This document shows positions 1 to 64,000 of a stretch of 64,000 nt of DNA, one piece after another. The first letter of the stretch is position 1. The number at the start of each line of letters is the position of its first letter. The notes beneath the pieces were generated by a model. That model was not told the origin of the DNA. It saw nothing but the letters and a program-made list of their open reading frames with translations, and ran no database searches. This DNA comes from an uncultured Bacteroidales bacterium (GTDB lineage Bacteria; Bacteroidota; Bacteroidia; Bacteroidales; Bacteroidaceae), in assembly GCA_902776455.1 (NCBI GenBank), contig CACYQI010000001.1, forward strand, positions 1 to 64,000. The letters are read 5' to 3'. A program made the position numbers and the translations under genes.

Positions 1-1
1 C

Positions 2-91
2 TCCTCCTACACCCTCTCGGAGACCGCACGTCCGCCTGCCTTCTCCTTCGAGAACGTCTTTAAGAGCCTTCAGATATATGGTAATCGCTGA
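2..91 (+). CDS. C-terminal end of an unidentified protein (partial)
   Basis: An open frame enters from the left edge and stops at TGA 89-91, giving 29 residues ending FKSLQIYGNR. The composition looks coding, and the frame closes before the inserted IS element begins at 111, so the stop is probably the natural one and not one created by the insertion. Too little is visible to name a family. The SLQIYGN tail faintly resembles a strand near the end of outer-membrane SusC/RagA proteins, but that is only a guess. Confidence 0.45.
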   Translation, partial: SSYTLSETARPPAFSFENVFKSLQIYGNR

Positions 92-157
92 ATAGTTACT
101 TGATTTTTTACTCAACTTTAGCATTTGATTCAAAAGCATAGTTTCTGGTACGAAAAA

Positions 158-235
158 AGCTAAGGAATATTTGGGGAAGTCCCCAAAAATCAGTACCTTT
201 GTAATAGCCAAAAAAAGATACTTCATTCCTTAGCT
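158..235 (+). promoter_or_regulatory. Long-range inverted repeat sequestering the transposase start
   Basis: AGCTAAGGAAT (158-168) is the exact complement of ATTCCTTAGCT (225-235), whose last base touches the ATG at 236. Transcripts entering from outside the IS would contain both arms and could pair over the translation start. Transcripts from the element's own promoter (start near 208) lack the left arm. This layout matches the read-through protection known for IS10-type elements; applying it here is inference. Confidence 0.6.
170..201 (+). promoter_or_regulatory. Transposase promoter
   Basis: TTTG at 170-173 and TACCTTTG at 194-201 match the Bacteroidota -33 and -7 boxes with 20 bp between them. 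Transcription would start near 208, about 28 nt before the ATG at 236. The -33 box lies in a perfect 7-bp hairpin, TTTGGGG-AAGT-CCCCAAA (170-187). Confidence 0.7.
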
Positions 236-1690
236 ATGTGCAAAGATACAACAATTTTCTCAGAATTACAGGAATTTTTCCTGCAAAATGATTCCCATCT
301 GGCAATAAATCGCATTTCCGACGTCATGAACAGCCTCAGACTGCATAAGAACAAGATAGGAATAGAGAAGGCGGAGAACTGTCAGTTCACCACCACTCAA
401 ATTCTACACCTGCTACTTCTGTTTCCTTTCTTTATGGTGAAGGATGCCTATAGTTTCTCGACTTCTGCACTTGGCCGTATTTTCCATCCCGAGAAAGACA
501 CGTTCTACCGTTTCATGCGCGACGACAATATCAACTGGCGAAACATCCTATACCTGCTCAATCTCCAGCTCATCAATCGTATTTCTTGCCGTGCCGACAA
601 CAAGGAATCGGTCAAGCCCGTATGTCTTGTCGCAGATGACACTGATCTTCCCAAGACCGGAATGCATATCGAGCTCATCGGTCGCATTCATTCTCACGTG
701 AAGAATATCAGCATACTCGGATTCAAGGGGCTGTTTCTGGCCCGTACGGATGGCAAGACGCAGACGGTTCTTGACTTCTCGCTGCATGGCGAGGAGGGGC
801 AGAACCCAGACAAGCCGCAAGGCATGACAAAGAAGCAGATACAGGAGCGTTACAGCCGTGATCGAGATGCGGGGAGCAATGGTCAGAAGAGAGTTGACGA
901 ATACAAGGTCGACAAACAGACGAGGCTTCGTGAGATGGTCACAAATGCCATCAGGCGAGGCATCCGTTTTGACTACCTGCTGGTTGACAGCTGGTTCACC
1001 TGCAAGGAGTTGGTACACTTCATCAAGCGCAGACGCATCAGATGTCACTTCCTCGGCATGATTAAGATGGGCAATACCAAATATGACACTGAGACGTATG
1101 GCGCCTTGACCGCAAAAGGATGCATTGACAAGTTGAAGAGGGTCAAGAAAGGAATACGCTACAGCAAGAGGCTGCACTGCTATTATGGAGAGATGGAAGT
1201 GACATTCGACGGCATGCCCGTCAAAGTGTTCTTCTGCCGCAGGGGAAAGCATGGCAATTGGAACGGACTGCTCACCACCGACACGGAGCTGGACTTCTTC
1301 AAAGCATACGAAATCTATGCCATGAGGTGGAGCATAGAAGTTAGCTTCGCAGAAATGAAGGGACTGCTTAATCTGGGGAAATCTCAGGCAAGGAACTTCA
1401 CAGAACAGATTGCCAGCATCTCACTTTGCATCTTGCAGTACAACATCCTTGGCTATGTCAAACGCTTCAATTCGTATGAGACCATTGGCGGCCTGTTTGC
1501 GCAGGTCACTTCGGGAACAATGGAACTGTCCATCGTGGAGAAGATATGGCTACTCATCATAGAGGTCGTTACTGCGATTGCAGAGCAGGTCTCCGCCGAT
1601 TACGATGAATTGATGAAGTCGGCCATCAATGGGAACAAGCACCTGAAGGTACTCTTCGAACCATATTTGATGGAAAAACAGATTGCATAA
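236..1690 (+). CDS. IS4-family DDE transposase
   Basis: The 484-residue protein would catalyse cut-and-paste movement of the surrounding element. Visible catalytic landmarks are VADDTDLPKTG (first Asp, about residue 133), LLVDSWF (second Asp, about residue 252) and YAMRWSIEVSFAEMK (about residues 361-375). The last fits the Y-(2)-R-(3)-E-(6)-K signature of IS4 transposases exactly. Length is usual for the family and no frameshift or stop interrupts it. The ATG at 236 directly follows the right arm of an inverted repeat that may hide it in read-through messages. It stops 3 bp before the right terminal repeat. Confidence 0.93.
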   Translation: MCKDTTIFSELQEFFLQNDSHLAINRISDVMNSLRLHKNKIGIEKAENCQFTTTQILHLLLLFPFFMVKDAYSFSTSALGRIFHPEKDTFYRFMRDDNINWRNILYLLNLQLINRISCRADNKESVKPVCLVADDTDLPKTGMHIELIGRIHSHVKNISILGFKGLFLARTDGKTQTVLDFSLHGEEGQNPDKPQGMTKKQIQERYSRDRDAGSNGQKRVDEYKVDKQTRLREMVTNAIRRGIRFDYLLVDSWFTCKELVHFIKRRRIRCHFLGMIKMGNTKYDTETYGALTAKGCIDKLKRVKKGIRYSKRLHCYYGEMEVTFDGMPVKVFFCRRGKHGNWNGLLTTDTELDFFKAYEIYAMRWSIEVSFAEMKGLLNLGKSQARNFTEQIASISLCILQYNILGYVKRFNSYETIGGLFAQVTSGTMELSIVEKIWLLIIEVVTAIAEQVSADYDELMKSAINGNKHLKVLFEPYLMEKQIA

Positions 1691-1718
1691 AAGTCAAATG
1701 CTAAAGTTGAGTTTTTTA

Positions 1719-2416
1719 CCTTATTAAATTTTTAAACTTTTAACCTTTAATTATAGCAGCGGATTAAACGGATTGACTACCGCACAAATAATTATGAATT
1801 ATGAATTAAGAATTATGAATTGAATAATGACCACAGATTCAGCTGATTAAACAGATTATTCTTTCAACAACGGATTTAGACGGATTAAACAGATTGATTT
1901 TTTACCTTATTAAATTTTTAAACTTTTAACCTTTAATTATAGCAGCGGATTAAACGGATTGGCTACCGCACAAATAATTATGAATTAAGAATTCTGAATT
2001 ATGAATTGATATAGGACCACAGATTCAGCTGATTAAACAGATAATAATTTCAACAACGGATTTAGACGGATTAAACAGATTGGCTACCGCACTAATAATT
2101 ATGAATTATGAATTAAGAATTATGAATTGAATAATGACCACAGATTAAGCTGATTAAACAGATTATAATTTCAACAACGGATTTAGACGGATTAAACAGA
2201 TTGGCTACCGCACTAATAATTATGAATTATGAATTATGAATTATGAATTGATATAGGACCACGGATTAAGCTGATTAAACAGATTATAATTTCAACAACG
2301 GATTTAACGGATTTAACGGATTGATTTTTTACCTTATTAATTTTTTAAACCTTTAACCTTTAATTATAGCAGCGGATTAAACGGATGGCTACCGCACAAG
2401 AATTAAGAATTATGAA
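1719..2416. repeat. Intergenic tandem repeat tract
   Basis: This stretch of about 700 bp holds no gene. It is built from two interleaved units: a block starting CAACAACGGATTTA (at 1865, 2051, 2172 and 2293, spaced 186, 121 and 121 bp), and a block containing GATTTTTTACCTTATTAA followed by TAATTATAGCAGCGGATTAA (near 1711, 1894 and 2321). Runs of GAATTATGAATT separate them. The left copy of the second block is interrupted by the IS. The tract runs up to the stop codon of the K+ channel gene. Confidence 0.85.
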
Positions 2417-3175
2417 TTAAGAATTGTGAACTCCTTCTCCTTCGCGTTCTTTTGTTTTGCGCAGTTCGTCCAAGTAGCTGGCGGTGATGATGCCTGAGGG
2501 CAAGGCAATGACTGCTACGCCGAAGAGCGACGAGAACATGCTGATGAGTCGTCCCAGGTTGGTGGCAGGGCAGAGGTCTCCGTATCCGACAGTAGTCAGC
2601 GTGACTGTTGACCAATAGAGAGCGTCGAAGAATGTATGGAATGTTTCCTGCCCTGTATGGGGGTTGATGCGCGGCTCGAAGTTGAACATCACCAGTGCCG
2701 TGACGAAGATATAGGTTGCTGCGAAGAGCAATACTGCCGTCAGCACTTTGCGCTCCTTCTGCAATACTTTTACGAAGAGGAATATCTGGTCGGAATAGCG
2801 AAGAGCTTTCAGCAGACGCAGAATCTTCATCATACGCAACGTACGCAGAAGCTTGAAGTTGCTGCCCAGAATCTGGAAGCTCGGCAATATCGAGAGCAGG
2901 TCGATTATGGCCCAAAAGCTATATGGATAGATGAAGAAGGAGTGAACTCCTCTGCCCAGCTTATAGTCGGCTGTTATCCATCGCAGAATGTAATCTATGA
3001 TGAATACCGTCGTCGTAAACACCTCAATATAGAAGAACGAAGGGTAGGTCTCCCAATACATGAGGGGTACGACGCTTAGGATGATGACACAAAACATGAA
3101 AATGTCGTAGATGTGGCTCCAAACATTGGAACCGTCATCCTTCTCTATAATCTCATATAACTGTTTGCGGGACAT
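2417..3175 (-). CDS. Voltage-gated-like potassium channel
   Basis: An inner-membrane ion channel of the six-helix type. The filter motif TTVGYGD sits near residue 192, and an arginine/lysine-spaced S4-like segment (LLRTLRMMKILRLLKALR) near residues 107-125; four hydrophobic segments precede the pore. Length (252 residues) suits a prokaryotic Kv-like subunit, which would act as a tetramer. I chose the ATG at 3175 (MSRKQLYEII). The frame extends to a GTG at 3205, but that extension is A/T repeat sequence (AATTTTGAATTTTT). The last codons (VHNS) also lie in GAATT repeat DNA, so the extreme C-terminus may have been altered by the repeat. No regulatory ligand domain is visible. Confidence 0.88.
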   Translation of the reverse strand: MSRKQLYEIIEKDDGSNVWSHIYDIFMFCVIILSVVPLMYWETYPSFFYIEVFTTTVFIIDYILRWITADYKLGRGVHSFFIYPYSFWAIIDLLSILPSFQILGSNFKLLRTLRMMKILRLLKALRYSDQIFLFVKVLQKERKVLTAVLLFAATYIFVTALVMFNFEPRINPHTGQETFHTFFDALYWSTVTLTTVGYGDLCPATNLGRLISMFSSLFGVAVIALPSGIITASYLDELRKTKEREGEGVHNS

Positions 3176-3419
3176 AATATGAAAGGTAAAAAATTCAAAA
3201 TTCACTTATAGTTAGGAAGAAAAAATGGAAGTTAATTCGCTTCGTTCATGGAAGTTAAAATGGACGATAGTTTTCTTGCTGACAAAAGTATTGTCCTGCA
3301 CGGAGTGCTTAACTCCCTGCTGGCAAAGCTTGCCGAAGAACTCACGTTAATTCTTATTTCTTAATTCTTATCTGGGGGGAATAAATCGTAAATTGTAAAT
3401 CGTCAAATCGTAAATGCTT

Positions 3420-4841
3420 TTATCTCCAGCCTTCGAGGTCGGCTTCCGGGAAGAGGTCAGGATTGAAGACTGGCTTCTCTTCGCCTGCTTTGCGCTGTTC
3501 GCGGAAGTCCTGCAAGAGGCGGAAGGCATAGCGGCTCAGCGAAAGGACGGCGATGAGGTTGGTGATGGTCATCAAGGCCATGGCGAGGTCCACGATGCTC
3601 CATGCCTGCTGCAACGACATGAAGCCGCCCAGCAGCACTACGATGCCGCTCAGACAGCGGAACAGCACAACGGCCCACGACTTGTTACAGATGTAGCGGA
3701 CGTTGGTCTCGCCGTAGAAGTAGTTGGCGATGATGGTGGAGTAGGCAAACAGGAAGATGGCAGCCAGGAGGAACCAGCTTCCGAAGCTTCCCAAGTGGTG
3801 CTCCATAGCATGACTGGTGAGGATGATGCCGTCGCTGCCGTCGGTATAAAGGCCGCTCAGCAGGATGATGAAGGCCGTGCAGGTGCAGATGACGAGCGTA
3901 TCGGTGAAGACACCGAAGCTTTGCAACAAACCTTGATAGACGGGATGGGGAATGGTGGCTGTAGCGGCTGCATTGGGCGCACTTCCCTCGCCCGCTTCGT
4001 TGGAGAAGAGGCCGCGCTTCACGCCCTGCATCACGGCTATGCCAACGGCTCCGCCCGCCGCTTGCTCCCAACCGAAAGCACTCCGCACGATTAGGCTCAG
4101 CATGGCGGGTATCTGCGACACATTCGCCATGAGGATGTAGAGGGCGAGCAGGATGTAGCCGAAGGCCATGAAGGGAACGATTATCGCACAGAAGCGGGCT
4201 ATGCGATGGATGCCGCCGAAGATGATGGCGAGCGTCAGCAATGCCAGTCCAGCAGCCACATAGGGCATGGGAACATGGAAGGCGTGGGAGATAGCGTCGC
4301 AAAGCGTGTTGCTCTGCACAATCTGGTTGGAAAGGCCGAAGCCGTAGATGATGAGGCAGGCAAACAGCACGCCCATCCACGGCCGCTTCAAGCCGAACTT
4401 CATGTAGTAGGCAGGTCCGCCGTAGAAAGTCTCTTTGCCGCGCCGCTTGAAGAGCTGTGCCAACGTGGCTTCCATGAAGGCTGTGCTTGCTCCCAGCAAA
4501 GCCATCACCCACATCCAGAACACGGCTCCCGGACCGCCCACGAAGATAGCACTTGCCACGCCAGCCAAGTTACCTGTGCCCACTCTCGACGAGAGGCTGA
4601 TGGCAAAGGCTTGGAAGGAAGTAATCTTCCGTCTGCCAATGCTCTCAATGGGTTCGTTGCCGGGGCTGAAAAGATTCTTAATCATTGTGGGCAGCATCGT
4701 GAACTGCACGGCCCGAAGGTTCCAGGTGAAGAAGAGCGCACAGCCCACAAGCATCGTAATGACCACGTAGGTCCAAAGCCAGTCGCTAATCGACGTGATT
4801 AGGTCGAACTTTATAAATTCAAGATTCAAGATGTATTCCAT
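3420..4841 (-). CDS. AGCS-family sodium:alanine/glycine symporter
   Basis: A 473-residue inner-membrane transporter importing small neutral amino acids with sodium. Family motifs are clear: RVGTGNLAGVASAIFVGGPGAVFW (quoted as RVGTGNLAGVA then FVGGPGAVFW), GGPAYYMKFGL, and RGLFSNEAGEGSAPNAAA, followed by many hydrophobic helices. Length is normal. GGAG lies about 15 nt before the ATG, unusual for this phylum. No promoter is seen directly upstream. The nearest box is at 5074-5081, beyond a 49-codon ORF, so the symporter may be the second gene of a short transcript. Confidence 0.92.
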   Translation of the reverse strand: MEYILNLEFIKFDLITSISDWLWTYVVITMLVGCALFFTWNLRAVQFTMLPTMIKNLFSPGNEPIESIGRRKITSFQAFAISLSSRVGTGNLAGVASAIFVGGPGAVFWMWVMALLGASTAFMEATLAQLFKRRGKETFYGGPAYYMKFGLKRPWMGVLFACLIIYGFGLSNQIVQSNTLCDAISHAFHVPMPYVAAGLALLTLAIIFGGIHRIARFCAIIVPFMAFGYILLALYILMANVSQIPAMLSLIVRSAFGWEQAAGGAVGIAVMQGVKRGLFSNEAGEGSAPNAAATATIPHPVYQGLLQSFGVFTDTLVICTCTAFIILLSGLYTDGSDGIILTSHAMEHHLGSFGSWFLLAAIFLFAYSTIIANYFYGETNVRYICNKSWAVVLFRCLSGIVVLLGGFMSLQQAWSIVDLAMALMTITNLIAVLSLSRYAFRLLQDFREQRKAGEEKPVFNPDLFPEADLEGWR

Positions 4842-4881
4842 ATCAACTCAAAGAGAACTCCGACGATAAAGGTATTCGTTG

Positions 4882-5031
4882 TTATACTGCCACACCTGTT
4901 CGCATCACTTCGCGATAGATGGGCGAGTCTTCGCCGCTTTCAAGAAGGATTGGTTCAAGGTAACAACTGATGTCGCGGGTGGCTCGGTCTATTGGCTCGC
5001 TAACTTTTCCTTTAAGCTTTGGAGTATCCAT
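4882..5031 (-). CDS. Predicted 49-residue small protein upstream of the symporter
   Basis: Reading the minus strand between the symporter and the next gene gives an ATG at 5031 and a TAA at 4882-4884. The protein begins MDTPKLKGKVSEPIDRATR and ends REVMRTGVAV. It has no hydrophobic segment, a mix of charged and polar residues, and codon use like the neighbouring genes. A TACCTTTG promoter box lies 43 bp upstream and the symporter starts 40 bp downstream, so the arrangement is promoter, small ORF, symporter. It could be a small regulatory or accessory protein, or a leader peptide. I do not recognise a family. Confidence 0.55.
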   Translation of the reverse strand: MDTPKLKGKVSEPIDRATRDISCYLEPILLESGEDSPIYREVMRTGVAV

Positions 5032-5073
5032 GCGTGCATTTGTTTGGTGAATCGTTTTGTTTGTTTACGAGGG

Positions 5074-5081
5074 CAAAGGTA
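5074..5081 (-). promoter_or_regulatory. -7 box for the small ORF and symporter
   Basis: TACCTTTG on the minus strand. Transcription would begin about 6-7 bp downstream, roughly 35 nt before the small ORF start. No good -33 TTTG is present at the expected distance. Confidence 0.5.
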
Positions 5082-5143
5082 CGAAAAAGAAATGAAGAAC
5101 GATGAATGAAGGATGAAGAATTATTCTCACAGTCGCTATTTTT

Positions 5144-8100
5144 TTAATTCTTTCCTTCCATAATCACTACGGCTTCCTTCTTGCAGCCATCGACCATGAT
5201 GTTGAGGGGAGCAGGCAGGCGGACGTGGCGGACGTGCTCTGTTTCCTGCTCGGCTGGCAGCGCGTCGAGGATGTCCTGCCGATAGATGCCGTCGCCTCGG
5301 AAGTCGTTGATGGTGAGGTAGCAGACGCCAAGCGACGTGAGATTCTGGAAGAAATGCGTACCTTGGCTGGGATCGACTTGGAAGCTGTTCAGTCCTGCCT
5401 CAACGATGACTTGTGCAGCGCTGATGTGACTCCACTTCACGGGAATGCCGAGCCACGGGTCGCTGCTCCCCCAACGGCCGGGACCGATGAGGAGGTAGGA
5501 AGGACTACCAGCCCCTTCCTGCTCCCCCTTTGGGGGAGTGTCCAAGCTGCGAGTCTCTTTGCTTTTGAAGCACTCCTCCAAAGGGGGAGCGGGGAGGGGG
5601 CTGACTGGGACTATGGGCTGGTTTAGGATCTTTCTGTTTATCTGCTCTATCTCTTCGGCGATGGCCGGGTTGTTGGCAGGAGAGTAGTTTTCCGTCTTCA
5701 CGTAAACGATGTCCTGTATGTCGCTAAAGATGCCGTGACCTATGGCGTTGTGGGAGCGCAGGAGGCACTTCTCGTCGGGAATGGTCGTGAGGTCTTCGTC
5801 CAGCTCCATGCGGTTATCAACCATCGGACGTATCTGCAGGAGGCGGAACTCGCCGGTGCGGTCGGCATGAAGGTTGACGGCGAACTCTATCTCGACGGGG
5901 CGTTTCATCTCTTCCTGTCCGTACTTCAAGACTTTCCGCATCAGTTCGGGCAGAGGGAAGATGTCGTTCTGCAGGACGCCCGCAAAGGAGATAATCTTGC
6001 GGTTGCGTCCTTCGTAGAAGCCATCATAGATGCATTGGTCGAAGGGGTCGTAGGTGGAGCAAATCCAACGGAGCGTGCCGTCGGCTTCTGCTTCGCGGAC
6101 AGGCACTTTGATGAGATTGAAGCCATCGTTGACGCTCATTGTTGCAGCCTCCTCCGAGTTGCTTTCCGAGGGGAGGGCAAGGAAGTGGGTCTGAGTGTCG
6201 CGAAGTGCAATCTCCATCTCGCTCATCTGCAGAATCTGATGGGGATGTGCGGGGCAGACGCGCAAGCAGGTGCCGCCATCGACGATGTACTTGCCGAGGC
6301 CCATTGCCAACGAGACGGTTCCCTCCTCGGCCTTCTCGTCGCCGATGGGGTAATAGTTGATGCTGCGAGCTACGCCGCTGATGACGGGATAGAACCTGCC
6401 GTTGTGCTCTTCGCCCACCACTTCCTGCAGGATGACGGCCATCTTCTCCTGGTCGATGACGTTGCTCGTGGCCGTCATGTAGTCCTTGCTGCTGCGGTAG
6501 AAGACGCTGGCATAGACGGCTTTGATGGCTTCGGAAAGCATGGAGAGACGCTCATAGCGGTCGTGGGCTGAGGGAATCATATAGGTACTATAGACGCCTG
6601 CGAAGGGCTGATAGTGCGAGTCCTCGAGCAGACTGCTGGAGCGTATGGCGATGGGGCCGTCCACGACGTCGAGGAAGGCTTCGAGGTCGCCTACGAGCCG
6701 CATGGGAAGGCGAGCGCGGAGGAAGTGATTGAGTATCTCTTCGTCGGGATAGTCGCTGAGGGCAACCTGATAGAGGTCGTTGGTGTCCATGAACTCGTCG
6801 AAGATGTCGGTACAGAGCACGACGGTCTTGGGGATGCTGACGGTAACGCCGTCGCGCTCGTTGAGGTCGGTGTGGCGCCCCAGCAAATGGTCGATGAAGG
6901 CAAGGCCGCGTCCTTTACCTCCAAGGCTTCCGTCGCCGATGCGGGCGAAATTGCTGTACTGGTCGAAGCGTTCTCGCTGGAAGACGGCCACGACGCCCTG
7001 GTTCTTCATCCTTCGGTAGGCTACGATGGCGTCGAGGATGATGGCGCGATGGGCATCGACGTCCTGCAGGCTTTCCCAAGTGATGCGCTTGAGGAACTCA
7101 GATATAGGAAAGAGCGCGCGCGAGGCAAGCCAGCGGCTCACGTTGTTGTGGGAGATGTGGTAGAGCAGACTGCGCGTAGGCAACGTCATGATGTTGTCTT
7201 GTAGGTCCTTGAGGTTGTGCAGTCGTGCCACTTCCTGCTTCGTGTCGGGGTCGCGGAAGATGAAGTCGCCGAAGCCGAAGTAGTCGCGCAGGTGGTCGCG
7301 CAAGTCAACGTCCATCTTCTTGGAGTTCTTGTCGATGAAGCTTGCTTGGCAAAGTTTGGCGAGCCGGGCTTTGTCGGTCTCGTTCGAATCGAGGATGAGG
7401 GGGACGTAGGGGTCGCGTGCCCTGATGGCGCTGAGGAGCTTGAAGCCGGCCTCTTCGTCCTTTTCTCCTCCGGCCGTCATGGGAAAGCGGCAGTCGCTGA
7501 TGACGCCCAGCGTGTTGTCGGCAAAGCGGTTGTAGAGCAGCCAAGCCTCTTCGTAGTTGCGGGCGAGCACTATCTTCGGACGGCCACGCATGCGTAGCAT
7601 CTCGAGGCTCGTGTTGAGGGCTTCGGTGGCGAACTCGAGGCTCTGCTGTAGGACGAACTTGTAGAGCGTGGGCAGGATGCTGGAGTAGAAGCGTATGCTG
7701 TCCTCGACGACGAGCAGCATCTGCACGCCGGCCGACCGTATGTCGTGCTCCAGGTTCATGCGGTCCTCCATGAGCTTGATGATGGAGAGCAGCAGTTCGG
7801 TGTTTCCGAGCCAGCAGAAGACGTACTCGAAGGCGCTGAGGTCTTCGTTCTGCATGCGGCGGGTGATGCCGTGGCTGAAGGGTGTGAGCACCACGATAGG
7901 TATGGCTGGATAGTCGAGCTTTATGTCGCGGGCGATGTCGAACACGGAGTTGTCCTCGGCAGCAGGCATACAGATGACGAGGTTAATCTGTCCGCCGGCC
8001 ATCGTTTCCTTGGCTTCTTCGCGACTGTGCACTTGCAGGAATCGCGGCGGGAAGCGTAGTCCCAAGCGGGCATACTCAGAGAAAATCTTCTCATCCACGC

Positions 8101-8206
8101 GTCCGTCGTCCTCCAGCATGAAGGCGTCGTAGGGATTGGCTATGAGCAGAACGTTGTAAACCCGATTGAGCATCAGGTCAACGAAGGAGGTATCTTTCAG
8201 AGTCAT
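5144..8206 (-). CDS. PEP-synthase/pyruvate-phosphate-dikinase-like protein with receiver-like N-terminus
   Basis: A 1020-residue cytosolic protein. The first 300 or so residues (YNVLLIANPYDAFMLEDD; later LLVVEDSIRFYSSIL) resemble degenerate response-regulator receiver folds. Around residue 427 GSLGGKGRGLAF begins a PEP/pyruvate-binding ATP-grasp domain, with AIRSSSLLEDS near 520. The end (YLLIGPGRWGSSDPWLG; SQGTHFFQNLTSLGV) is typical of a Bacteroidota family annotated as phosphoenolpyruvate synthase. I see no canonical phosphohistidine and PEP-cleaving half, so true PEP synthase activity is unproven. Residues about 869-900 are a low-complexity segment encoded by an inserted palindromic repeat. 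A candidate promoter lies 350 bp upstream, behind repeat DNA. Confidence 0.8.
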   Translation of the reverse strand: MTLKDTSFVDLMLNRVYNVLLIANPYDAFMLEDDGRVDEKIFSEYARLGLRFPPRFLQVHSREEAKETMAGGQINLVICMPAAEDNSVFDIARDIKLDYPAIPIVVLTPFSHGITRRMQNEDLSAFEYVFCWLGNTELLLSIIKLMEDRMNLEHDIRSAGVQMLLVVEDSIRFYSSILPTLYKFVLQQSLEFATEALNTSLEMLRMRGRPKIVLARNYEEAWLLYNRFADNTLGVISDCRFPMTAGGEKDEEAGFKLLSAIRARDPYVPLILDSNETDKARLAKLCQASFIDKNSKKMDVDLRDHLRDYFGFGDFIFRDPDTKQEVARLHNLKDLQDNIMTLPTRSLLYHISHNNVSRWLASRALFPISEFLKRITWESLQDVDAHRAIILDAIVAYRRMKNQGVVAVFQRERFDQYSNFARIGDGSLGGKGRGLAFIDHLLGRHTDLNERDGVTVSIPKTVVLCTDIFDEFMDTNDLYQVALSDYPDEEILNHFLRARLPMRLVGDLEAFLDVVDGPIAIRSSSLLEDSHYQPFAGVYSTYMIPSAHDRYERLSMLSEAIKAVYASVFYRSSKDYMTATSNVIDQEKMAVILQEVVGEEHNGRFYPVISGVARSINYYPIGDEKAEEGTVSLAMGLGKYIVDGGTCLRVCPAHPHQILQMSEMEIALRDTQTHFLALPSESNSEEAATMSVNDGFNLIKVPVREAEADGTLRWICSTYDPFDQCIYDGFYEGRNRKIISFAGVLQNDIFPLPELMRKVLKYGQEEMKRPVEIEFAVNLHADRTGEFRLLQIRPMVDNRMELDEDLTTIPDEKCLLRSHNAIGHGIFSDIQDIVYVKTENYSPANNPAIAEEIEQINRKILNQPIVPVSPLPAPPLEECFKSKETRSLDTPPKGEQEGAGSPSYLLIGPGRWGSSDPWLGIPVKWSHISAAQVIVEAGLNSFQVDPSQGTHFFQNLTSLGVCYLTINDFRGDGIYRQDILDALPAEQETEHVRHVRLPAPLNIMVDGCKKEAVVIMEGKN
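5509..5603. repeat. Palindromic repeat inserted inside a coding region
   Basis: A 95-bp inverted repeat with arms of about 25 bp (5509-5533 and 5578-5603). The left arm holds CTCCCCCTTTGG and the right CCAAAGGGGGAG; outer ends are CAGCCCC and GGGGCTG. It lies in frame in the PEP-synthase-like gene and encodes a segment rich in P, E, K and S between two conserved family blocks. The same C/G-rich words occur between genes elsewhere. Confidence 0.8.
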
Positions 8207-8220
8207 CTATGCATTTACCA

Positions 8221-8500
8221 TTTAATCATTTACCATTTACCATTTGTTCCCCCTAAAGGGGGTTAGGGGGTCCTTACCATTTACCATTTGTTCCCCCTAA
8301 AGGGGGTCAGGGGGTCCTTACCATTTACCATTTGTTCCCCCTAAAGGGGGTTAGGGGGTCCTTACCATTTACCATTTATTCCACTCTCTAAGAGAGAGGT
8401 TGGGGGTTAGAGGTTAGAGGAATGTTCTGGATGCTAATTAGGGGCCGAAAGTATTCTCTAACCACTAACCGCTAACCGCTAACCTCTTAATATACTCACT
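8221..8500. repeat. Repeat-filled leader: three 44-bp units plus TAACC-type repeats
   Basis: Three tandem units start near 8247, 8291 and 8335. Each holds TTCCCCCTAAAGGGGG, then TTAGGGGGTCC and TTACCATTTACCATTTG, with a period of 44 bp. From about 8400 to 8490 there are complementary GGTTAGAGGTTAG and CTAACCACTAACC words. No gene is present. If the minus-strand promoter at 8557-8589 is used, all of this is the untranslated leader of the PEP-synthase-like gene. Confidence 0.8.
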
Positions 8501-8556
8501 TCCCCCTTCCCTTTAGGGGAGGGCTGGGGAGAGGCTGAGAAAAGGCTTTAACTGCG

Positions 8557-8589
8557 CAAAGATACAATTTTTTACCGGCATTTCGGCAA
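8557..8589 (-). promoter_or_regulatory. Promoter for the PEP-synthase-like gene
   Basis: On the minus strand TTG (8587-8589) and TATCTTTG (8557-8564) are separated by 22 bp. The start would be near 8550, giving a leader of about 345 nt that crosses the repeat tract. Between this promoter and the next array (8590-8720) I see nothing further. Confidence 0.5.
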
Positions 8590-8720
8590 GATGAGCTAAG
8601 AAAATGTGACAAAATGCAGAAAGAGGGACAAAATGAACCTCCACTTCGGGCGAATGCGCGCGATGCGTTGGCCGACGACACTTGGCGGGGACTATCCGAC
8701 GGAATGGCGTGCCTATTTCT

Positions 8721-8808
8721 TTGCTCCTTCATGTAGGAGCAATTGCTCCTTCATGTAAGAGCGATTGCTCCTACATGTAAGAGCAACGAACACAACGTGG
8801 AGCATCGG
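8721..8808. repeat. 22-bp tandem array (three palindromic units plus one CGTGGAG unit)
   Basis: Units start at 8721, 8743 and 8765, each 22 bp and near-palindromic, of the form TTGCTCCTNCATGTANGAGC. A fourth 22-bp block (8787-8808) belongs to the ACGTGGAGCATCGG family seen at other loci. It lies 64 bp upstream of the manC promoter. Confidence 0.85.
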
Positions 8809-8871
8809 CTGACGCTACTTGCCCCGAAGTTTCGTTTTTCAGCCGATAGCGCATTTTTTCTTATACTTTAT

Positions 8872-8902
8872 TTTGTCATAACGTTAAAAAATCTTATCTT
8901 TG
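8872..8902 (+). promoter_or_regulatory. manC promoter
   Basis: TTTG (8872-8875) and TATCTTTG (8895-8902) are separated by 19 bp, a near-ideal Bacteroidota promoter. The start near 8909 leaves a leader of about 20 nt before the ATG at 8929. This also decides the start codon, because an upstream in-frame ATG at 8743 lies before the promoter. Confidence 0.8.
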
Positions 8903-8928
8903 CAAATCATTTTTCAAAAGCATTCACA

Positions 8929-9996
8929 ATGGAGGGACACAATCATTTGGTTATCATGGCAGGCGGCGTGGGCAGCCGTTTCTGGCCGATGAGTACGCCG
9001 CAGCAGCCGAAGCAGTTCGTCGATGTCATGGGTTGCGGCAGGACATTAATTCAACTTACCTTTGACCGCTTCAAGAAAATCATCCCTGCGGAGAACACTT
9101 GGGTGGTGACTTCGGCAGCCTACGTCGGCATCGTCCGCGAGCAACTGCCTGAGATTCCCTGGAACCACGTGTTGCTCGAACCTTGCCGCAGGAATACGGC
9201 TCCCTGCATTGCCTACGCCAGCTGGCGCATCAAGTCGCAGGACACGAAGGCCAACATCGTGGTTACTCCGAGCGACGCTATCGTGATGGACGTCAACGAG
9301 TACCAGCGCGTCATCAAGTCGGCCCTGAAGTTCGTGTCCGAATCGGATGCTATGGTCACGCTCGGCATGAAGCCCAACCGCCCCGAAACCGGCTATGGTT
9401 ACATCCAAGCCGACCTCTCCTACTCCACCGCCCGCAATAAGGAAATCTTCCGCGTCGATTCGTTCAAGGAGAAACCCGACATCGATACGGCCAAACGCTA
9501 CATACAGAAGAACAACTTCTTCTGGAATGCAGGCATCTTCATCTGGAACGTCGGCACCATCGCCAACGCGTTGCGCGTCTATCAGCCCACGCTTTCGAAG
9601 ACCTTCGAGGACTTGCTTCCCCTCTATGGCACCGAGAAGGAGCAGGACGCCATCAACAAGGTGTTCCCCAAGTGCGAGAACATCTCCATCGACTACGCCA
9701 TCATGGAGAAGGCGGAAGAAATCTATGTCCTGCCGGCCAACTTCGGCTGGAGCGACCTCGGCACCTGGGGGTCCTTGCAGGAAAACACAGAGCGCGACAT
9801 CTACGGCAACGCCCTCTTCGGCAAGAACATCGACGTCTATGAGACCACCAACTGCATCATCCACGCCACTCAGGAGAAGCGTGTCGTGGTGCAAGGCCTC
9901 GACGGATACATCGTTGCAGAGTGCGACGACACCCTGCTCATCTGCCGCCTCGCCGACGAACAACGCATCAAGCAGTTCTCAGAGAAATCAGAATAA
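8929..9996 (+). CDS. manC: Mannose-1-phosphate guanylyltransferase
   Basis: Makes GDP-mannose from mannose-1-phosphate and GTP, the first step toward the GDP-fucose made by the next genes. The 355-residue protein opens with the nucleotidyltransferase signature [20 protein letters not shown] (residues about 10-29). It continues with [29 protein letters not shown] and [12 protein letters not shown], all family landmarks. No C-terminal phosphomannose isomerase domain follows, so it is the short monofunctional type. The ATG at 8929 is chosen because the promoter lies just upstream. A repeat spacer of 104 bp separates it from gmd. Confidence 0.93.
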
Positions 9997-10100
9997 TCAG
10001 AGCATTACGAGTTCTCCGAGCTTTCAGAGCACTCAGAATAATCAGACTCTCCGAGTTCTCCGAGTTTTCAGAGCACTCAGAAAAATCACAATCACCAGCA
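9997..10100. repeat. 44-bp direct repeat between manC and gmd
   Basis: GTTCTCCGAG, TTTCAGAGCACTCAGA and AATCA words recur with a 44-bp period, about two units. Related CAGAGTTCTCAGAA words follow the pyruvate:ferredoxin oxidoreductase gene (39425-39480). The reading frame of gmd is open through the repeat, but gmd itself starts at 10101. Confidence 0.7.
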
Positions 10101-11210
10101 ATGAACAACAACATCGCACTTATCACCGGCGTCACAGGACAGGACGGTTCCTACTTGTCGGAGTTCCTTCTCGCCAAAGGCTACGAGGTGCACGGCATCA
10201 TTCGCCGCAGCTCGGTTGACTACCGCGAGCGCATCGCACACCTCGAGGGCAAGCCTCATTTCCATCTGCACTATGCCGACATGGGCGACTCGATGTCGCT
10301 CGTCAAGCTGGTCGGCCTGGTTCAACCCACCGAAATCTACAATCTGGCAGCACAAAGCCACGTCCAAGTCAGCTTCGACGCCCCGGAGTTCACGGCCGAC
10401 GTGGATGCCGTAGGCGTGCTCCGCATACTCGAAGCCGTCCGAACCAACCATCTGGAGAAGACTTGCAAGGTGTATCAGGCATCCACCTCCGAACTCTACG
10501 GCAAGGTGGAAGAAGTGCCGCAGAACGAGAACACGCCTTTCCATCCCTACAGTCCCTATGCCGTCGCCAAGCTCTACGGCTTCTGGATCGTGAAGGAATA
10601 CCGCGAAGCATACGGCATGTTCTGCTGCTCCGGCATCCTCTTCAACCACGAGAGCGAGCGCCGAGGCGAGACGTTTGTCACCCGAAAGATTACCCTCGCC
10701 GCAGCACGCATCGCGCAGGGCAAACAGGAGAAGCTCTACCTGGGCAACCTCGACTCGTTGCGCGACTGGGGCTACGCCAAGGACTATGTGGAATGCATGT
10801 GGCTCATCCTGCAGCACGAGACACCCGAGGACTTCGTCATCGCCACAGGTGTACAGCACTCCGTCCGTGAGTTCACCGACCTCGCTTTCCGCCACGTCGG
10901 CATAGAACTCAAGTTCGAAGGAGAAGGCATCAACGAGAAAGGCATCTGCGTCGGCGGCCCCGAACATCTCGTCGGCAAGACGCTGGTCGAAGTTAGCGCA
11001 GACTTCTACCGTCCCACCGACGTAGTCAACCTCTGGGGCGACCCGACAAAAGCCAAGGCAAAGCTCGGCTGGAACCCCGCTAAGACCAGCTTCGAAGAGC
11101 TTGTCAAGCTGATGGTCGAGCACGACATGGGCAAAGTCGCAGCCGAAGGCGCTGCCGAAAAAGTCCGCACCAACCTCGCCGAATACCTCGAAAAAGGCAT
11201 CGTGAAGTAA
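10101..11210 (+). CDS. gmd: GDP-mannose 4,6-dehydratase
   Basis: Converts GDP-mannose to GDP-4-keto-6-deoxymannose, using bound NADP. The 369-residue short-chain dehydrogenase fold has the nucleotide loop [14 protein letters not shown] at residues 8-21, then IIRRSS. The catalytic YAVAK motif lies in [15 protein letters not shown], and [16 protein letters not shown] is typical of Gmd. Length is normal. The start is set at the ATG at 10101 because the frame upstream is repeat DNA. It sits between manC and fcl, completing the GDP-L-fucose route for fucosylated surface glycans. Confidence 0.95.
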
Positions 11211-11220
11211 GAGAACATCT

Positions 11221-11819
11221 AAAAACACGAAAGTAACGAACACATGTCTCTGCTCTACGCGACTGAGTCATACAAGATAACAGGCGCATTGTTCGAAGTT
11301 CATAAGGTGCTAGGGCCTGGACTTCTTGAGAAGGTCTATCAAGAGGCCTTAGAGAAGGAATTCAAGCTGCAAGGCATACCTTACGAGCGCGAAAAAGCAT
11401 TCTCCATCAATTATAAAGGAGAGGAACTTGAACAGAAATATGTGGCTGACTTTGTCTGCTATGGCAAAATCATAGTAGAGCTAAAGGCTGTAGAGGAGTT
11501 GTTGCCAGTACATACAGCCCAAGTCGTTAACTATCTCGCATTAACAGGCTACAAGCTTGGTCTGTTAGTAAACTTTAATGCACAACAGATAAAACCCGAA
11601 AGAATAGTTCGCTTTTAGGCTGTTTCGACAATTTTAAACATATAGATAAACGAAAGAAACTAAAAAGGAAGCAAGAGTATTAGGAACTACCGGAAAGATA
11701 TAAACATAGGAGGAAACGAAAGAAACTAAAATATATCAACGAATTTCGTGTTTTTCGATTCATTAATGCCTTTGAATGGATGAAACAAGAAAAGGAGAAT
11801 TGGTTTTTTTCGTGTTTTT
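11221..11819. repeat. Inverted AAAAACACGAAA repeats flanking the GxxExxY gene
   Basis: AAAAACACGAAA lies at 11221-11232, and its exact complement occurs at 11744-11755 and 11808-11819. A second direct repeat, AAACGAAAGAAACTAAAA, occurs at about 11648 and 11714. Together they bracket the GxxExxY gene and fill the 217-bp gap before fcl. No gene is seen in 11619-11835. Confidence 0.75.
11244..11618 (+). CDS. GxxExxY family protein
   Basis: A 124-residue protein with the defining motif GLLEKVY (residues 26-32, in VLGPGLLEKVYQEAL). The conserved tail VADFVCYGKIIVELKAVEELLPVHTAQVVNYLALTG resembles a PD-(D/E)XK nuclease-like core (VADF...IVELKA). The family's function is not established; it is frequent in Bacteroidota and often sits beside repeats. 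Here it interrupts the gmd-fcl pair and is flanked by inverted repeats, so it may have arrived as a unit. It could be co-transcribed with the fucose genes without a role in that pathway. Confidence 0.85.
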   Translation: MSLLYATESYKITGALFEVHKVLGPGLLEKVYQEALEKEFKLQGIPYEREKAFSINYKGEELEQKYVADFVCYGKIIVELKAVEELLPVHTAQVVNYLALTGYKLGLLVNFNAQQIKPERIVRF

Positions 11820-11835
11820 CGATGTTAAATAATAA

Positions 11836-12789
11836 ATGATTAAGATGTTTAGTAAGGACAGTAAAATTTATGTTGCAGGCCATCGGGGGATGGTCGGCTC
11901 CGCGATAGTGAGGGAACTGCAACGGCAGGGATACACCAACATCATCACAAGGACGCACAAGGAACTTGACCTGACCAGGCAGGAAGCCGTGGAGAAGTTC
12001 TTTGCCGAGGAGAAGCCCGAATACGTCTTCCTCGCGGCAGCGAAGGTGGGAGGCATCGTGGCAAACCAGTCCGCTTTGGCAGACTTCATGTACGACAACA
12101 TGGTGCTCGAGATGAACGTCATCCATGCAGCATGGAAGAACGGCTGCAAGAAGCTCGAGTTCCTCGGCAGCTCGTGCATCTATCCCCGCATGGCGCCGCA
12201 GCCCATGCCCGAGAGCTGTCTGCTGACAGGCGAGCTGGAGAAGACCAACGAAGCTTATGCTTTGGCCAAGATAAGCGGCTTGAAGTACTGCGAGTTCTTG
12301 AACCGTCAGTACGGAACGGACTATATCTCGGTGATGCCGACGAACCTCTACGGTCCCAACGACAACTATCATCCCGAGCACAGCCACGTGCTGCCGGCGC
12401 TGATACGGCGTTTCCACGAGGCCAAGGAAGCAGGCCTTGAGAGCGTGACCTGCTGGGGCGACGGCTCTCCGCTTCGCGAGTTCCTCTATGTCGATGACCT
12501 GGCCAACCTCTGTGTCTTCCTTATGAAGAACTACAGCGGCAACGAAACGGTCAATGCCGGCACGGGGAAAGAGCTGACCATCAAGGCGCTGACGGAGCTG
12601 GTGGCTAAGGTTGTGGGCTACAAAGGCAAGATTGAATGGGACACCACACGGCCGAACGGAACGCCTCGCAAGCTCCTCGATGTCTCGAAGGCTGCGGCTT
12701 TGGGCTGGACATACAAGACCGAGCTGGAGGACGGCATCAGGCTGAGCTACCAGGACTTCCTCAACAATCCGATGAGAGCCGAAAGATAA
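11836..12789 (+). CDS. fcl: GDP-L-fucose synthase
   Basis: Carries out the epimerase and reductase step from GDP-4-keto-6-deoxymannose to GDP-L-fucose. The 317-residue protein has the NADP loop [12 protein letters not shown] (about residues 14-25), the serine motif [15 protein letters not shown] and the catalytic YALAK, all matching the family. Two ATGs are possible (11836 and 11845); both leave the fold complete. The gene follows repeat DNA, and the xylanase gene starts 5 bp after its stop. Confidence 0.95.
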
Positions 12790-12793
12790 GTGT

Positions 12794-13831
12794 ATGAAAA
12801 AGCTGTTGCTCCTTCTCCTTTCCCTTATGACGCTACAGGGCTTTGCCCAAAGCCTTAAAGACGTCTTCGCAGGAGACTTCCTGATGGGCGTCTCGCTGAG
12901 CGGCCGCAATGTGCGCATCGATGCCGAGCAGGACCTCATCCGCAAGCACTTCAACAGCGTGACGTGCGAGAACGCCATGAAGCCCAGTTCGCTCCATCCC
13001 GCACCCGACGTTTGGCGATGGGACGAGGCGGACCGCATCGCCAACTTCTGTAGGCAGAACGGCATCAAGATGCGCGGCCACTGTCTCGTCTGGCACAATC
13101 AGTTCTCGGACTGGATGTACTACGACGACAAGGGCAACTTCGTGGACAAGGAGACCTTTTATGCCCGCCTCAAAGACCACATCCTGACGGTCGTGAACCG
13201 CTACAAGGATGTCGTCTATGCCTGGGACGTGGTGAACGAAGCCATGTCCGATGGCGGCGAGAACCCCTATCGTCAGTCCAAGCTCTACCAGCTCTGCGGC
13301 GACGAGTTCATCGCCAAGGCTTTCCAGTTTGCTCGCGAAGCCGACCCGAAGGCCATCCTCTTCTACAACGACTACAACGAGACGAACCCCCGCAAGTCGA
13401 GGAACATCTACGAGATGGTGCTGCGCATGCGTAGCAAGGGCGTGCCCATCGACGGCATCGGCATGCAGGGCCACTACAACATCTTCGGGCCGAGCGTCGA
13501 GGAACTCGAGGCCGCGCTCAGCCTCTACGCACCGCTTGTGGAGCACATCCACGTGACGGAACTCGACGTGCGGGCCAGCGAAGAGATGGGCGGACAGTTG
13601 AAGTTCGACCGAGAAGGCATTGCGATGACCGACACCATCCAAGCCCTTCACGCGCAGCAATATGAGCGTCTCTTCCAGACCTTCCGCCGCTTCCGCGACA
13701 AGATAGACTGCGTCACGTTCTGGAACCTGCACGACGGCTGTTCGTGGCTCGGCGAGAAAAACCATCCCCTCCTCTTCGACAAAACTCTCCAGCCCAAGCC
13801 CGCCTTCTTCAGAATCGTGGGGAAAGACTGA
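12794..13831 (+). CDS. Secreted GH10 endo-1,4-beta-xylanase
   Basis: A 345-residue enzyme predicted to cut the xylan backbone outside the cytoplasm. The N-terminus is a signal peptide (MKKLLLLLLSLMTLQGFAQS). GH10 motifs follow: NAMKPSSLHP, RGHCLVWHNQ, the acid/base in WDVVNEAM (Glu149) and the nucleophile in HVTELDV (Glu256). The domain is single and compact, with no carbohydrate-binding module or SusD-type neighbour. It begins 5 bp after fcl and may be co-transcribed with it, although the two roles are unrelated. Confidence 0.93.
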   Translation: MKKLLLLLLSLMTLQGFAQSLKDVFAGDFLMGVSLSGRNVRIDAEQDLIRKHFNSVTCENAMKPSSLHPAPDVWRWDEADRIANFCRQNGIKMRGHCLVWHNQFSDWMYYDDKGNFVDKETFYARLKDHILTVVNRYKDVVYAWDVVNEAMSDGGENPYRQSKLYQLCGDEFIAKAFQFAREADPKAILFYNDYNETNPRKSRNIYEMVLRMRSKGVPIDGIGMQGHYNIFGPSVEELEAALSLYAPLVEHIHVTELDVRASEEMGGQLKFDREGIAMTDTIQALHAQQYERLFQTFRRFRDKIDCVTFWNLHDGCSWLGEKNHPLLFDKTLQPKPAFFRIVGKD

Positions 13832-14331
13832 ACGAGGCATCCTTTCTTCCCGAAAAACCCTTACATCATTTGACGCCCCTTGCAGCCCTTTCGAGGGCCT
13901 CTGCATGGTGCGCGATTCGACGCTCCACGTTGCGTAGGCCGATGCTCCACGTTGTGTTGCCTTTTCCTCCACGTTAACTTTCCCCTTTCAACTCTCAATT
14001 TTCAATTTTAAACTTTGTTCTGTATGACGGTATGCCATGTCGTCCAGATACTTTCTTAACACAGCCCTGCTAAACGCCCCTTTGCAACCAATTGAAAGTC
14101 AAAGCCCATTCGATTTAAGGCCATTTTAGGGCTTCGGTGGACCAAAGTGCCGCCGCGCCAAAAAGAAGCCGTCAGAACGCGTGTCGTTGCGAAAAGACTT
14201 GACAAAACCACCACGTAATGCTTGTTTTCAGGAAGAATGGGCTTAGAGCGTTACGCACGCCAAGTTGTTCGTCAAACCCCGTTTAAGCGAAATTATTCTC
14301 CTTTCTTCATCCTTCATTCTTCATTTTTTTG
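13832..14331. repeat. Gene-free spacer holding composite repeat element, copy A
   Basis: Three CTCCACGTT-type units with a 22-bp period begin at 13919, 13941 and 13963. They run directly into a conserved body ending near 14207. Body landmarks in order are TCAATTTTCAA, ACTTTCTTAACA, CGGTGGACCAAAGTGCC, GCCGTCAGAACG and TTGCGAAAAG. The same order occurs at 54654-54936 on this strand and at 28708-29008 and 39545-39852 on the other strand. Nothing else is seen before the promoter at 14332. Confidence 0.8.
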
Positions 14332-14339
14332 TATCTTTG
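14332..14339 (+). promoter_or_regulatory. -7 box for the metallophosphoesterase gene
   Basis: TATCTTTG lies 42 bp before the ATG at 14382. No clear -33 TTTG is present. Confidence 0.55.
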
Positions 14340-14381
14340 CACGCGATATAAAGTACACATTACTGAATTAAAGGTTATTCC

Positions 14382-16559
14382 ATGAATCGCAGAGAATTTC
14401 TCCAACGCTCAGGCGTTCTTGCCGGAGCCGCCTATCTGGGCACGCCCGCCCTTGCTGAGACCATCGCCACTTTGGGCAACCCCAACCTCGTTATCGGCAT
14501 CGTCAGCGACATCCATCTGCGCGGAGCAGATACGGCCGCGACGTTCATCCACACGCTCGAATACTTCCGTAGTCTGAAGGTAGATGGTGTCATCATCGCC
14601 GGCGACATGGCCGACCAGGGACTCCTGCCGCAGCTGCAAGTCGTGGCAGACGCTTGGTTCCAAGTCTTTCCTGACAATAAAGGCCTCGACGGCAAAGAGA
14701 CGGTTCAGCTCTTCATCTACGGCAACCACGACATGGAGGGCTACACCTGGGGCGGAACCATCAGTAGCGTGGGGGCTGCCACGGCGCAGGCGCAGGGCAT
14801 CGGCCGACAGGCTGCCGCCGCTTGGAAGCAATGCTTCAAGGAAGATTATCAGCCCCTTTGGATGAAGACCATCAAGGGCTATCACTTCATCGGCGCGCAT
14901 TGGGAGAACCAGAACCACATCTCCGGCCTCGCAAGCTTCCTCGAAGAGCACAACGCCGAGCTGAAGGCCGACGGCAAGCCCTTCTTCTACATCCAACACC
15001 CTCACCCCAAGGACACCTGCAACTGCGCGTGGGCTTGGGGCCGCGACGACGGAACGGTGACGAGACTCCTGAGCAAGTACCCCAACGCCATCGCGTTCTC
15101 CGGACACTCGCACTCGCCTCTCGACGACGACCGCGACCTTTGGCAAGGCAGCTTCACCAGCATCGGCACCTCGTCGCTCAAGTACCTCTATCCGATGCCG
15201 GCACGCGAAAACACCTATCAGGACGACTGGTCGGCCAAGCCGCCTACGCAAATGGCGAAGATGGACCCGCAGGACGGACGTCAAGGCATGGTGATGCGTA
15301 TCTATGACAACGCTATCACGTTCGAGAAGCGCGAGTTTGTCTATGACGAACCCATCGGCGAGCCGTGGTATCTGCCCTGGCCCATCTCGACCTCGCAGCC
15401 GCTCTCCTTCGAGAACCGCGCCAAGTCGGCCGCCATTCCGCAGTTCCCCGCAGGCACAAAAGTCACCGTGACGGCAGGCAAAGGCAGCGACCGTTACGGC
15501 ACACAGCAGAAGCAAGTGACGGTCCACTTCCCGACCGTCTTGAAGAAGAACGCCGGCGTTCGCGCCTTCGACTACGAGGTGCAAGTGGAGTACGACTGGC
15601 TCGATGTCCGCAACGTCTGCTCGACGAAGCGCGTCTTCTCGCCCAAGTGCTACCTCGGCGAGAACAAGGAAGAGGGCGAAGTCATCTGCGTCTTCGGCGA
15701 AGGCGAACTGCCCAAGGACTTCGCCTACCGCTTTGCCATCCGTCCCTGCAACTGCTTCGGAGCCAAAGGAAACCCCATTTATTCGGATTGGATAGACAGC
15801 TCTTTCGCCATGTTTACCTCGTCGCTCTCGCTCAACAAGCAGTTCTACCGCACGGGCGAAGCCATCCGAGCGACCTTCAGCAGCGTTCCCGTCGGCACGG
15901 AAGCCTGGCTCGGCATCTACGCAAAAGGAAAGAAGCCTGGCTCTAACGACAAGGCCGACACCTACAAATATACCGAAGTGGCAGCAGGCACGCTGAGCCT
16001 CAGCCTCACGGAACCCGGCGAATACTTTGCCGTGCTCTTCCAGGACGGCGGCTACACGGAGTGCTCGCCACGCATTCCCCTCTTTGTCCTTTCGCGGGCT
16101 TACAACCCCGAGAACTTCTCCATGCAGACCGACAAATCCGTCTATAACGTGGGCGACGCCATCGAAGTGACGCTTGCCAACGCTCCCATGCTAAGCAACG
16201 ACTGGATAGGCATCTACAGGGCCGACATCGTTCCGAAGGACGCGAAGTGCCCCACTTGGCTCTACAACAACAAGGTGAACGGCTCGCTCACGCTCAACGT
16301 CAGCGGCACGAAGAACTGGACGGCACCCTTGCCCGAAGGCGACTACTTTGTGGGCTACTTCATGGCCGACGGCTACGAGGAGCCTTTCCCACGCCAATAT
16401 TTCAGCATCGCAGGCAATGGCGACGGTGACAGCGTGTCGGCTCCCTCTGAAGAGAGAGAAGGCAACCACCTCATCTACCGCCTCGACGGCACCCGCACCG
16501 CAAGCATGCAGGAGCCGGGCCTCTATATCAAGGACGGCAAGAAAGTGATAAAGAGTTAA
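14382..16559 (+). CDS. Exported calcineurin-like metallophosphoesterase
   Basis: A 725-residue exported protein. It starts MNRREFLQRSGVLAGAAYLG, a Tat-like or lipoprotein-like signal. Metal-binding motifs follow: GIVSDIHLRG, IIAGDMAD, IYGNHDMEG and FSGHSHSP, the ordered set of the calcineurin-like superfamily, spanning about residues 35-250. The rest (about 330-690) holds beta-rich repeats with two 'YNVGDAIEVTL / FYRTGEAIRATF' units, like immunoglobulin-type domains. The end (YRLDGTRTASMQEPGLYIKD then GKKVIKS) resembles Bacteroidota secretion-associated tails. Substrate is unknown; phosphodiesters or glycerophosphodiesters are possible. Its own promoter and repeat-bounded ends suggest a single-gene unit. 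Confidence 0.85.
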   Translation: MNRREFLQRSGVLAGAAYLGTPALAETIATLGNPNLVIGIVSDIHLRGADTAATFIHTLEYFRSLKVDGVIIAGDMADQGLLPQLQVVADAWFQVFPDNKGLDGKETVQLFIYGNHDMEGYTWGGTISSVGAATAQAQGIGRQAAAAWKQCFKEDYQPLWMKTIKGYHFIGAHWENQNHISGLASFLEEHNAELKADGKPFFYIQHPHPKDTCNCAWAWGRDDGTVTRLLSKYPNAIAFSGHSHSPLDDDRDLWQGSFTSIGTSSLKYLYPMPARENTYQDDWSAKPPTQMAKMDPQDGRQGMVMRIYDNAITFEKREFVYDEPIGEPWYLPWPISTSQPLSFENRAKSAAIPQFPAGTKVTVTAGKGSDRYGTQQKQVTVHFPTVLKKNAGVRAFDYEVQVEYDWLDVRNVCSTKRVFSPKCYLGENKEEGEVICVFGEGELPKDFAYRFAIRPCNCFGAKGNPIYSDWIDSSFAMFTSSLSLNKQFYRTGEAIRATFSSVPVGTEAWLGIYAKGKKPGSNDKADTYKYTEVAAGTLSLSLTEPGEYFAVLFQDGGYTECSPRIPLFVLSRAYNPENFSMQTDKSVYNVGDAIEVTLANAPMLSNDWIGIYRADIVPKDAKCPTWLYNNKVNGSLTLNVSGTKNWTAPLPEGDYFVGYFMADGYEEPFPRQYFSIAGNGDGDSVSAPSEEREGNHLIYRLDGTRTASMQEPGLYIKDGKKVIKS

Positions 16560-16714
16560 AAAGCCTCACCCCTAATCCCTCTCCGCGTTAAGGGGTTAGA
16601 GGTTAGGGGTTAGAGGTTAGGGAACACCATCACCCACAGCTATCCTCTTACCACTAACCTCTAACCACCAACCACCTATAAGGGTCCAATAAATGGTAAA
16701 TGATAAATGATTAA
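16560..16714. repeat. GGTTAGAGGTTAG-type repeats
   Basis: GGTTAGAGGTTAGGGG words and their complement CCACTAACCTCTAACC lie about 60 bp apart and could fold back on each other. AAATGGTAAATG repeats then run into the first ATGs of pyrE. The same word families recur at 8400-8490. Confidence 0.65.
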
Positions 16715-16729
16715 ATGGTAAATATGATG

Positions 16730-17368
16730 ATGAACAACGTTGAATCAATCTTTGCAGCCAAGCTGCTTGAAGTGAAAGCCATCAAGTTACAGCCAAGCAA
16801 TCCCTTCACATGGGCAAGCGGCTGGAAGAGTCCCTTCTATTGCGACAACCGCAAGACACTCTCCTTCCCCGACCTTCGCAGTTTCGTCAAGGTGGAGCTG
16901 ACACGACTCGTCATGGAGCAGTTCCCCGAGGCAGAAGGCGTGGCCGGCGTGGCCACAGGTGCCATCGCACAAGGCGCTTTGGTGGCCGACGCCCTCTCTC
17001 TCCCCTTTGCCTACGTCCGCAGCAAGCCTAAAGACCACGGCATGGAGAACCTCATCGAAGGCGAACTCAAGCAGGGGATGAAGGTCGTAGTCGTAGAAGA
17101 CCTCATCAGCACAGGCGGCAGCAGCCTCAAAGCCGTCGAGGCGCTCAGGAAAGCAGGATGTGAAGTGGTCGGCATGGTGGCGTCTTACACTTATGGCTTC
17201 CCCGTTGCAGAAGAAGCCTTCAAGGCAGCTGGCGTCAAGCTCATCACCCTCACCAACTACGAAGCCGTCGTGGCTGAAGCCCTCAAAACGGGTTATATCA
17301 AGGAAGACGACATAGCGACCCTCAACGAATGGCGCAAGGATCCGGCAAACTGGAAGGCCCCTCTCTAA
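16730..17368 (+). CDS. pyrE: Orotate phosphoribosyltransferase
   Basis: Joins orotate and PRPP to make OMP in pyrimidine synthesis. Key features are FTWASGWKSPFYCDNRKTLS near the start, the substrate loop YVRSKPKDHGMENLIEG and the PRPP motif VVVVEDLISTGGSS. About 212 residues from the ATG at 16730 (MNNVESIFAAKLLEVKAIKL), which matches the usual family start. Three earlier in-frame ATGs (16715, 16724, 16727) lie in an AAATGGTAAATG repeat. It heads pyrE-SRPBCC-argH, an order I recognise from other Bacteroidota. Confidence 0.93.
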   Translation: MNNVESIFAAKLLEVKAIKLQPSNPFTWASGWKSPFYCDNRKTLSFPDLRSFVKVELTRLVMEQFPEAEGVAGVATGAIAQGALVADALSLPFAYVRSKPKDHGMENLIEGELKQGMKVVVVEDLISTGGSSLKAVEALRKAGCEVVGMVASYTYGFPVAEEAFKAAGVKLITLTNYEAVVAEALKTGYIKEDDIATLNEWRKDPANWKAPL

Positions 17369-17430
17369 CTTCCTTCCAAAGGGAAGGATATAAATGGTAA
17401 ATGGTTAAATGATTAAATGGTAAATGCAAG

Positions 17431-17910
17431 GTGACTGAATACAAAAGCGAAGTAAAGAAGATATACGCTCCCATTGGACGCGTCTATGAGCGGTTGGCAG
17501 ACCTCAACAACCTGGCTGTCATACAGCAGGGCCTCGACAACCCCGATGCGATGGAGCGCATCAAGCAGCAGGCCGGCGACAAGGTGAAGCCTGAACAACT
17601 CGAGCAAATTGTCCAGAAGCTCCGCGAGTTGCAGTTCGACAGGGACAGCGTTTCGGGCAACACCCCGATAGGGACAGCCACGCTCCGCATCATCGAGCGC
17701 GAGCCGGAGAAGACCATCAAGTTCGCTGCAGAAGGCATGCCCGTGGCAGCCAACATGTGGATTCAACTGCTTCCGCAAAACGACAACGAGTGCGCTATGC
17801 GCTTGACCGTCAAGGCCGACCTCAACTTCTTCATCCGCCAAATGGTGGGCAAGAAGCTCGAACAAGGCGTCGATGGCCTGGCACAGATGCTGGCATCCTT
17901 ACCTTACTAG
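17431..17910 (+). CDS. SRPBCC-fold small protein
   Basis: A 159-residue cytosolic protein with a polyketide-cyclase/START-like pattern: MTEYKSEVKKIYAPIGRVYE, then ATLRIIEREPEKTIKF, and a C-terminal helix (FFIRQMVGKKLEQGVDGLAQ). It begins with GTG at 17431; the nearby ATG at 17425 is out of frame and closes quickly. Function is unknown. Its place between pyrE and argH is conserved in relatives, which suggests co-transcription rather than a shared pathway. Confidence 0.75.
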   Translation: MTEYKSEVKKIYAPIGRVYERLADLNNLAVIQQGLDNPDAMERIKQQAGDKVKPEQLEQIVQKLRELQFDRDSVSGNTPIGTATLRIIEREPEKTIKFAAEGMPVAANMWIQLLPQNDNECAMRLTVKADLNFFIRQMVGKKLEQGVDGLAQMLASLPY

Positions 17911-18014
17911 AAACAATTCACAATTCATAATTCATAATACTATAGCACGCCCCAGAGAGCGAGGGCAAGAGAGGCAATGATGAATTATGAATTATGAATT
18001 AATAATTATGAATT

Positions 18015-19349
18015 ATGCAAAAGTTGTGGGACAAAGGATATGAGCCGACGGCGGAGATAGAGCGCTTCACCGTCGGACGCGACCGCGAGATGGACATGTA
18101 TCTGGCTGAGGCCGACGTGCTTGGCTCGATGGCGCACATCACCATGCTCGAGAGCATCGGGCTTCTCGAGAAAGACGAACTGCAAGCCTTACTGGCTGAG
18201 CTGCGGAACATCCTCGCGGAGATACGCGAGGGACGCTTCACGATAGAGGACGGCATAGAGGACGTACACTCGCAAGTTGAGCTGATGCTGACCCGTCGGC
18301 TGGGCGACATGGGCAAGAAGATACACTCCGGCCGCAGTCGCAACGACCAGGTGTTGGTGGACCTCAAGTTGTTCATCCGCAAGCAGCTACGCCTCGTGGC
18401 AGAGGACGTCAAGAGTCTCTTCATCGAGCTGCAGCAGCAGAGCGAACGATACAAAGGCGTGCTGATGCCAGGCTACACGCATCTGCAAGTGGCGATGCCC
18501 AGTAGCTTCGGCCTTTGGCTGGGTGCTTACGCCGAGAGTCTCGTGGATGACCTCGTCTTCCTCCAAGCCGCCTACCGCATCACGAACCGCAACCCGCTCG
18601 GCTCGGCCGCTGGCTACGGCTCGTCGTTCCCCTTGAACAGGACGATGACGACCGAGTTGCTGGGCTTCGACTCGCTCGACTACAACGTGGTCTATGCCCA
18701 GATGGGACGTGGAAAGACGGAGCGCAACGTGGCCTTCGCCTTGGCCGGAATAGCAGGAACCGTCAGCAAGCTGGCCTTCGACGCCTGCCTCTTCAACAGC
18801 CAGAACTTCGGTTTCATCAAGCTTCCGAAGGAGTGTACGACCGGCTCGAGCATTATGCCGCACAAGAAGAACCCCGACGTCTTCGAGCTGACACGCGCCA
18901 AGTGCAACAAGCTCCAGGCTCTGCCTCAGCAGGTTACGCTCATCATGAACAACCTGCCCAGCGGCTACTTCCGCGACCTCCAAATCATCAAGGAAGTCTT
19001 CCTGCCCGCCTTCCAAGAGCTGCGCGACTGCCTGCAGATGGCCACCTACATCATCCATCGCCTCGAAGTGAACGAGCACATCCTCGACGACCCGCGCTAC
19101 GACCTCATGTTCTCCGTGGAGGAAGTCAACCGCCTCGCCTCCGAAGGGATGCCCTTCCGCGATGCCTACAAGAAAGTCGGGCTTGACATCGAGGCCGGCA
19201 AGTTCGTTCCGAGGAAGGAAGTACGCCACAGCCACGAAGGCAGCATCGGCAACCTCTGCACGAAAGAGATAGCTACTCTCTTCGAACAAACATGGAGCAA
19301 TTTCCGCTTCGAGAAGGCGGAAGAAGCCGAGGCGAAATTAGGGGGCTAA
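18015..19349 (+). CDS. argH: Argininosuccinate lyase
   Basis: Splits argininosuccinate into arginine and fumarate, the last step of arginine synthesis. The 444-residue protein carries the fumarase/aspartase signature GSSIMPHKKNPD near residue 276, plus GRSRNDQVLVD and GYTHLQVAMP. Length is slightly short but within the family. The ATG at 18015 directly follows a GAATTATGAATT repeat spacer. No other arg gene is in the window. Confidence 0.95.
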   Translation: MQKLWDKGYEPTAEIERFTVGRDREMDMYLAEADVLGSMAHITMLESIGLLEKDELQALLAELRNILAEIREGRFTIEDGIEDVHSQVELMLTRRLGDMGKKIHSGRSRNDQVLVDLKLFIRKQLRLVAEDVKSLFIELQQQSERYKGVLMPGYTHLQVAMPSSFGLWLGAYAESLVDDLVFLQAAYRITNRNPLGSAAGYGSSFPLNRTMTTELLGFDSLDYNVVYAQMGRGKTERNVAFALAGIAGTVSKLAFDACLFNSQNFGFIKLPKECTTGSSIMPHKKNPDVFELTRAKCNKLQALPQQVTLIMNNLPSGYFRDLQIIKEVFLPAFQELRDCLQMATYIIHRLEVNEHILDDPRYDLMFSVEEVNRLASEGMPFRDAYKKVGLDIEAGKFVPRKEVRHSHEGSIGNLCTKEIATLFEQTWSNFRFEKAEEAEAKLGG

Positions 19350-19351
19350 AA

Positions 19352-19450
19352 ACACTCCACGGAGAATCGGCTTACACTCCACGGAGAATCGGCTCACACT
19401 CCACGGAGAATCGGCTCACACTCCACGGAGCATCGGGCTACGCTCCATGC
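19352..19450. repeat. 22-bp tandem array, four and a half units
   Basis: Units ACACTCCACGGAGAATCGGC plus two variable bases start at 19352, 19374, 19396, 19418 and 19440, exactly 22 bp apart. Each holds the dyad CTCCACGGAG. The array begins three bases after the argH stop and lies 34 bp before the next gene. Confidence 0.9.
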
Positions 19451-19483
19451 TGTGTGGGACGACACAACATCAAGGAACAAGAA

Positions 19484-20041
19484 ATGAAACGCATTTGCAT
19501 TTATATCTTACCCATTATTAGCGGGTTACTACTTGCGGCTTGCAACAACGGCGAGGTGAACAACAAGTACTGCAACCTGCGGGCCAGACTGACCATCGAC
19601 AATGTCCTGCAAGCTCCAGTCCTCTTCACGGCTTGCGAGAGCATGGGCGAGTATTGCACCATCAAGAGCGACGGCCAGCGCTTCACCTTCACCAACGCTT
19701 CCAACACCACATCGGTCATCAACATCCCAGCCATCAGCGACTACAACGGCTACTACTGGCTGGACGGCTTCATCGTAGGCAAACTCACCATCCCCGAAAT
19801 GGGAGAGGACGTGCCGAAGGTGGTATGTTTCGACCTCGCCTGCTCGAACTGCTACGAGAACTACAACATCACCAGGCCCCTTCGGCTACAGGTCGGCGGC
19901 TACGCCAAGTGCAATTACTGCGGACGCACCTACAACCTGAACGACTGCGGCACCATCGCCGACGGGCCGGGAGGTCGCAACCTCTACCGCTATCGCGTCA
20001 GCTACATCGGCAACACACTCGTCATAAACAACGGAATATAA
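19484..20041 (+). CDS. Cysteine-rich lipoprotein, unknown function
   Basis: 185 residues. The N-terminus MKRICIYILPIISGLLLAAC is a lipoprotein signal with the lipobox LLAAC. The second half has CFDLACSNCYENYN followed by GGYAKCNYCGRTYNL, a C-x4-C-x2-C plus C-x2-C arrangement that could bind zinc or an iron-sulfur centre; a Rieske-like or zinc-ribbon fold is possible but unproven. The frame is open further upstream, but only this ATG precedes a signal peptide. It opens a run of five secreted-protein genes and the next starts 21 bp downstream. Confidence 0.75.
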   Translation: MKRICIYILPIISGLLLAACNNGEVNNKYCNLRARLTIDNVLQAPVLFTACESMGEYCTIKSDGQRFTFTNASNTTSVINIPAISDYNGYYWLDGFIVGKLTIPEMGEDVPKVVCFDLACSNCYENYNITRPLRLQVGGYAKCNYCGRTYNLNDCGTIADGPGGRNLYRYRVSYIGNTLVINNGI

Positions 20042-20062
20042 CACACTTCAGCGACAACGAAC

Positions 20063-20500
20063 ATGAAGAGACTTACGATACTCAGCCTGGCCCTATTGCT
20101 GCTTCTGCCCCTTGCGAGAGCCGAGGAACGCGTCTGGTGCCTCATCACCGACAGCGGCGAGAGCGTGGCAATGAGCGAAGTGCTCTGCCTGGCCGCAGCC
20201 GACGACGACTCCACCTTTGCCGTCGTGCTCAAAGAAGGCGAGGCCATCGCAGGCGTCCGCCGTGCCCGTTTCGGCATGGAGATACCCACAGGCATCGCGA
20301 AGCCCGGCATCGTCGTCGCAAAGGACAACCTGCTTCTGACGAACGCTCTCGCCGGCAGCACAGTCTGCATCTACAGCATCGACGGCAAGCTCATGCAGCA
20401 GGCCAAGTCCGACGAGCAGATAGACATCAGTTCCCTTCCCGCGCGCACGTATTATATAATAAGGATAGGAGAGGCATCCTTCAAGCTCCGCAAGCCATGA
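20063..20500 (+). CDS. Small exported protein with secretion-type tail
   Basis: 145 residues: signal peptide (MKRLTILSLALLLLLPLARA), a short beta-rich middle (VWCLITDSGESVAMSEVLCL), and a C-terminal segment CIYSIDGKLMQQAK...YYIIRIGEASFKLRK. The tail resembles the 'YxLDGR...GxYIIxxG' tails of Bacteroidota exported proteins. Its TGA overlaps the ATG of the GH3 gene (ATGA at 20497-20500), implying translational coupling. I recognise no enzyme family. Confidence 0.7.
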   Translation: MKRLTILSLALLLLLPLARAEERVWCLITDSGESVAMSEVLCLAAADDDSTFAVVLKEGEAIAGVRRARFGMEIPTGIAKPGIVVAKDNLLLTNALAGSTVCIYSIDGKLMQQAKSDEQIDISSLPARTYYIIRIGEASFKLRKP

Positions 20501-23412
20501 AACAGCTACGATATATCATACTCCTTCTCCTTGTCCAATGGTCAATGGCTAATGGTCAATGGTCTAAGACCCTTGCGCAGAAGAAGTTTGCCGTTCACTA
20601 TGGCACGATGGTCGGCACGAGCACCGACGACATCCGCTTCTCGCAGAACGGCGACAAAGACGAGTGGGCACCCGGAAGCGTGTACTACCCGAACAAAGAC
20701 CTCTCGCAGATACAGTACATCAGCCGCTACTTCCCCTGCCGCGACTTCACCTTCTCGCGCCCCGACCTCGTGATGCGGCCGGGCGAAACAGCTATCATCG
20801 ACATCGACTTCCAACCGGAAGAGAGCGTCGTCCGCTATGTCGATAAGCTCATCTACTCGTCGAACAGCAACGTAGCCAAAGCCAAGCGTCGCGGCGGAGC
20901 ACAGTTCGAAGTGACGGCCGTCGCATCAGGCTTCTGCACCCTCACCGCCACGCATAGCGAAGCAGGACAGCGCACCATCTCCGTCCTCGTCAGGCCCGAC
21001 GAGGCATACGTCGATAGGATGGTCGATTCGCTGCTCCACCTGATGACCGACGACGAGAAGCTTTCGATGGTGGGCGGCACGAACTGGTATCATACAAAGA
21101 ACATCGACCGCCTCGACATCCCTGGCATGGAGATGTGCGACGGCCCGCAAGGCGTCGGCTCGGACAACATAGCAACGGCTTATCCGCACAATCAGGCACT
21201 TGCTGCCACATGGAACCGCGACATGGCCCAACGCTACGGACGCTCCTTGGCACGCGATTGCCGCGCTCGCGGCATCAACATCATCCTCGGTCCAGGCGTC
21301 AACATCTATCGTTCGCCCCTCTGCGGACGCAACTTCGAGTACATGGGCGAGGACCCCTATCTGGCAGGGCAGACAGCCGCCAACTACATCGTCGGCGCCC
21401 AGCGGGAAGGCGTTGCGACGACCGTCAAGCACTTCCTCGGCAACAACTCCGACTACGACCGCAACCGCATCAGCAACGACATGGACGAGCGGACGTTGCA
21501 CGAAATCTACCTCCCCGTCTTCAAAGCCGCTGTGCAGGAAGGCAAGACGGGATGCCTGATGAGCAGTTACAACCTCGTGAACGGCATCTACACGACACAT
21601 AGCCGCGCTTTGCTTACCGACATTCTGCGCGACCGCTGGGGCTACAAAGGCATCGTCATGAGCGACTGGGGCTCCACGCACGACTGTCTGGGAGCAGCCT
21701 ATGGCGGCCTCGACCTCGAGATGGCCAGTGCCGACCACATGACGCCCGACAGCCTTCGCCTATACATCTCGAAGGGTAAACTCTCGATGAACGACATCGA
21801 AACGAAGGTGCGACACATCCTCCACACTATGATTAGCATGGGCTTCCACGACGAGGGACAACGCGACAGCACCATTCCTCTCTACGACCCCGAAAGCGAC
21901 TCGACGGCCCTTGCCGTGGCCAGCGAGGCGATAACGCTTTTGCGCAACGAGAACAACCTGTTGCCCATCGACACATCGAAGGTGAAGCGCATCGTCGTGA
22001 CGGGCAAGAACGCCACCGGCTACGTGAGCGGCGGCGGCAGCGGCAACGTCAATCCCTGGCACTACGTCAGCACCTTCGACGGCATCCGCACACTCGGCGA
22101 AAGCCTTGGCATCGAGGTGGAATGCAAGGACAAGCTCGACCTGCTGCCCTCCATCATCTATACCGACGAGTCGCTCACCGAACCGGGCTTCAAGGCAGAA
22201 TACTTTGCTACAAGCGACCTAAGCGGCTCGCCTGTGCTGACACAGACTGAGACGAAGGTCAACCACATATGGAGCGCCGGCGGACCCGACGTGGAGGGCA
22301 TCGGCAAGAAGAACTATTCTGTACGCTGGAGTGGCTACATCAGCGTGCCAGCCTCTGCTTACTACACCTTCACGGCAGGCGGCGACGACGGCTTCCGCCT
22401 CCTCATCGACGGCACATCGCTGCTCGACGACTGGACGGCATCTTCCTATCACAGCAAGTCCGCCTCCAAGCTCTTCAACAAGGGAAAGGTCTATGCCGTC
22501 ACCTTCGAATACTACCAATTGGAGGGCGACGCAATGGTGGACCTGATGTGGCAGAAGCGAGGCGACACGAATGACTACTTGGCTGAGTACCTGAAGGATG
22601 CAGACCTCGTTGTGGCCTGCATCGGCATGAACTCGAGCATCGAGGGCGAAGGACACGACCGCAGCTTCGACCTCCCAAGCGACGACAAGGAAGTGCTGGC
22701 TTCCGTAGCAGCGGCCGGAAGGCCTACGGTTGCCGTCGTCAATGGTGGCGGAGCAGTAGAGATGCAGTCGTGGCAGCAGCAGACCGATGCCATCCTTTGG
22801 GCCTTCTATGGCGGACAGCAAGGCGGTACGGCCATTGCCGACATCCTCTTCGGCAAGACAAACCCGTCGGGCCACCTGCCCATCACTATCGAACGCGCCT
22901 GGAGCGAGAACCCGACTTACAACTCCTACCACGACCCCGATGGCGACAAGCACGTCCGTTATAGCGAAGGCATCTTCATGGGCTATCGTGGCTACGACAA
23001 GCTTGACCGTCAAGTGCTATATCCTTTCGGCCACGGCCTGTCGTACACCACCTTCAGCATCAACGGTCTCACTATCGGCGAACAGCAGGCAGACGGCAAC
23101 ATCGAGGTGAGCTGCACGCTGACCAACACAGGCAGCCGCGACGGAGCACAGGTCGTTCAGCTCTACGTCGGACGCGAAGGCGAGTGCCCCGTGAAGCGAC
23201 CGATAAAGGAACTACGCGACTTCGCAAAGGTCTTCCTGCGTGCCGGCGAGTCGCAACAAGTATCGTTCACCTTGAAGCCTGAAGCTTTCAGCTACTACGA
23301 CGTGAACCGGCACGACTTTGTTTACGATGCCGGTCAGTACAACATCATGCTTGGATTCTCTTCGCGCGACATCCGGCAGACAAGTTCCACCACATTGAAG
23401 CCATTGCCATGA
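20497..23412 (+). CDS. Exported GH3 glycoside hydrolase with PA14 insert
   Basis: A 971-residue enzyme, probably a beta-glucosidase or beta-xylosidase acting on oligosaccharides. Order: signal peptide (residues 1-30), an Ig-like N-terminal domain (about 60-165), the GH3 barrel with the nucleophile in VMSDWGSTHDC (Asp390) and the KHFLGNNS loop, and a PA14 sugar-contact domain inserted at about 564-688. Then come the GH3 alpha/beta sandwich (GQQGGTAIADILFG) and a fibronectin-III-like end. The signal region contains WSMANGQWSK, coded by a short ATGGTCAATGG repeat also seen in two other genes. Start and stop both overlap neighbours by ATGA. The GH10 xylanase upstream suggests, but does not prove, a hemicellulose substrate. 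Confidence 0.92.
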   Translation: MKQLRYIILLLLVQWSMANGQWSKTLAQKKFAVHYGTMVGTSTDDIRFSQNGDKDEWAPGSVYYPNKDLSQIQYISRYFPCRDFTFSRPDLVMRPGETAIIDIDFQPEESVVRYVDKLIYSSNSNVAKAKRRGGAQFEVTAVASGFCTLTATHSEAGQRTISVLVRPDEAYVDRMVDSLLHLMTDDEKLSMVGGTNWYHTKNIDRLDIPGMEMCDGPQGVGSDNIATAYPHNQALAATWNRDMAQRYGRSLARDCRARGINIILGPGVNIYRSPLCGRNFEYMGEDPYLAGQTAANYIVGAQREGVATTVKHFLGNNSDYDRNRISNDMDERTLHEIYLPVFKAAVQEGKTGCLMSSYNLVNGIYTTHSRALLTDILRDRWGYKGIVMSDWGSTHDCLGAAYGGLDLEMASADHMTPDSLRLYISKGKLSMNDIETKVRHILHTMISMGFHDEGQRDSTIPLYDPESDSTALAVASEAITLLRNENNLLPIDTSKVKRIVVTGKNATGYVSGGGSGNVNPWHYVSTFDGIRTLGESLGIEVECKDKLDLLPSIIYTDESLTEPGFKAEYFATSDLSGSPVLTQTETKVNHIWSAGGPDVEGIGKKNYSVRWSGYISVPASAYYTFTAGGDDGFRLLIDGTSLLDDWTASSYHSKSASKLFNKGKVYAVTFEYYQLEGDAMVDLMWQKRGDTNDYLAEYLKDADLVVACIGMNSSIEGEGHDRSFDLPSDDKEVLASVAAAGRPTVAVVNGGGAVEMQSWQQQTDAILWAFYGGQQGGTAIADILFGKTNPSGHLPITIERAWSENPTYNSYHDPDGDKHVRYSEGIFMGYRGYDKLDRQVLYPFGHGLSYTTFSINGLTIGEQQADGNIEVSCTLTNTGSRDGAQVVQLYVGREGECPVKRPIKELRDFAKVFLRAGESQQVSFTLKPEAFSYYDVNRHDFVYDAGQYNIMLGFSSRDIRQTSSTTLKPLP

Positions 23413-25277
23413 AGAAAGTAATATCCCTCGCACTACTGCTGACATCGCTCAGCGCAAGCGCCATCAACACTACCTCCGACGGCACTTATCTCATCGCATC
23501 GGCTCAGGACCTTTGCGACTTCTCGTTGCTCGTCAACGGAGGCAAGCGCGACCTGAATGCCTTACTGACAGCCAACATCAACATGAAGGGCTACGACTTC
23601 ACCCCTATCGGCACCAGTTCGATGGGCTACTGCGGCACCTTCGACGGCCAGGGTTTCGCTATCGACAGCCTTTCCCTCTCGCTCTCCTCGGCCGATGGCG
23701 TTGGCATCTTCGGCTACATCGACAGCGCACACATCTTGAACCTCACCGCAGGCTCGGGCAACAACATTAAGGGCAAAGCGTTTGTGGGAGGCCTTGTGGG
23801 CGACAAGATAGGCAACGGAACAGCCTACATCGACTGCTGCGGACACGAAGGGAAGGTGACAGGCAGTGCCCAGAATGCCGCTGCTTTTGTGGGATGCGTA
23901 CACAGCGGAAGCCTTGTGCTCAGCCATTGTTACAATACAGGCCGCGTGACGGGCAACCGCGAGTCTGCCATCTTCTGCGGATGGATGGGCGGCAGCGCCT
24001 CCGCCATCACATGCTGCTACAACTCCGGCACACTCACAGCAGGCGTGGAGGGCAGCAACTATCTGTGGCGCTCCTCGCCGACGGTGAGCAACGTCTATGA
24101 CAGCTCCGGTCGTCAGAACACGAAGCGCTTCACGCTCCCCCAGCGAAAGAACGGCGCATTGGCTTGGATGCTCAACGGCAACTCGCCCAAGGGTTGCTTC
24201 TATCAGAACCTCGACAACGGACTCGCTATCGACGACCATCCCGTCTGCTCTTCACGAGGCCATGGCATCGTCTATGCAGCAGGCACATTGAAGTGCGACG
24301 GAACAGCAGCCAGCTCCACAGCTTCCTTCTCCAACTCAAACAGCGCCACCTATCTGCCACATGACTTTGCCGATGGGCTTTGCAGCGTATGCCTGCTCGT
24401 TGACGAAGAGTACATGTACACCGACACGGAGGGCTACTACGAGCTGGCCACGCCCGAAGCACTGCGATGGTTCGCCTACTTCGTGAACACCGTGCCTGGC
24501 CATGCTTCCGAGTATTGCCGCATCACAGCCGACATCGACATGACGGGCTGCAACTTCCCGGGCATCGGGACAAACGATGTTCCGTATCATGGCGAGATAG
24601 ACGGCTGCAAGAACATCATATCGGGCCTAATCATGAACAAGGCAGGAGAAACGGGAGTTGGTTTGGTCAACGTGGGAACCGACGGGCTGGAGATTCACGA
24701 CCTCACCCTCGACGGCACTTGCTCCTTCACGGGCTATCGCTACGTCGGCGGTTTTGCAGGCAAAGTCTATGGAGCCGACGGAGGCCAAGTTCACTTCATG
24801 AACCTCGGCTTCGAGGGCACCATCAACGTCAACGACAACGGGGGCGGCATAGTGGGATGCGTGCCCAATAACAACTTCACGGCATACTTCACCAACAGCT
24901 ACACCGTGGGCACCGTCAACGGCGTAAGCGACAACGGCGCCCTATCGGGTTGGTCATCGCATGCCCGCATCCGCAACTGCTATGCTCTCGTCAAAGGCAA
25001 AGGCTGGGAGAGCGGACACGACGTCTGCCGAGGCTTCTCGATTCACTTCACCAACAGCTTCGCTTGCGGTGCAGCACAGACGGGAGCAGGTTTAGGCACC
25101 TTCACGCAGACCGATATGGCCGACGGAACACTACTCAATCTCTTATGGAAAGGCGAGTACAGCCAAGTGGTAGGCCAAGACGACCATCCCCGCCTAAGCC
25201 ACAGCCTACAGAACTTTTTCGCTGGCAATGACACAACACATATATTAATACGCTACATTGGTCCCGCCTGCAACTGA
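23409..25277 (+). CDS. Exported GLUG-repeat-like protein
   Basis: 622 residues with a signal peptide (MKKVISLALLLTSLSASA). The body is made of repeating beta segments such as GYCGTFDGQGFAID, VGGLVGDKIG and YVGGFAGKVYG, which look like GLUG motifs found in Bacteroidota and IgA-protease-like surface proteins. No catalytic motif is visible; adhesion or glycan contact is plausible. The ATG overlaps the GH3 stop, so the two are probably translated together. Confidence 0.75.
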   Translation: MKKVISLALLLTSLSASAINTTSDGTYLIASAQDLCDFSLLVNGGKRDLNALLTANINMKGYDFTPIGTSSMGYCGTFDGQGFAIDSLSLSLSSADGVGIFGYIDSAHILNLTAGSGNNIKGKAFVGGLVGDKIGNGTAYIDCCGHEGKVTGSAQNAAAFVGCVHSGSLVLSHCYNTGRVTGNRESAIFCGWMGGSASAITCCYNSGTLTAGVEGSNYLWRSSPTVSNVYDSSGRQNTKRFTLPQRKNGALAWMLNGNSPKGCFYQNLDNGLAIDDHPVCSSRGHGIVYAAGTLKCDGTAASSTASFSNSNSATYLPHDFADGLCSVCLLVDEEYMYTDTEGYYELATPEALRWFAYFVNTVPGHASEYCRITADIDMTGCNFPGIGTNDVPYHGEIDGCKNIISGLIMNKAGETGVGLVNVGTDGLEIHDLTLDGTCSFTGYRYVGGFAGKVYGADGGQVHFMNLGFEGTINVNDNGGGIVGCVPNNNFTAYFTNSYTVGTVNGVSDNGALSGWSSHARIRNCYALVKGKGWESGHDVCRGFSIHFTNSFACGAAQTGAGLGTFTQTDMADGTLLNLLWKGEYSQVVGQDDHPRLSHSLQNFFAGNDTTHILIRYIGPACN

Positions 25278-25313
25278 GGCGACAACCTAAGCTAATAAAA
25301 CTTCAATGTACAC

Positions 25314-27653
25314 ATGAAAAAAACTTATTATCTACTGATTCTTTGCTTTGGACTTGCCTCTATGGCTTCCTTTGCACAAGACCACCAAACCACGGGAGAC
25401 ATCAATGACTACAGGAATGCCTGCAACGAAGCCATCGACAACATGAGCAAGATTACGGGCAGCTACAGCGGCTTTATATCGAGATACCAAGTGGCAAGGA
25501 ACTCTATCAGAATCATGAGCGACCCGAGGGACATACGAACCTCAATGGCCTTCCTGCGAGCCGACATCGTAGCCAACTACCTGCAGATTGTCAAGACCTT
25601 CGAGGCGGAACAGGACTTCACGGGCCTCATCGGCAACCATTCCTTCGACACGGGCGAGCTTTCCTGGTGGAACTGCTTCGGTTTCGACCTGAGCAAGGTG
25701 ACACTTGCCGACGTCACACGCGCCATTGCAGCAGGCAGCGTCAGCCCCCTCACCAAAGCCGTCACGCTGAGGGACTGGAACGAAGAGACAATGGCCGTAG
25801 AGAACACGGGCGATGATGCCGTCAGCGGAGGCCATGGGAAGTTCTTTCTCAACAGCAACCAACTGACCATGCAGCCCGTCTTCGGCCTGCCAGCCGGCAT
25901 CTACACCTTCCGAGCAAAGGTCGCATGCAAGCCCGGACTGCTCGGACTCAACAAGGTTCACCTCAACGCCCTCGTCGTCTCGTCGGATGCCGTGAGAAGC
26001 ATCCTTGGCATCATCGTGCAGTCGAACCAGGAATGGGAGGACCTGCTGAGCAACTTCAAACTGACCGAATACATCCAACCCATCCTCGAAAACGGCGAAC
26101 TCTACACCGCTTCCGTCAGCTGCAAGAACCTCAACACTTTCTCCGACGGAGAGGTGAACTTCATCATAAACGAAGGCGACCTCGTCATCCTTGGCATGGA
26201 CTCCGGCCTCGTCTCCTTCATTGGAGCCGAACAGTACCGCGCCGACAACATACAGCTCGTGGGCCGATGGTCGGCAAAGGACTACCTCGCAGCAAAGGCC
26301 GAACTCGCTAAAGAGCTGGAAGGGCAGACGAAGGTCGAAGCCAACTGCAATGCCGACTGGGACGGAGAGTCTCAACAGCCTCCCTTCACCTACGACCATA
26401 CCATCACATCGAACTACAACCAAGCTCTTGCCGAAGCACAGGACCTCTCGGACGACAAGCTTACCGAAACCATTGGCGACTACGACCTGACTTCGCTGAA
26501 GAACCTCTCTAAGCTCGACGAAACCTCGCGAAACCACTTCAGCGAAGGCATCCGAAGCTTCAAGGAAGCCAAGAACGCCTTCTACACGCGAGGCTTCATC
26601 GCTCCAGAGCCTGACTCGCCCTTCAACATCCTTATGAAGGACGAATGGACCACCCTCTTCTCCTCCAAGTGGACAGGCAACGCCGTCACCCTCGACAAGA
26701 ACCTTTCCATGCGTTTCTCCAAGAAGCCCGGAGAGGACATCTACAGCCTCGGCTTCTGCTTCGAAAGCGCCTCCGACCGATACTCCAACCTGCTGCGTGC
26801 CTACATCGACGACAATCACGACAAATACTATCTCGCTCAGAACAGCGAAGGAGTGCTCCTCTCCACCAATCCGCAGGAAGCGATCACCATCGAAGCCCTT
26901 CCTTCCTACACCACAGAAGGCGAAATCAAGCTGAAAGCAGGTGACAAGTACCTCGGCACATCCTCTTCCAAAGACAACCTCATCCTGACTGACCTCGGCT
27001 CCCTGCTGCGCACCACCCGCACCGGACTGTCCGTAGTACCGGCAGCAGAAACGGCGCTCAACGTTAGCCTCACTCCCGTCAGCTCCTCTCCCTACGCCAC
27101 CCTCATACTCCCCTTCGACGCTCCCTTGCCCGAAGGTTGCAGAGCATTCACCGTAGAAGGCATCAGAACCGACCTCCCCTGCATAGAGGCCGAAGAGCAC
27201 CAGAGCCTCAAAGCCAACACTCCCTATCTCATAGCCATCAACCCCACAGCACAGGGAGGGTCGATGGTCAACGGCAAATGGCAGAAGAGTTTTGCCGGTC
27301 CCTCCAAAGCCATCCTGCCTAACTACAGCACAGGGCTGCTTGCAGGCGGCTACAGCCCCTACGTCACGAGCGGCACAGACGAGTTCGTCCTGACAACCGA
27401 CGAAGACGGCTTCCCCATCTTCCGCCAGGCAGCAGGCATCTCAGTAGCAGCCAACACCTGCTACCTCAAGAGCGAAACGCCCCTCAACTTCATCTGCATA
27501 GACGAAGACCACGCCACCGCCATCAACGACCCTAAGGACCTTAAAGACCTTAAGGACCTTAAAGACTCTTGGGACCTTACCGGCAGACGAGTAAACCCCG
27601 ACAGGCATCATGGCATCTACATCGTCGGCGGGAAGAAAGTATTAGTAAAGTGA
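25314..27653 (+). CDS. Large exported protein, possible carbohydrate-binding module
   Basis: 779 residues. Signal peptide MKKTYYLLILCFGLASMASFAQ, an alpha-helical first section, then a segment (FTGLIGNHSFDTGELSWWNC; GIYTFRAKVACKPG) that resembles a carbohydrate-binding-module jelly roll. A long unknown region follows. The tail WDLTGRRVNPDRHHGIYIVG then GKKVLVK resembles secretion tails. Two short repeat words are built into the protein: SMVNGKWQK (about 27264-27290) and KDLKDLKDLKD (27527-27569). Both match repeats elsewhere in the window. It ends the five-gene secreted block. Confidence 0.7.
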   Translation: MKKTYYLLILCFGLASMASFAQDHQTTGDINDYRNACNEAIDNMSKITGSYSGFISRYQVARNSIRIMSDPRDIRTSMAFLRADIVANYLQIVKTFEAEQDFTGLIGNHSFDTGELSWWNCFGFDLSKVTLADVTRAIAAGSVSPLTKAVTLRDWNEETMAVENTGDDAVSGGHGKFFLNSNQLTMQPVFGLPAGIYTFRAKVACKPGLLGLNKVHLNALVVSSDAVRSILGIIVQSNQEWEDLLSNFKLTEYIQPILENGELYTASVSCKNLNTFSDGEVNFIINEGDLVILGMDSGLVSFIGAEQYRADNIQLVGRWSAKDYLAAKAELAKELEGQTKVEANCNADWDGESQQPPFTYDHTITSNYNQALAEAQDLSDDKLTETIGDYDLTSLKNLSKLDETSRNHFSEGIRSFKEAKNAFYTRGFIAPEPDSPFNILMKDEWTTLFSSKWTGNAVTLDKNLSMRFSKKPGEDIYSLGFCFESASDRYSNLLRAYIDDNHDKYYLAQNSEGVLLSTNPQEAITIEALPSYTTEGEIKLKAGDKYLGTSSSKDNLILTDLGSLLRTTRTGLSVVPAAETALNVSLTPVSSSPYATLILPFDAPLPEGCRAFTVEGIRTDLPCIEAEEHQSLKANTPYLIAINPTAQGGSMVNGKWQKSFAGPSKAILPNYSTGLLAGGYSPYVTSGTDEFVLTTDEDGFPIFRQAAGISVAANTCYLKSETPLNFICIDEDHATAINDPKDLKDLKDLKDSWDLTGRRVNPDRHHGIYIVGGKKVLVK

Positions 27654-27730
27654 TCTGTTGATTCCCTATGTAGGCTCTTATCCATCGGCATTTCTGACGA
27701 AAAGCAGCTTATGAGGGATTGGTTAAAGTC

Positions 27731-27936
27731 TCGAAGAGACGAAAGACCACAGACGGAGGTGTAAACCTCTGGTATTGATGCGACAATGAGAGAAGCCCCG
27801 ACGGGGAGACAGAGATAGATGCAAGTTGAAATCAAACAACTTAGATATTCTGTCGCCTCTTCGGGGCTTATGTTTTGCTGATGCTCCTGTACCGTGGGCT
27901 TCACCCCCGTCTGTGGTCTTTCGCGCCCTCGGTGCT
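27731..27936. repeat. Nested palindrome of about 200 bp
   Basis: Outer arms GAAAGACCACAGACGG and CCGTCTGTGGTCTTTC pair across the element. Inside, AAGCCCCGACGGGG pairs with CTCTTCGGGGCTT, next to GACAGA and TCTGTC. It lies downstream of the secreted block and no gene is present. The shape suggests a REP-like mobile repeat or a strong RNA structure; it could also terminate the operon. Confidence 0.7.
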
Positions 27937-28040
27937 CTTTTAGCGGACTACAATAATTATAATAATGGTCTTATCTATCCAATCCATGACCCCTCCACAG
28001 CCCCTTCGCATCCTCTCTCAGGGGTGAGGGCTGTTTGCAG

Positions 28041-28563
28041 CCGTTCTGGCGGATTTGTAATCCGACAGGACTGAGTGTAAGCATTTGTAATGCTTACAAC
28101 AAATGTGGGGATTGTAAATCACTAAACTCCATACGAGCGGATTGCAAATCCGCTCGAACAAGGGAACATATATAATAATGTCCCCACCCCTACCCCCTCC
28201 CCTTCGAGGGGAGGGGAAAGGAAGTTGAGGCCTCTCGCCCGTTCTGGCGGATTTGTAATCCGACAGGACAGAGGTTAAGCATTTGTAATGCTTTCAACAA
28301 ATGTGGGGATTGTAAATCCCTAAACTCCATACGAGCGGATTGCAAATCCGCTCGAACAAGGGAAACTTATTTAGCCCACCCTAACCCCTACAAAGCCTCT
28401 CCTAAATCCTCCCCTAAAGGGAAGGACTTCTTGCGCTAAGCACCCCGTTCTGGCGGATTTGTAATCCGCCAGGACTGAGTATAAGCATTTGTAATGCTGT
28501 AGGCGAATGTTGGGATTGTAAATCCCTTTACTCTATACGAGCGGATTGCAAATCCGCTCGAAC
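28041..28563. repeat. Three copies of a four-hairpin repeat
   Basis: Copies lie at 28041-28165, 28239-28363 and 28445-28563. Each holds four short palindromes about 30 bp apart: GGATTTGTAATCC, GCATTTGTAATGC, GGGATTGTAAATC(CC) and GAGCGGATTGCAAATCCGCT. Spacers between copies carry CCCTCCCC...GGGGAGGG words. There is no credible gene in 27654-29234; short open frames here are repeat-derived. Confidence 0.85.
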
Positions 28564-28707
28564 GACAAGACAGAGACCCCACCCTTAACCCCTCCCCTTG
28601 GAGGGGAGGGAAACCGCGGCGGAGGATAGTAACTTTGATTTTTCACTCTTCACTCTTCACTTCGCCGAAGGCGACCTTTCTGTGCTTTCCGTGTGAGAGA
28701 ACTTTTG

Positions 28708-29008
28708 TTTTTGTCAGAACTTTTCGCAATGGGGCGCGTTCTGACGGCGTTTTATTGCTTCTGTGGCACTTTGGCCCACCGAAGGTGGGAAATGGGCTTA
28801 TTTTGAATGACAGCTGGGAATCAATGGGTTAGAAAGGAGTGTTTTGTCGAGGAGGGTTAAGAAAGTATGTGGTCGGTATGACATGCCGACAAACGGAACA
28901 AAGATTGAAGTTGAAAATTGAAAGTTGAAAGGGGAAAGTTAACGTGGAGGAAAGGGCGATGCTCCGTGGAGCGTCGGCTTACACAACGTGGAGCGTCGAA
29001 AAGGATGG
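28708..29008 (-). repeat. Composite repeat element, copy B
   Basis: On the minus strand the order is a 22-bp array (GTGGAG words at 28944, 28966 and 28988) followed by the conserved body. The body carries TTCTTAACC, GGTGGGCCAAAGTGCC, GCCGTCAGAACGCG and TTGCGAAAAGTTCTGACA, ending near 28708. Same architecture as the copies at 13919, 39545 and 54654. Confidence 0.8.
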
Positions 29009-29149
29009 CACGCGGAGGTGGAGATTGCCCTACGGAGAGGAGGGAAATCATGTCGTGGATTTTCGGGCACAAAAAGAAGGGGAAAGACTTAGCCACATCA
29101 TTCCGATGGAAGGGAAAGGCTTCACAAAGACGTGACAAGTGCCATCAAG

Positions 29150-29188
29150 AAACGAAAAAGACCCCGTCGGCTCACGCCATGGGGTCTT
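29150..29188 (-). terminator. Rho-independent terminator of the acyl-CoA ligase gene
   Basis: Read on the minus strand: AAGACCCC, a 15-nt loop containing GGCGTGAGCC, then GGGGTCTT followed by TTTCGTTTC. The stem is 8 bp with a T-rich tail, about 47 bp after the ligase stop. Confidence 0.75.
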
Positions 29189-29234
29189 CATAATAACCTA
29201 AACATTCATCTATGCTAATTCTTTACTTATTTCC

Positions 29235-30896
29235 TTAGGTATAGAGGAAGCGTTTGATGCTCTTCTTAGGCGTCTTTTCAAACTCTTCGTCCATGATTTT
29301 GATGCTCGAGATTTGTGCATAGGCAGGGAGAGCCGGGTTGACGTCCTTACGGTTCTGCTCCATGATAGCTTCTATCTCGGAGCGAGAAAGTCCGAGCTTC
29401 TTCACTTCATCTGGGTCGGGATAGACAAGGCCTACGAGCTTTTCGTCGCGCTGCACTACAAGGCATTCGCCCACGAGCATCATGCTGCTCAGCTTGTCTT
29501 CTATTTCTTCGGGGTAGATGTTCTGTCCGTTGGCTCCGAGGAGCATGTTCTTGCTGCGACCCTTAATGAAGAGGGTGCCCTCTTTGAGTACACCAAGGTC
29601 GCCGGTATGATACCAGCCGTCTGCGTCGAGAGCTGCCTTCGTGGCCTCCTCGTTCTTGTAGTAGCCGAGCATGACGTTAAGGCCGCGCGTCAGTATCTCA
29701 CCGGGAGTATTTTCGGGATCCGTGCTATCAATGAGCAGTTCCTGATGGATGACGTTCTTACCGCAACCGCCAACCACCTGGTCTTTCCAGTCGCTATAGG
29801 TGATGATGGGCGCACACTCGGTAGCTCCATAGCCGACCGTGTAGCGGAAACCTATGTCGTGGAGCAGCTGTTCAATCTCTTGATTGAGTGCGGCACCGCC
29901 GATGATGACCTCGTAGAAGTTGCCGCCGAGAGCCTGGGTCAAGCCGTCGCAGATGCGTTTACGGATGCGGTCGCCGATGACTGGCAAGTCCATAAGCATC
30001 CTCACCTTCAGGTCTTGTATCTTGGGCAGGACGGATTTACGCACCACCTTCTCTATAATAAGAGGAACAACCACGAGGACAACAGGCTTCACATCTGAGA
30101 GGGCTTTCAGCAAGATTGTGGGGGAAGCCACCTTCGTAAGGAAGTTGATGTGTGCTCCATACATGAATTCATAGGTGAATTCAAAAGCCATGCCGTATGT
30201 GTGAGCCAGCGGCAACATGCTGAGCACCTTGTCGCCCTGCTTCATAGCATGGCCAAAGACATGGGCAGCAAAGTCGCAGTTGCTCCAGAGCGCGCGGTAG
30301 GGAATCATCACACCCTTCGAGTTGCTGGTCGTTCCGCTGGTGTAGTTGAGCACAGCCATCTCGTCAGGCTGGTCCTTATGGTAGTCGAGATGTTCCGGCC
30401 GGAAATGGCGGGGGAACTTCTCACCAAAGAGACGGTTGAGGTTCTCACGTGCGAAAGTCAACTTGTCGTTGCGGGAGACCAGCAATCCATAGTCAACCAG
30501 CGAGATGACACCCTTCAGGTTGGGCATCTCTTCGGCATTGAGTTTGGGCCATACCTTGTCGCCTACAAAGAGGAGCTTTGCATCCGAATGATTCACGATA
30601 TCGTGCACCTGAGAAGGATGAAACTCATGCAGAATAGGTACTGCTACAGCTCCGTAAGTCAGAATGCTGAGGAAAGCAGCCCCCCAACGGCTCTGATTAC
30701 GCCCGCAAAGGGCAATTTTATCGCCCTTCTGGATGCCTGCATGTTCAAACAGGATATGCATCTTCTCGATGATACGGGCTACATCTTTATATTGTAAGGT
30801 ATATACTCCGTAATCCGTCATCGAGTCCAGGTACCAATGTTCGTGAATGCTCTGCTGGATCATTTTGTTGTAAGAGGGAACTTGTACTGTTTCCAT
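29235..30896 (-). CDS. AMP-binding long-chain acyl-CoA ligase
   Basis: Activates a fatty acid to its acyl-AMP and then acyl-CoA. The 553-residue protein has LNYTSGTTSNSKGVM (AMP/ATP loop), VGYGATECAPI, GWYHTGDLG and the C-terminal lysine context FEKTPKKSIKRFLYT, all standard for the family. I chose ATG 30896 (METVQVPSYNKMIQ). A longer frame to 30977 crosses the promoter box at 30922-30929 and so cannot be the natural start. It is a single-gene unit with its own promoter and terminator; membrane lipid remodelling or exogenous fatty acid use are likely roles. Confidence 0.9.
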   Translation of the reverse strand: METVQVPSYNKMIQQSIHEHWYLDSMTDYGVYTLQYKDVARIIEKMHILFEHAGIQKGDKIALCGRNQSRWGAAFLSILTYGAVAVPILHEFHPSQVHDIVNHSDAKLLFVGDKVWPKLNAEEMPNLKGVISLVDYGLLVSRNDKLTFARENLNRLFGEKFPRHFRPEHLDYHKDQPDEMAVLNYTSGTTSNSKGVMIPYRALWSNCDFAAHVFGHAMKQGDKVLSMLPLAHTYGMAFEFTYEFMYGAHINFLTKVASPTILLKALSDVKPVVLVVVPLIIEKVVRKSVLPKIQDLKVRMLMDLPVIGDRIRKRICDGLTQALGGNFYEVIIGGAALNQEIEQLLHDIGFRYTVGYGATECAPIITYSDWKDQVVGGCGKNVIHQELLIDSTDPENTPGEILTRGLNVMLGYYKNEEATKAALDADGWYHTGDLGVLKEGTLFIKGRSKNMLLGANGQNIYPEEIEDKLSSMMLVGECLVVQRDEKLVGLVYPDPDEVKKLGLSRSEIEAIMEQNRKDVNPALPAYAQISSIKIMDEEFEKTPKKSIKRFLYT

Positions 30897-30921
30897 TCTG
30901 CACATTTTAATTAATTTTGTG

Positions 30922-30929
30922 CAAAGGTA
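30922..30929 (-). promoter_or_regulatory. -7 box for the acyl-CoA ligase gene
   Basis: TACCTTTG on the minus strand, 25 bp before the chosen ATG at 30896. It fixes the start downstream of an apparent N-terminal extension. Confidence 0.65.
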
Positions 30930-31037
30930 AGTAAAATTTACAATGCTACAAACAATTGAGCGACATTTTTTGCACAAAGGAGGAAAAAACGAGCAATAAT
31001 GCGGTGATACGGCACAATACTTTGCGTCATCTACTGC

Positions 31038-32375
31038 TTATTGAACGATATATTGGTCATAAAGGTCCTGCAAGAGAGAGAGTTTTTCGCCTTCGTGCTT
31101 CTCGAGGTATGTTCCGCCATAGTAGAAGCAGGCGAAGCCTCCGGAAACAATGCCCCAACGACAAGCTTCGAGTAGAATCCCATTGCCCTCAAAGCCTGCC
31201 CCCGTCTCTTCACTAAGAGGAGGGAAGTCCTTCCCTTTAGGGGAGGATGCTGAAGAGGCTTTAGGGGAGATTATAGGAGAGGCTTTAAGTGAGGATTCAG
31301 GAGAGGATTGGGGGGAAGAGGAAAGGCTATGGGGGAGATGCTGGTGCTGCTGTTGGCTGAGGCTCTTTGCCAAGTAGCCGATGACGCCGCCTGCGAAGTT
31401 GTCGCCGCATCCGGTGCTGTCGCCCTTCCTGCCTTGCTTCAGGGCTTCTCCTACGGCTGCCGAGACGGGCATCGTCTGCTCGGGAACCTTTCCGAAGAGG
31501 GGGCTGTCGGCCCAAAGACTGACGTTTTGTGCACCATTGGTAACGATTACCGCGCCCGTTCCCTTCTCGCGGAAGAAAGCGATGGCGGGGCCTATGTCGC
31601 TGCAGCCGCTGAGTCGGAGTGCTTCCTCGCGGTCAACTATGAGCAGGTCGGTAAAGCGGTAGCACTCGTCGCTGTCGCCCAAAGGCCAACGATGGGCTGG
31701 GTCGTTCTTCTCGCAGAGGAAGTCATAGACGGTGTTGACCAAGGTGATGCAGCCTCGTTGCTTGGCGCGACGGAGCATGAGGGACAGGCCTTGATGGATG
31801 CGAGGGACGAGGGCTGTGCCGCCGAAGACGCAGATGTCGCTCTCGTAGAAGCTGTCGTCCACCTCTTCGGGCAGGTAGTGCCACGAGGCTCCGATGGTGT
31901 TCACGAATGTGCGCTCGCCGTGGCCGTTGTCGTAATGGGGGTCGGAGAGCACGCTTGTGGAAGGCGTTTCGCTCTCCGGCTGGATGCGATAGTGACTGAG
32001 GTCGAGGCTCGTCTGGCCTAGTTTCTGTAGCAAGGTCTGGCCCACTTCGTCGTCGCCTCGGCAGCCATAGAAGCTGACAACTGACTCTTTGTAGGCAAGT
32101 TGCGACGCATTGATGAGGGCTACGACGCAAGGGCCGCCGATGTTCTCCTTGTCCGGAGCACGACCCTCGGTAAGCCGGGGAAGGATGTCGGAGGCGAAGG
32201 ACTGGCCAGCAAAGCGCTCCAGCTCTTCCTCAAACGTCAGCTTGCCTGGCTCCATGCCGCCGTCGCCGCCTGTTTTGCTCAAATACTCGAAGAAAGTCTC
32301 GGACTGAAAGTCAACGTGGTCGTAGATGCGGTCCATCAGGCAGCACCCTACCCCACTAATGCGAATACGTTTCAT
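31038..32375 (-). CDS. PfkB-family sugar kinase with repeat-derived insert
   Basis: A 445-residue ribokinase-fold enzyme. The catalytic motif KGDSTGCGDNFAGGVIGY (anion hole and base) is present, with IVDREEALRLSG and VIVTNGAQNVSL upstream. Between GYLAKSLSQQ and the final domain segment (LLEACRWGIVSGGF) lies a Ser/Pro/Lys-rich stretch of roughly 60 residues coded by TTTAGGGGAG-type repeat DNA (31196-31375), which makes the protein longer than usual. It is the last gene after aldolase and isomerase, so it probably phosphorylates the ketose made by the isomerase. The true sugar is unknown. Confidence 0.85.
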   Translation of the reverse strand: MKRIRISGVGCCLMDRIYDHVDFQSETFFEYLSKTGGDGGMEPGKLTFEEELERFAGQSFASDILPRLTEGRAPDKENIGGPCVVALINASQLAYKESVVSFYGCRGDDEVGQTLLQKLGQTSLDLSHYRIQPESETPSTSVLSDPHYDNGHGERTFVNTIGASWHYLPEEVDDSFYESDICVFGGTALVPRIHQGLSLMLRRAKQRGCITLVNTVYDFLCEKNDPAHRWPLGDSDECYRFTDLLIVDREEALRLSGCSDIGPAIAFFREKGTGAVIVTNGAQNVSLWADSPLFGKVPEQTMPVSAAVGEALKQGRKGDSTGCGDNFAGGVIGYLAKSLSQQQHQHLPHSLSSSPQSSPESSLKASPIISPKASSASSPKGKDFPPLSEETGAGFEGNGILLEACRWGIVSGGFACFYYGGTYLEKHEGEKLSLLQDLYDQYIVQ

Positions 32376-32419
32376 ACATTATATATTATATAATATGTTA
32401 TTGGGGTTGCCGTTTTACA

Positions 32420-32507
32420 CAACGTGGAGCGTAGCCCGATGCAACGTGGAGCGTAGGCCAATGCTCCACGCTGTGTAAGCCGATGCTCCACGGAGCGTGA
32501 ACCCCTG
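32420..32507. repeat. 22-bp tandem array with an internal inversion
   Basis: Units start at 32420, 32442, 32464 and 32486. The first two carry CAACGTGGAGCGTAG and the last two CTCCACG, so the core flips orientation without breaking the 22-bp phase. It fills the gap between the kinase and isomerase genes. Confidence 0.85.
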
Positions 32508-32585
32508 CTTCTTGGGGCATCTTCCGACACACCTGCAGGACGCCTCACACGCCGACGGCATTGTGGCCCGTAACCCTACTGATTG

Positions 32586-33263
32586 TCAAAGGAATTTCCC
32601 ATAGTCGGAGCAAAGGAGATGCAGGGGCTGCTCGTCCTCCTCGATGTCGGGGAAGCGACCTATCTGTTCGTAGAAGCGGTTGTCGGTCGTGTCGTCGTTG
32701 CATTGGCTCACTTCGCCCACCATGACTTTGCCCTTTCCGGGTTCGCCATAGAAGCGATGGTAAAGGTACTGCTCCATGCAGATGCTCTGTCCTGGATGCA
32801 GGATAACCTTTCCGCCCGGGTTCACCGTGTGCTCGATGCCGTCGATGCGGAAATGGACAGGCGTGTCGGCAAACTGCTCGTCCTTGTCCGCATTGTAGAG
32901 TTCGACTACGAGGTTGCCGCCGCCACGATTGATGATGTCCTCCATCTTCGACCAGTGGAAGTGCATGGGCGTCTCTTGATTTTCCTCTACTATCATTATC
33001 TTCTCGGCATAAGGCTTCTTGTCGACGCCGTACTTGCCGTTGCGAATGGTGAAGAGGAAAAGCCCCCGATGCAGGAAGTCGCCCGAGCCGAAGTCGGTGA
33101 TGTCCCATCCGAGCATGCGTTCCACTATGTAATCTACCTTCTCCCTGTTAGCCTTCCAGTCGGAAAGGCTCCATTCGGCCCATTCGGGCAGCACGAACTG
33201 CCGCGACGCCAGAAATGCCTTGGCATCGCGCAGAATCTGATTGATTTCGCTACGTTTCACCAT
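32586..33263 (-). CDS. D-lyxose (D-mannose) isomerase, cupin type
   Basis: Interconverts D-lyxose and D-xylulose, or D-mannose and D-fructose. The 225-residue protein shows the metal site MHFHWSKMEDIINRGGG (two His and one Glu), a later HPGQSICMEQYLYHRF and the family N-terminus GWDITDFGSGDF. Length is typical. It sits between an aldolase and a sugar kinase on the same strand, a sensible order for isomerise, phosphorylate, cleave. No transporter accompanies it. Confidence 0.88.
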   Translation of the reverse strand: MVKRSEINQILRDAKAFLASRQFVLPEWAEWSLSDWKANREKVDYIVERMLGWDITDFGSGDFLHRGLFLFTIRNGKYGVDKKPYAEKIMIVEENQETPMHFHWSKMEDIINRGGGNLVVELYNADKDEQFADTPVHFRIDGIEHTVNPGGKVILHPGQSICMEQYLYHRFYGEPGKGKVMVGEVSQCNDDTTDNRFYEQIGRFPDIEEDEQPLHLLCSDYGKFL

Positions 33264-33357
33264 GGTGATTTACGATTTACTCTTTATTTATTTTCGATTT
33301 GGCTAATGTGCAATTGATGTACAATTTAGTAATTTAGCTAACCCCTCTCGGGGAGAT

Positions 33358-34197
33358 TTAGAGGGGGTCGAGGGGGCTACTCTCGAACAGCACGATGTGC
33401 TCCCTGACGACTTCTCGCGAGGCATCTATCATCACCTGTTTCAGAGGGACATACCCCTCGTCGGGCTTCTGTGCAAGGCGTTCACGGATGCGCTTCATGA
33501 TGCCGCGCTGAATGGCCGTAGCAACGTTTATCTTGCAGATGCCATTGTGGATGCAGGCCTTGAAGTCCTCCTCGCTCGTGCCGCTTCCGCCGTGCAGCAC
33601 CAAAGGCAGGCGGTTGGCGTCGTGCAACTCGATGAGTCGTTGGATGTTGAGTCGAGGCGTATGGACATAATGACCATGCAGGTTGCCGATGGCGACTGCC
33701 AAGGCATCTATGCCCGTAGCCTGCACGAAGCGGACCGATTCCTCTACGTCCGTAAAGACATCGGCCGTATCGACTCCCGAGTCGCCCACCTTGCCAAGCT
33801 CGGCCTCCACATCAACCCCGGCAGCCTTGGCTATGCGTGTCACTTCTCGGCTCACAGCCACATTCTCCTCGAAAGGAAGGGCTGCACCGTCGAACATCAC
33901 AGAGGTGAAACCCAGACGGATAGCCTTCACACACGTCTCGACGCTCTGCCCGTGGTCGAGATGGACGCAGACAGGTACCGACGACCGCTTGGCCGCCTCG
34001 AGGAAGAGCGGCGCCATCAGCTCCATAGGAGCCTCAGGGAACTGCACTTCAGCAAGTTGCAGAATGATGGGAGAACGCAAGTCCTCGGCTGCTTCCATAG
34101 CGCCCATCACGTTCTCCAGGCTCAGACAATTGAATGCACCTACGGCATAGTGCCGCTCGTTGGCATCCTTCAGTATTTCACTCAGTGTTACTAACAT
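33358..34197 (-). CDS. Class II ketose-bisphosphate aldolase
   Basis: Zinc-dependent cleavage of a ketose phosphate to DHAP plus an aldehyde. The 279-residue protein has the family start YAVGAFNCLSLENV, the metal/catalytic site VCVHLDHGQS, VEAELGKVGD, and the zinc histidines in IGNLHGHY and VLHGGSG. The shorter length fits the tagatose/fructose-bisphosphate GatY-like branch. The last residues SPLDPL are coded by a GAGGGGGTCGAGGGGG repeat word, so the original C-terminus may have been replaced. First gene of the three-gene catabolic set. Confidence 0.88.
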   Translation of the reverse strand: MLVTLSEILKDANERHYAVGAFNCLSLENVMGAMEAAEDLRSPIILQLAEVQFPEAPMELMAPLFLEAAKRSSVPVCVHLDHGQSVETCVKAIRLGFTSVMFDGAALPFEENVAVSREVTRIAKAAGVDVEAELGKVGDSGVDTADVFTDVEESVRFVQATGIDALAVAIGNLHGHYVHTPRLNIQRLIELHDANRLPLVLHGGSGTSEEDFKACIHNGICKINVATAIQRGIMKRIRERLAQKPDEGYVPLKQVMIDASREVVREHIVLFESSPLDPL

Positions 34198-34238
34198 GGA
34201 TTTCTCTGCTTTAAGGTTTTTATTGTCGATTTGCGTCT

Positions 34239-34246
34239 CAAAGTTA
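34239..34246 (-). promoter_or_regulatory. -7 box for the aldolase-isomerase-kinase set
   Basis: TAACTTTG on the minus strand, 42 bp before the aldolase ATG. TTTG lies 22 bp further upstream (34269-34272). Confidence 0.6.
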
Positions 34247-34340
34247 CGACATTTATTTCAATAAATCGCAAAAAACATGCTTCTGTATCATTCTCTGCCC
34301 CCTCTTTTTCCCCTCCGAATGCACTTTTTGTCATTTAGAC

Positions 34341-34371
34341 TTTGCATTTTACAAAGAAATTCGTATCTTTG
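34341..34371 (+). promoter_or_regulatory. AAA ATPase promoter
   Basis: TTTG (34341-34344) and TATCTTTG (34364-34371) with 19 bp between. The start codon at 34396 follows about 18 nt after the expected transcription start, excluding an upstream ATG at 34342. Confidence 0.75.
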
Positions 34372-34395
34372 CAGCGCAAAAACATCTTTAATACT

Positions 34396-35577
34396 ATGTT
34401 TGATTCCTTCTATAGAATGCATCAGTATCTGGTGGAACGCACGCAAGCACCCATCAGACGCGCCTTGATGGACGAAATTGACTGGCACAAACGGCTCATC
34501 GGCATCAAGGGAAGCCGAGGCGTCGGAAGAACAACCTTCCTGCTCCAGTACGTCAAGGAGAACTTCGGTCCGAGAGACCGCAGGTGCCTCTACATCAACA
34601 TGAACAACTTCTATTTCCAAGGCCAAACGCTCTTCCAGTTTGCTCAGGAGTTCATGCAGGCAGGGGGACAGGTGCTGCTCATCGACCAGGTGTTCAAATA
34701 CCCCGAATGGAGCCGCGAGCTGCGCCTCATCTACGACCGTTGCCCTCGGCTCAGAGTCATCTTCGCTGGCTCGAGCGTGATGCGACTGAAGGACGAGAAC
34801 CCCGAGCTGGGCAGCATCTGCCAAAGCTACAACCTGCGCGGCTTCTCCTTCCGCGAATACCTCAATCTTAGGGCAGGTACTAACTTCCGACCCTACAGCA
34901 TACGCGAGATACAGAACCGCCACGAGCACATCGCAGAAGAGGTGCTGCCGCACGTCAACCCCCTCGACTACTTCAACGACTACCTCCACCACGGCTACTA
35001 CCCCTTCTTCCTCGAGAAGGCAAGCTTCATAGAGAACCTCTTGAAGGCAGTAAACATGATGATTGAGGTCGATATCTTGCTCATCAAGCAAATCGACCTC
35101 AAATATCTGAGCAAGATTAAGAAGCTGCTCTACCTGCTGGCTACGGGCGACTACGGCGCTCCCAACGTCAGCCAGCTGGCACAAGACTTGCAGACAAGCC
35201 GTGCAACGGTGGTGAACTACATCAAGTACTTGAGCGACGCCCGCTTGCTGAACATGCTCTACCGACCGGGAGAAGACTTCCCGAAAAAGCCCGCAAGCAT
35301 CCTGCTCCACAATACGAACCTGATGTACGCCATGATGCCAGACCTCAACGACGAGCAGATGATCATGGAGACCTTCTTCCAGAACGCCCTTTGGGGACGG
35401 CACAAGGTGCAGAAAGGCGACCGCAGCTGCACGTTCATCGTCGATGGGAACCAGAAGTTCCGCATCTGTCTGGAGCAGCCCAAACGCAAGAACACCGACG
35501 TCCTCTACGCTTTGGCTGGCGTTAAGGAAGGCCTCGAACAGGAGATTCCCCTCTGGATGTACGGGTTCCTCTACTAA
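34396..35577 (+). CDS. AAA-family ATPase with DUF4143-like C-terminus
   Basis: 393 residues. Walker A is GIKGSRGVGRTTFLL (near residue 40) and Walker B is VLLIDQVFKYPEWSRE; sensor-like RVIFAGSSVMRL follows. The C-terminal half contains a winged-helix-like LAQDLQTSRATVVNYIKYLSDARLLNMLY, typical of the archaeal/bacterial AAA_14 plus DUF4143 proteins common in gut Bacteroidota. Such proteins are often mobile or linked to toxin or DNA transactions, but the role is unknown. It stands alone with its own promoter. Confidence 0.85.
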   Translation: MFDSFYRMHQYLVERTQAPIRRALMDEIDWHKRLIGIKGSRGVGRTTFLLQYVKENFGPRDRRCLYINMNNFYFQGQTLFQFAQEFMQAGGQVLLIDQVFKYPEWSRELRLIYDRCPRLRVIFAGSSVMRLKDENPELGSICQSYNLRGFSFREYLNLRAGTNFRPYSIREIQNRHEHIAEEVLPHVNPLDYFNDYLHHGYYPFFLEKASFIENLLKAVNMMIEVDILLIKQIDLKYLSKIKKLLYLLATGDYGAPNVSQLAQDLQTSRATVVNYIKYLSDARLLNMLYRPGEDFPKKPASILLHNTNLMYAMMPDLNDEQMIMETFFQNALWGRHKVQKGDRSCTFIVDGNQKFRICLEQPKRKNTDVLYALAGVKEGLEQEIPLWMYGFLY

Positions 35578-35729
35578 AAGTTAAAAGGTGAAAAGGTGAA
35601 AAGATTAAAAAGTTAAAAAGTAAAAAGGCCAAAAGGCTCTGCCTTGTTAATGGCTAAATTAATATATTGTACATCATTTGTACATTGTAAATTGCTAAAT
35701 CGTACATTAATTAAATAGTAATTGTCATT

Positions 35730-38700
35730 ATGAAGCAAAAGAAATTCGTGACTTGGGATGGTAACACCTGTGCCGGACATGTGGCTTATATGTTCAGCGA
35801 AGTAGCTGCCATCTATCCCATCACTCCCTCATCTCCTATGGCGGAGCATGTTGACGAGTGGGCCGCCCAGGGACGCAAGAACCTCTTCGGCGACACAGTA
35901 ATGGTTCAGGAAATGCAGAGCGAAGGCGGTGCTGCCGGTGCCGTTCATGGTTCGCTGCAGGCTGGTGCTCTCACAAGCACCTTCACAGCCAGCCAGGGCT
36001 TGCTCTTGATGATTCCGAACATGTACAAGATTGCTGGCGAACTGCTGCCCAGCGTCTTCCACGTTTCTGCCCGTACCCTTGCGACGCACTCCCTTTGCAT
36101 CTTTGGCGACCACAGTGACGTGATGGCTTGCCGTCAGACTGGCTTTGCCATGCTGGCAGAAGGCAGTGTGCAGGAGGTCATGGACCTCAGCGCTGTGGCT
36201 CATCTTTCTGCTCTTGAGGCTCGTGTTCCTTTCATCAACTTCTTCGATGGCTTCCGTACTTCCCATGAGTATCAGAAGGTGGAGCTTCTGGAAGAAGATG
36301 ATGTTCGCGACCTTGTCAATCAGAAGGCACTCAGCGAGTTCCGTGCTCGTGCTCTCTCTCCTGAGCATCCTCAGGCAAAGGGTATGGCCGAGAACCCCGA
36401 GACTTTCTTCGCTCATCGCGAGAGCTGCAACCGCTACTACGATGCCGTTCCCGCTATCGTGGAGAAGTACATGGCAGCCATCAGCGAGCGCACAGGCCGC
36501 AAGTACGAGCTTTTCAGCTACTATGGTGCTGAGGATGCAGAGCAGGTCATCATCCTGATGGGTTCAGCTTCTGAGGCTGCTCGCGAGGCTATCGACTACG
36601 CTAACGCCAACGGCAAGAAGTACGGCATGGTCAGCGTCCACCTCTATCGTCCCTTCAGCGTCAAGCACTTGCTTGCTGCGGTTCCCAAGACTTGCAAGCG
36701 CATCGCAGTCCTCGACCGCACCAAGGAGCCTGGAGCAAACGGCGAACCTCTGTACCTCGATGTTCGCGACGCATTCTATGGCCAGCCCAACGCTCCTATC
36801 ATCGTAGGCGGACGCTATGGTCTCGGCTCTGCCGACGTAACGCCCACCATGATGCTCAGCGTCTATGAAAACCTCGAGCTGCCCCAGCCCAAGACACACT
36901 TCACCGTCGGTATCGTCGACGACCTCACCTACACCTCTCTGCCCGTCAAGGAGGAGATGGCTCTGGGTGGCGAAGGCATCTTCGAAGCTAAGTTCTTCGG
37001 TCTGGGTGCCGACGGTACGGTTGGTGCCAACAAGAACTCTGTCAAGATTATCGGCGACAACACCAACAAGTACTGCCAGGCTTACTTCAGCTACGACTCC
37101 AAGAAGTCGGGCGGCTTCACTTGCTCTCACCTGCGCTTTGGCGACACGCCCATCCGCAGCACCTATCAGATTAAGACGCCTAACTTCGTGGCTTGCCACG
37201 TTCAGGCTTATCTGCGTATGTACGACGTGATTCGCGGTCTGCGCCCCGGCGGTCAGTTCCTCTTGAACACCATCTTCGAGGGCGAAGAGCTTGTGAAGTT
37301 CATTCCTAATAATATAAAGAAGTACTTCGCAGAGAAGAACATCACCGTTTACTACATCAACGCCACCAAGATAGCACAGGAGATTGGCCTTGGCAACCGC
37401 ACGAACACCATCCTGCAGAGCGCCTTCTTCCGCATCACAGAAGTTATTCCCGTAGAGCTTGCCGTAGAGCAGATGAAGAAAGCCATCGTGAAGTCATACG
37501 GCAAGAAGGGCGAGGACGTGGTGAACATGAACTTTGCAGCCGTTGACCGCGGCGGCGAGTACAAGGTGCTGCCTGTTGATCCTGCTTGGGCTAACCTGCC
37601 TGCCGACGAGGCTCCCGTCTATGACGAACCCGAGTTCATCACGAAGCTCGTGCGTCCCATCAACGCCCAGAATGGTGCCGACCTGCCCGTCAGCGCCTAC
37701 AAGGACTACGAGGACGGCGCTTGGGAACAGGGCACAGCCGCCTACGAGAAGCGTGGCGTAGCAGGCTTCGTTCCCGTATGGAACCCCGACAACTGCATCC
37801 AGTGCAACAAGTGTGCATTCGTTTGTCCTCATGCTTGCATCCGTCCCATCGTCATGGACGACGAGGAGGTGAAGGGCTTCGAAGGCAAGACCATCGAGAT
37901 GAAGGCTCCTGCAGCCATGAAGGGCATGCACTTCGTCATGCAGGTCGGCGTGAAGGACTGCTTGGGTTGCGGCAACTGTGCCGACGTCTGCCCGGGCAAC
38001 CCGAAGCTTGGCGGTCCTGCACTCAAGATGGTGGCCTACGACGACTCCAGCGCCGAAGCTGCTCAGGAAGCAAAGAACTGGGAATACTGCGTCAAGAAGG
38101 TCAGCTCGAAGCAAGACCTCGTCGATATCAAGCAAAGCCCGAAGAACAGCCAGTTCGCTCAGCCTCTGTTCGAGTTCAGCGGCGCTTGCTCGGGTTGCGG
38201 CGAGACGCCTTACGTGAAGCTCATCAGCCAGCTCTTCGGCGACCGCGAGATGGCCAGCAACGCTACAGGTTGCTCCAGCATCTACTCCGGCTCTATTCCT
38301 TCCACTCCTTACACGAAGAACGCGAAGGGTCAAGGCCCCGCTTGGTCGAACTCCCTCTTCGAAGACTTCTGCGAGTACGGACTTGGTATGGTGCTTGGCC
38401 GCAAGAAGTTGCGCAACAGAATGCGCAAGCTGGCCGAGGAACTGGTGAATACTACAGCCTTCGACTGGATGCGCGAGGCCACACAGAAATGGCTCGACAC
38501 ATTCGACGACTCTACTGCCAACCGCAAAGCAACCGATGAATTCGTTGCCGCTCTGGAGAAGGCAATACTGCCAATCGATGGAGCCATAGAGTTCTGGCAG
38601 GGCAAGGGCAAGGAACTGTATGGCGCCGAGGTGGCTGCACAGAAGTTGCAGGAAGCCAAGGATGCCAAGGCTGCAGGCAGCCCCATCTGCCCGTGTCGCG

Positions 38701-39419
38701 GATGTGCTCTCGAAAGCGAACTGTTGGAGAATAAGGACAAGCTGGCCAAGGCAAGCCAATGGATTATCGGTGGCGACGGCGCAAGCTACGACATCGGTTA
38801 CGGCGGCCTCGACCACGTCATTGGCTCTGGCGAAGACGTCAACATCTTCGTTATCGACACTGAGGTTTACTCCAACACTGGCGGTCAGGCTTCGAAGGCA
38901 ACGCCCATCGGTGCCATTGCTCAGTTCGCTGCCAACGGCAAGCGCGTGGGCAAGAAGGACCTCGGCCTGATGCAGGCTACCTACGGCAACGTCTATGTAG
39001 CTCAGGTGGCTATGGGTGCCGACCAGAGCCAGTGCCTCAAGGCCTTCCGCGAGGCTGAGGCATGGCACGGACCTTCACTCATCATCGCCTACGCTCCTTG
39101 TATCAACCACGGCCTGAAGGCTAAGGGCGGCATGGGCAAGAGCCAAGCCGAGGAGGCAAAGGCTGTTGAGTGCGGCTACTGGCACCTGTGGCGCTACAAT
39201 CCCGCTCTGGCCGAAGAGGGCAAGACTCCCTTCCAGCTCGACAGCAAGGAGCCTGATTGGGATAAGTTCCAGGACTTCCTCGAGGGCGAGGTTCGCTTCC
39301 TCTCTCTGAAGAAGGCCGCACCCGAAGAGGCTCAAGAGCTGTACGATGCTTGTAAGGCAGCTGCCCAGCGCCGCTACAAGACCTACGTCCGCAAGACGCA
39401 GGAGGACTGGAGCCTGTAA
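35730..39419 (+). CDS. nifJ: Pyruvate:ferredoxin (flavodoxin) oxidoreductase
   Basis: The single-chain enzyme of 1229 residues oxidises pyruvate to acetyl-CoA and CO2 and reduces ferredoxin, central to anaerobic energy metabolism. The N-terminus (TWDGNTCAGHVAYMFSEVAA) is the pyruvate-binding domain. Two 4Fe-4S motifs, CIQCNKCAFVCPHAC (about 689) and CLGCGNCADVCPG (about 743), follow. ACSGCGETPYVK and the thiamine-diphosphate motif GDGASYDIGYGGLDH (about 1015) complete it. Slightly longer than most homologues but with no obvious insert. A strong terminator lies 67 bp downstream. Confidence 0.97.
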   Translation: MKQKKFVTWDGNTCAGHVAYMFSEVAAIYPITPSSPMAEHVDEWAAQGRKNLFGDTVMVQEMQSEGGAAGAVHGSLQAGALTSTFTASQGLLLMIPNMYKIAGELLPSVFHVSARTLATHSLCIFGDHSDVMACRQTGFAMLAEGSVQEVMDLSAVAHLSALEARVPFINFFDGFRTSHEYQKVELLEEDDVRDLVNQKALSEFRARALSPEHPQAKGMAENPETFFAHRESCNRYYDAVPAIVEKYMAAISERTGRKYELFSYYGAEDAEQVIILMGSASEAAREAIDYANANGKKYGMVSVHLYRPFSVKHLLAAVPKTCKRIAVLDRTKEPGANGEPLYLDVRDAFYGQPNAPIIVGGRYGLGSADVTPTMMLSVYENLELPQPKTHFTVGIVDDLTYTSLPVKEEMALGGEGIFEAKFFGLGADGTVGANKNSVKIIGDNTNKYCQAYFSYDSKKSGGFTCSHLRFGDTPIRSTYQIKTPNFVACHVQAYLRMYDVIRGLRPGGQFLLNTIFEGEELVKFIPNNIKKYFAEKNITVYYINATKIAQEIGLGNRTNTILQSAFFRITEVIPVELAVEQMKKAIVKSYGKKGEDVVNMNFAAVDRGGEYKVLPVDPAWANLPADEAPVYDEPEFITKLVRPINAQNGADLPVSAYKDYEDGAWEQGTAAYEKRGVAGFVPVWNPDNCIQCNKCAFVCPHACIRPIVMDDEEVKGFEGKTIEMKAPAAMKGMHFVMQVGVKDCLGCGNCADVCPGNPKLGGPALKMVAYDDSSAEAAQEAKNWEYCVKKVSSKQDLVDIKQSPKNSQFAQPLFEFSGACSGCGETPYVKLISQLFGDREMASNATGCSSIYSGSIPSTPYTKNAKGQGPAWSNSLFEDFCEYGLGMVLGRKKLRNRMRKLAEELVNTTAFDWMREATQKWLDTFDDSTANRKATDEFVAALEKAILPIDGAIEFWQGKGKELYGAEVAAQKLQEAKDAKAAGSPICPCRGCALESELLENKDKLAKASQWIIGGDGASYDIGYGGLDHVIGSGEDVNIFVIDTEVYSNTGGQASKATPIGAIAQFAANGKRVGKKDLGLMQATYGNVYVAQVAMGADQSQCLKAFREAEAWHGPSLIIAYAPCINHGLKAKGGMGKSQAEEAKAVECGYWHLWRYNPALAEEGKTPFQLDSKEPDWDKFQDFLEGEVRFLSLKKAAPEEAQELYDACKAAAQRRYKTYVRKTQEDWSL

Positions 39420-39486
39420 AGACAGCCAGAGTTCTCAGAAGACTCTGAATACTCAGAATACTCAGAACTCTCCGATTACCCAAGAC

Positions 39487-39525
39487 AGACAGGGGCGTTG
39501 GCATTGGCCAGCGCCCCTGTCTTTT
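39487..39525 (+). terminator. Rho-independent terminator after nifJ
   Basis: AGACAGGGGCG pairs with CGCCCCTGTCT (39512-39522) around a short loop containing TTGGCATTGGCC, followed by TTTT. An 11-bp stem plus T-run is convincing. It follows CAGAGTTCTCAGAA repeats at 39425-39480. Confidence 0.85.
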
Positions 39526-39544
39526 AACTACCGCTCCCCTGCTC

Positions 39545-39852
39545 TTTTTGTCAAAAACTTTCGCAATCGGACACTCTCTGGCGGCCTTTTTTTGCTTCGG
39601 TGGCACTTTGGAACCCAAAACACAAGAAATGGCCTTAAATCGAATCTGCGGTGATAATCAACGACTTACAAAACCGCTTTTTTCGACTGAATGTTAAGAA
39701 GGTATCGTTCCTGCTTGCAACAATAGCAAACAACGCATACTTTCAAGTCAAAAATGCCGTTTCGGGATAGTGAAAACAACACAGGGCATCGGCCAACACA
39801 ACGTGGAGTATCGGCCAACACTGCACGCAGCATCGACCAACACCCCACGCCA
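39545..39852 (-). repeat. Composite repeat element, copy C
   Basis: On the minus strand a 22-bp array (units at 39787, 39809 and 39831, of the form CATCGGCCAACACAACGTGG) precedes, after about 80 bp, a shorter body at 39545-39705. The body keeps TTCTTAACA, TTCCAAAGTGCC, GGCCGCCAGAG and TTGCGAAAGTTTTTGACA. This is the most diverged copy. Nothing else is seen between the nifJ terminator and the promoter at 40082, apart from CGGATTTCACGGATTT words near 39985. Confidence 0.75.
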
Positions 39853-40081
39853 AGTCATCCAACGCCCCTGTAAATGTCAATTTTCTCTGTCAAGATATTT
39901 CGGCAATTCAATGTTCGGAGAAAACAACCTTATTAAGGAGGAATTTGTCAAAGCACAACAGAAATAATGAAACAACGGATTCTACGGATTTCACGGATTT
40001 AAGTTACATTAGTATTCAGCATATAGAGTAGCTTCTGAAAATTAGCTTTGTTATCAGAACACACCTTAATAGCTTCCTTTC

Positions 40082-40112
40082 TTGTGTATTTCAACAAAAA
40101 ATCGTAACTTTG
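40082..40112 (+). promoter_or_regulatory. Promoter for the GH92 gene
   Basis: TTG (40082-40084) and TAACTTTG (40105-40112) with 20 bp between. The expected start near 40119 precedes the ATG at 40133. Confidence 0.7.
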
Positions 40113-40132
40113 CGGACGGAAAAGGCCACGAG

Positions 40133-42403
40133 ATGAAAACTATGAAAGAGACAAGACTGTTGCTTCTGGCGGCTCTGCTGCCCATCGCTTTTGCTGCGAA
40201 GGCCGCTGGCAGAGAGCCTGTGGACTACGTCAACCCCTATATCGGCAGCATCAGCCATCTGCTGGTGCCGTGCTTCCCTACGGTGCAGTTGCCGAACAGC
40301 CTGATGCGCATCTACCCGACGAGAAACGACTATGTGACCGAGTATCTCGACGGGCTGCCCATCGTCGTCACCAATCATCGCGAGCGAAGCGCCTTCCGAC
40401 TGAGTGTCACACAAGGCGACGAGCTGCGTCCCATCATTGCGACAAGCTGGGACAACGAGCGGGTGACGCCCTACGACTATCAAGTGCAGATTGCCGACAA
40501 CGCTATCGACGTCCATCTGGCCGTCTGCCACCAAAGTGCCATCTACGAACTCACATTCACCGACCCAAGCAAGCCTGCCACCATTATTCTCTATACGGAA
40601 AGCGGCAGAATGCGGGTCGAAGGATGCCACGCTTCTGCAAGCCAAAGGTTGAGCAAGAACATGGAAATCTTCTTTTCGGGCGAGTTCGACGTCGAGCCGG
40701 AGAAGGCTGGTGCGATACGCAACGGAAGAATTGCTGAGGAGAAGGTTCCTGCAGGGCCAGGCGTTTGCACAGCTCTCCGTTTTCCTGCCGGCACGAAGAA
40801 GGTTCAGTTCCGTTACGGCGTTTCCCTCATCAGCGAAGAACAGGCAGAGAAGAACCTTGTCCGCGAACAGGGCAAGGACTTCGATATGGAGAAAGTCGTC
40901 AAGAACGGCCGCAAGGAATGGAACGAGACGCTGAGCAACATCCTTGTCGAAGGCGGCACCGACGACCAGAAGACGGTGCTCTACACCTCTTATTATCGCA
41001 CCTTCGAGCGTCCCGTCTGCTTGAGCGAGGACGGACGTTACTTCTCGGCTTTCGACGGAAAGGTACACGATGACGACGGCCATCCCTTCTATACCGACGA
41101 CTGGATTTGGGACACTTATCGCGCAGCACACCCGCTTCGTACACTCATCCAGCCCGAAAAGGAGGAGGACATCATCGAGAGTTACCTTCGCATGGCCGAA
41201 CAGATGGGCACGAAATGGATGCCGACGTTCCCCGAAATGACGGGCGACACGCGAAGGATGAACAGCAACCACGGCGTAGCTATGGTGGCCGATGCCCTAT
41301 GGAAAGGGCTTGAAGTGGATGCGGAGCGCGGCTTCGAATACTGCCGCAAAGGCATCGAGGAGAAGACGCTCATCCCCTGGAGCGGCGCTCCGGCAGGTAG
41401 GCTCGACAACTTCTACAAGGAACACGGCTACTTCCCTGCTCTCCGACCAGGCGAAAAGGAGACAGAACCCAACGTAAGCAACTTCGAGCAACGGCAACCC
41501 ATCGCTGTCACGCTCGGAACGGCCTACGACGAGTGGTGCCTCTCGCGCATCGCCGAATTCATGGGCAAGAAGGACGAAGCCGACAAATACCTTGCACACA
41601 GCTACAACTACCGCAACGTCTGGAACGCTGAGACACGCTTCTTCCATCCCAAAGACGAGGACGGCAGCTTCCTGCCCGACTTCGACTATCGCTTCAGCGG
41701 CGGCATCGGAGCGCGTGCAGCCTACGGCGAGAACAACGGATGGACGTATCGATGGGACGTACAGCACAACCTTGCCGACCTCGCAAACCTGATGGGAGGC
41801 AAGGAGGCAATGGCCCGCGAGCTTGACCGCACCTTTGCCGAACCATTAGGCAAAAGCAAGTGGCAGTTCTACGGCACTTTCCCCGACCAGACGGGAAACA
41901 TCGGCCAGTTCACGATGGCTAACGAGCCTTCGCTCCATATACCTTATATATATAACTATGCCGGAGCGCCATGGAAGACGCAGAAACGCATTCGCCAATG
42001 CCTCGACACATGGTTCCGCAACGACCTGATGGGCATCCCCGGTGACGAGGACGGAGGCGGAATGACATCCTTCGTCGTATTCTCGGCGCTTGGCTTCTAC
42101 CCCGTCACGCCTGGCTTCCCAATTTACAACATCGGCTCGCCGCTGTTCGCAGACATACGCGTCAAGCTGCCTGCGGGCAAAGAACTGCACATCATAGCCA
42201 AAGGATGCAGCCGCGAGAACAAGTACATCCAGCACGCCACCCTCAACGGCAATCCTTGGGACAAACCCTGGTTCAGCCACGACGACATAAAGGACGGAGC
42301 TACCCTCGTCCTTGAAATGGGCAGCAGGCCGAACATGCAATGGGGTGCAGCCGAAAGTGCCTTGCCACCTTCCGCCCCCCCTAAAACAGAAGAACAGCAA
42401 TGA
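40133..42403 (+). CDS. Exported GH92 alpha-mannosidase
   Basis: 756 residues with a signal peptide (MKTMKETRLLLLAALLPIAFA). GH92 enzymes are calcium-dependent exo-alpha-mannosidases used on N-glycans and mannans. Recognisable blocks are DYVNPYIGS, FYTDDWIWDTYRAAHPL and GDEDGGGMTSFVVFSALGFYPVTPG (near residue 635). That last block is GNEDCGQMSAW in most homologues, so DGGGMTSF is a divergent active-site loop and specificity may differ. I start at ATG 40133 because the promoter box lies at 40105; an upstream frame from 40082 precedes it. The stop overlaps the next ATG (ATGA at 42400), so the following gene is translationally coupled. Confidence 0.92.
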   Translation: MKTMKETRLLLLAALLPIAFAAKAAGREPVDYVNPYIGSISHLLVPCFPTVQLPNSLMRIYPTRNDYVTEYLDGLPIVVTNHRERSAFRLSVTQGDELRPIIATSWDNERVTPYDYQVQIADNAIDVHLAVCHQSAIYELTFTDPSKPATIILYTESGRMRVEGCHASASQRLSKNMEIFFSGEFDVEPEKAGAIRNGRIAEEKVPAGPGVCTALRFPAGTKKVQFRYGVSLISEEQAEKNLVREQGKDFDMEKVVKNGRKEWNETLSNILVEGGTDDQKTVLYTSYYRTFERPVCLSEDGRYFSAFDGKVHDDDGHPFYTDDWIWDTYRAAHPLRTLIQPEKEEDIIESYLRMAEQMGTKWMPTFPEMTGDTRRMNSNHGVAMVADALWKGLEVDAERGFEYCRKGIEEKTLIPWSGAPAGRLDNFYKEHGYFPALRPGEKETEPNVSNFEQRQPIAVTLGTAYDEWCLSRIAEFMGKKDEADKYLAHSYNYRNVWNAETRFFHPKDEDGSFLPDFDYRFSGGIGARAAYGENNGWTYRWDVQHNLADLANLMGGKEAMARELDRTFAEPLGKSKWQFYGTFPDQTGNIGQFTMANEPSLHIPYIYNYAGAPWKTQKRIRQCLDTWFRNDLMGIPGDEDGGGMTSFVVFSALGFYPVTPGFPIYNIGSPLFADIRVKLPAGKELHIIAKGCSRENKYIQHATLNGNPWDKPWFSHDDIKDGATLVLEMGSRPNMQWGAAESALPPSAPPKTEEQQ

Positions 42404-45400
42404 ACACCGCTCTCATCACCGACCCTACCTGGATTTTCTCCATCGTGCTGGGCATCATCCTGTTTGCCCCGCTTCTGCTCCGACAGCTCCGCATTCCGCC
42501 ACTCATAGGCCTCATCGTGGCAGGCATTCTCGTGGGACCCTACGGATTCAACCTCCTGGCACATGACAGCTCTTTTGAACTCTTCGGACAGGTGGGCATC
42601 TACTACATCATGTTCCTCGCAGGACTGGAACTGGAGATGGGGAGCGTGGAGCACTACGGAAGCCGCGGCCTTCGCTTCGGCATCCTCACCTTTGCCATCC
42701 CCTTCATGCTCGGCATTGCTTCGAGCATTCTGATTCTCGGTTACACGCTCTCCACAAGCATCCTGCTGGCCTGCATCTATGCCAGCCATACGCTCGTCAC
42801 CTATCCGATAGTGGGTCGCTACGGCCTGAACCGCCACAGGACAGTTGTCGTCAGCGTGGTGGCTACGGCATTTGCTCTCTCCTGCGCCCTGCTCGTGCTT
42901 GCCGTGATGGTGGGCAGGCAGAATCCCGACACCTCCTGGCTGACCTGGCTGCTCTTCGGCTTGAGATGCGTGCTCTATGTCGTCTTCGTCATTCTCGTGT
43001 TCCCCCGCATTGGCCGCTGGTTCCTGCGACGCTACGAGGACAGCGTCATGCAGTTCATCTTCATCCTTGCACTCGTCTTCATCAGCGCTTCGCTGGCGAA
43101 GATGGTGGGCTTAGAGGGGTTGCTCGGCGCCTTCCTTGCCGGACTGATAGTGAATCGGCTCATCCCTAAGACCAGTCCGTTGATGTCGAGGCTGGAGTTC
43201 GTCGGCAATGCCCTCTTCATTCCCTATTTCCTTATTGGAGTAGGCATGATTATCGACCTCGGATTGGTTGTACGCCATCCCGAAACGCTCTGGCTGGTAG
43301 TAGTGCTGGTGGTGGTGGGCACACTCTCCAAGCTGTTGGCATCGGCCATCATGGCATGGACGATGGGCGAGGAGCGATGCGGCATGTGGCTGATGTTCGG
43401 ACTGACCAATGCCCATGCAGCCGGTGCGCTTGCCATAGTAGCGATAGGCACAGCACCTGGCGTGCAACTTATGGGAAGCGAAGTGCTTGGCGGCACCGTC
43501 ATGCTCATCCTTTTCAGCTGCATCATCAGCAGCTTCGCCACAAACCGAGGGGCTAAGGAACTTGCTCTGAGCGACACATCGCTCGAGGACAACCGAGGCT
43601 CCTATCACGGCAAGTGCCTCGTCATGTACGACCACGAAGATAATGTGGACGTGATGACGCAACTCGCCATCCTCATCCGCAACCCCTTCATCCCCGACAG
43701 CCTTATGGGACTTCATGTCACGACACAAACGACACCCTCCCAAACCTCTCCCGACAGAGCAGAAAAGAGCGGTGTGGCACGTGGACGCTATCTGCTCGAA
43801 AAGGCTCAGATGGTGGCAGCGGCGGCAGATGTGCCCATGACGGCTATCGGCCGCATGAGCACCAACATTGCAGGAGGCATCCTGCACACCATGAACGAGT
43901 ACGACTGCGGAGAGGTGATAGTAAGCCTGAACGACTGCACGGCCGACATGGCCAAGTCCTCGCTGGGCACTACGATAGACAATGTGGTGAGCGGCAGTCA
44001 CCGAGAGGTGATGGCAGTTCGTGGCATTGTGCCGCCTGGCACTATCAGGAAGGTGTTTGTAGCCGTTCCGCAGAAGGCTGAATACGAAGTAGGCTTCTAC
44101 AAGTGGCTGGAACACATCTGCCGCATCGGCGAAGAACTTGACTGCCATCTGGAATATCATGCCCATGCCGACACGATGCCTTACATCAGGGGCTACATGG
44201 AACAGAAGCATAGCCATGTGCGCTCGCATTATGTAGAGATGAACAAGTGGATGCACTTCACCAAGCTTCGCCACGAGATGCGTCTGAACTGCATGCTTGT
44301 CGTGGTCGTTGCAAGGCCTGATTTCATTTCCTACCAGAACTGCTTCGAGGAGGCGCCGTTGCTCATCCACAGATACTTCAGCCAATACAGCGTCATGCTC
44401 CTCTTCCCCGACCAATGGGGCGAGCCGCAGGAGAGTCTGTCTGTCTTTACGCCCAATGGGACTGCTGTTCAGCGGCAACCGCGCTCCCTGAGCGGATGGA
44501 TACGTCGCAAGTTCTTCATGGCAAGCCGCTCGGCCATCATGCTGCTCCTCTTTCTACTTTCTACTCTCAACCTTCAACTTTGCCCCTTGATGGCCCAGCG
44601 TCCCCGCTTCGAAAAGATGTCGCCTATGGTAAGGTTAAAGGCTCTCAGAGCAGCTCCCTCTTCCAACCTCTTCCCCGAAGAGAAGAGGAGTCAGGCCTCC
44701 TCCAGCCTCACCCCAAGGGGAGAGACTTACTGCCGCGAAACACCCCAACTCCATGAGGGAGGGATTGAGAAAGGAAGCTTCCTTGCCCTTGTCCAATCAT
44801 CCAGCGAGGAAGTGCTCAAGCAGCACGGTTGCCGATGCTATGCCCATTGGGGAAACATCCACGCAACAACCATACCTCAACATGAGATTGCCGCCCTGTC
44901 CCTCCGACCAGAAGTGATGCGCATAGAAGCAGGCAGAACCTGCGACACCCAGACCGACAGCGCAGCCATCATAACACGCTCCGACAGGCTCCGCACTCCC
45001 ACGCCAAACCGCTCTGCCTACACAGGAAGAGGTGTCGTGGTGGGTGTGATGGATATTGGCTTCGACCTGACCAACCCGACGTTCTACAGCCGCGACCTCG
45101 GCACTTATCGTGTCCGCTCCTTTTGGGACATGCTTGATTTCGAGGAGACTACCTCCGAAAACCCAAGCCTGCTTCCCATTGGCAAGTCCTATACTTCAAC
45201 GGGCGAACTGCTTTGCAAAGCATGTTCCTCGGACAGCCGCCTGCAGTATCACGGCTCACATACGGCCAGCACAGCAGCAGGAAGCGGCTACGACTCGCCC
45301 TATATCGGTATGGCTCCCGATGCCGACATCTGCCTCGTCTCGAATGCTGTGTCGAGCGACAAGGAACTTGTGCCCGACTCGCTTTGGGGACTCTACGGCC

Positions 45401-46704
45401 CCGTCATCGACCTGCTTGGCTTTGAATACATCTTCCGCTATGCCGACAAAGTGAACAAACCATGCGTCATCAGCTTCAGCGAAGGCTCGCACGAAGACCT
45501 CTGGGGCGAAGCCAAACTCTTCAGCGCCGTCCTTGACAGCCTTGTACGTCCCGGACGTATCATCTGCGCCGCAGCCGGCAACCAGAGCATCTACGGCACC
45601 TACATGCGGAAGCCCGTCGGAAAGGAACGTGCCGCAGCCCTTATCCAACCGACCGGCAACACCACATACATGATGATGCGAAGCAAGGGAGACTTCAGCA
45701 TTGGCATCGACTTCATGGACTCCTCCTCGCAGATGCTGCTGAACTACGAAGTGCCCATCGACAAAGTCCTCGCCACAGAGGACAGCCTGCTCGTCGATAC
45801 AGTCCAAGCTGGCAAGCTCACCTTCGAACTTATCTTCGGCTGTTATCCCAATTGTTACGACGAAAACCAGTTGGTGACCGATGTCGTTATAAACAAGATA
45901 GGCAGGGGAAGCCTCACCTCCATAGACATGGGACTCAGCGTCAACGGCACGGAAGCCGAAGTGGAAACCTTTCAGGAAGTCGGCAACCTGAAGAACTCAG
46001 AGAAATATCCCGACTATCAGGATGCTGAATCGACACACAACGTCCACTATCCAGGCTCTGACCCAAGCGTCATTTGCGTAGGCGCCACAGCTTACAGAAC
46101 AGGCTTCTTCAACTACGAAGGTATCTGGAAGAAAAACGAATGGGGAAGCGGCGGAGATGTGGGACGCTACAGCAGCTGCGGGCCTACCCTCTCAGGGAAC
46201 ATCAAGCCTGATGTCCTTGCGCCAGGCACCAACATTGCAGCTGCCTTCAACAGCTTCTATGCCGAGCTTAACCCCGATGACGACATCTCCAACTCCGATG
46301 TGGCACGCTTCGACTGGCAAGGCCGAAACTATGCCTGGTCCATGCAGACAGGCACCAGCATGGCTTGCCCCATCGTTGCAGGCATCATTGCACAATGGAT
46401 GGAAGCCATCCCGACCCTTACACGCGAACTGATTATTGAGACCTTTCAAGCAACATGCCACCGGCGCGACCCCTTGCTCTCCTACCCCAACAACAAATAC
46501 GGATACGGTGAGATTGATGCTGAAGCAGGACTCAACTATCTGATGTCGAACTACGATGCGATACCCTCAGTCGCCTCAGCGAAGGCAGAGGAGGGCATCT
46601 TCGACCTTCAAGGCAGAAAGGTATTGAATGGAAGGCACCAGGGAGTCTATATCATAGTAGATAAGGAAGGCAATCGCAAGAAGGTTCTCTTTGGCAGCAA
46701 ATAG
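42400..46704 (+). CDS. CPA2-type cation:proton antiporter fused to subtilisin-like (S8) protease
   Basis: One uninterrupted frame of 1434 residues. Residues 1-390 are a multi-helix CPA2/Kef-like antiporter (PPLIGLIVAGILVGPYGF; GLEGLLGAFLAGLIVNRL), and about 400-700 two universal-stress-like cytosolic domains. Residues 707-735 (MASRSAIMLLLFLLSTLNLQ) look like a signal peptide. A serine protease follows with Asp885 (VMDIGFD), His954 (YHGSHTAS) and Ser1320 (GTSMACP), and the end (GIFDLQGRKVLNGRHQGVYI) is a secretion-type tail. Normally these would be two genes. An internal ATG at 44518 could start the protease separately. As one chain, residues 707-735 would act as a membrane helix placing the protease in the periplasm. 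Segment 44628-44770 just after the junction is repeat-derived. Confidence 0.82.
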   Translation: MNTALITDPTWIFSIVLGIILFAPLLLRQLRIPPLIGLIVAGILVGPYGFNLLAHDSSFELFGQVGIYYIMFLAGLELEMGSVEHYGSRGLRFGILTFAIPFMLGIASSILILGYTLSTSILLACIYASHTLVTYPIVGRYGLNRHRTVVVSVVATAFALSCALLVLAVMVGRQNPDTSWLTWLLFGLRCVLYVVFVILVFPRIGRWFLRRYEDSVMQFIFILALVFISASLAKMVGLEGLLGAFLAGLIVNRLIPKTSPLMSRLEFVGNALFIPYFLIGVGMIIDLGLVVRHPETLWLVVVLVVVGTLSKLLASAIMAWTMGEERCGMWLMFGLTNAHAAGALAIVAIGTAPGVQLMGSEVLGGTVMLILFSCIISSFATNRGAKELALSDTSLEDNRGSYHGKCLVMYDHEDNVDVMTQLAILIRNPFIPDSLMGLHVTTQTTPSQTSPDRAEKSGVARGRYLLEKAQMVAAAADVPMTAIGRMSTNIAGGILHTMNEYDCGEVIVSLNDCTADMAKSSLGTTIDNVVSGSHREVMAVRGIVPPGTIRKVFVAVPQKAEYEVGFYKWLEHICRIGEELDCHLEYHAHADTMPYIRGYMEQKHSHVRSHYVEMNKWMHFTKLRHEMRLNCMLVVVVARPDFISYQNCFEEAPLLIHRYFSQYSVMLLFPDQWGEPQESLSVFTPNGTAVQRQPRSLSGWIRRKFFMASRSAIMLLLFLLSTLNLQLCPLMAQRPRFEKMSPMVRLKALRAAPSSNLFPEEKRSQASSSLTPRGETYCRETPQLHEGGIEKGSFLALVQSSSEEVLKQHGCRCYAHWGNIHATTIPQHEIAALSLRPEVMRIEAGRTCDTQTDSAAIITRSDRLRTPTPNRSAYTGRGVVVGVMDIGFDLTNPTFYSRDLGTYRVRSFWDMLDFEETTSENPSLLPIGKSYTSTGELLCKACSSDSRLQYHGSHTASTAAGSGYDSPYIGMAPDADICLVSNAVSSDKELVPDSLWGLYGPVIDLLGFEYIFRYADKVNKPCVISFSEGSHEDLWGEAKLFSAVLDSLVRPGRIICAAAGNQSIYGTYMRKPVGKERAAALIQPTGNTTYMMMRSKGDFSIGIDFMDSSSQMLLNYEVPIDKVLATEDSLLVDTVQAGKLTFELIFGCYPNCYDENQLVTDVVINKIGRGSLTSIDMGLSVNGTEAEVETFQEVGNLKNSEKYPDYQDAESTHNVHYPGSDPSVICVGATAYRTGFFNYEGIWKKNEWGSGGDVGRYSSCGPTLSGNIKPDVLAPGTNIAAAFNSFYAELNPDDDISNSDVARFDWQGRNYAWSMQTGTSMACPIVAGIIAQWMEAIPTLTRELIIETFQATCHRRDPLLSYPNNKYGYGEIDAEAGLNYLMSNYDAIPSVASAKAEEGIFDLQGRKVLNGRHQGVYIIVDKEGNRKKVLFGSK

Positions 46705-46749
46705 AGTATCAGATATTAGCATAGCAAACCGAAAAACCTAGAATTCAAA

Positions 46750-47409
46750 GTGATACAGGTTCGTAATATCAGAAAGAGCTTCGGCAATCTCGAAGTACTC
46801 AAGGGCATCGACCTCGACATAGAGCGGGGCAAAGTGGTAAGCATCGTTGGAGCAAGCGGTGCAGGAAAGACAACACTCCTTCAGATAATGGGGACACTCG
46901 ACAAGCCAGATAGCGGCAGCGTCGTTATCGATGGCGTTGACGTTATGCAACTTAGCGACGCCAAACGCTCTGCTTTCCGCAACAAACACATGGGCTTCGT
47001 CTTCCAGTTCCACCAGCTTCTGCCCGAGTTCACGGCTTTGGAGAACGTGATGATGCCTGCCCTCATAGGCGGCACACCGAAACGCGAGGCACGGAAGCGG
47101 GCAGAAGAACTCTTGGACTTCATGGGACTCTCCCAGCGTGCCTCGCACAAGCCGAGCGAGCTTTCCGGCGGCGAGAAGCAACGAGTGGCTGTTGCCCGCG
47201 CCCTAATAGGAAAGCCCGACGTCGTCTTTGCCGATGAACCGAGCGGCTCCCTCGACACGCAGAACAAGCAGGAGCTGCACCGGCTTTTCTTCGACCTCCG
47301 CGACCAGATGGGGCAGACCTTCGTCATCGTCACACACGACGAGCAGCTTGCCAACCTCGCCGACCGGAAGATCTGCATGCAGGACGGACGCATCATACCG
47401 GCACAGTGA
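46750..47409 (+). CDS. lolD: Lipoprotein-release ABC transporter ATPase
   Basis: A 219-residue ATP-binding subunit that would power release of outer-membrane lipoproteins with LolC/E-type partners, or a related MacB-type export; the permease is not in this window. Walker [10 protein letters not shown] starts near residue 35, then [19 protein letters not shown] (LolD-typical), [15 protein letters not shown] and [11 protein letters not shown]. Start codon is GTG at 46750; no in-frame ATG precedes the first beta strand. It starts 45 bp after the fused protease gene. Confidence 0.85.
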
Positions 47410-47426
47410 CCCTGTCAGCAAGCTTC

Positions 47427-47828
47427 CTACCGGGCGAGGATGCTGATGAGAGTGGCTACAGTAGCGGCGGCAGCAACTCCTGCCACAACCTTTCCAGCAA
47501 CACGCTCTGCCTCGTGACGACGGCGGTACTCTTCCATCCGACGATGTTCTTCCATGCGACGACGTTCTTCCATGCGGCGACGCTCTTCCATGCGGCGACG
47601 CTCTTCCATCATCTGACGTTCCTTGCGCGACATCTTATCGTGATGGCGCACGTTGTATTCACGGTCGTAGTCATAGTCATGCTGATGACCGCTGTTGCTT
47701 ACATACACGATACCGCTGCTGTTCACGTGTAGCTCTCCAGCCCTTGCGTTACGCATATTGGCGTTTGCATTCATGTTGCCCATCGCCATCATGATGGCAA
47801 ATGCGGCGAAGAAGTTCATCTTTTTCAT
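47427..47828 (-). CDS. Small exported protein with RRMEE repeats
   Basis: 133 residues. Signal-like start MKKMNFFAAFAIMMAMGNMNA, a histidine/tyrosine-rich middle (GHQHDYDYDREYN), then a charged helix with repeated MEERRR units (about residues 74-105). A hydrophobic C-terminal helix ends it (VAGVAAAATVATLISIL). DNA of the charged section is a tandem of 18-bp units (CTTCCATGCGGCGACG on the plus strand), so unit number may vary among strains. Role unknown; envelope association is likely. Convergent with lolD, 17 bp apart. Confidence 0.75.
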   Translation of the reverse strand: MKKMNFFAAFAIMMAMGNMNANANMRNARAGELHVNSSGIVYVSNSGHQHDYDYDREYNVRHHDKMSRKERQMMEERRRMEERRRMEERRRMEEHRRMEEYRRRHEAERVAGKVVAGVAAAATVATLISILAR

Positions 47829-47875
47829 AACCTTTGCTTTTAAGAGTTCAACAATTCTGTTTCTTGTTTCTGCTG

Positions 47876-47883
47876 CAAAGGTA
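47876..47883 (-). promoter_or_regulatory. -7 box for the small exported protein
   Basis: TACCTTTG on the minus strand, 47 bp before the ATG at 47828. Confidence 0.65.
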
Positions 47884-47939
47884 CGTCGTTTCTGCCAGAC
47901 GCGACGGATGCTTTTCCCTATTTCGACAGAGGGATTTCC

Positions 47940-48833
47940 CTATGGCTTGGAGGGATTGGGGGAAGAGAGCCGTACGACGCGGATGCCGGTCTGGCTGGGA
48001 TGCTTCTGCATGTACTGGTAGAGCGTCATGGGTTCGAGCACCACTTTCTTATGTATGCTGCTGGCGTTGAGGAGATGCAGCTTGCCGTCCTTCCCCCAAA
48101 CAGCGAAACCTACATGAGCGATGTCGAGGCCTTTCTTGTTGGTCGTGATGGCGATGATGTCGCCGTCGCGTATGTCGGAAAGCACGGCCTTGCTCTCCCC
48201 TACCCTTTCCTTGGGAATGTAGCGAATGGTGGCACCCGAGGCGCGTCTCTCCATTTCGGCTATGAGGCGCCGCTCCTCTATGTTCTCCTTTAGCAGAGGG
48301 TACGACTGCGGATGTTCGCTCATGTAGGTCAGACTGAGCTTCATCGGCACCGACAGGTTCTCCTTCGGCACCACTTCGCGAACAAGTCCTTGCTTCGTGC
48401 CCGACTGAATCCATTGGCTGAAGTAGTGGTTGCGGCTCTTGTAGCCGTCTATCTTTCCGTCCTGATAGCGAAGCTTCCGAAGCCAGGAGAGGTAGTCAGC
48501 CCAGCGCTTGCCGCCGCGACTGGTCGTGAGTGCCAAGGCACAGACCGTCTCTACGAGTGTCGTGCAGTCGAGGCTCTGCAGGTTCACGGCAAGATGCTCC
48601 TCCTTGTCCTTTATCTCCAAGGTGTGAGCCACATAGGGGCGGTTCATCAATTGCTTCGCATAGTAGAGCGTCATGCATTCGCCATTTGACCATTTGCCAT
48701 TAGCCATCTCCTTTGCGCCCTTCTGCAAGAGTTCTACGACGCGGAGGCTGTCTTCGCGAGTATAGCTGACGGGCTGCTCTGCAAAGGCAGGCAACATATA
48801 TAATAAGGTAAAGATAAAAGCAATCTGTTTCAT
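47940..48833 (-). CDS. DUF1460 amidase/peptidase, exported
   Basis: 297 residues with a signal peptide (MKQIAFIFTLLYMLPAFA). The NlpC/P60-like catalytic pattern is visible: Cys in QSLDCTTLVETV and His in DIAHVGFAVWG. The family hydrolyses peptidoglycan peptides or acts as an N-acetylmuramoyl-alanine-amidase-like enzyme. I use the ATG at 48833; the frame extends to a TTG at 48848. The segment EMANGKWSNGE before CMTLYYAKQLM is a short repeat insertion. An AmpG-like importer lies upstream on the same strand, so the two fit a murein-fragment recycling pair. Confidence 0.85.
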   Translation of the reverse strand: MKQIAFIFTLLYMLPAFAEQPVSYTREDSLRVVELLQKGAKEMANGKWSNGECMTLYYAKQLMNRPYVAHTLEIKDKEEHLAVNLQSLDCTTLVETVCALALTTSRGGKRWADYLSWLRKLRYQDGKIDGYKSRNHYFSQWIQSGTKQGLVREVVPKENLSVPMKLSLTYMSEHPQSYPLLKENIEERRLIAEMERRASGATIRYIPKERVGESKAVLSDIRDGDIIAITTNKKGLDIAHVGFAVWGKDGKLHLLNASSIHKKVVLEPMTLYQYMQKHPSQTGIRVVRLSSPNPSKP

Positions 48834-48919
48834 ATCGAAGTTCTGCAAGCTCTGCTTATATTGTAGGGGAAAGGAGATGGAACTTGGTATAGGCGTTCAC
48901 CTCATTAGGACTATCATTT

Positions 48920-49004
48920 TTTATCACGTGTGAGAAATCGATTTATCACTGGTGAGAAATCAATTTATCACTGGTGAGAAATCAATTTATCACGTATGAG
49001 AAAA
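48920..49004. repeat. 22-bp phased array of four near-palindromic sites
   Basis: Units start at 48920, 48942, 48964 and 48986, each of the form TTTATCACTGGTGAGAAAT followed by CAA or CGA. The core TCACTGGTGA is a perfect dyad; outer units have TCACGTGTGA and TCACGTATGA. The array lies between ampG-like and DUF1460 genes on the leader side of DUF1460. The rest of 49005-49145 holds CCTTAGGG-type repeat words and no gene. Confidence 0.85.
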
Positions 49005-49145
49005 AAGAACCTTCCTTCCCCTTATAACAAGCGGAACTTAAAATCAAATCTCATTAAACATTTAGCAGCCTCCTCTGAATCGTCCCTTAGGGAAAGAGTT
49101 CGGGAGAGGATTGAAAGGTGAGGGCTGTAGTAAACTACTCATTCT

Positions 49146-50423
49146 TCACTCTTTAGGCAGCTTCACCAATGCCGTGACAGCGAAGGTGACGAGGCAGAAG
49201 CCCATCACGGCGACGAAGAACTGCGAGTAGCCCATCTGGTCGGACATCCAGCCGCTCACCATGCCCGGCAGCATCACGCCGCCCAAATACTGGAAAGCCG
49301 TGCAGAAGGAGAAGACCGAAGTGCTTCGCTCGCCGTGCGAGAAGCCCACCAGATAGAGCGTATAGGCCGTGAAGCCCAGCCCGTAGCCCACTTGTTCGAT
49401 GAAGACGCACGAAGCGATGAGGGGCAGACTCTGCGTCTGGGTAAAGCTGAGCCAAACATAGACGATGTCGGGCAGGGTGATAGCCAGCACCAGCGGCCAA
49501 AGCATCCGCTTAAGTCCGTACTTCGAGACAAGCCAGCCGCCTACGATGCCTCCGCCAAGCAGTCCTATGACTCCCAGCGTGCCATAGACAAAGCCGTACT
49601 GCACATCGGTCAAGGCCAGACCGCCTTCCTCGACGGTTCGCTTCAGGAAAAGGGGAACAATCTTCGTCAGCAAGCCCTCCGGCAGACGGAACAGCAGGAT
49701 GAAAAGCAAAGCCGTCAAGAGGTGAGGTTTCGAGAAGAAGACCTTCAGCGTCAACACAAATTCGGCAAAGACAGACAGTTTCTTCCCTTCGGGGGAGTCA
49801 GAGAGGGGCTTTGGCAACGCCCTCCAGTGGTAGGCGGCAAGCATGAGCATCAAGCCAGCTACAACCATGAAGGTAATGCTCCACGAGAGCGGAACGCTGA
49901 AGCCGAAGGAAAACCGGGAATTGAAAATGGAAAGATGTTCTGCTTGCAGCAGTCCAGCCAGCATCACCAGTCCGCCCTGTCCGAGCACCATGCCGATGCG
50001 GTAGAACGTGTTGCGCAAGCCGACGTATAGCTCTTGGTCCTTATTGTCGAGGGCAAGGATGTAGAAGCCGTCGGCACAGATGTCGTGCGTGGCGCTGCTG
50101 AAGGCAATCAGCATGAAGAGCGCAAGCGAGCATTGCAGCCAAAGGTCAGTAGGCAACGTGAAGGCCAGCAGAGCCAACGAGGCACCGATGAGCAGCTGCA
50201 TGGCAAGAATCCACCAGCGCTTCGTCTTTATGCCGTCCACGATGGGCGACCACAGCGGCTTGATGACCCACGGCAAACCCAGCCAGCCCGTGTAGAGCGT
50301 GATTTGCGTATCGGTCAGGCCCATCTCCTGATAGAGCACAAGCGACATCAACATTACCGCTGCAAAAGGCAGCGACTCGCCCAAATAGAGCGACGGAATC
50401 CAAGAAAGAGGTTTATTCTTCAT
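49146..50423 (-). CDS. ampG: AmpG-like MFS permease
   Basis: 425 residues with about 12 hydrophobic helices. The start (WIPSLYLGESLPFAAVMLMS) and TDTQITLYTGWLGLPWVIKPLWSPIVD resemble AmpG/acetyl-CoA-transporter-like MFS proteins that import anhydromuropeptides. The ATG at 50423 is chosen; the upstream frame runs through the tRNA gene and cannot be coding. The DUF1460 peptidase gene downstream supports a cell-wall recycling role. Substrate otherwise unproven. Confidence 0.82.
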   Translation of the reverse strand: MKNKPLSWIPSLYLGESLPFAAVMLMSLVLYQEMGLTDTQITLYTGWLGLPWVIKPLWSPIVDGIKTKRWWILAMQLLIGASLALLAFTLPTDLWLQCSLALFMLIAFSSATHDICADGFYILALDNKDQELYVGLRNTFYRIGMVLGQGGLVMLAGLLQAEHLSIFNSRFSFGFSVPLSWSITFMVVAGLMLMLAAYHWRALPKPLSDSPEGKKLSVFAEFVLTLKVFFSKPHLLTALLFILLFRLPEGLLTKIVPLFLKRTVEEGGLALTDVQYGFVYGTLGVIGLLGGGIVGGWLVSKYGLKRMLWPLVLAITLPDIVYVWLSFTQTQSLPLIASCVFIEQVGYGLGFTAYTLYLVGFSHGERSTSVFSFCTAFQYLGGVMLPGMVSGWMSDQMGYSQFFVAVMGFCLVTFAVTALVKLPKE

Positions 50424-50495
50424 CTGATGATTTATTAGAGTTTCGTAGTTGCGGTATGTTGGCTTCGACTGAAGAGTAGAGGTGTTCCAACACAA

Positions 50496-50528
50496 CACAC
50501 GGCATCGTCTGAAACGACGTGCCGTGTG
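50496..50528 (-). terminator. Hairpin downstream of tRNA-Ser
   Basis: CACACGGCA and TGCCGTGTG form the outer stem, with GTC/GAC pairing inside around TTTCA. On the minus strand it follows the tRNA by about 22 bp and is followed by TTGTGTT. A terminator or processing hairpin is likely, but the T-run is weak. Confidence 0.5.
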
Positions 50529-50550
50529 AACTTTTACTTTCTTCTTTTGC

Positions 50551-50636
50551 GGAGAGACTGGGATTCGAACCCAGGGTACCCGTAAGAGTACGCCGCATTT
50601 CGAGTGCGGTCCATTCGACCACTCTGGCATCTCTCC
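50551..50636 (-). tRNA. tRNA-Ser (anticodon CGA)
   Basis: On the minus strand the 7-bp acceptor stem GGAGAGA / TCTCTCC is closed by discriminator G. The anticodon loop reads CTCGAAA, giving CGA, which decodes UCG. A long variable arm (GTACTCTTACGGGTACC) and the T-arm GGGTTCGAATCCC confirm a class II serine tRNA. CCA is not encoded. Open frames crossing this gene on the minus strand are therefore artefacts. Confidence 0.95.
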
Positions 50637-50685
50637 TTTCTGTTTGCGACTGCAAAATTACAACTTTATTTCGAACTATGCAAAT

Positions 50686-51609
50686 CTAAACGAAGAAAAG
50701 TGATGCTCCGGCTACTGCAATGATGGCCCCGACGATTTCCTGCATGCTTACTTTCTTGCCGAAAATCTGTCGGGAAGGCCACAGAATGAGGACTGGAGTA
50801 AGGGACATCAGCGTCTGCGCCACGCCTGTATTCGTCATGCTTACAGCCAGCAGACTGAAGCTGACGCCGAAGAAAGGGCCGAGCAGGACGGCACCCATGG
50901 CAGCAGCCGCACCGCGAAAGTCAGTTGCTGCACGGAAGAACTGACCGAGCTTGCGGGCAAGCAGGAGCGATGCGCCGAAGGCAAGAAGCCCCATCAAAGC
51001 ACGTATCTGCGTCCCGGCAAAAGGCATCATCGAGGCAACATCGGTGGCTTCGGGAGGACAGGAAGCAGCATAGTGCAACATGCCTTGCTTGCTGAGGACG
51101 AGACCCACGCCTTGTCCCAATCCGGCCCCGATGCCAAGCAGGATGCCACGAAGCGGCAAAGCGACATGGCGACTGCCCGAATCGTCCTTGCCCAAGATGG
51201 AGATGCCGATGCCTGTCAGCGTGACCATCATGCCGAGCAGGCCAAGCGTTCCCATCGTTTCGCCCATCAGGAGCCATGCGGTGATGGCAGCGAAGGGGCA
51301 GCCAAGCGTCATGAAAAGCTGAGCATAGCGACTGCCGATGACGACGTAGGCATTGAACAGACAGTAGTCGCCGAAGACGAAGCCCATGAAGCCGCTGGCC
51401 AAGAACCACTTCCACACTTCGGGCGTGGTGTGCTGCGGCCAAGGACGACCGCAAGTCACCCATAGCAGACAGCCAAGAAGGACGATGGTAAGAACCATGC
51501 GCCAAACGTTGAGCACCAGCGTACCCATGCGCTTGCTCGCTATCTCTGCAAAGATGGCCGTGAAGGTCCACATCACAGCCACAAGAAGTGAAAGCAGTTC
51601 GCCGGTCAT
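50686..51609 (-). CDS. EamA/DMT-family transporter
   Basis: 307 residues, about ten membrane helices in two EamA halves (ELLSLLVAVMWTFTAIFAE; later MGAVLLGPFFGVSFSLLAV). Drug/metabolite-type exporters of this class move amino acids, nucleobases or other metabolites; substrate is not readable. It lies downstream of the nucleosidase gene on the same strand, separated by a short repeat. Confidence 0.85.
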   Translation of the reverse strand: MTGELLSLLVAVMWTFTAIFAEIASKRMGTLVLNVWRMVLTIVLLGCLLWVTCGRPWPQHTTPEVWKWFLASGFMGFVFGDYCLFNAYVVIGSRYAQLFMTLGCPFAAITAWLLMGETMGTLGLLGMMVTLTGIGISILGKDDSGSRHVALPLRGILLGIGAGLGQGVGLVLSKQGMLHYAASCPPEATDVASMMPFAGTQIRALMGLLAFGASLLLARKLGQFFRAATDFRGAAAAMGAVLLGPFFGVSFSLLAVSMTNTGVAQTLMSLTPVLILWPSRQIFGKKVSMQEIVGAIIAVAGASLFFV

Positions 51610-51658
51610 AAGGACTTTAGGGACTTTAAGGACCTTAAGGACTTTAAGGTCTTTAAGG
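51606..51658. repeat. AAGGACTTTAAGG micro-repeat
   Basis: About five imperfect 9-10-bp units of GGACTTTAA / GGACCTTAA fill the gap between the nucleosidase and EamA genes and overlap the EamA start. The same words are coding (LKDLKDLKD) in the gene ending at 27653. Confidence 0.75.
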
Positions 51659-51659
51659 A

Positions 51660-52349
51660 TTAGATTTTGCTTAGGAACTCTTTGGTGACGCTGAAGCTTT
51701 TGTCGGCCATTGTGTCCCAGAAGTTGAGGTATTGCTCAAAGTGAGCATCTACTCCGGGCGTGTCGCTGATGATGCGGAAGCTGAGGAAAGGTACACCCCA
51801 GAGGTGGCAGACCTGAGCGATGGCTGCGCTTTCCATATCAACGGCCATGCCTTCAGGGTACTTCTCCTTGATGACGTTCAGCTCTTCGCGGTTGGTGATG
51901 AACTGGTCGCCTGTGCAGATAAGTCCGGGCACGACGCGGATGTCGGTCTTCAAGGATGTGGCAGCAGAGACGAGCTGCTTATCGCCGTCGAAGAACCTGG
52001 GCAGGCCTTGCACCTGTCCTGGGTCGTAGTTGTCGCCGCAAATGACGTCGTGATAGCAAACCTCTTTGCCGATGACGATATCCATCACATTGAGTTTCGC
52101 ATCGATGCCGCCTGCTGCACCTGTCGAGATGACGTAATCGGGATGGAACGTCAAGATGAGGTTCGTCACGCCCGAAGCAGCGTTGGCCTTGCCGATGCCG
52201 CATTGCAGCAGAACAACCTTGCTCTCACCCATTTTGCCTACCAGGAACTCCTGCGGACCTGACTGCACCGTCTCTGTCTCGCTGAGCATGGCAGCCACAT
52301 GACGGTACTCGATATTCATCGCCGTCAATACTCCTATTGTCTTTTGCAT
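51660..52349 (-). CDS. mtnN: 5'-methylthioadenosine/S-adenosylhomocysteine nucleosidase
   Basis: Cleaves adenine from MTA and SAH, recycling by-products of methylation and polyamine synthesis. The 229-residue protein has GIGKANAASG, STGAAGGIDAKL, GDQFI and the catalytic VDMESAAIAQVCH plus FRIISDTPG. The ATG at 52349 (MQKTIGVLTAM) fits the family start; a TTG two codons earlier is also open. Promoter box 25 bp upstream. Confidence 0.92.
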   Translation of the reverse strand: MQKTIGVLTAMNIEYRHVAAMLSETETVQSGPQEFLVGKMGESKVVLLQCGIGKANAASGVTNLILTFHPDYVISTGAAGGIDAKLNVMDIVIGKEVCYHDVICGDNYDPGQVQGLPRFFDGDKQLVSAATSLKTDIRVVPGLICTGDQFITNREELNVIKEKYPEGMAVDMESAAIAQVCHLWGVPFLSFRIISDTPGVDAHFEQYLNFWDTMADKSFSVTKEFLSKI

Positions 52350-52373
52350 AATCAATTATGATGATTTTTGCTG

Positions 52374-52381
52374 CAAAGGTA
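52374..52381 (-). promoter_or_regulatory. mtnN -7 box
   Basis: TACCTTTG on the minus strand, preceding the ATG at 52349 with a short leader. It is back-to-back with the regulator promoter at 52426. Confidence 0.65.
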
Positions 52382-52425
52382 CGAAAAAGATTAGAGAATA
52401 AGGATTAAGGATGAAAGTTTTTTTG

Positions 52426-52433
52426 TATATTTG
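52426..52433 (+). promoter_or_regulatory. -7 box abutting the Fur-family gene
   Basis: TATATTTG ends 5 bp before the ATG at 52439. Transcription beginning 6-7 bp downstream would start at or next to the start codon, predicting a leaderless or nearly leaderless message. Confidence 0.55.
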
Positions 52434-52438
52434 CAGAC

Positions 52439-52882
52439 ATGAAATACAATTCTACGCTATGTGAGGCTCTGCTTGAGTCGCACGAGATAAAGCCAACAGC
52501 CAACCGCATCCTTGTGCTCCGCACGTTGGCAGAAGCCCGACAACCATTGTCGCTCAGCGAGTTGGAGTGCGAAATGCTGTCTGTCGATAGGTCGAGCGTG
52601 TTCCGAGTGCTGACGTTGTTCCGCGAGCATCACCTTGTGCATGTGCTCGAGGACGGGAGCGACAGCGTCCGCTACGAGCTGTGCCACAGCACCGACGGCC
52701 ACGAGCACGACGACGACCAGCACGTTCACTTCTACTGCGAACAGTGCCAGCAGACGTTTTGCATCACCGACGTGCCCATTCCTACCGTCAGTTTGCCCGA
52801 CGGATACGTGCTGGAAAGCGTCAACTATATGGCAAAAGGGCTTTGTCCCCGATGTGCTTTGAGGAAAGAAAAAGGCCGATAA
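52439..52882 (+). CDS. Fur-family metal-responsive repressor
   Basis: 147 residues. The winged-helix start (KPTANRILVLRTLAEARQP; DRSSVFRVLTLFREHHLVHV) and the metal region HEHDDDQHVHFYCEQC...LCPRC are typical of Fur/Zur proteins. Two CxxC pairs would hold structural zinc, and the His-rich loop the sensing site. The adjacent efflux permease and the TGCAAC/GTTGCA dyad between them suggest zinc or copper control. Zur-type is my best guess, but Fur and PerR types cannot be excluded. Confidence 0.85.
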   Translation: MKYNSTLCEALLESHEIKPTANRILVLRTLAEARQPLSLSELECEMLSVDRSSVFRVLTLFREHHLVHVLEDGSDSVRYELCHSTDGHEHDDDQHVHFYCEQCQQTFCITDVPIPTVSLPDGYVLESVNYMAKGLCPRCALRKEKGR

Positions 52883-52890
52883 TCAACCTT

Positions 52891-52905
52891 TGCAACCCAG
52901 TTGCA
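52891..52905. promoter_or_regulatory. Candidate operator dyad TGCAAC-CCA-GTTGCA
   Basis: A perfect 6-3-6 inverted repeat between the Fur-family gene and the efflux permease. It overlaps the region where the permease -33 element should be (box TACCTTTG at 52918-52925). Position and symmetry suit a repressor site for the neighbouring regulator; binding is inferred. Confidence 0.5.
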
Positions 52906-52917
52906 CGAAATCCTTCG

Positions 52918-52925
52918 TACCTTTG
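52918..52925 (+). promoter_or_regulatory. -7 box for the efflux permease
   Basis: TACCTTTG, 32 bp before the ATG at 52958. The -33 region is poor (TTG at 14 bp), which is compatible with a regulated promoter. Confidence 0.65.
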
Positions 52926-52957
52926 CAGCGCAAAACATAAACAATACAATATATAAT

Positions 52958-54328
52958 ATGGTACTTGAATGGATTGAACAATACTGGGAGGCTCTGCTTC
53001 TGATGACAGCCGAGATGGCTCCCTATCTGCTTTTGGGTTTCTTCATTGCAGGCATTTTGCGTGTGTTTGTGCCGCGCAGTTTGTACTCCCAACACCTTGC
53101 CAAGCCTGGCATGAAGAGCGTGGTGAAGGCCGCTGCTCTTGGCATTCCCCTGCCGCTTTGCTCGTGCGGCGTCATCCCGACGGCTGTGGGGCTTCGCAAG
53201 GAAGGTGCCAGCCACGGAGCCTGCACCAGCTTCCTGATTGCTACGCCGCAGACGGGTGTCGATAGCATCGCCGCCACCTATTCCCTCATGGGCCTGCCTT
53301 TCGCTATTGTGCGCCCACTTGCTGCTCTGTTCACGGCTATGTTCGGCGGATGGCTGGTCAGCAAGTATGCCCATGAGAATAAAGAGGTTGTGGCCGACGT
53401 CACCTGCGACGACGACTGCTGCCACTGCCACGACGAGAGCGAGAGCAAAGGAAAAAACTTCGCAGGGAAACTGAAGGAGGCTTTCTCCTATGCTTTTGTG
53501 GAGATGATGGAGGACGTGGGCAAATGGCTTGTCGTAGGCTTGCTCATTGCAGCACTCATCACGGTGGCTGTGCCTAACGATTGGCTGGCAGCACTCCACG
53601 ACTACAAGCTGCTGAACATGCTTATCGTGCTTGCCATCGCCATTCCGATGTACGTCTGCGCCACGGGCAGCATCCCTATCGCTGTGTCGCTGATGGCTAA
53701 AGGCTTGACACCTGGTGCAGGCCTGGTACTGCTGATGGCAGGTCCTGCCGTCAACACGGCCTCGATGCTGGTCATCGGCAAGGTCTTCGGAGGGCGCACG
53801 CTCAAGCTCTACCTCCTCTCCATCGTCGTCGGAGCCATGCTCTTCGGACTTGGCATCGACTATCTGCTGCCGCAGGAGTGGTTTGCCGTGCAGAGCGGCA
53901 TAACAGAGTCTGCCTGCCACGAGGAAGGCATCGGCCTCTTCTCCTACATCTGCACAGCCCTGCTGATCATATTCCTGCTGAATGCGCTTCTGCTTAGCCA
54001 CCATCATCACCACCACCATCACGAAGAACATAAAAAGACCCCCTCTAACTCCCCATCTAGGGGGAGAATATTAGGCAAGGAAAGCCTCCCCATAGAGGGA
54101 GAGGTTTGGAGAGGGTCTGAGATCTCTGTTACCATCGAGGGCATGAACTGCAGCCATTGTGCCGAGAGCGTCAGGCGGGCGATTGCCGCAGTGGAAGGCG
54201 TGGAGAGCGTGGAAGTGTCGCTCCACGAAGGCAAGGCCTACATCGTCGGTTCGCCCGATGAGGCCGAGGTACACAGCGCCATAGAAAGCATCGGGTTCAG
54301 AGTGAAGAGTGAAGGCTTCCACTCCTAG
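52958..54328 (+). CDS. SO_0444-type Cu/Zn efflux permease with C-terminal HMA domain
   Basis: 456 residues. Helices carry GIPLPLCSCGVIPTA (CSCG near residue 67) and PMYVCATGSIPIAVSL, hallmarks of the permease family linked to metal efflux. A cytosolic CDDDCCHCHDE loop (about 150) and an eight-histidine run (HHHHHHHHEEH) could bind metal. After a repeat-derived linker (54034-54120, TPSNSPSRGRILGKES) a heavy-metal-associated domain follows with GMNCSHCAESV near 394. The Fur-family gene directly upstream supports metal-controlled expression. Confidence 0.87.
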   Translation: MVLEWIEQYWEALLLMTAEMAPYLLLGFFIAGILRVFVPRSLYSQHLAKPGMKSVVKAAALGIPLPLCSCGVIPTAVGLRKEGASHGACTSFLIATPQTGVDSIAATYSLMGLPFAIVRPLAALFTAMFGGWLVSKYAHENKEVVADVTCDDDCCHCHDESESKGKNFAGKLKEAFSYAFVEMMEDVGKWLVVGLLIAALITVAVPNDWLAALHDYKLLNMLIVLAIAIPMYVCATGSIPIAVSLMAKGLTPGAGLVLLMAGPAVNTASMLVIGKVFGGRTLKLYLLSIVVGAMLFGLGIDYLLPQEWFAVQSGITESACHEEGIGLFSYICTALLIIFLLNALLLSHHHHHHHHEEHKKTPSNSPSRGRILGKESLPIEGEVWRGSEISVTIEGMNCSHCAESVRRAIAAVEGVESVEVSLHEGKAYIVGSPDEAEVHSAIESIGFRVKSEGFHS

Positions 54329-54697
54329 CCTCCCTCTAGGTGAAAGGGCTTGGTGCTGAAGAATACAGACCCCACCCCTACCCCCCCAGCCCCCTCCCAT
54401 CCTCCCCCGAGGGGGAGGGGCTTGTGACGTCGGAGAGAGGGAAGTCCGCCGCGGCCCCCTCCCCTTGGAGAGAATAGACCCCACCCCTAACCCCTCCCCT
54501 TGGAGGGGAGGGGAAGGGAGGGGGCTTTCTCCTTTGGCTCCTTGGCTCCGTAGTGATTTAGTTCAAGAAGGGGAAGCGAACCGAAAAACCTTGACAGGAT
54601 TTTGTACTGCGGCGAGGGGGATTGGACGATGCGGCTGGGGAAGATTTCTGATGCTACGTGGAGCATCGGGCTACACTACGTGGAGCGTCAGATGATG
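54329..54697. repeat. C/G-rich palindromic repeat spacer
   Basis: Several CCCTCCCC...GGGGAGGGG words, including CCTCCCCCGAGGGGGAGG near 54402 and CCCCTCCCCTTGGAGGGGAG near 54490. The final part contains 22-bp units (54654, 54676) that open composite element copy D. No gene is present. Confidence 0.75.
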
Positions 54698-54936
54698 CTC
54701 CACGTTGAATTTCCACTCTCAACTTTCAATTTTCAACTTCATTCTTTGTTCCGTTTGACAGCACTGTGTGCAGTCCCTATACTTTCTTAACAGCACTCTG
54801 AAAAACGCGCCCTTGCAAGTGGCTGGTTATCAGCGGCGATTAAAAATAAGGCCTTTTCCCGCATTCGGTGGACCAAAGTGCCACAGAAGCGAAAAAAGGC
54901 CGTTAGAACGAGGCAAGATGCGAAAAGTTTTGACAT
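54698..54936 (+). repeat. Composite repeat element, copy D
   Basis: Follows 22-bp units at 54654 and 54676. Body landmarks: TCAACTTTCAATTTTCAAC, ACTTTCTTAACA, CGGTGGACCAAAGTGCC, GGCCGTTAGAACG and TGCGAAAAGTTTTGACA. Downstream (54937-55031) a diverged GCGGAGTACAATTCC hairpin of the type at 28041 is present and no gene. Confidence 0.8.
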
Positions 54937-55031
54937 CTTGCATAGGGCGAGTGGGCGGTTATGGTGCGATTGAAAATCCCGATAATCCATGCGTGCGGAG
55001 TACAATTCCACACGAACAGCGGGGGAGGTCC

Positions 55032-57074
55032 TTACCGGGCGTTGTGCATGATGCTGTAGCCGGTGAGGCGGTCGAAGCGGGCACCTTGCTGACGATAATA
55101 GACGAGGACCTGATACTCGTTCTCGGTCTCGAAGAAGCTGCCCATGGTGCGCCGTGTCAGACCATCCTGCTGGAGGAACTCGTAGCTGTAGTAGCCTTGT
55201 TTGAGCAGGAGGTCGGCATGATACTCCTGTCGCAGTTCGTCGTACTCCATGCGGCAGTCGGGGTTGAAGGTCTGGCCTGTCCAGTTGCCGCTCACATAGA
55301 CGTCGCCTCCGTCGAGGCGGGGCGTGGAGAGGAAGAAGTGGACTACGACGTATTCGGCTGTTGTGGCATCGTCGTAGTCGTCGGCGCTGCGGAGCACGAA
55401 GACGCCGTTCTGGTCCTCGACGTAGCTGTAGGCATGGTCGATGGTAGCAGGGAAGAGCGTGGCGTGGTAATAGGGTTCGAACCACTCGATGCGGTCCACT
55501 CCGGTTGCTGTCCGGTGGACGTCGAGAATCTCGAAGCGGTGGTACTCGTTACCACCGGGGAAGACGAGCTGTCGGTTGTGCGTGAACTCTATCCCGTTGG
55601 GCTTGCGGACGTTAGGCACGAGACCCTCAACTCGGCTGTCCCATCGGCGGTTCTGCATGACGACGACCTTCAGTTCGCGCTGTGGGTCGAATACCTGCAA
55701 GGCGCCGAAGCCTACGGAGAGCGTCATCTGCTGGTGCTTGTCGTTGAAGTCGATGTCGGTGTTGCTGCTCAGCGATGCCACGATGCCCGTCTCTTTCTCG
55801 TAGATGCAGAAGCGTGCTTCGAGTACGGGGTTGTCCTCCTCGTCCTCTTCGTAGATGCGGACACGGTAGTTGCCGCTCAGGCGGAGTCGAAGCTCGCGGG
55901 AGGGCACTCGCAGGCGGTAGTGCGTATAGATCTGTGTGGTGTTGAAGCTCTTCTCGTAGTCCTCGATGAGCTGGTCGTTGAGTCCTTCGAGGAAGTCGCT
56001 CTCGAAGATGCCGTCGGTGGGCTGCCAGTCCCAGTTGCAATGGTCGATGTGGTAGCGGTAGCGCTTGTAGTCGTGGCTCATCTCGTCCCATTCGATGTCG
56101 AGGTGCTGACGGCCTCGGAAGGCCAGATAGGGCGGCAAGGTGGGGTCGTCGTCGACAGTCAGGGTAAGCGTCCGCACGTTCCGGTCGAAGATTTGCTGCG
56201 TCTGAGCGTGAAGAGCAAAAAGCGAAGACTGAAGAATAAAGACGGCAAAGATGACAGAGCGGAGGATGCTGCTCAAAGACTCTTCCTGTGCAGACTCAGC
56301 CTCTTCCATACCTTCCCTTAAAGGGGAGGCTTCCTTCCCTGAGTTCTCTCCCTTTAAAGGGGAGGACTCCCTCACTTTAGGGGAGGGATGGGAAGGTTCT
56401 GTCTCTTCGCCCTTCAGCACAGGCAGTTGCCAATGGAACTTGACGGCAAGGATGCGAATCAGTATGACTCCGAAGGCACTCAGCATGGCGCTGATTTCGA
56501 CGCTCAGCCCCATGTGGAGGCAGACGACGTAGGCCAGTCCGCCAGCCACGCAGGCAAGGGCGTAGATTTCGCTGCGGAAGATGAGCGGCACGTCGTTCAT
56601 CAGGACGTCGCGGATGATTCCGCCTCCGGCTCCAGTCACGGCTCCCATCGTAATCGCCACCCAGAAGGGATGCCCCAGAGCAAGCGTCTTTTCGATGCCG
56701 ATGACGTTGAAAAGGGCAAGGCCAATGGTGTCGAAGATGAACCAGGTGTAGTTGTGATGGATGATGTACTTGCCGAACATGCCGACAGCCAGCACGGCCA
56801 GGGCGCAACAGACGAAGTAGCTGCTGTTCGTCATCCAGAAGGGATTGACGCCAAGCATGAGGTCGCGAATCGTTCCGCCACCGATAGCCGTCGCCATGCC
56901 CACAATCCATGCGCCGAAGATGTCGAACTGCTTCGTCGAGGACAGCCTGACGCCCGAGATGGCAAAGGCAAAGGTGCCGATGAACTCGATGACGACAAAC
57001 GTGACAGGCAACCGCAACGTGTCGGCCATGTCCTGCAAAAGGTTATGAATCGAAAAGTCGAAAAGATAAAACAT
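55032..57074 (-). CDS. TRIC-type channel fused to T9SS plug-domain protein
   Basis: One frame of 680 residues. Residues about 15-220 form two UPF0126/TRIC halves (FIGTFAFAISGVRLSS; TAIGGGTIRDLMLG; VTGAGGGIIRDVLMND), a membrane cation channel family. Residues about 225-264 are a repeat-coded linker (KVRESSPLKGENSGKEASPL). About 268-290 is a signal-like helix (SVIFAVFILQSSLFALHAQ). The rest matches DUF5103, the domain of the type IX secretion SprA plug protein (LEGLNDQLIEDYEKSFNTTQ; GNWTGQTFNPDCRMEYD). These are normally separate genes. No credible ATG directly precedes the second signal helix, so the plug domain may depend on the fusion. Confidence 0.82.
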   Translation of the reverse strand: MFYLFDFSIHNLLQDMADTLRLPVTFVVIEFIGTFAFAISGVRLSSTKQFDIFGAWIVGMATAIGGGTIRDLMLGVNPFWMTNSSYFVCCALAVLAVGMFGKYIIHHNYTWFIFDTIGLALFNVIGIEKTLALGHPFWVAITMGAVTGAGGGIIRDVLMNDVPLIFRSEIYALACVAGGLAYVVCLHMGLSVEISAMLSAFGVILIRILAVKFHWQLPVLKGEETEPSHPSPKVRESSPLKGENSGKEASPLREGMEEAESAQEESLSSILRSVIFAVFILQSSLFALHAQTQQIFDRNVRTLTLTVDDDPTLPPYLAFRGRQHLDIEWDEMSHDYKRYRYHIDHCNWDWQPTDGIFESDFLEGLNDQLIEDYEKSFNTTQIYTHYRLRVPSRELRLRLSGNYRVRIYEEDEEDNPVLEARFCIYEKETGIVASLSSNTDIDFNDKHQQMTLSVGFGALQVFDPQRELKVVVMQNRRWDSRVEGLVPNVRKPNGIEFTHNRQLVFPGGNEYHRFEILDVHRTATGVDRIEWFEPYYHATLFPATIDHAYSYVEDQNGVFVLRSADDYDDATTAEYVVVHFFLSTPRLDGGDVYVSGNWTGQTFNPDCRMEYDELRQEYHADLLLKQGYYSYEFLQQDGLTRRTMGSFFETENEYQVLVYYRQQGARFDRLTGYSIMHNAR

Positions 57075-57150
57075 ATATTGCTTAAATCAACTTTTGCAAG
57101 CTACGCTTCTTTTATCTTCTTATTATCAACACTTCCGAAACTTGAACCTA

Positions 57151-57420
57151 TCAGCCTTCTGCCAGTCCCACCTTCACCCACTCGTCGAGCAGAGTCTGGG
57201 CATCGCGACGGGCTGTGTCGGCATCCACCTCATACTCCTGCATCAGAAGCTCAGCCATCGTCTCGGCCGTGAACTCTTTGTCGCAGATATTCTTCCACAG
57301 ATAGGTTGCCGACTCGTTGAGGCTGATGACCTTGTTGAAGTCGATGTTCTCTCTTCCGTAAGCCACGATGATGTGCTCGCCGCACACCTCGCGGAGTTCA
57401 AATCCTTTCTTAATCTTCAT
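57151..57420 (-). CDS. PqqD-family protein
   Basis: 89 residues with the PqqD-like winged helix: ISLNESATYLWKNICDKEFTAETMAELLMQEYEVD. PqqD proteins bind precursor peptides for modifying enzymes. It is last on the strand after an HprK-like kinase and an S26 peptidase, a grouping seen in Bacteroidota peptide-modification loci. No precursor peptide or radical enzyme is visible nearby. The 128-bp gap upstream holds short repeats only. Confidence 0.8.
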   Translation of the reverse strand: MKIKKGFELREVCGEHIIVAYGRENIDFNKVISLNESATYLWKNICDKEFTAETMAELLMQEYEVDADTARRDAQTLLDEWVKVGLAEG

Positions 57421-57548
57421 CCTTATAATTTACTATTTGACGATTTACTATTTACTATTTATTTACGATTTAACTATTTATATCCCACTTCCCTTTAGGG
57501 GAGGGATGGGGAGAGAGGCTAAGGGAGGCCTAAGGAAGTCTTCCTTTG

Positions 57549-58088
57549 TTATACTATTGCCTTATATATAAATAATAGGTATCTCCTGACGGGTCTGAGC
57601 TTGCGCCACAGCTTGATGCGGCGGATGAGCTTAGGGTCGTCGGCAGGAATGATGCGATGCGGACGGATATACTGCGTGACGAGGCCGCTGACGTCCTGCT
57701 GCCTGCAATGTTCCACGCCTCTCACGTTGCCATCGCCCTGCAGGACAAGGTTTTCGCCGTGCTTCTCTATGATGCGGTGCAGGACATAGTGCCCCGGTGC
57801 TATCTGTGCCAGAACCGCATCGCCTACATCGTAGCTGTCGCGCTTCTCGAGGAAGACACGGTCGCGTGTGTGCTCGATGAAGGGACGCATGCTGTAGCCC
57901 TTGACGTAAATGGCATAGGGCTTGCCTTCGCTCAGCATCTTCGACACCTCGCCCAGCCAAGCATCGTTAGGCAACTCATGCCGAGGCTGAAGGGAGGTCG
58001 TGCCGTTGCGACGCTGATAGCTCTTGCGCCAAGGCGTCAGCAGGACGCGCGTCGAGCGTTTAACGATTGCTTTCAATAGCCTTTTCAT
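57549..58088 (-). CDS. S26-type (ER/archaeal-like) signal peptidase homologue
   Basis: 179 residues. The serine motif VKGYSMRPFI (Ser near 65) is followed by VLHRIIEKHGENLVLQGDGN, where His (near 105) stands in place of the usual bacterial catalytic Lys, and an Asp follows. This Ser-His-Asp layout is like SipW/SEC11-type peptidases. The end is positively charged with a short hydrophobic patch (RRYLLFIYKAIV). The ATG at 58088 is preferred to a TTG at 58100. Its place beside PqqD and a kinase-like gene suggests peptide maturation. Confidence 0.75.
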   Translation of the reverse strand: MKRLLKAIVKRSTRVLLTPWRKSYQRRNGTTSLQPRHELPNDAWLGEVSKMLSEGKPYAIYVKGYSMRPFIEHTRDRVFLEKRDSYDVGDAVLAQIAPGHYVLHRIIEKHGENLVLQGDGNVRGVEHCRQQDVSGLVTQYIRPHRIIPADDPKLIRRIKLWRKLRPVRRYLLFIYKAIV

Positions 58089-58152
58089 CTCCACAACCAA
58101 TCCCTAATCCCTAATCCTTAATCTTTAATCCTTAATCTTTAATCCTTATTCT

Positions 58153-59043
58153 CTAATCCTTATCAGCGGCTACCGTGTCATGGCACAAGATGGCAGCCTC
58201 GGCATTGGGCAGGCAGCCAAGCTCGTACATGCCGACGATGCGGATGAGTTCGCCGATGCCATCGCAAACGCCGTTATAGACACGCTCGTCCCACTTCATG
58301 TTGCTCATGGCAGGAAGCAGATTGCAGAAAGCTTCGACGGTACGGAGCTTGCGAATCGTGTTCTCAGGCCGCTGCTGGATGCGGACAATGCCGCCGACAG
58401 GAGCCTGAATGTTGCGGTAGCAGCGCGTCTTTCCGCTCCACGGACTGCCGAAGACGATGGCCTGGCCTTCGATGATGCGTACCACGGGGTTGTCGTCGTT
58501 CATAAGGTCGCAACCCGGTATGTTGTCGTACCAAAGGCGTGTGTGCGTACTCTTGCCCGTTCCGCTGGGAGCAGTCATCAGATAGCCCTTGCCATCGCAT
58601 CGGATGACCGAAGCATGCATGAGCATCGTCCTCGTGCAGGCCGCAGCAAAAGCATAAGCCATCATCAAGGCATTGTTCAGCCCATAGTTGCGTTGCACAA
58701 AGGTCTTGCCGAAGAGCGACACTTGGCACTGAGAGAAGTCGGCTTTGCTGCGCATACGGCTGCAGAGCACTCCATCGACATCGTTGACGGCATACTGATA
58801 GCCTCCGTCTGCCATGCAATACACGCCGTAGTCGCATCCGCCACAGTCGAACACGCCTATCTCGTCGCCCTCCTCCTGCCAGTCGAGGCTGTCGTCCACA
58901 GTCATCGTGAAAAGCAACGCCTCTTCGGGCTTCCCCTCCAGCAGGAAGGGAGCAAACGAAGGAATAAGCCTGTCATCGTTGGCCTCGTCGGCAAAGTGAA
59001 TGGCAAACGCATGGCCGCCAACCTTATAGTAGTAACTTTTCAT
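58153..59043 (-). CDS. HPr-kinase-like P-loop protein
   Basis: 296 residues. P-loop MTAPSGTGKSTHTRLW lies near 155-168 and Walker B CDLMNDDNPVV follows, with FGSPWSGKTRCY, the arrangement of HprK/PEPCK-like kinases. In peptide-modification loci such enzymes can phosphorylate a precursor peptide. The canonical HPr target is not indicated. ATG 59043 chosen (TTG at 59049 also open). TAATCCTTAATC repeats fill the 52-bp space downstream. Confidence 0.75.
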   Translation of the reverse strand: MKSYYYKVGGHAFAIHFADEANDDRLIPSFAPFLLEGKPEEALLFTMTVDDSLDWQEEGDEIGVFDCGGCDYGVYCMADGGYQYAVNDVDGVLCSRMRSKADFSQCQVSLFGKTFVQRNYGLNNALMMAYAFAAACTRTMLMHASVIRCDGKGYLMTAPSGTGKSTHTRLWYDNIPGCDLMNDDNPVVRIIEGQAIVFGSPWSGKTRCYRNIQAPVGGIVRIQQRPENTIRKLRTVEAFCNLLPAMSNMKWDERVYNGVCDGIGELIRIVGMYELGCLPNAEAAILCHDTVAADKD

Positions 59044-59057
59044 GTGCAATGTAATGA

Positions 59058-59522
59058 TTACTTCTTCTTTGTAGGAGAAACAACTTGTTCTTCCACTTCG
59101 ATATACTCTTCCGGCTTAAAGCGGAACTGGCCTCGGTCAACCAATATCATACGCAACTCGTCGCTGTGGGCATAACGCTTGTGCAGAGACAAGTAGCGGC
59201 GCTCCATCTTCTTCCTGCCAGGACTGAAGTAGATGGCCGTGACATACGGGCCGCCCTTGTACGTCGCCTCAAGGTAGCGTTGCAGCTGAAAGGAGTAGAG
59301 CTGCCTGTCCATCAAGAACTTCCTCTTCTTGTCGAGCGTAATGCTGTCAACCTGCATCATGTCGGTGATGAACACCGATGAGTCTGCAAACGAGATGCCC
59401 ACGCCCATCAGATAGACAGGCTTCTGCACTACCTTGTTCTTCTTTGCCTCAAGAGGCGTAGCGCCAAAGGCGCAGAACAGGCAAGCACACAGGATTACCC
59501 TTAGAGATTTGCTCATTGTCAT
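59058..59522 (-). CDS. Exported protein of unknown function
   Basis: 154 residues. Signal peptide after MTMSKSLRVILCACLFCAFG, then VYLMGVGISFADSSVFITDM and a basic C-terminus. The start is set at ATG 59522 because a longer frame to 59570 would overlap the PUR gene. I recognise no domain; it resembles short conserved Bacteroidota exported proteins. Confidence 0.65.
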   Translation of the reverse strand: MTMSKSLRVILCACLFCAFGATPLEAKKNKVVQKPVYLMGVGISFADSSVFITDMMQVDSITLDKKRKFLMDRQLYSFQLQRYLEATYKGGPYVTAIYFSPGRKKMERRYLSLHKRYAHSDELRMILVDRGQFRFKPEEYIEVEEQVVSPTKKK

Positions 59523-59535
59523 ACGGGGGTATCCT

Positions 59536-59871
59536 TCAGAAATCCAAATCGATATTGATGGCGTTGTCAACTTCGGGACGCGCCTCGGCCTCGCCCTGCT
59601 CGCTGGCTACAAAGTCGAATGCCTGCTGCAATGCTTCGTTGAACTTGCCAAAGTCCTCGCGGAAGAGGAATATCTTGTGCTTCTCGTAGCTGATTTGAGG
59701 CATTTCCTGAGTTCCGCTGAGTATCTTCTTGCTCTCCGTTACACTCAGATACATTTCGCCCCGACGGTTCTGCTTCACGTCGATGTAGTAGATGCGCTGC
59801 CCAGCTTTGACAGTTCGCGAGAATAAGATCTCGGCATCGTGACCTTCTGTTAGTTTCTTGTCTGTTTCCAT
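59536..59871 (-). CDS. PUR-family (DUF3276) DNA/RNA-binding protein
   Basis: 111 residues with YYIDVKQNRRGEMYLSVTES and KHKIFLFREDFGKFNEALQQ, the PUR-repeat pattern of Bacteroidota and spirochaete DUF3276 proteins that bind single-stranded nucleic acid. The acidic C-terminus follows. The exported-protein gene starts 13 bp downstream. Confidence 0.85.
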   Translation of the reverse strand: METDKKLTEGHDAEILFSRTVKAGQRIYYIDVKQNRRGEMYLSVTESKKILSGTQEMPQISYEKHKIFLFREDFGKFNEALQQAFDFVASEQGEAEARPEVDNAINIDLDF

Positions 59872-59966
59872 AGTGCATACTTACTTTTGCCGCCCAAATT
59901 TCCCCTTATTTCTGCAAACTGCCAAAAAAAGATGAAGGAAAAAGTCTCTTTTTGCATTAAAATGAC

Positions 59967-59974
59967 TAAATTTG
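59967..59974 (+). promoter_or_regulatory. -7 box for nusB
   Basis: TAAATTTG, 25 bp before the ATG at 60000. No clear -33 element. Confidence 0.5.
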
Positions 59975-59999
59975 CACTCTCTTTTACATCTATCAGACT

Positions 60000-60938
60000 A
60001 TGATAAACCGTGAATTGATACGTTTAAAGCTTGTTCAGGTGCTTTACTCATACCTCCAAAAAGGTAGTCACAATCCTGATGTTGCCGAGAAGGAACTCTT
60101 GCTGAGTCTCGACAAGGCATACGACCTCTACAACTACATGCTTCTGCTCATGGTTGAGACGAGCCGGATATCTCTCCGCATGCTTGAGATGAGGGAAAGT
60201 CGCAGCAAGAAGCTGAACGACGGCATCCACTGGAGCCATAAGTTCGTGGACAACCGTTTCATCCTACAGCTGGAGTCGAACAGGGAACTTCGCGACTATT
60301 GCGACGAGCAGGAACTGAGCTGGGCAAACCATGAGGACTTCGTGCGCAACTTATATAATAAGGTAGAAGAGAGTGACTTCTATCAGCAGTACATGAACTC
60401 CGACACTTCCTCCTACGAGGAGGACCGCGAGATTTGGCGCCTCATCTACCGCCACCTCATCGTGGACAACGAAGAGCTTGCCGGCATCCTGGAGGACATC
60501 AATGTCTATTGGAACGACGACAAGACCATAATAGACACCTTTGTGCTCAAGACCATCAACCGCTTCACGGAGAAGAGCACAGCGGCACAGCCTCTCATGC
60601 CAAAGTTCAAGACAGACACTGACCGCGACTTCGCCATCAAGCTCATGCGGCGTGCACTAATGGGACAGGAGCACTTCTACGGACTCATTGGCACTACTAC
60701 CCGCAAGTGGGACTTCGAACGAATTGCCTTGATGGACCGCATCATCCTGCAATTAGGGCTTGCCGAGATAACCACCTTCCCGAACATCCCTATCAGCGTC
60801 AGCATCAACGAGTACGTTGACATCGCCAAGATGTACAGCACCCCGAAGAGCGGCAAGTACATCAACGCTACGCTCGACACCATCGCAAAGAAGCTCATCG
60901 AGGAAGGAAAACTGGTGAAGGAGACCGAAGCTGAATAG
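60000..60938 (+). CDS. nusB: Transcription antitermination factor NusB
   Basis: 312 residues, the long Bacteroidota form. The N-terminus MINRELIRLKLVQVLYSYLQ and the C-terminal NusB core (WDFERIALMDRIILQLGLAE; SVSINEYVDIAKMYSTPKSG) are clear. It helps form the antitermination complex on rRNA operons. First of the conserved nusB-yajC-ybbR-coaE-DUF5606 run. Confidence 0.92.
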   Translation: MINRELIRLKLVQVLYSYLQKGSHNPDVAEKELLLSLDKAYDLYNYMLLLMVETSRISLRMLEMRESRSKKLNDGIHWSHKFVDNRFILQLESNRELRDYCDEQELSWANHEDFVRNLYNKVEESDFYQQYMNSDTSSYEEDREIWRLIYRHLIVDNEELAGILEDINVYWNDDKTIIDTFVLKTINRFTEKSTAAQPLMPKFKTDTDRDFAIKLMRRALMGQEHFYGLIGTTTRKWDFERIALMDRIILQLGLAEITTFPNIPISVSINEYVDIAKMYSTPKSGKYINATLDTIAKKLIEEGKLVKETEAE

Positions 60939-60989
60939 GAATCAGAACTAAGAAATAACTTTTTTCACATATTAAACAAACAGTAAACG

Positions 60990-61289
60990 ATGCTTACATT
61001 ACTTCAAGCTCAGGGCGGCGGGAACATGTCGTTCCTTCTTATGATGGTCATCATCTTTGCCATCATGTGGTTCTTTATGATTCGCCCACAAAAGAAGAAA
61101 CAAAATGAGATTCAGAACTTCCGGGCAAACATTACCCGAGGACAGCAGATTGTAACGGCCGGCGGCATCTACGGCGTGGTCAAGGACATCGACGAGGCCG
61201 CTAACACACTCAAAGTGGAGATTGCCAGCGGCATCTGCATCAAGGTGGACCGCGGCAGCGTGTTCGCCTCGCCACAGGTGACGCTGTAA
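60990..61289 (+). CDS. yajC: Preprotein translocase subunit YajC
   Basis: 99 residues: one N-terminal membrane helix (MSFLLMMVIIFAIMWFFM), the RPQKKKQNE basic segment and GQQIVTAGGIYGVVKDID. It associates with the SecDF-YajC part of the translocase. Confidence 0.93.
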   Translation: MLTLLQAQGGGNMSFLLMMVIIFAIMWFFMIRPQKKKQNEIQNFRANITRGQQIVTAGGIYGVVKDIDEAANTLKVEIASGICIKVDRGSVFASPQVTL

Positions 61290-61363
61290 GAGGAGAAGCC
61301 ACAAAGAGAGGCAGACGGAGAACCGAGATGTTGCCTCCTTCCTACAACTTCCCAGCATAAGGC

Positions 61364-62371
61364 ATGTCAAAGGGCAAAAACATCTTCAATCAATGGAGGG
61401 ACTTGCTGTTCGGGACGAAGAGTCACGAACTGCTTGTCTTTTGCTTTTTCCTTGCCGTGTCCTTTGGCTTCTGGCTTCTGCAGGCGCTCAACGAGACACT
61501 CGAACGCGAAGTGCAGGTCAGGCTGGAACTGGAGAACATCCCCGACAATGTGGTCATCATCGATTCCCTGCCTCCTACGCTCAGCGTCGTCTTGCGCGAC
61601 AGAGGACTCATCCTTGCACGCCACAGTATCTACAGCCTCTTTCAGCCGAACCGCCTGAAGTTGGACTTCGCCCGTTACGACACAAAGCGGAAAGACGCGG
61701 AGGTGTATGTCCCTGCTACCGACATCGTGCGTATGCTGAACCGCGTCTTCGATGCCTCCACGAAGATAACCTCTTTCCGGCCCGACACCATTCGCTACGC
61801 CTACAACCACGGCGGTTCACGCAAATTCCCTGTCAGGCTGGCAGGCACCTTCGAAACGTCGCGGGAGAACTACATCAAGAGCATCAGCATAGAGCCGGAA
61901 TCGGTTCTTGTGTTCGCTCCGAAAGTCATTCTCGACACGATGCATGCCGTCTATTCTGAGCCTTTCCTGCTGGAAGAACTGCACAAGGACGGGAGCCATC
62001 CCATCAGCCTGCGCAAGCAGAAACTGCTGAAGTACGAGCAGGAACAGATCAACATCAAGGTGGACTTAGGCTTCTACACGGAGAAGACGGTCGAAGTGCC
62101 CGTCATGGGACTGAACTTCCCAGCAGAGAAGAAGTTGCGCACCTTCCCGGCACGCGTCGCCATCACCTTCCGCGTGGAATCAGGACGCTATCAGCAAGTC
62201 AAGCCAGAGGACTTTGTGCTTGCCACCACCTACGAGGAATTGCTGTCGAACACAGAGGACAGCAAGCTGCACCTGCACTTGAAGACTGTGCCCGAAGGCG
62301 TGTCGGACGTCAGGATATTGCCGCCCGACGTGGACTACCTTATCGAGCAAATGGTGCCCGAACAAAACTAA
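61364..62371 (+). CDS. YbbR-domain protein
   Basis: 335 residues: one N-terminal membrane helix (LLVFCFFLAVSFGFWLLQAL), then YbbR-like beta repeats (VVIIDSLPPTLSVVLRDRG; EKTVEVPVMGLNFP). In other phyla YbbR (CdaR) controls the diadenylate cyclase; that enzyme is not adjacent here. Usual place between yajC and coaE. Confidence 0.82.
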   Translation: MSKGKNIFNQWRDLLFGTKSHELLVFCFFLAVSFGFWLLQALNETLEREVQVRLELENIPDNVVIIDSLPPTLSVVLRDRGLILARHSIYSLFQPNRLKLDFARYDTKRKDAEVYVPATDIVRMLNRVFDASTKITSFRPDTIRYAYNHGGSRKFPVRLAGTFETSRENYIKSISIEPESVLVFAPKVILDTMHAVYSEPFLLEELHKDGSHPISLRKQKLLKYEQEQINIKVDLGFYTEKTVEVPVMGLNFPAEKKLRTFPARVAITFRVESGRYQQVKPEDFVLATTYEELLSNTEDSKLHLHLKTVPEGVSDVRILPPDVDYLIEQMVPEQN

Positions 62372-62526
62372 CACATCATTCGTAATACATAATTGATAAT
62401 GAGGATACGCACAAGGCTTTGATTCCCATCCCATTCACCCTGGCAAAGCCTAACAGATATAAACGACTGGAAATATCTCTCACGAAAGAACAGCGGCTGA
62501 TTAAAAAGCAAGCGAAATAAACAATT

Positions 62527-63117
62527 ATGAATGATGTATTAACCATAGGCATCACCGGTGGCATAGGGAGCGGCAAGAGCTACGTTGCGAAGATGCTGGC
62601 AGAACGCTTCGGGATACCTGTTTACGACTGCGACAGGGAGGCCAAGCGGCTCATGGCTGAGAGCGAAGAGATACGCAGCCAGCTCGTCGGCCTCGTCGGG
62701 CCTGAAGTCTATGGCGCATCGGGCCTCAACAGGCAGCACCTTGCCGACTACCTCTTTGCCGACCCCGAACATGCCCGAAAGGTGAATGCCATCGTCCATC
62801 CCACTGTTCTGAAGGACTTCTCAGCCTGGGCGGAAAAGCAGACGAAGCCTGTAGTCGCGCTGGAGAGCGCCATCCTCTACGAGAGCGGATTCTACAAACA
62901 CGTTGACTACATTCTCTTTGTTGACGCACCCGAAGACGTCCGCCTCCGAAGGGCCATGCAGCGCGACACGGCGACAGAGGCACAGGTCGTGGCACGCATG
63001 AAGATGCAGCAGACGGAGCAAAGCCGCAAGCTTGCCGACTTCATCGTCGATAACAGCACGGACAGCGACCTGCTGTTGCTGGAACAACTGAAGCAGATTG
63101 CTCTGCTCAAACAATAG
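62527..63117 (+). CDS. coaE: Dephospho-CoA kinase
   Basis: Final step of coenzyme A synthesis. 196 residues; P-loop TIGITGGIGSGKSYVAK at the start, DCDREAKRL and the LID-type VDAPEDVRLRRAMQRD. Normal length. It follows a 155-bp gap after the YbbR gene. Confidence 0.95.
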   Translation: MNDVLTIGITGGIGSGKSYVAKMLAERFGIPVYDCDREAKRLMAESEEIRSQLVGLVGPEVYGASGLNRQHLADYLFADPEHARKVNAIVHPTVLKDFSAWAEKQTKPVVALESAILYESGFYKHVDYILFVDAPEDVRLRRAMQRDTATEAQVVARMKMQQTEQSRKLADFIVDNSTDSDLLLLEQLKQIALLKQ

Positions 63118-63148
63118 AAAGTTATACTTAACATAATCAAATAAAACA

Positions 63149-63586
63149 ATGCTTGAAACCATTTTAGCAATCTCCGGCAAGCCCGGACTCTACAAACTCG
63201 TATCGCGCGGTAATCGCAGCCTTATCGTTGAAACCATCGACGCTCAGAAGAAGCGCATGCCCGCCTTTTCCGCCGACAAAGTCATCTCGCTGGCAGACAT
63301 CGCCATGTACACCGAAGAAAAAGAAGTGCCTCTGCGCCAAGTGCTGAAGAGCATCAAGGAGAAGGAAGGCGGCAAAGCAGCCAGCATCGACTACCGCAAG
63401 GCTTCGAAAGAGGAACTCTATGCTTACCTTGGCGAAGTACTGCCCGACTTCGACCGCGACCGCGTATATCCCACAGACGTCAAGAAGCTCGTCCAGTGGT
63501 ACGACATACTCATCGAGAACGGCCTCGACGACTTCGACGAAACACTTCGCGAGACGGAAGGGGACAACATCGACGACCGTAAATAA
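63149..63586 (+). CDS. DUF5606 protein
   Basis: 145 residues starting MLETILAISGKPGLYKLVSR, with SIDYRKASKEELYAYLGEVL and VKKLVQWYDILIENGLDDF. A conserved Bacteroidota protein downstream of coaE with an SH3-like N-terminal half; function unknown. Confidence 0.82.
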   Translation: MLETILAISGKPGLYKLVSRGNRSLIVETIDAQKKRMPAFSADKVISLADIAMYTEEKEVPLRQVLKSIKEKEGGKAASIDYRKASKEELYAYLGEVLPDFDRDRVYPTDVKKLVQWYDILIENGLDDFDETLRETEGDNIDDRK

Positions 63587-63634
63587 AGTCTCTCCCCCTG
63601 AGGGCGTGCACTAAACAACGGATATTATAATAAT

Positions 63635-63720
63635 CAACGGATTGTACGGATTTGACGGATTCTATCTTGTATGCTGATTATCAGCTTGGGTAAAGTCCGT
63701 CAAATCCGTGCAATCCGTTG
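63635..63720. terminator. Long hairpin between convergent genes
   Basis: Two 25-bp arms (63635-63659 and 63696-63720) pair with one mismatch; they begin CAACGGATTGTACGG and end CCGTGCAATCCGTTG. The loop holds GCTGATTATCAGC, itself a hairpin. It could end transcription from both sides, although no T-run is evident. Confidence 0.55.
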
Positions 63721-63727
63721 TCGTTTA

Positions 63728-64000
63728 TTATTGCATCCCCTCATGTGGGGAGGGCTTCAGCTCATCGTAATAAACGTCTTCGCGGATGATGCGGGGATAG
63801 CTTTCATCGTATTCGGGCGAAAGGATGTCGAGCGTCGGCTTGTAGTCGGCATGGCTGATGCCTGCCAGATGGAAGAGCGCGAAGGGTAGCATCGAGGCGA
63901 TGAAAGGCTTGTGACGTGCCGCCTGTATCTCTCCGAGCAGGTCGGGATGCTTCGCCTTGTAGCTGTCCGACACATAGAACAGCAGCGGAATCTCATACTG
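63728..64000 (-). CDS. Phosphoethanolamine-transferase-like sulfatase-fold protein (3' end only)
   Basis: The frame runs off the right edge and stops at 63728. The visible C-terminal 90 residues include QYEIPLLFYVSDSYKAKHPD, FIASMLPFALFHLAGISHAD and YPRIIREDVYYDE. This matches the end of alkaline-phosphatase-superfamily lipid A phosphoethanolamine transferases, membrane enzymes with a periplasmic catalytic domain. The catalytic part is outside the window. Confidence 0.7.
   Translation of the reverse strand, partial: QYEIPLLFYVSDSYKAKHPDLLGEIQAARHKPFIASMLPFALFHLAGISHADYKPTLDILSPEYDESYPRIIREDVYYDELKPSPHEGMQ

Follow-up and report, generated by a model that had tools for sequence, protein, structure and literature searches.

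Short tandem arrays in the intergenic DNA of an uncultured Bacteroidales genome (G000) share a 22-bp pitch, while the sequences of their units differ. Catalogues of intergenic repeats in bacteria are usually ordered by sequence; in this case the spacing is conserved and the sequence is not, both within the genome and between species, and the constraint can therefore be read directly. Our preferred reading, to which we assign a probability of about 0.5, is that the intergenic arrays serve as docking platforms for one or more co-evolving putative DNA-binding proteins and have spread like REP/MITE repeats. The pattern would predict that some protein or machine binds DNA with a footprint of 22 bp and a changing specificity, and it offers a natural experiment in which repeat spacing from selection on nucleoprotein geometry can be set against a duplication ruler. 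In the portions of the literature covered by our search, no report of this 22-bp pattern appeared.

In the window, the whole stretch of 64,000 nucleotides analysed, units were spaced 22 bp at all eight arrays named in an earlier note (8721, 13919, 19352, 28944, 32420, 39787, 48920 and 54654). TRF detected five of them at period 22 (8721, 19352, 32420, 39776 and 48920), and each of the other three, at 13919, 28944 and 54654, contains three exact cores at 22-bp steps (all minus, all plus and ++-, respectively). The orientation flips claimed at 32420 (++--) and 54654 were likewise present, with the phase kept about the dyad, and TRF placed the 44-bp repeats noted near 8247 and 10010 at the positions given in the table. 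Lag-22 similarity, at a threshold of 16/20 bases, yielded 8 clusters in the window versus 0 in 30 first-order Markov shuffles. The eight arrays cannot be counted as independent cases, because those at 13919, 28944, 39787 and 54654 are the left ends of copies of one element of ~357 bp, hereafter E357.

Table. Repeat arrays, related tandem repeats and E357 copies in the window.
Feature	Position	Strand	Evidence
Tandem repeat of 44 bp (TTACCAT heptamers + CCCCCTAAAGGGGG) with no relation to families A-C	8230..8382	.	TRF
Family A array, three near-palindromes, frame TTGCT-N4-CATG-N4-AGCAA	8721..8786	.	TRF, 3 units
Single family B unit adjoining the family A array	8790..8811	+	pattern match 8792-8810, 1 mismatch
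Tandem repeat of 44 bp, superimposed on a 9-bp CTCAGAATA-type repeat	9974..10088	.	TRF
E357 copy, start ~19 bp past stop of predicted gene 12794-13831	13850..14206	+	blastn, stack, gene prediction
Family B array of three cores at 22-bp steps, inside E357	13916..13981	-	core search
Stand-alone family B array, four units, directly past stop of 18015-19349	19348..19441	-	TRF 19352-19436, cores
Tandem repeat with a 198-bp unit (9 x 22), 2.6 copies	28041..28563	.	TRF
E357 copy; array ~28933-28998 (+++)	28710..29066	-	blastn, stack, cores
Stand-alone family B array, four units ++--, phase kept	32413..32501	.	TRF 32420-32464 (2 units), cores
E357 copy; degenerate array 39776-39843	39547..39903	-	TRF, blastn, stack
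Degenerate array in E357 copy, 3 units, 73% match, weakest of the TRF five	39776-39843		TRF
Family C array, four TTTATCACtgGTGAGAAATCAA-type units	48918..49004	.	TRF 48920-49003
E357 copy; array ~54647-54712 (++-)	54581..54937	+	blastn, stack, cores

Stretches resembling family C (56-95 bp) occur at three further sampled loci, and a near-identical unit of the first 44-bp repeat of the table lies at a second locus, in L179. One of the 8 lag-22 clusters is a marginal repeat at 47902-47943, absent from the list in the earlier note.

A period scan had been set beforehand as the refuting test of the pattern. In a sample covering 25% of the genome (859 kb), the 22-bp period was strongly over-represented and, among the tandem periods found by TRF, second only to 7, with 98 arrays versus 18 at 21 bp and 2 at 23 bp. 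TRF reported indels in 11/98 of the 22-bp arrays compared with 51/140 arrays of other periods between 15 and 60 bp (Fisher p 1e-5), a contrast that shrinks against heptamer repeats (41/239 for period 7 or 14, and 4/22 for period 21-42); arrays at larger multiples of 22 had indels in 8/28 cases. For family B, same-strand neighbouring cores within 70 bp were 22 bp apart in 210/222 cases, and the dyad centres of opposite-strand neighbours within the same distance were 22 bp apart in 24/26, with none at 21 or 23 bp in either set. The linkers between the cores are themselves repeated, and CRISPR-type unique spacers are thus absent from this family. No support was found for a lattice that extends across entire intergenic regions: two adjacent arrays at L033 join at a core distance of 16 bp (by eye), and six pairs of family B cores 9-30 bp apart lie at distances other than 22.

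Relatives were sampled at 100-300 kb each, and the controls from other families amounted to 420 kb in five genomes. Two tandem family A frames (at most 2 mismatches) were found in 16/81 genomes of the genus, the source genome included, with variable interiors, whereas the reversed-pattern control gave 0 matches in all 81. Family A junctions on both strands of eight genomes comprised 378 in frame (none of them in G043) and 2 clear departures, namely one CATG displaced 1 base earlier and 10 bases inserted between units at one place. CATG shifts of exactly 3 bases, 9 later and 16 earlier, are taken to be alternative centres within the unit; at G087:C84, three of the 3-base-earlier junctions again have a 22-bp spacing from one another. 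Exact palindromy does not hold throughout. By a crude score (6/7 pairs) applied to TRF consensus units of 22 or 23 bp, 14/100 units passed in G000 (7% when shuffled), 0/23 in G043, 2/12 in G016 and 2/6 in G011, with higher fractions in G017 (6/11) and G004 (4/5). The period itself also varies slightly: in G004, three arrays have a period of 23 bp and two a period of 22 bp, and in G011 these counts are two and four, respectively.

The 859-kb sample contains 42 copies of E357 (blastn), of which 38 could be stacked in register with a mean pairwise identity of 64% and very few indels, a scarcity that is partly due to construction since the copies were chosen with landmarks to the right of the anchor. 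The left motif, which was not used for this choice, stood at the expected offset in 36/38 copies and at +1 in 2. The array unit had an offset of 0 in 31 and +22 in 7 of the 38, a motif near -15 stood at its proper position in 31/38, and exact cores at -122, -100 and -78 occurred together in 27/38 copies of a different set of 38. The four copies outside the stack are at L045, L192 and L194 (modules displaced by 1 base) and L195 (truncated at the edge of its stretch). Of the earlier note's proposal that the spacing is under selection, the conservation of the spacing is well supported, by the pitch kept through flips, the fixed offsets in E357 and the in-frame junctions of family A; selection may be its cause. 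A coding origin of E357 was rejected, as any one frame is open in at most 2/38 copies. Covariation is dominated by apparent subfamily structure. The conservation spectrum has no significant 11- or 22-bp peak; the right part peaks at ~13.5 bp and the array part at ~21.5 bp (p 0.16, not significant).

E357 homologues were found in 8/36 other genomes of the genus and in 0/24 genomes of other families, with the best 47 candidates scored per genome. In the 12 best matches of the relatives, to which the systematic check was confined, the genome span equalled the model span (by eye); indels do exist in the relatives' copies, because G043:C3 and G005:C48 have unequal spans. A 22-bp array with other units occupies the array place in 4/5 species examined. 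In the copies of G000 and the 15/21 loci of relatives that passed our filter (6 were dropped, including all three of G013), the array segment gave a best autocorrelation lag of 22 in G000 (38 copies), G043 (4), G020 (3), G051 (3) and G005 (2), and the leading palindrome centres of these five genomes, despite their different units, fall at common offsets spaced by 11 bp (from the set -133, -122, -111, -100, -89 and -67). G052 (3 copies) is an exception, with a best lag of 21 and leading palindrome centres away from these offsets.

Could the pitch have arisen without a protein? Tandem duplication in this lineage might proceed in 22-bp steps whatever the sequence, with the arrays as a by-product, in line with the copying ruler proposed in the earlier note. 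Among arrays of period 30 or more in the 859 kb, 28/66 are exact multiples of 22 (binomial p about 1e-20), and 23/61 when five arrays judged to be family B are left out; in five relatives the count is 8/24 (p 7e-6), several of the 8 being double or triple 22-bp units. Both p values are nominal, since repeats within one family are not independent. The multiples include unrelated repeats of 44, 66, 88, 132, 176 and 198 bp, which docking leaves unexplained. With family B masked, the autocorrelation still averaged 18.3 at lags divisible by 22 versus 3.2-5.8 at other residues, long arrays being counted several times. Units within one array are also more alike (17.2 of 22 positions for adjacent and 16.8 for non-adjacent units) than those of different arrays (15.0). 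However, duplication cannot invert a unit in phase, as observed for nearly all opposite-strand neighbours, and the non-repetitive parts of E357 likewise keep a fixed spacing. The same genome is rich in 7- and 9-bp repeats, and we know of no enzyme that duplicates in 22-bp steps. Such a ruler is improbable as the source of the arrays. An even smaller probability is given to RNA hairpins in transcripts, acting as terminators or in 3' end protection. Several arrays fold much better than their shuffles (z of -9.8 at 8721, -5.2 at 32420, -4.7 at 48920, -5.3 at 54654 and -2.4 at 19352; -7.9 and -7.8 for two arrays of G017), and the preference for convergent gaps described below would suit this role. 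Others do not, with z of +0.1 at 39787, -0.9 at 13919, -1.7 at 28944, -1.5 at L032 and +3.1 at L207 of G016. The right part of E357 lacks a consensus fold (166 columns, 33 copies, alignment fold of -0.44 kcal/mol, no compensatory pair), the sole Rfam match in the window is a tRNA, and hairpins do not in themselves require a fixed pitch.

A tentative alternative, more probable than these two and nevertheless doubtful, is that the arrays are non-autonomous mobile elements without host benefit, whose fixed architecture reflects the recognising transposase. The arrays are dispersed and intergenic (92/95 of those away from stretch edges) and commoner in convergent (20/41) than in divergent gaps (13/53), according to gene calls from our own simple model. 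None of five arrays in conserved gene neighbourhoods was common to relatives, and such non-conserved positions fit dispensable repeats equally well. Family B is unevenly abundant, with 257 units in G000 and 0-3 in each of 24 other genomes of the genus, and a 4-unit span recurs in 29/58 stand-alone arrays with at least 3 cores. E357 is, as a MITE is, dispersed, non-coding and of defined length. Against this reading, its terminal motif, CGAAAAnnnnT(G/T)ACA in the copy at 13850..14206, is in direct orientation at two ends 339 bp apart. By-eye inspection for terminal inverted repeats found none, a scan for target-site duplication returned the terminal motif alone, the ends are as similar between copies (10.36 of 16) as within a copy (10.26), and a module scan of the 859-kb sample found no longer relative with E357 ends around an insert. 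A Y1 (RAYT-type) transposase was matched in 6/24 other genomes of the genus and in none of the array-bearing G004, G011 and G016, absences that are uncertain because the same-genus genomes are 61-92% complete; G000 has three weak matches to PF01797 (best 2.3e-5). Membership of the REP/RAYT group was rejected, as this transposase is not consistently present. By eye, a GTAG/CGTC tag is found partly in family B linkers and in family A of G000, whereas family C and the listed family A units of G016, G018 and G043 lack it.

The closest precedent for mobility is BrickBuilt, a MITE of Porphyromonas gingivalis that ends in small inverted repeats and has 19 copies in strain ATCC 33277, and which is likewise intergenic and multi-copy, with a spacerless array of 23-nt minisatellite units between a leader and a tail (PMC4596501). 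The present arrays differ from what is described there in the direct terminal motif, the 22-bp unit, the several families, the hundreds of units and the genus-wide unit differences. GTAG- and CGTC-tagged REP/BIME/REPIN sequences (PMC3733652) are also short, palindromic, intergenic, dispersed and sometimes clustered; the present system differs in its 22-bp pitch, in that GTAG is missing in family C and in the family A units of several species, and in the inconsistent RAYT gene. The heptamer direct repeats of Beggiatoaceae, e.g. TAACTGA, are similarly short, abundant and intergenic (PMC4679880), but their 7-bp unit places them nearer to this genome's own 7-bp repeats than to its 22-bp arrays.

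Under the preferred docking model, protomers of the putative protein would be lined up along a single face of the double helix, one per 22 bp or roughly two turns, and would probably bind cooperatively. The unit in the main families may consist of two roughly inverted 11-bp half-sites, and symmetry axes would therefore recur every 11 bp, making the unit reversible without a change of pitch. An array either stands by itself, most often with 4 units, or makes up one end of the indel-poor E357, which may resemble a larger nucleoprotein scaffold. The copies occupy different loci in different species, and the unit middles vary between species, both being expected if sites and protein co-evolve. A broader proposal, which we regard as rather unlikely, is a genus-wide 22-bp intergenic module, in which unrelated site families and a rigid E357 would be bound by fast co-evolving putative polymerising proteins that select against indels other than 22 bp. 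Protein-bound site arrays are known from the 22-bp iterons of R6K, the 22-bp TnsB sites of Tn7 and the ends of Mu. These share the arrangement of several 22-bp sites side by side, but are confined to an origin or to the ends of an element and have a known protein, whereas the arrays here occupy hundreds of chromosomal loci and their protein is putative. Finally, 22-bp AACGTGGA units were present at L097 (RUG11599), among the matches listed by a short-pattern contig search whose matches were mostly chance-like.

The 22-bp spacing claimed in the earlier note for eight places in the window (arrays at 8721, 13919, 19352, 28944, 32420, 39787, 48920 and 54654) was confirmed at every one of them, by tandem-repeat calling (TRF) at five and by core spacing at the other three. 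Similarity at lag 22 forms eight clusters in the window, compared with none in 30 Markov shuffles. The surrounding assembly comprises 3.39 Mb in 94 contigs (87% complete). In an 859-kb sample (the window plus 40 sampled stretches), the best TRF period per locus was 7 bp at 187 loci, 22 bp at 98, 14 bp at 52 and 9 bp at 50. The periods next to 22 bp are scarce (18 arrays at 21 bp, 2 at 23 bp), and the proposed fixed period withstood the scan of this sample, 22 bp being over-represented. Multiples of 22 account for 28 of the 66 arrays with periods of at least 30 bp, every other residue class holding at most three, and these arrays also include repeats unlike the three sequence families of the window. 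Lags divisible by 22 remain conspicuous in the autocorrelation after masking of family B (CTCCACG/CGTGGAG). Repeats of 7 bp (AATTATG, TTACCAT and GGTTAGA types) are plentiful; together with periods of 14-35 bp, 69 of 260 lie inside predicted genes.

A 19-base family B pattern (up to 3 mismatches) matched its own genome 257 times, against a single match for the reversed pattern, with 0-3 matches per genome in 24 others of the genus. Among neighbours at most 70 bp apart, 210 of 222 same-strand pairs of cores have a spacing of 22 bp (44 bp in seven, 20 bp in two, and 9, 15 and 30 bp in one each). The dyad centres of opposite-strand cores are likewise 22 bp apart in 24/26 (25 and 44 bp once each), which bears out the earlier observation that phase is kept through orientation flips. 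Column frequencies reveal two dyads, one in the core and one in the linker, separated by 11 bp, and stand-alone arrays with at least three cores most commonly span four units (29/58). Neighbouring units have 17.2 of 22 bases in common, compared with 15.0 for units from different arrays, so within-array duplication or homogenisation does occur.

The 98 arrays are mostly intergenic (92; three in predicted genes, three at stretch edges). Among gaps of at least 150 bp, arrays occupy 20 of 41 convergent, 13 of 53 divergent and 46 of 153 co-directional ones (convergent versus divergent, Fisher p 0.018). Of five arrays lying in gene neighbourhoods conserved across species, none was shared. Three weak Y1 transposase-domain matches occur in the same genome; the one on contig C22 has a family B unit ~600 bp away.

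The arrays at 13919, 28944, 39787 and 54654 have ~300 bp in common, as part of a ~357-bp dispersed element (E357) with 42 copies in the 859-kb sample. It runs from CCGAAAAnnnnTGACA to TGCGAAAAnTTTTGACAAA, conservation dropping abruptly at either end, and 38 copies average 64% pairwise identity. Relative to an internal anchor, family B cores stand at -122, -100 and -78 (all three in 27 of the 38), and landmarks at +66 (35), +94 (30), +120 (30) and +138 (32). Any given reading frame is open in at most two of the 38, and no consensus RNA fold was found in the right 166 columns. The ends are direct repeats rather than target-site duplications. Of the 98 arrays, 13 lie inside E357-type elements and the rest outside.

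A search with a model built from the right part of 33 E357 copies, in which the best 47 candidates per genome were scored, recovered the element in 8 of the 36 other genomes of the genus (G005 17, G012 2, G013 24, G020 16, G024 3, G043 at least 47, G051 20, G052 8; counts for G043 and the window's own genome, G000, are lower bounds) and in none of 24 from other families. At its array position, compared in 2-4 copies per relative, the units vary with species, but 22 remains the best lag in G000, G005, G020, G043 and G051, where the leading palindrome centres share common offsets 11 bp apart. G052 is an exception, with a best lag of 21 and other palindrome centres. Arrays of 22 bp with other sequences are present in G016, G017, G011 and G043. 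Part of G004 (three arrays at 23 bp, two at 22) and of G011 has a 23-bp pitch. Summed over five same-genus genomes, 53 arrays have 22 bp, 18 have 21 bp and six have 23 bp; five other-family samples (420 kb) held one 22-bp array.

The family A frame, TTGCT-N4-CATG-N4-AGCAA, occurs in tandem in 16 of 81 genus genomes, including that of the window (up to 2 mismatches; reversed-pattern controls 0). Its interiors vary by species, some being common to G000 and G052. Across both strands of eight genomes, 378 junctions are in frame (0 in G043), while CATG is displaced 3 bases later in nine cases and 3 earlier in 16. It lies 1 base earlier once (G043), and 10 bases separate units at one place (G020). 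We take the 3-base shifts to reflect a different centre inside a unit that is itself in frame; on one contig (G087:C84), three such shifts follow one another at 22-bp intervals.

A pitch of 22 bp corresponds to about two helical turns. The constant pitch with diverged sequence, the phase kept through flips and the few indels (11/98 arrays, against 51/140 at other periods of 15-60 bp, but 41/239 at 7/14 bp), together with the lack of both a shared RNA fold and a shared reading frame, point towards an array geometry read in the DNA by a putative protein. The varied interiors within a conserved frame suggest that such a reader may change specificity while the frame stays. Iterons and Tn7/Mu sites may offer an analogy. 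Awkward for a protein reading the geometry are the poor palindrome scores of many units on a crude measure, the 23-bp pitch in part of G004 and G011, lag 21 in G052, the unrelated repeats at multiples of 22 and a 13.5-bp conservation period in E357; no protein reading the arrays was found in this analysis. The arrays duplicate and get to new loci in a REP- or MITE-like manner; on the features tested, they conform to the definition of neither REP/RAYT systems nor MITEs. The nearest described case found is BrickBuilt of P. gingivalis (PMC4596501). No description of the 22-bp-module pattern was found in the open-access literature searched.

Two other dispersed repeats were seen. A C/G-rich palindromic element also occurs as 44- and 176-bp tandem repeats, and a self-complementary repeat of ~87 bp, a length near 4 x 22 bp, has matches in L036, L186, L192 and other sampled stretches. 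The CRISPR-like arrays of two relatives have repeats, such as TAATTTCTACTATTGTAGAT, that resemble Cas12a-type repeats.

Coordinates of additional features in the window, its genome and relatives
Feature	Location	Positions	Remark
tRNA gene (RF00005)	window	50550-50636 (-)	sole Rfam match at gathering threshold in the window
7-bp repeats	window	1712-2430, 16591-16723, 57428-57480, 58099-58162	
C/G-rich palindromic element	window	54361-54520, 28181-28210	CCCCTAACCCCTCCCCTTGGAGGGGAGGGG type
C/G-rich palindromic element	L191	14532-15152	CCCCTAACCCCTCCCCTTGGAGGGGAGGGG type
~87-bp repeat	window	8403-8490	GGTTAGAGG ... CCTCTAACC
Weak Y1 match	G000:C22	29657-29866	
Weak Y1 match	G000:C11	10606-10770	
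Weak Y1 match	G000:C76	724-876	
CRISPR-like array	L219 (G017)	4684-5681	
CRISPR-like array	L170 (G004)	11516-12581
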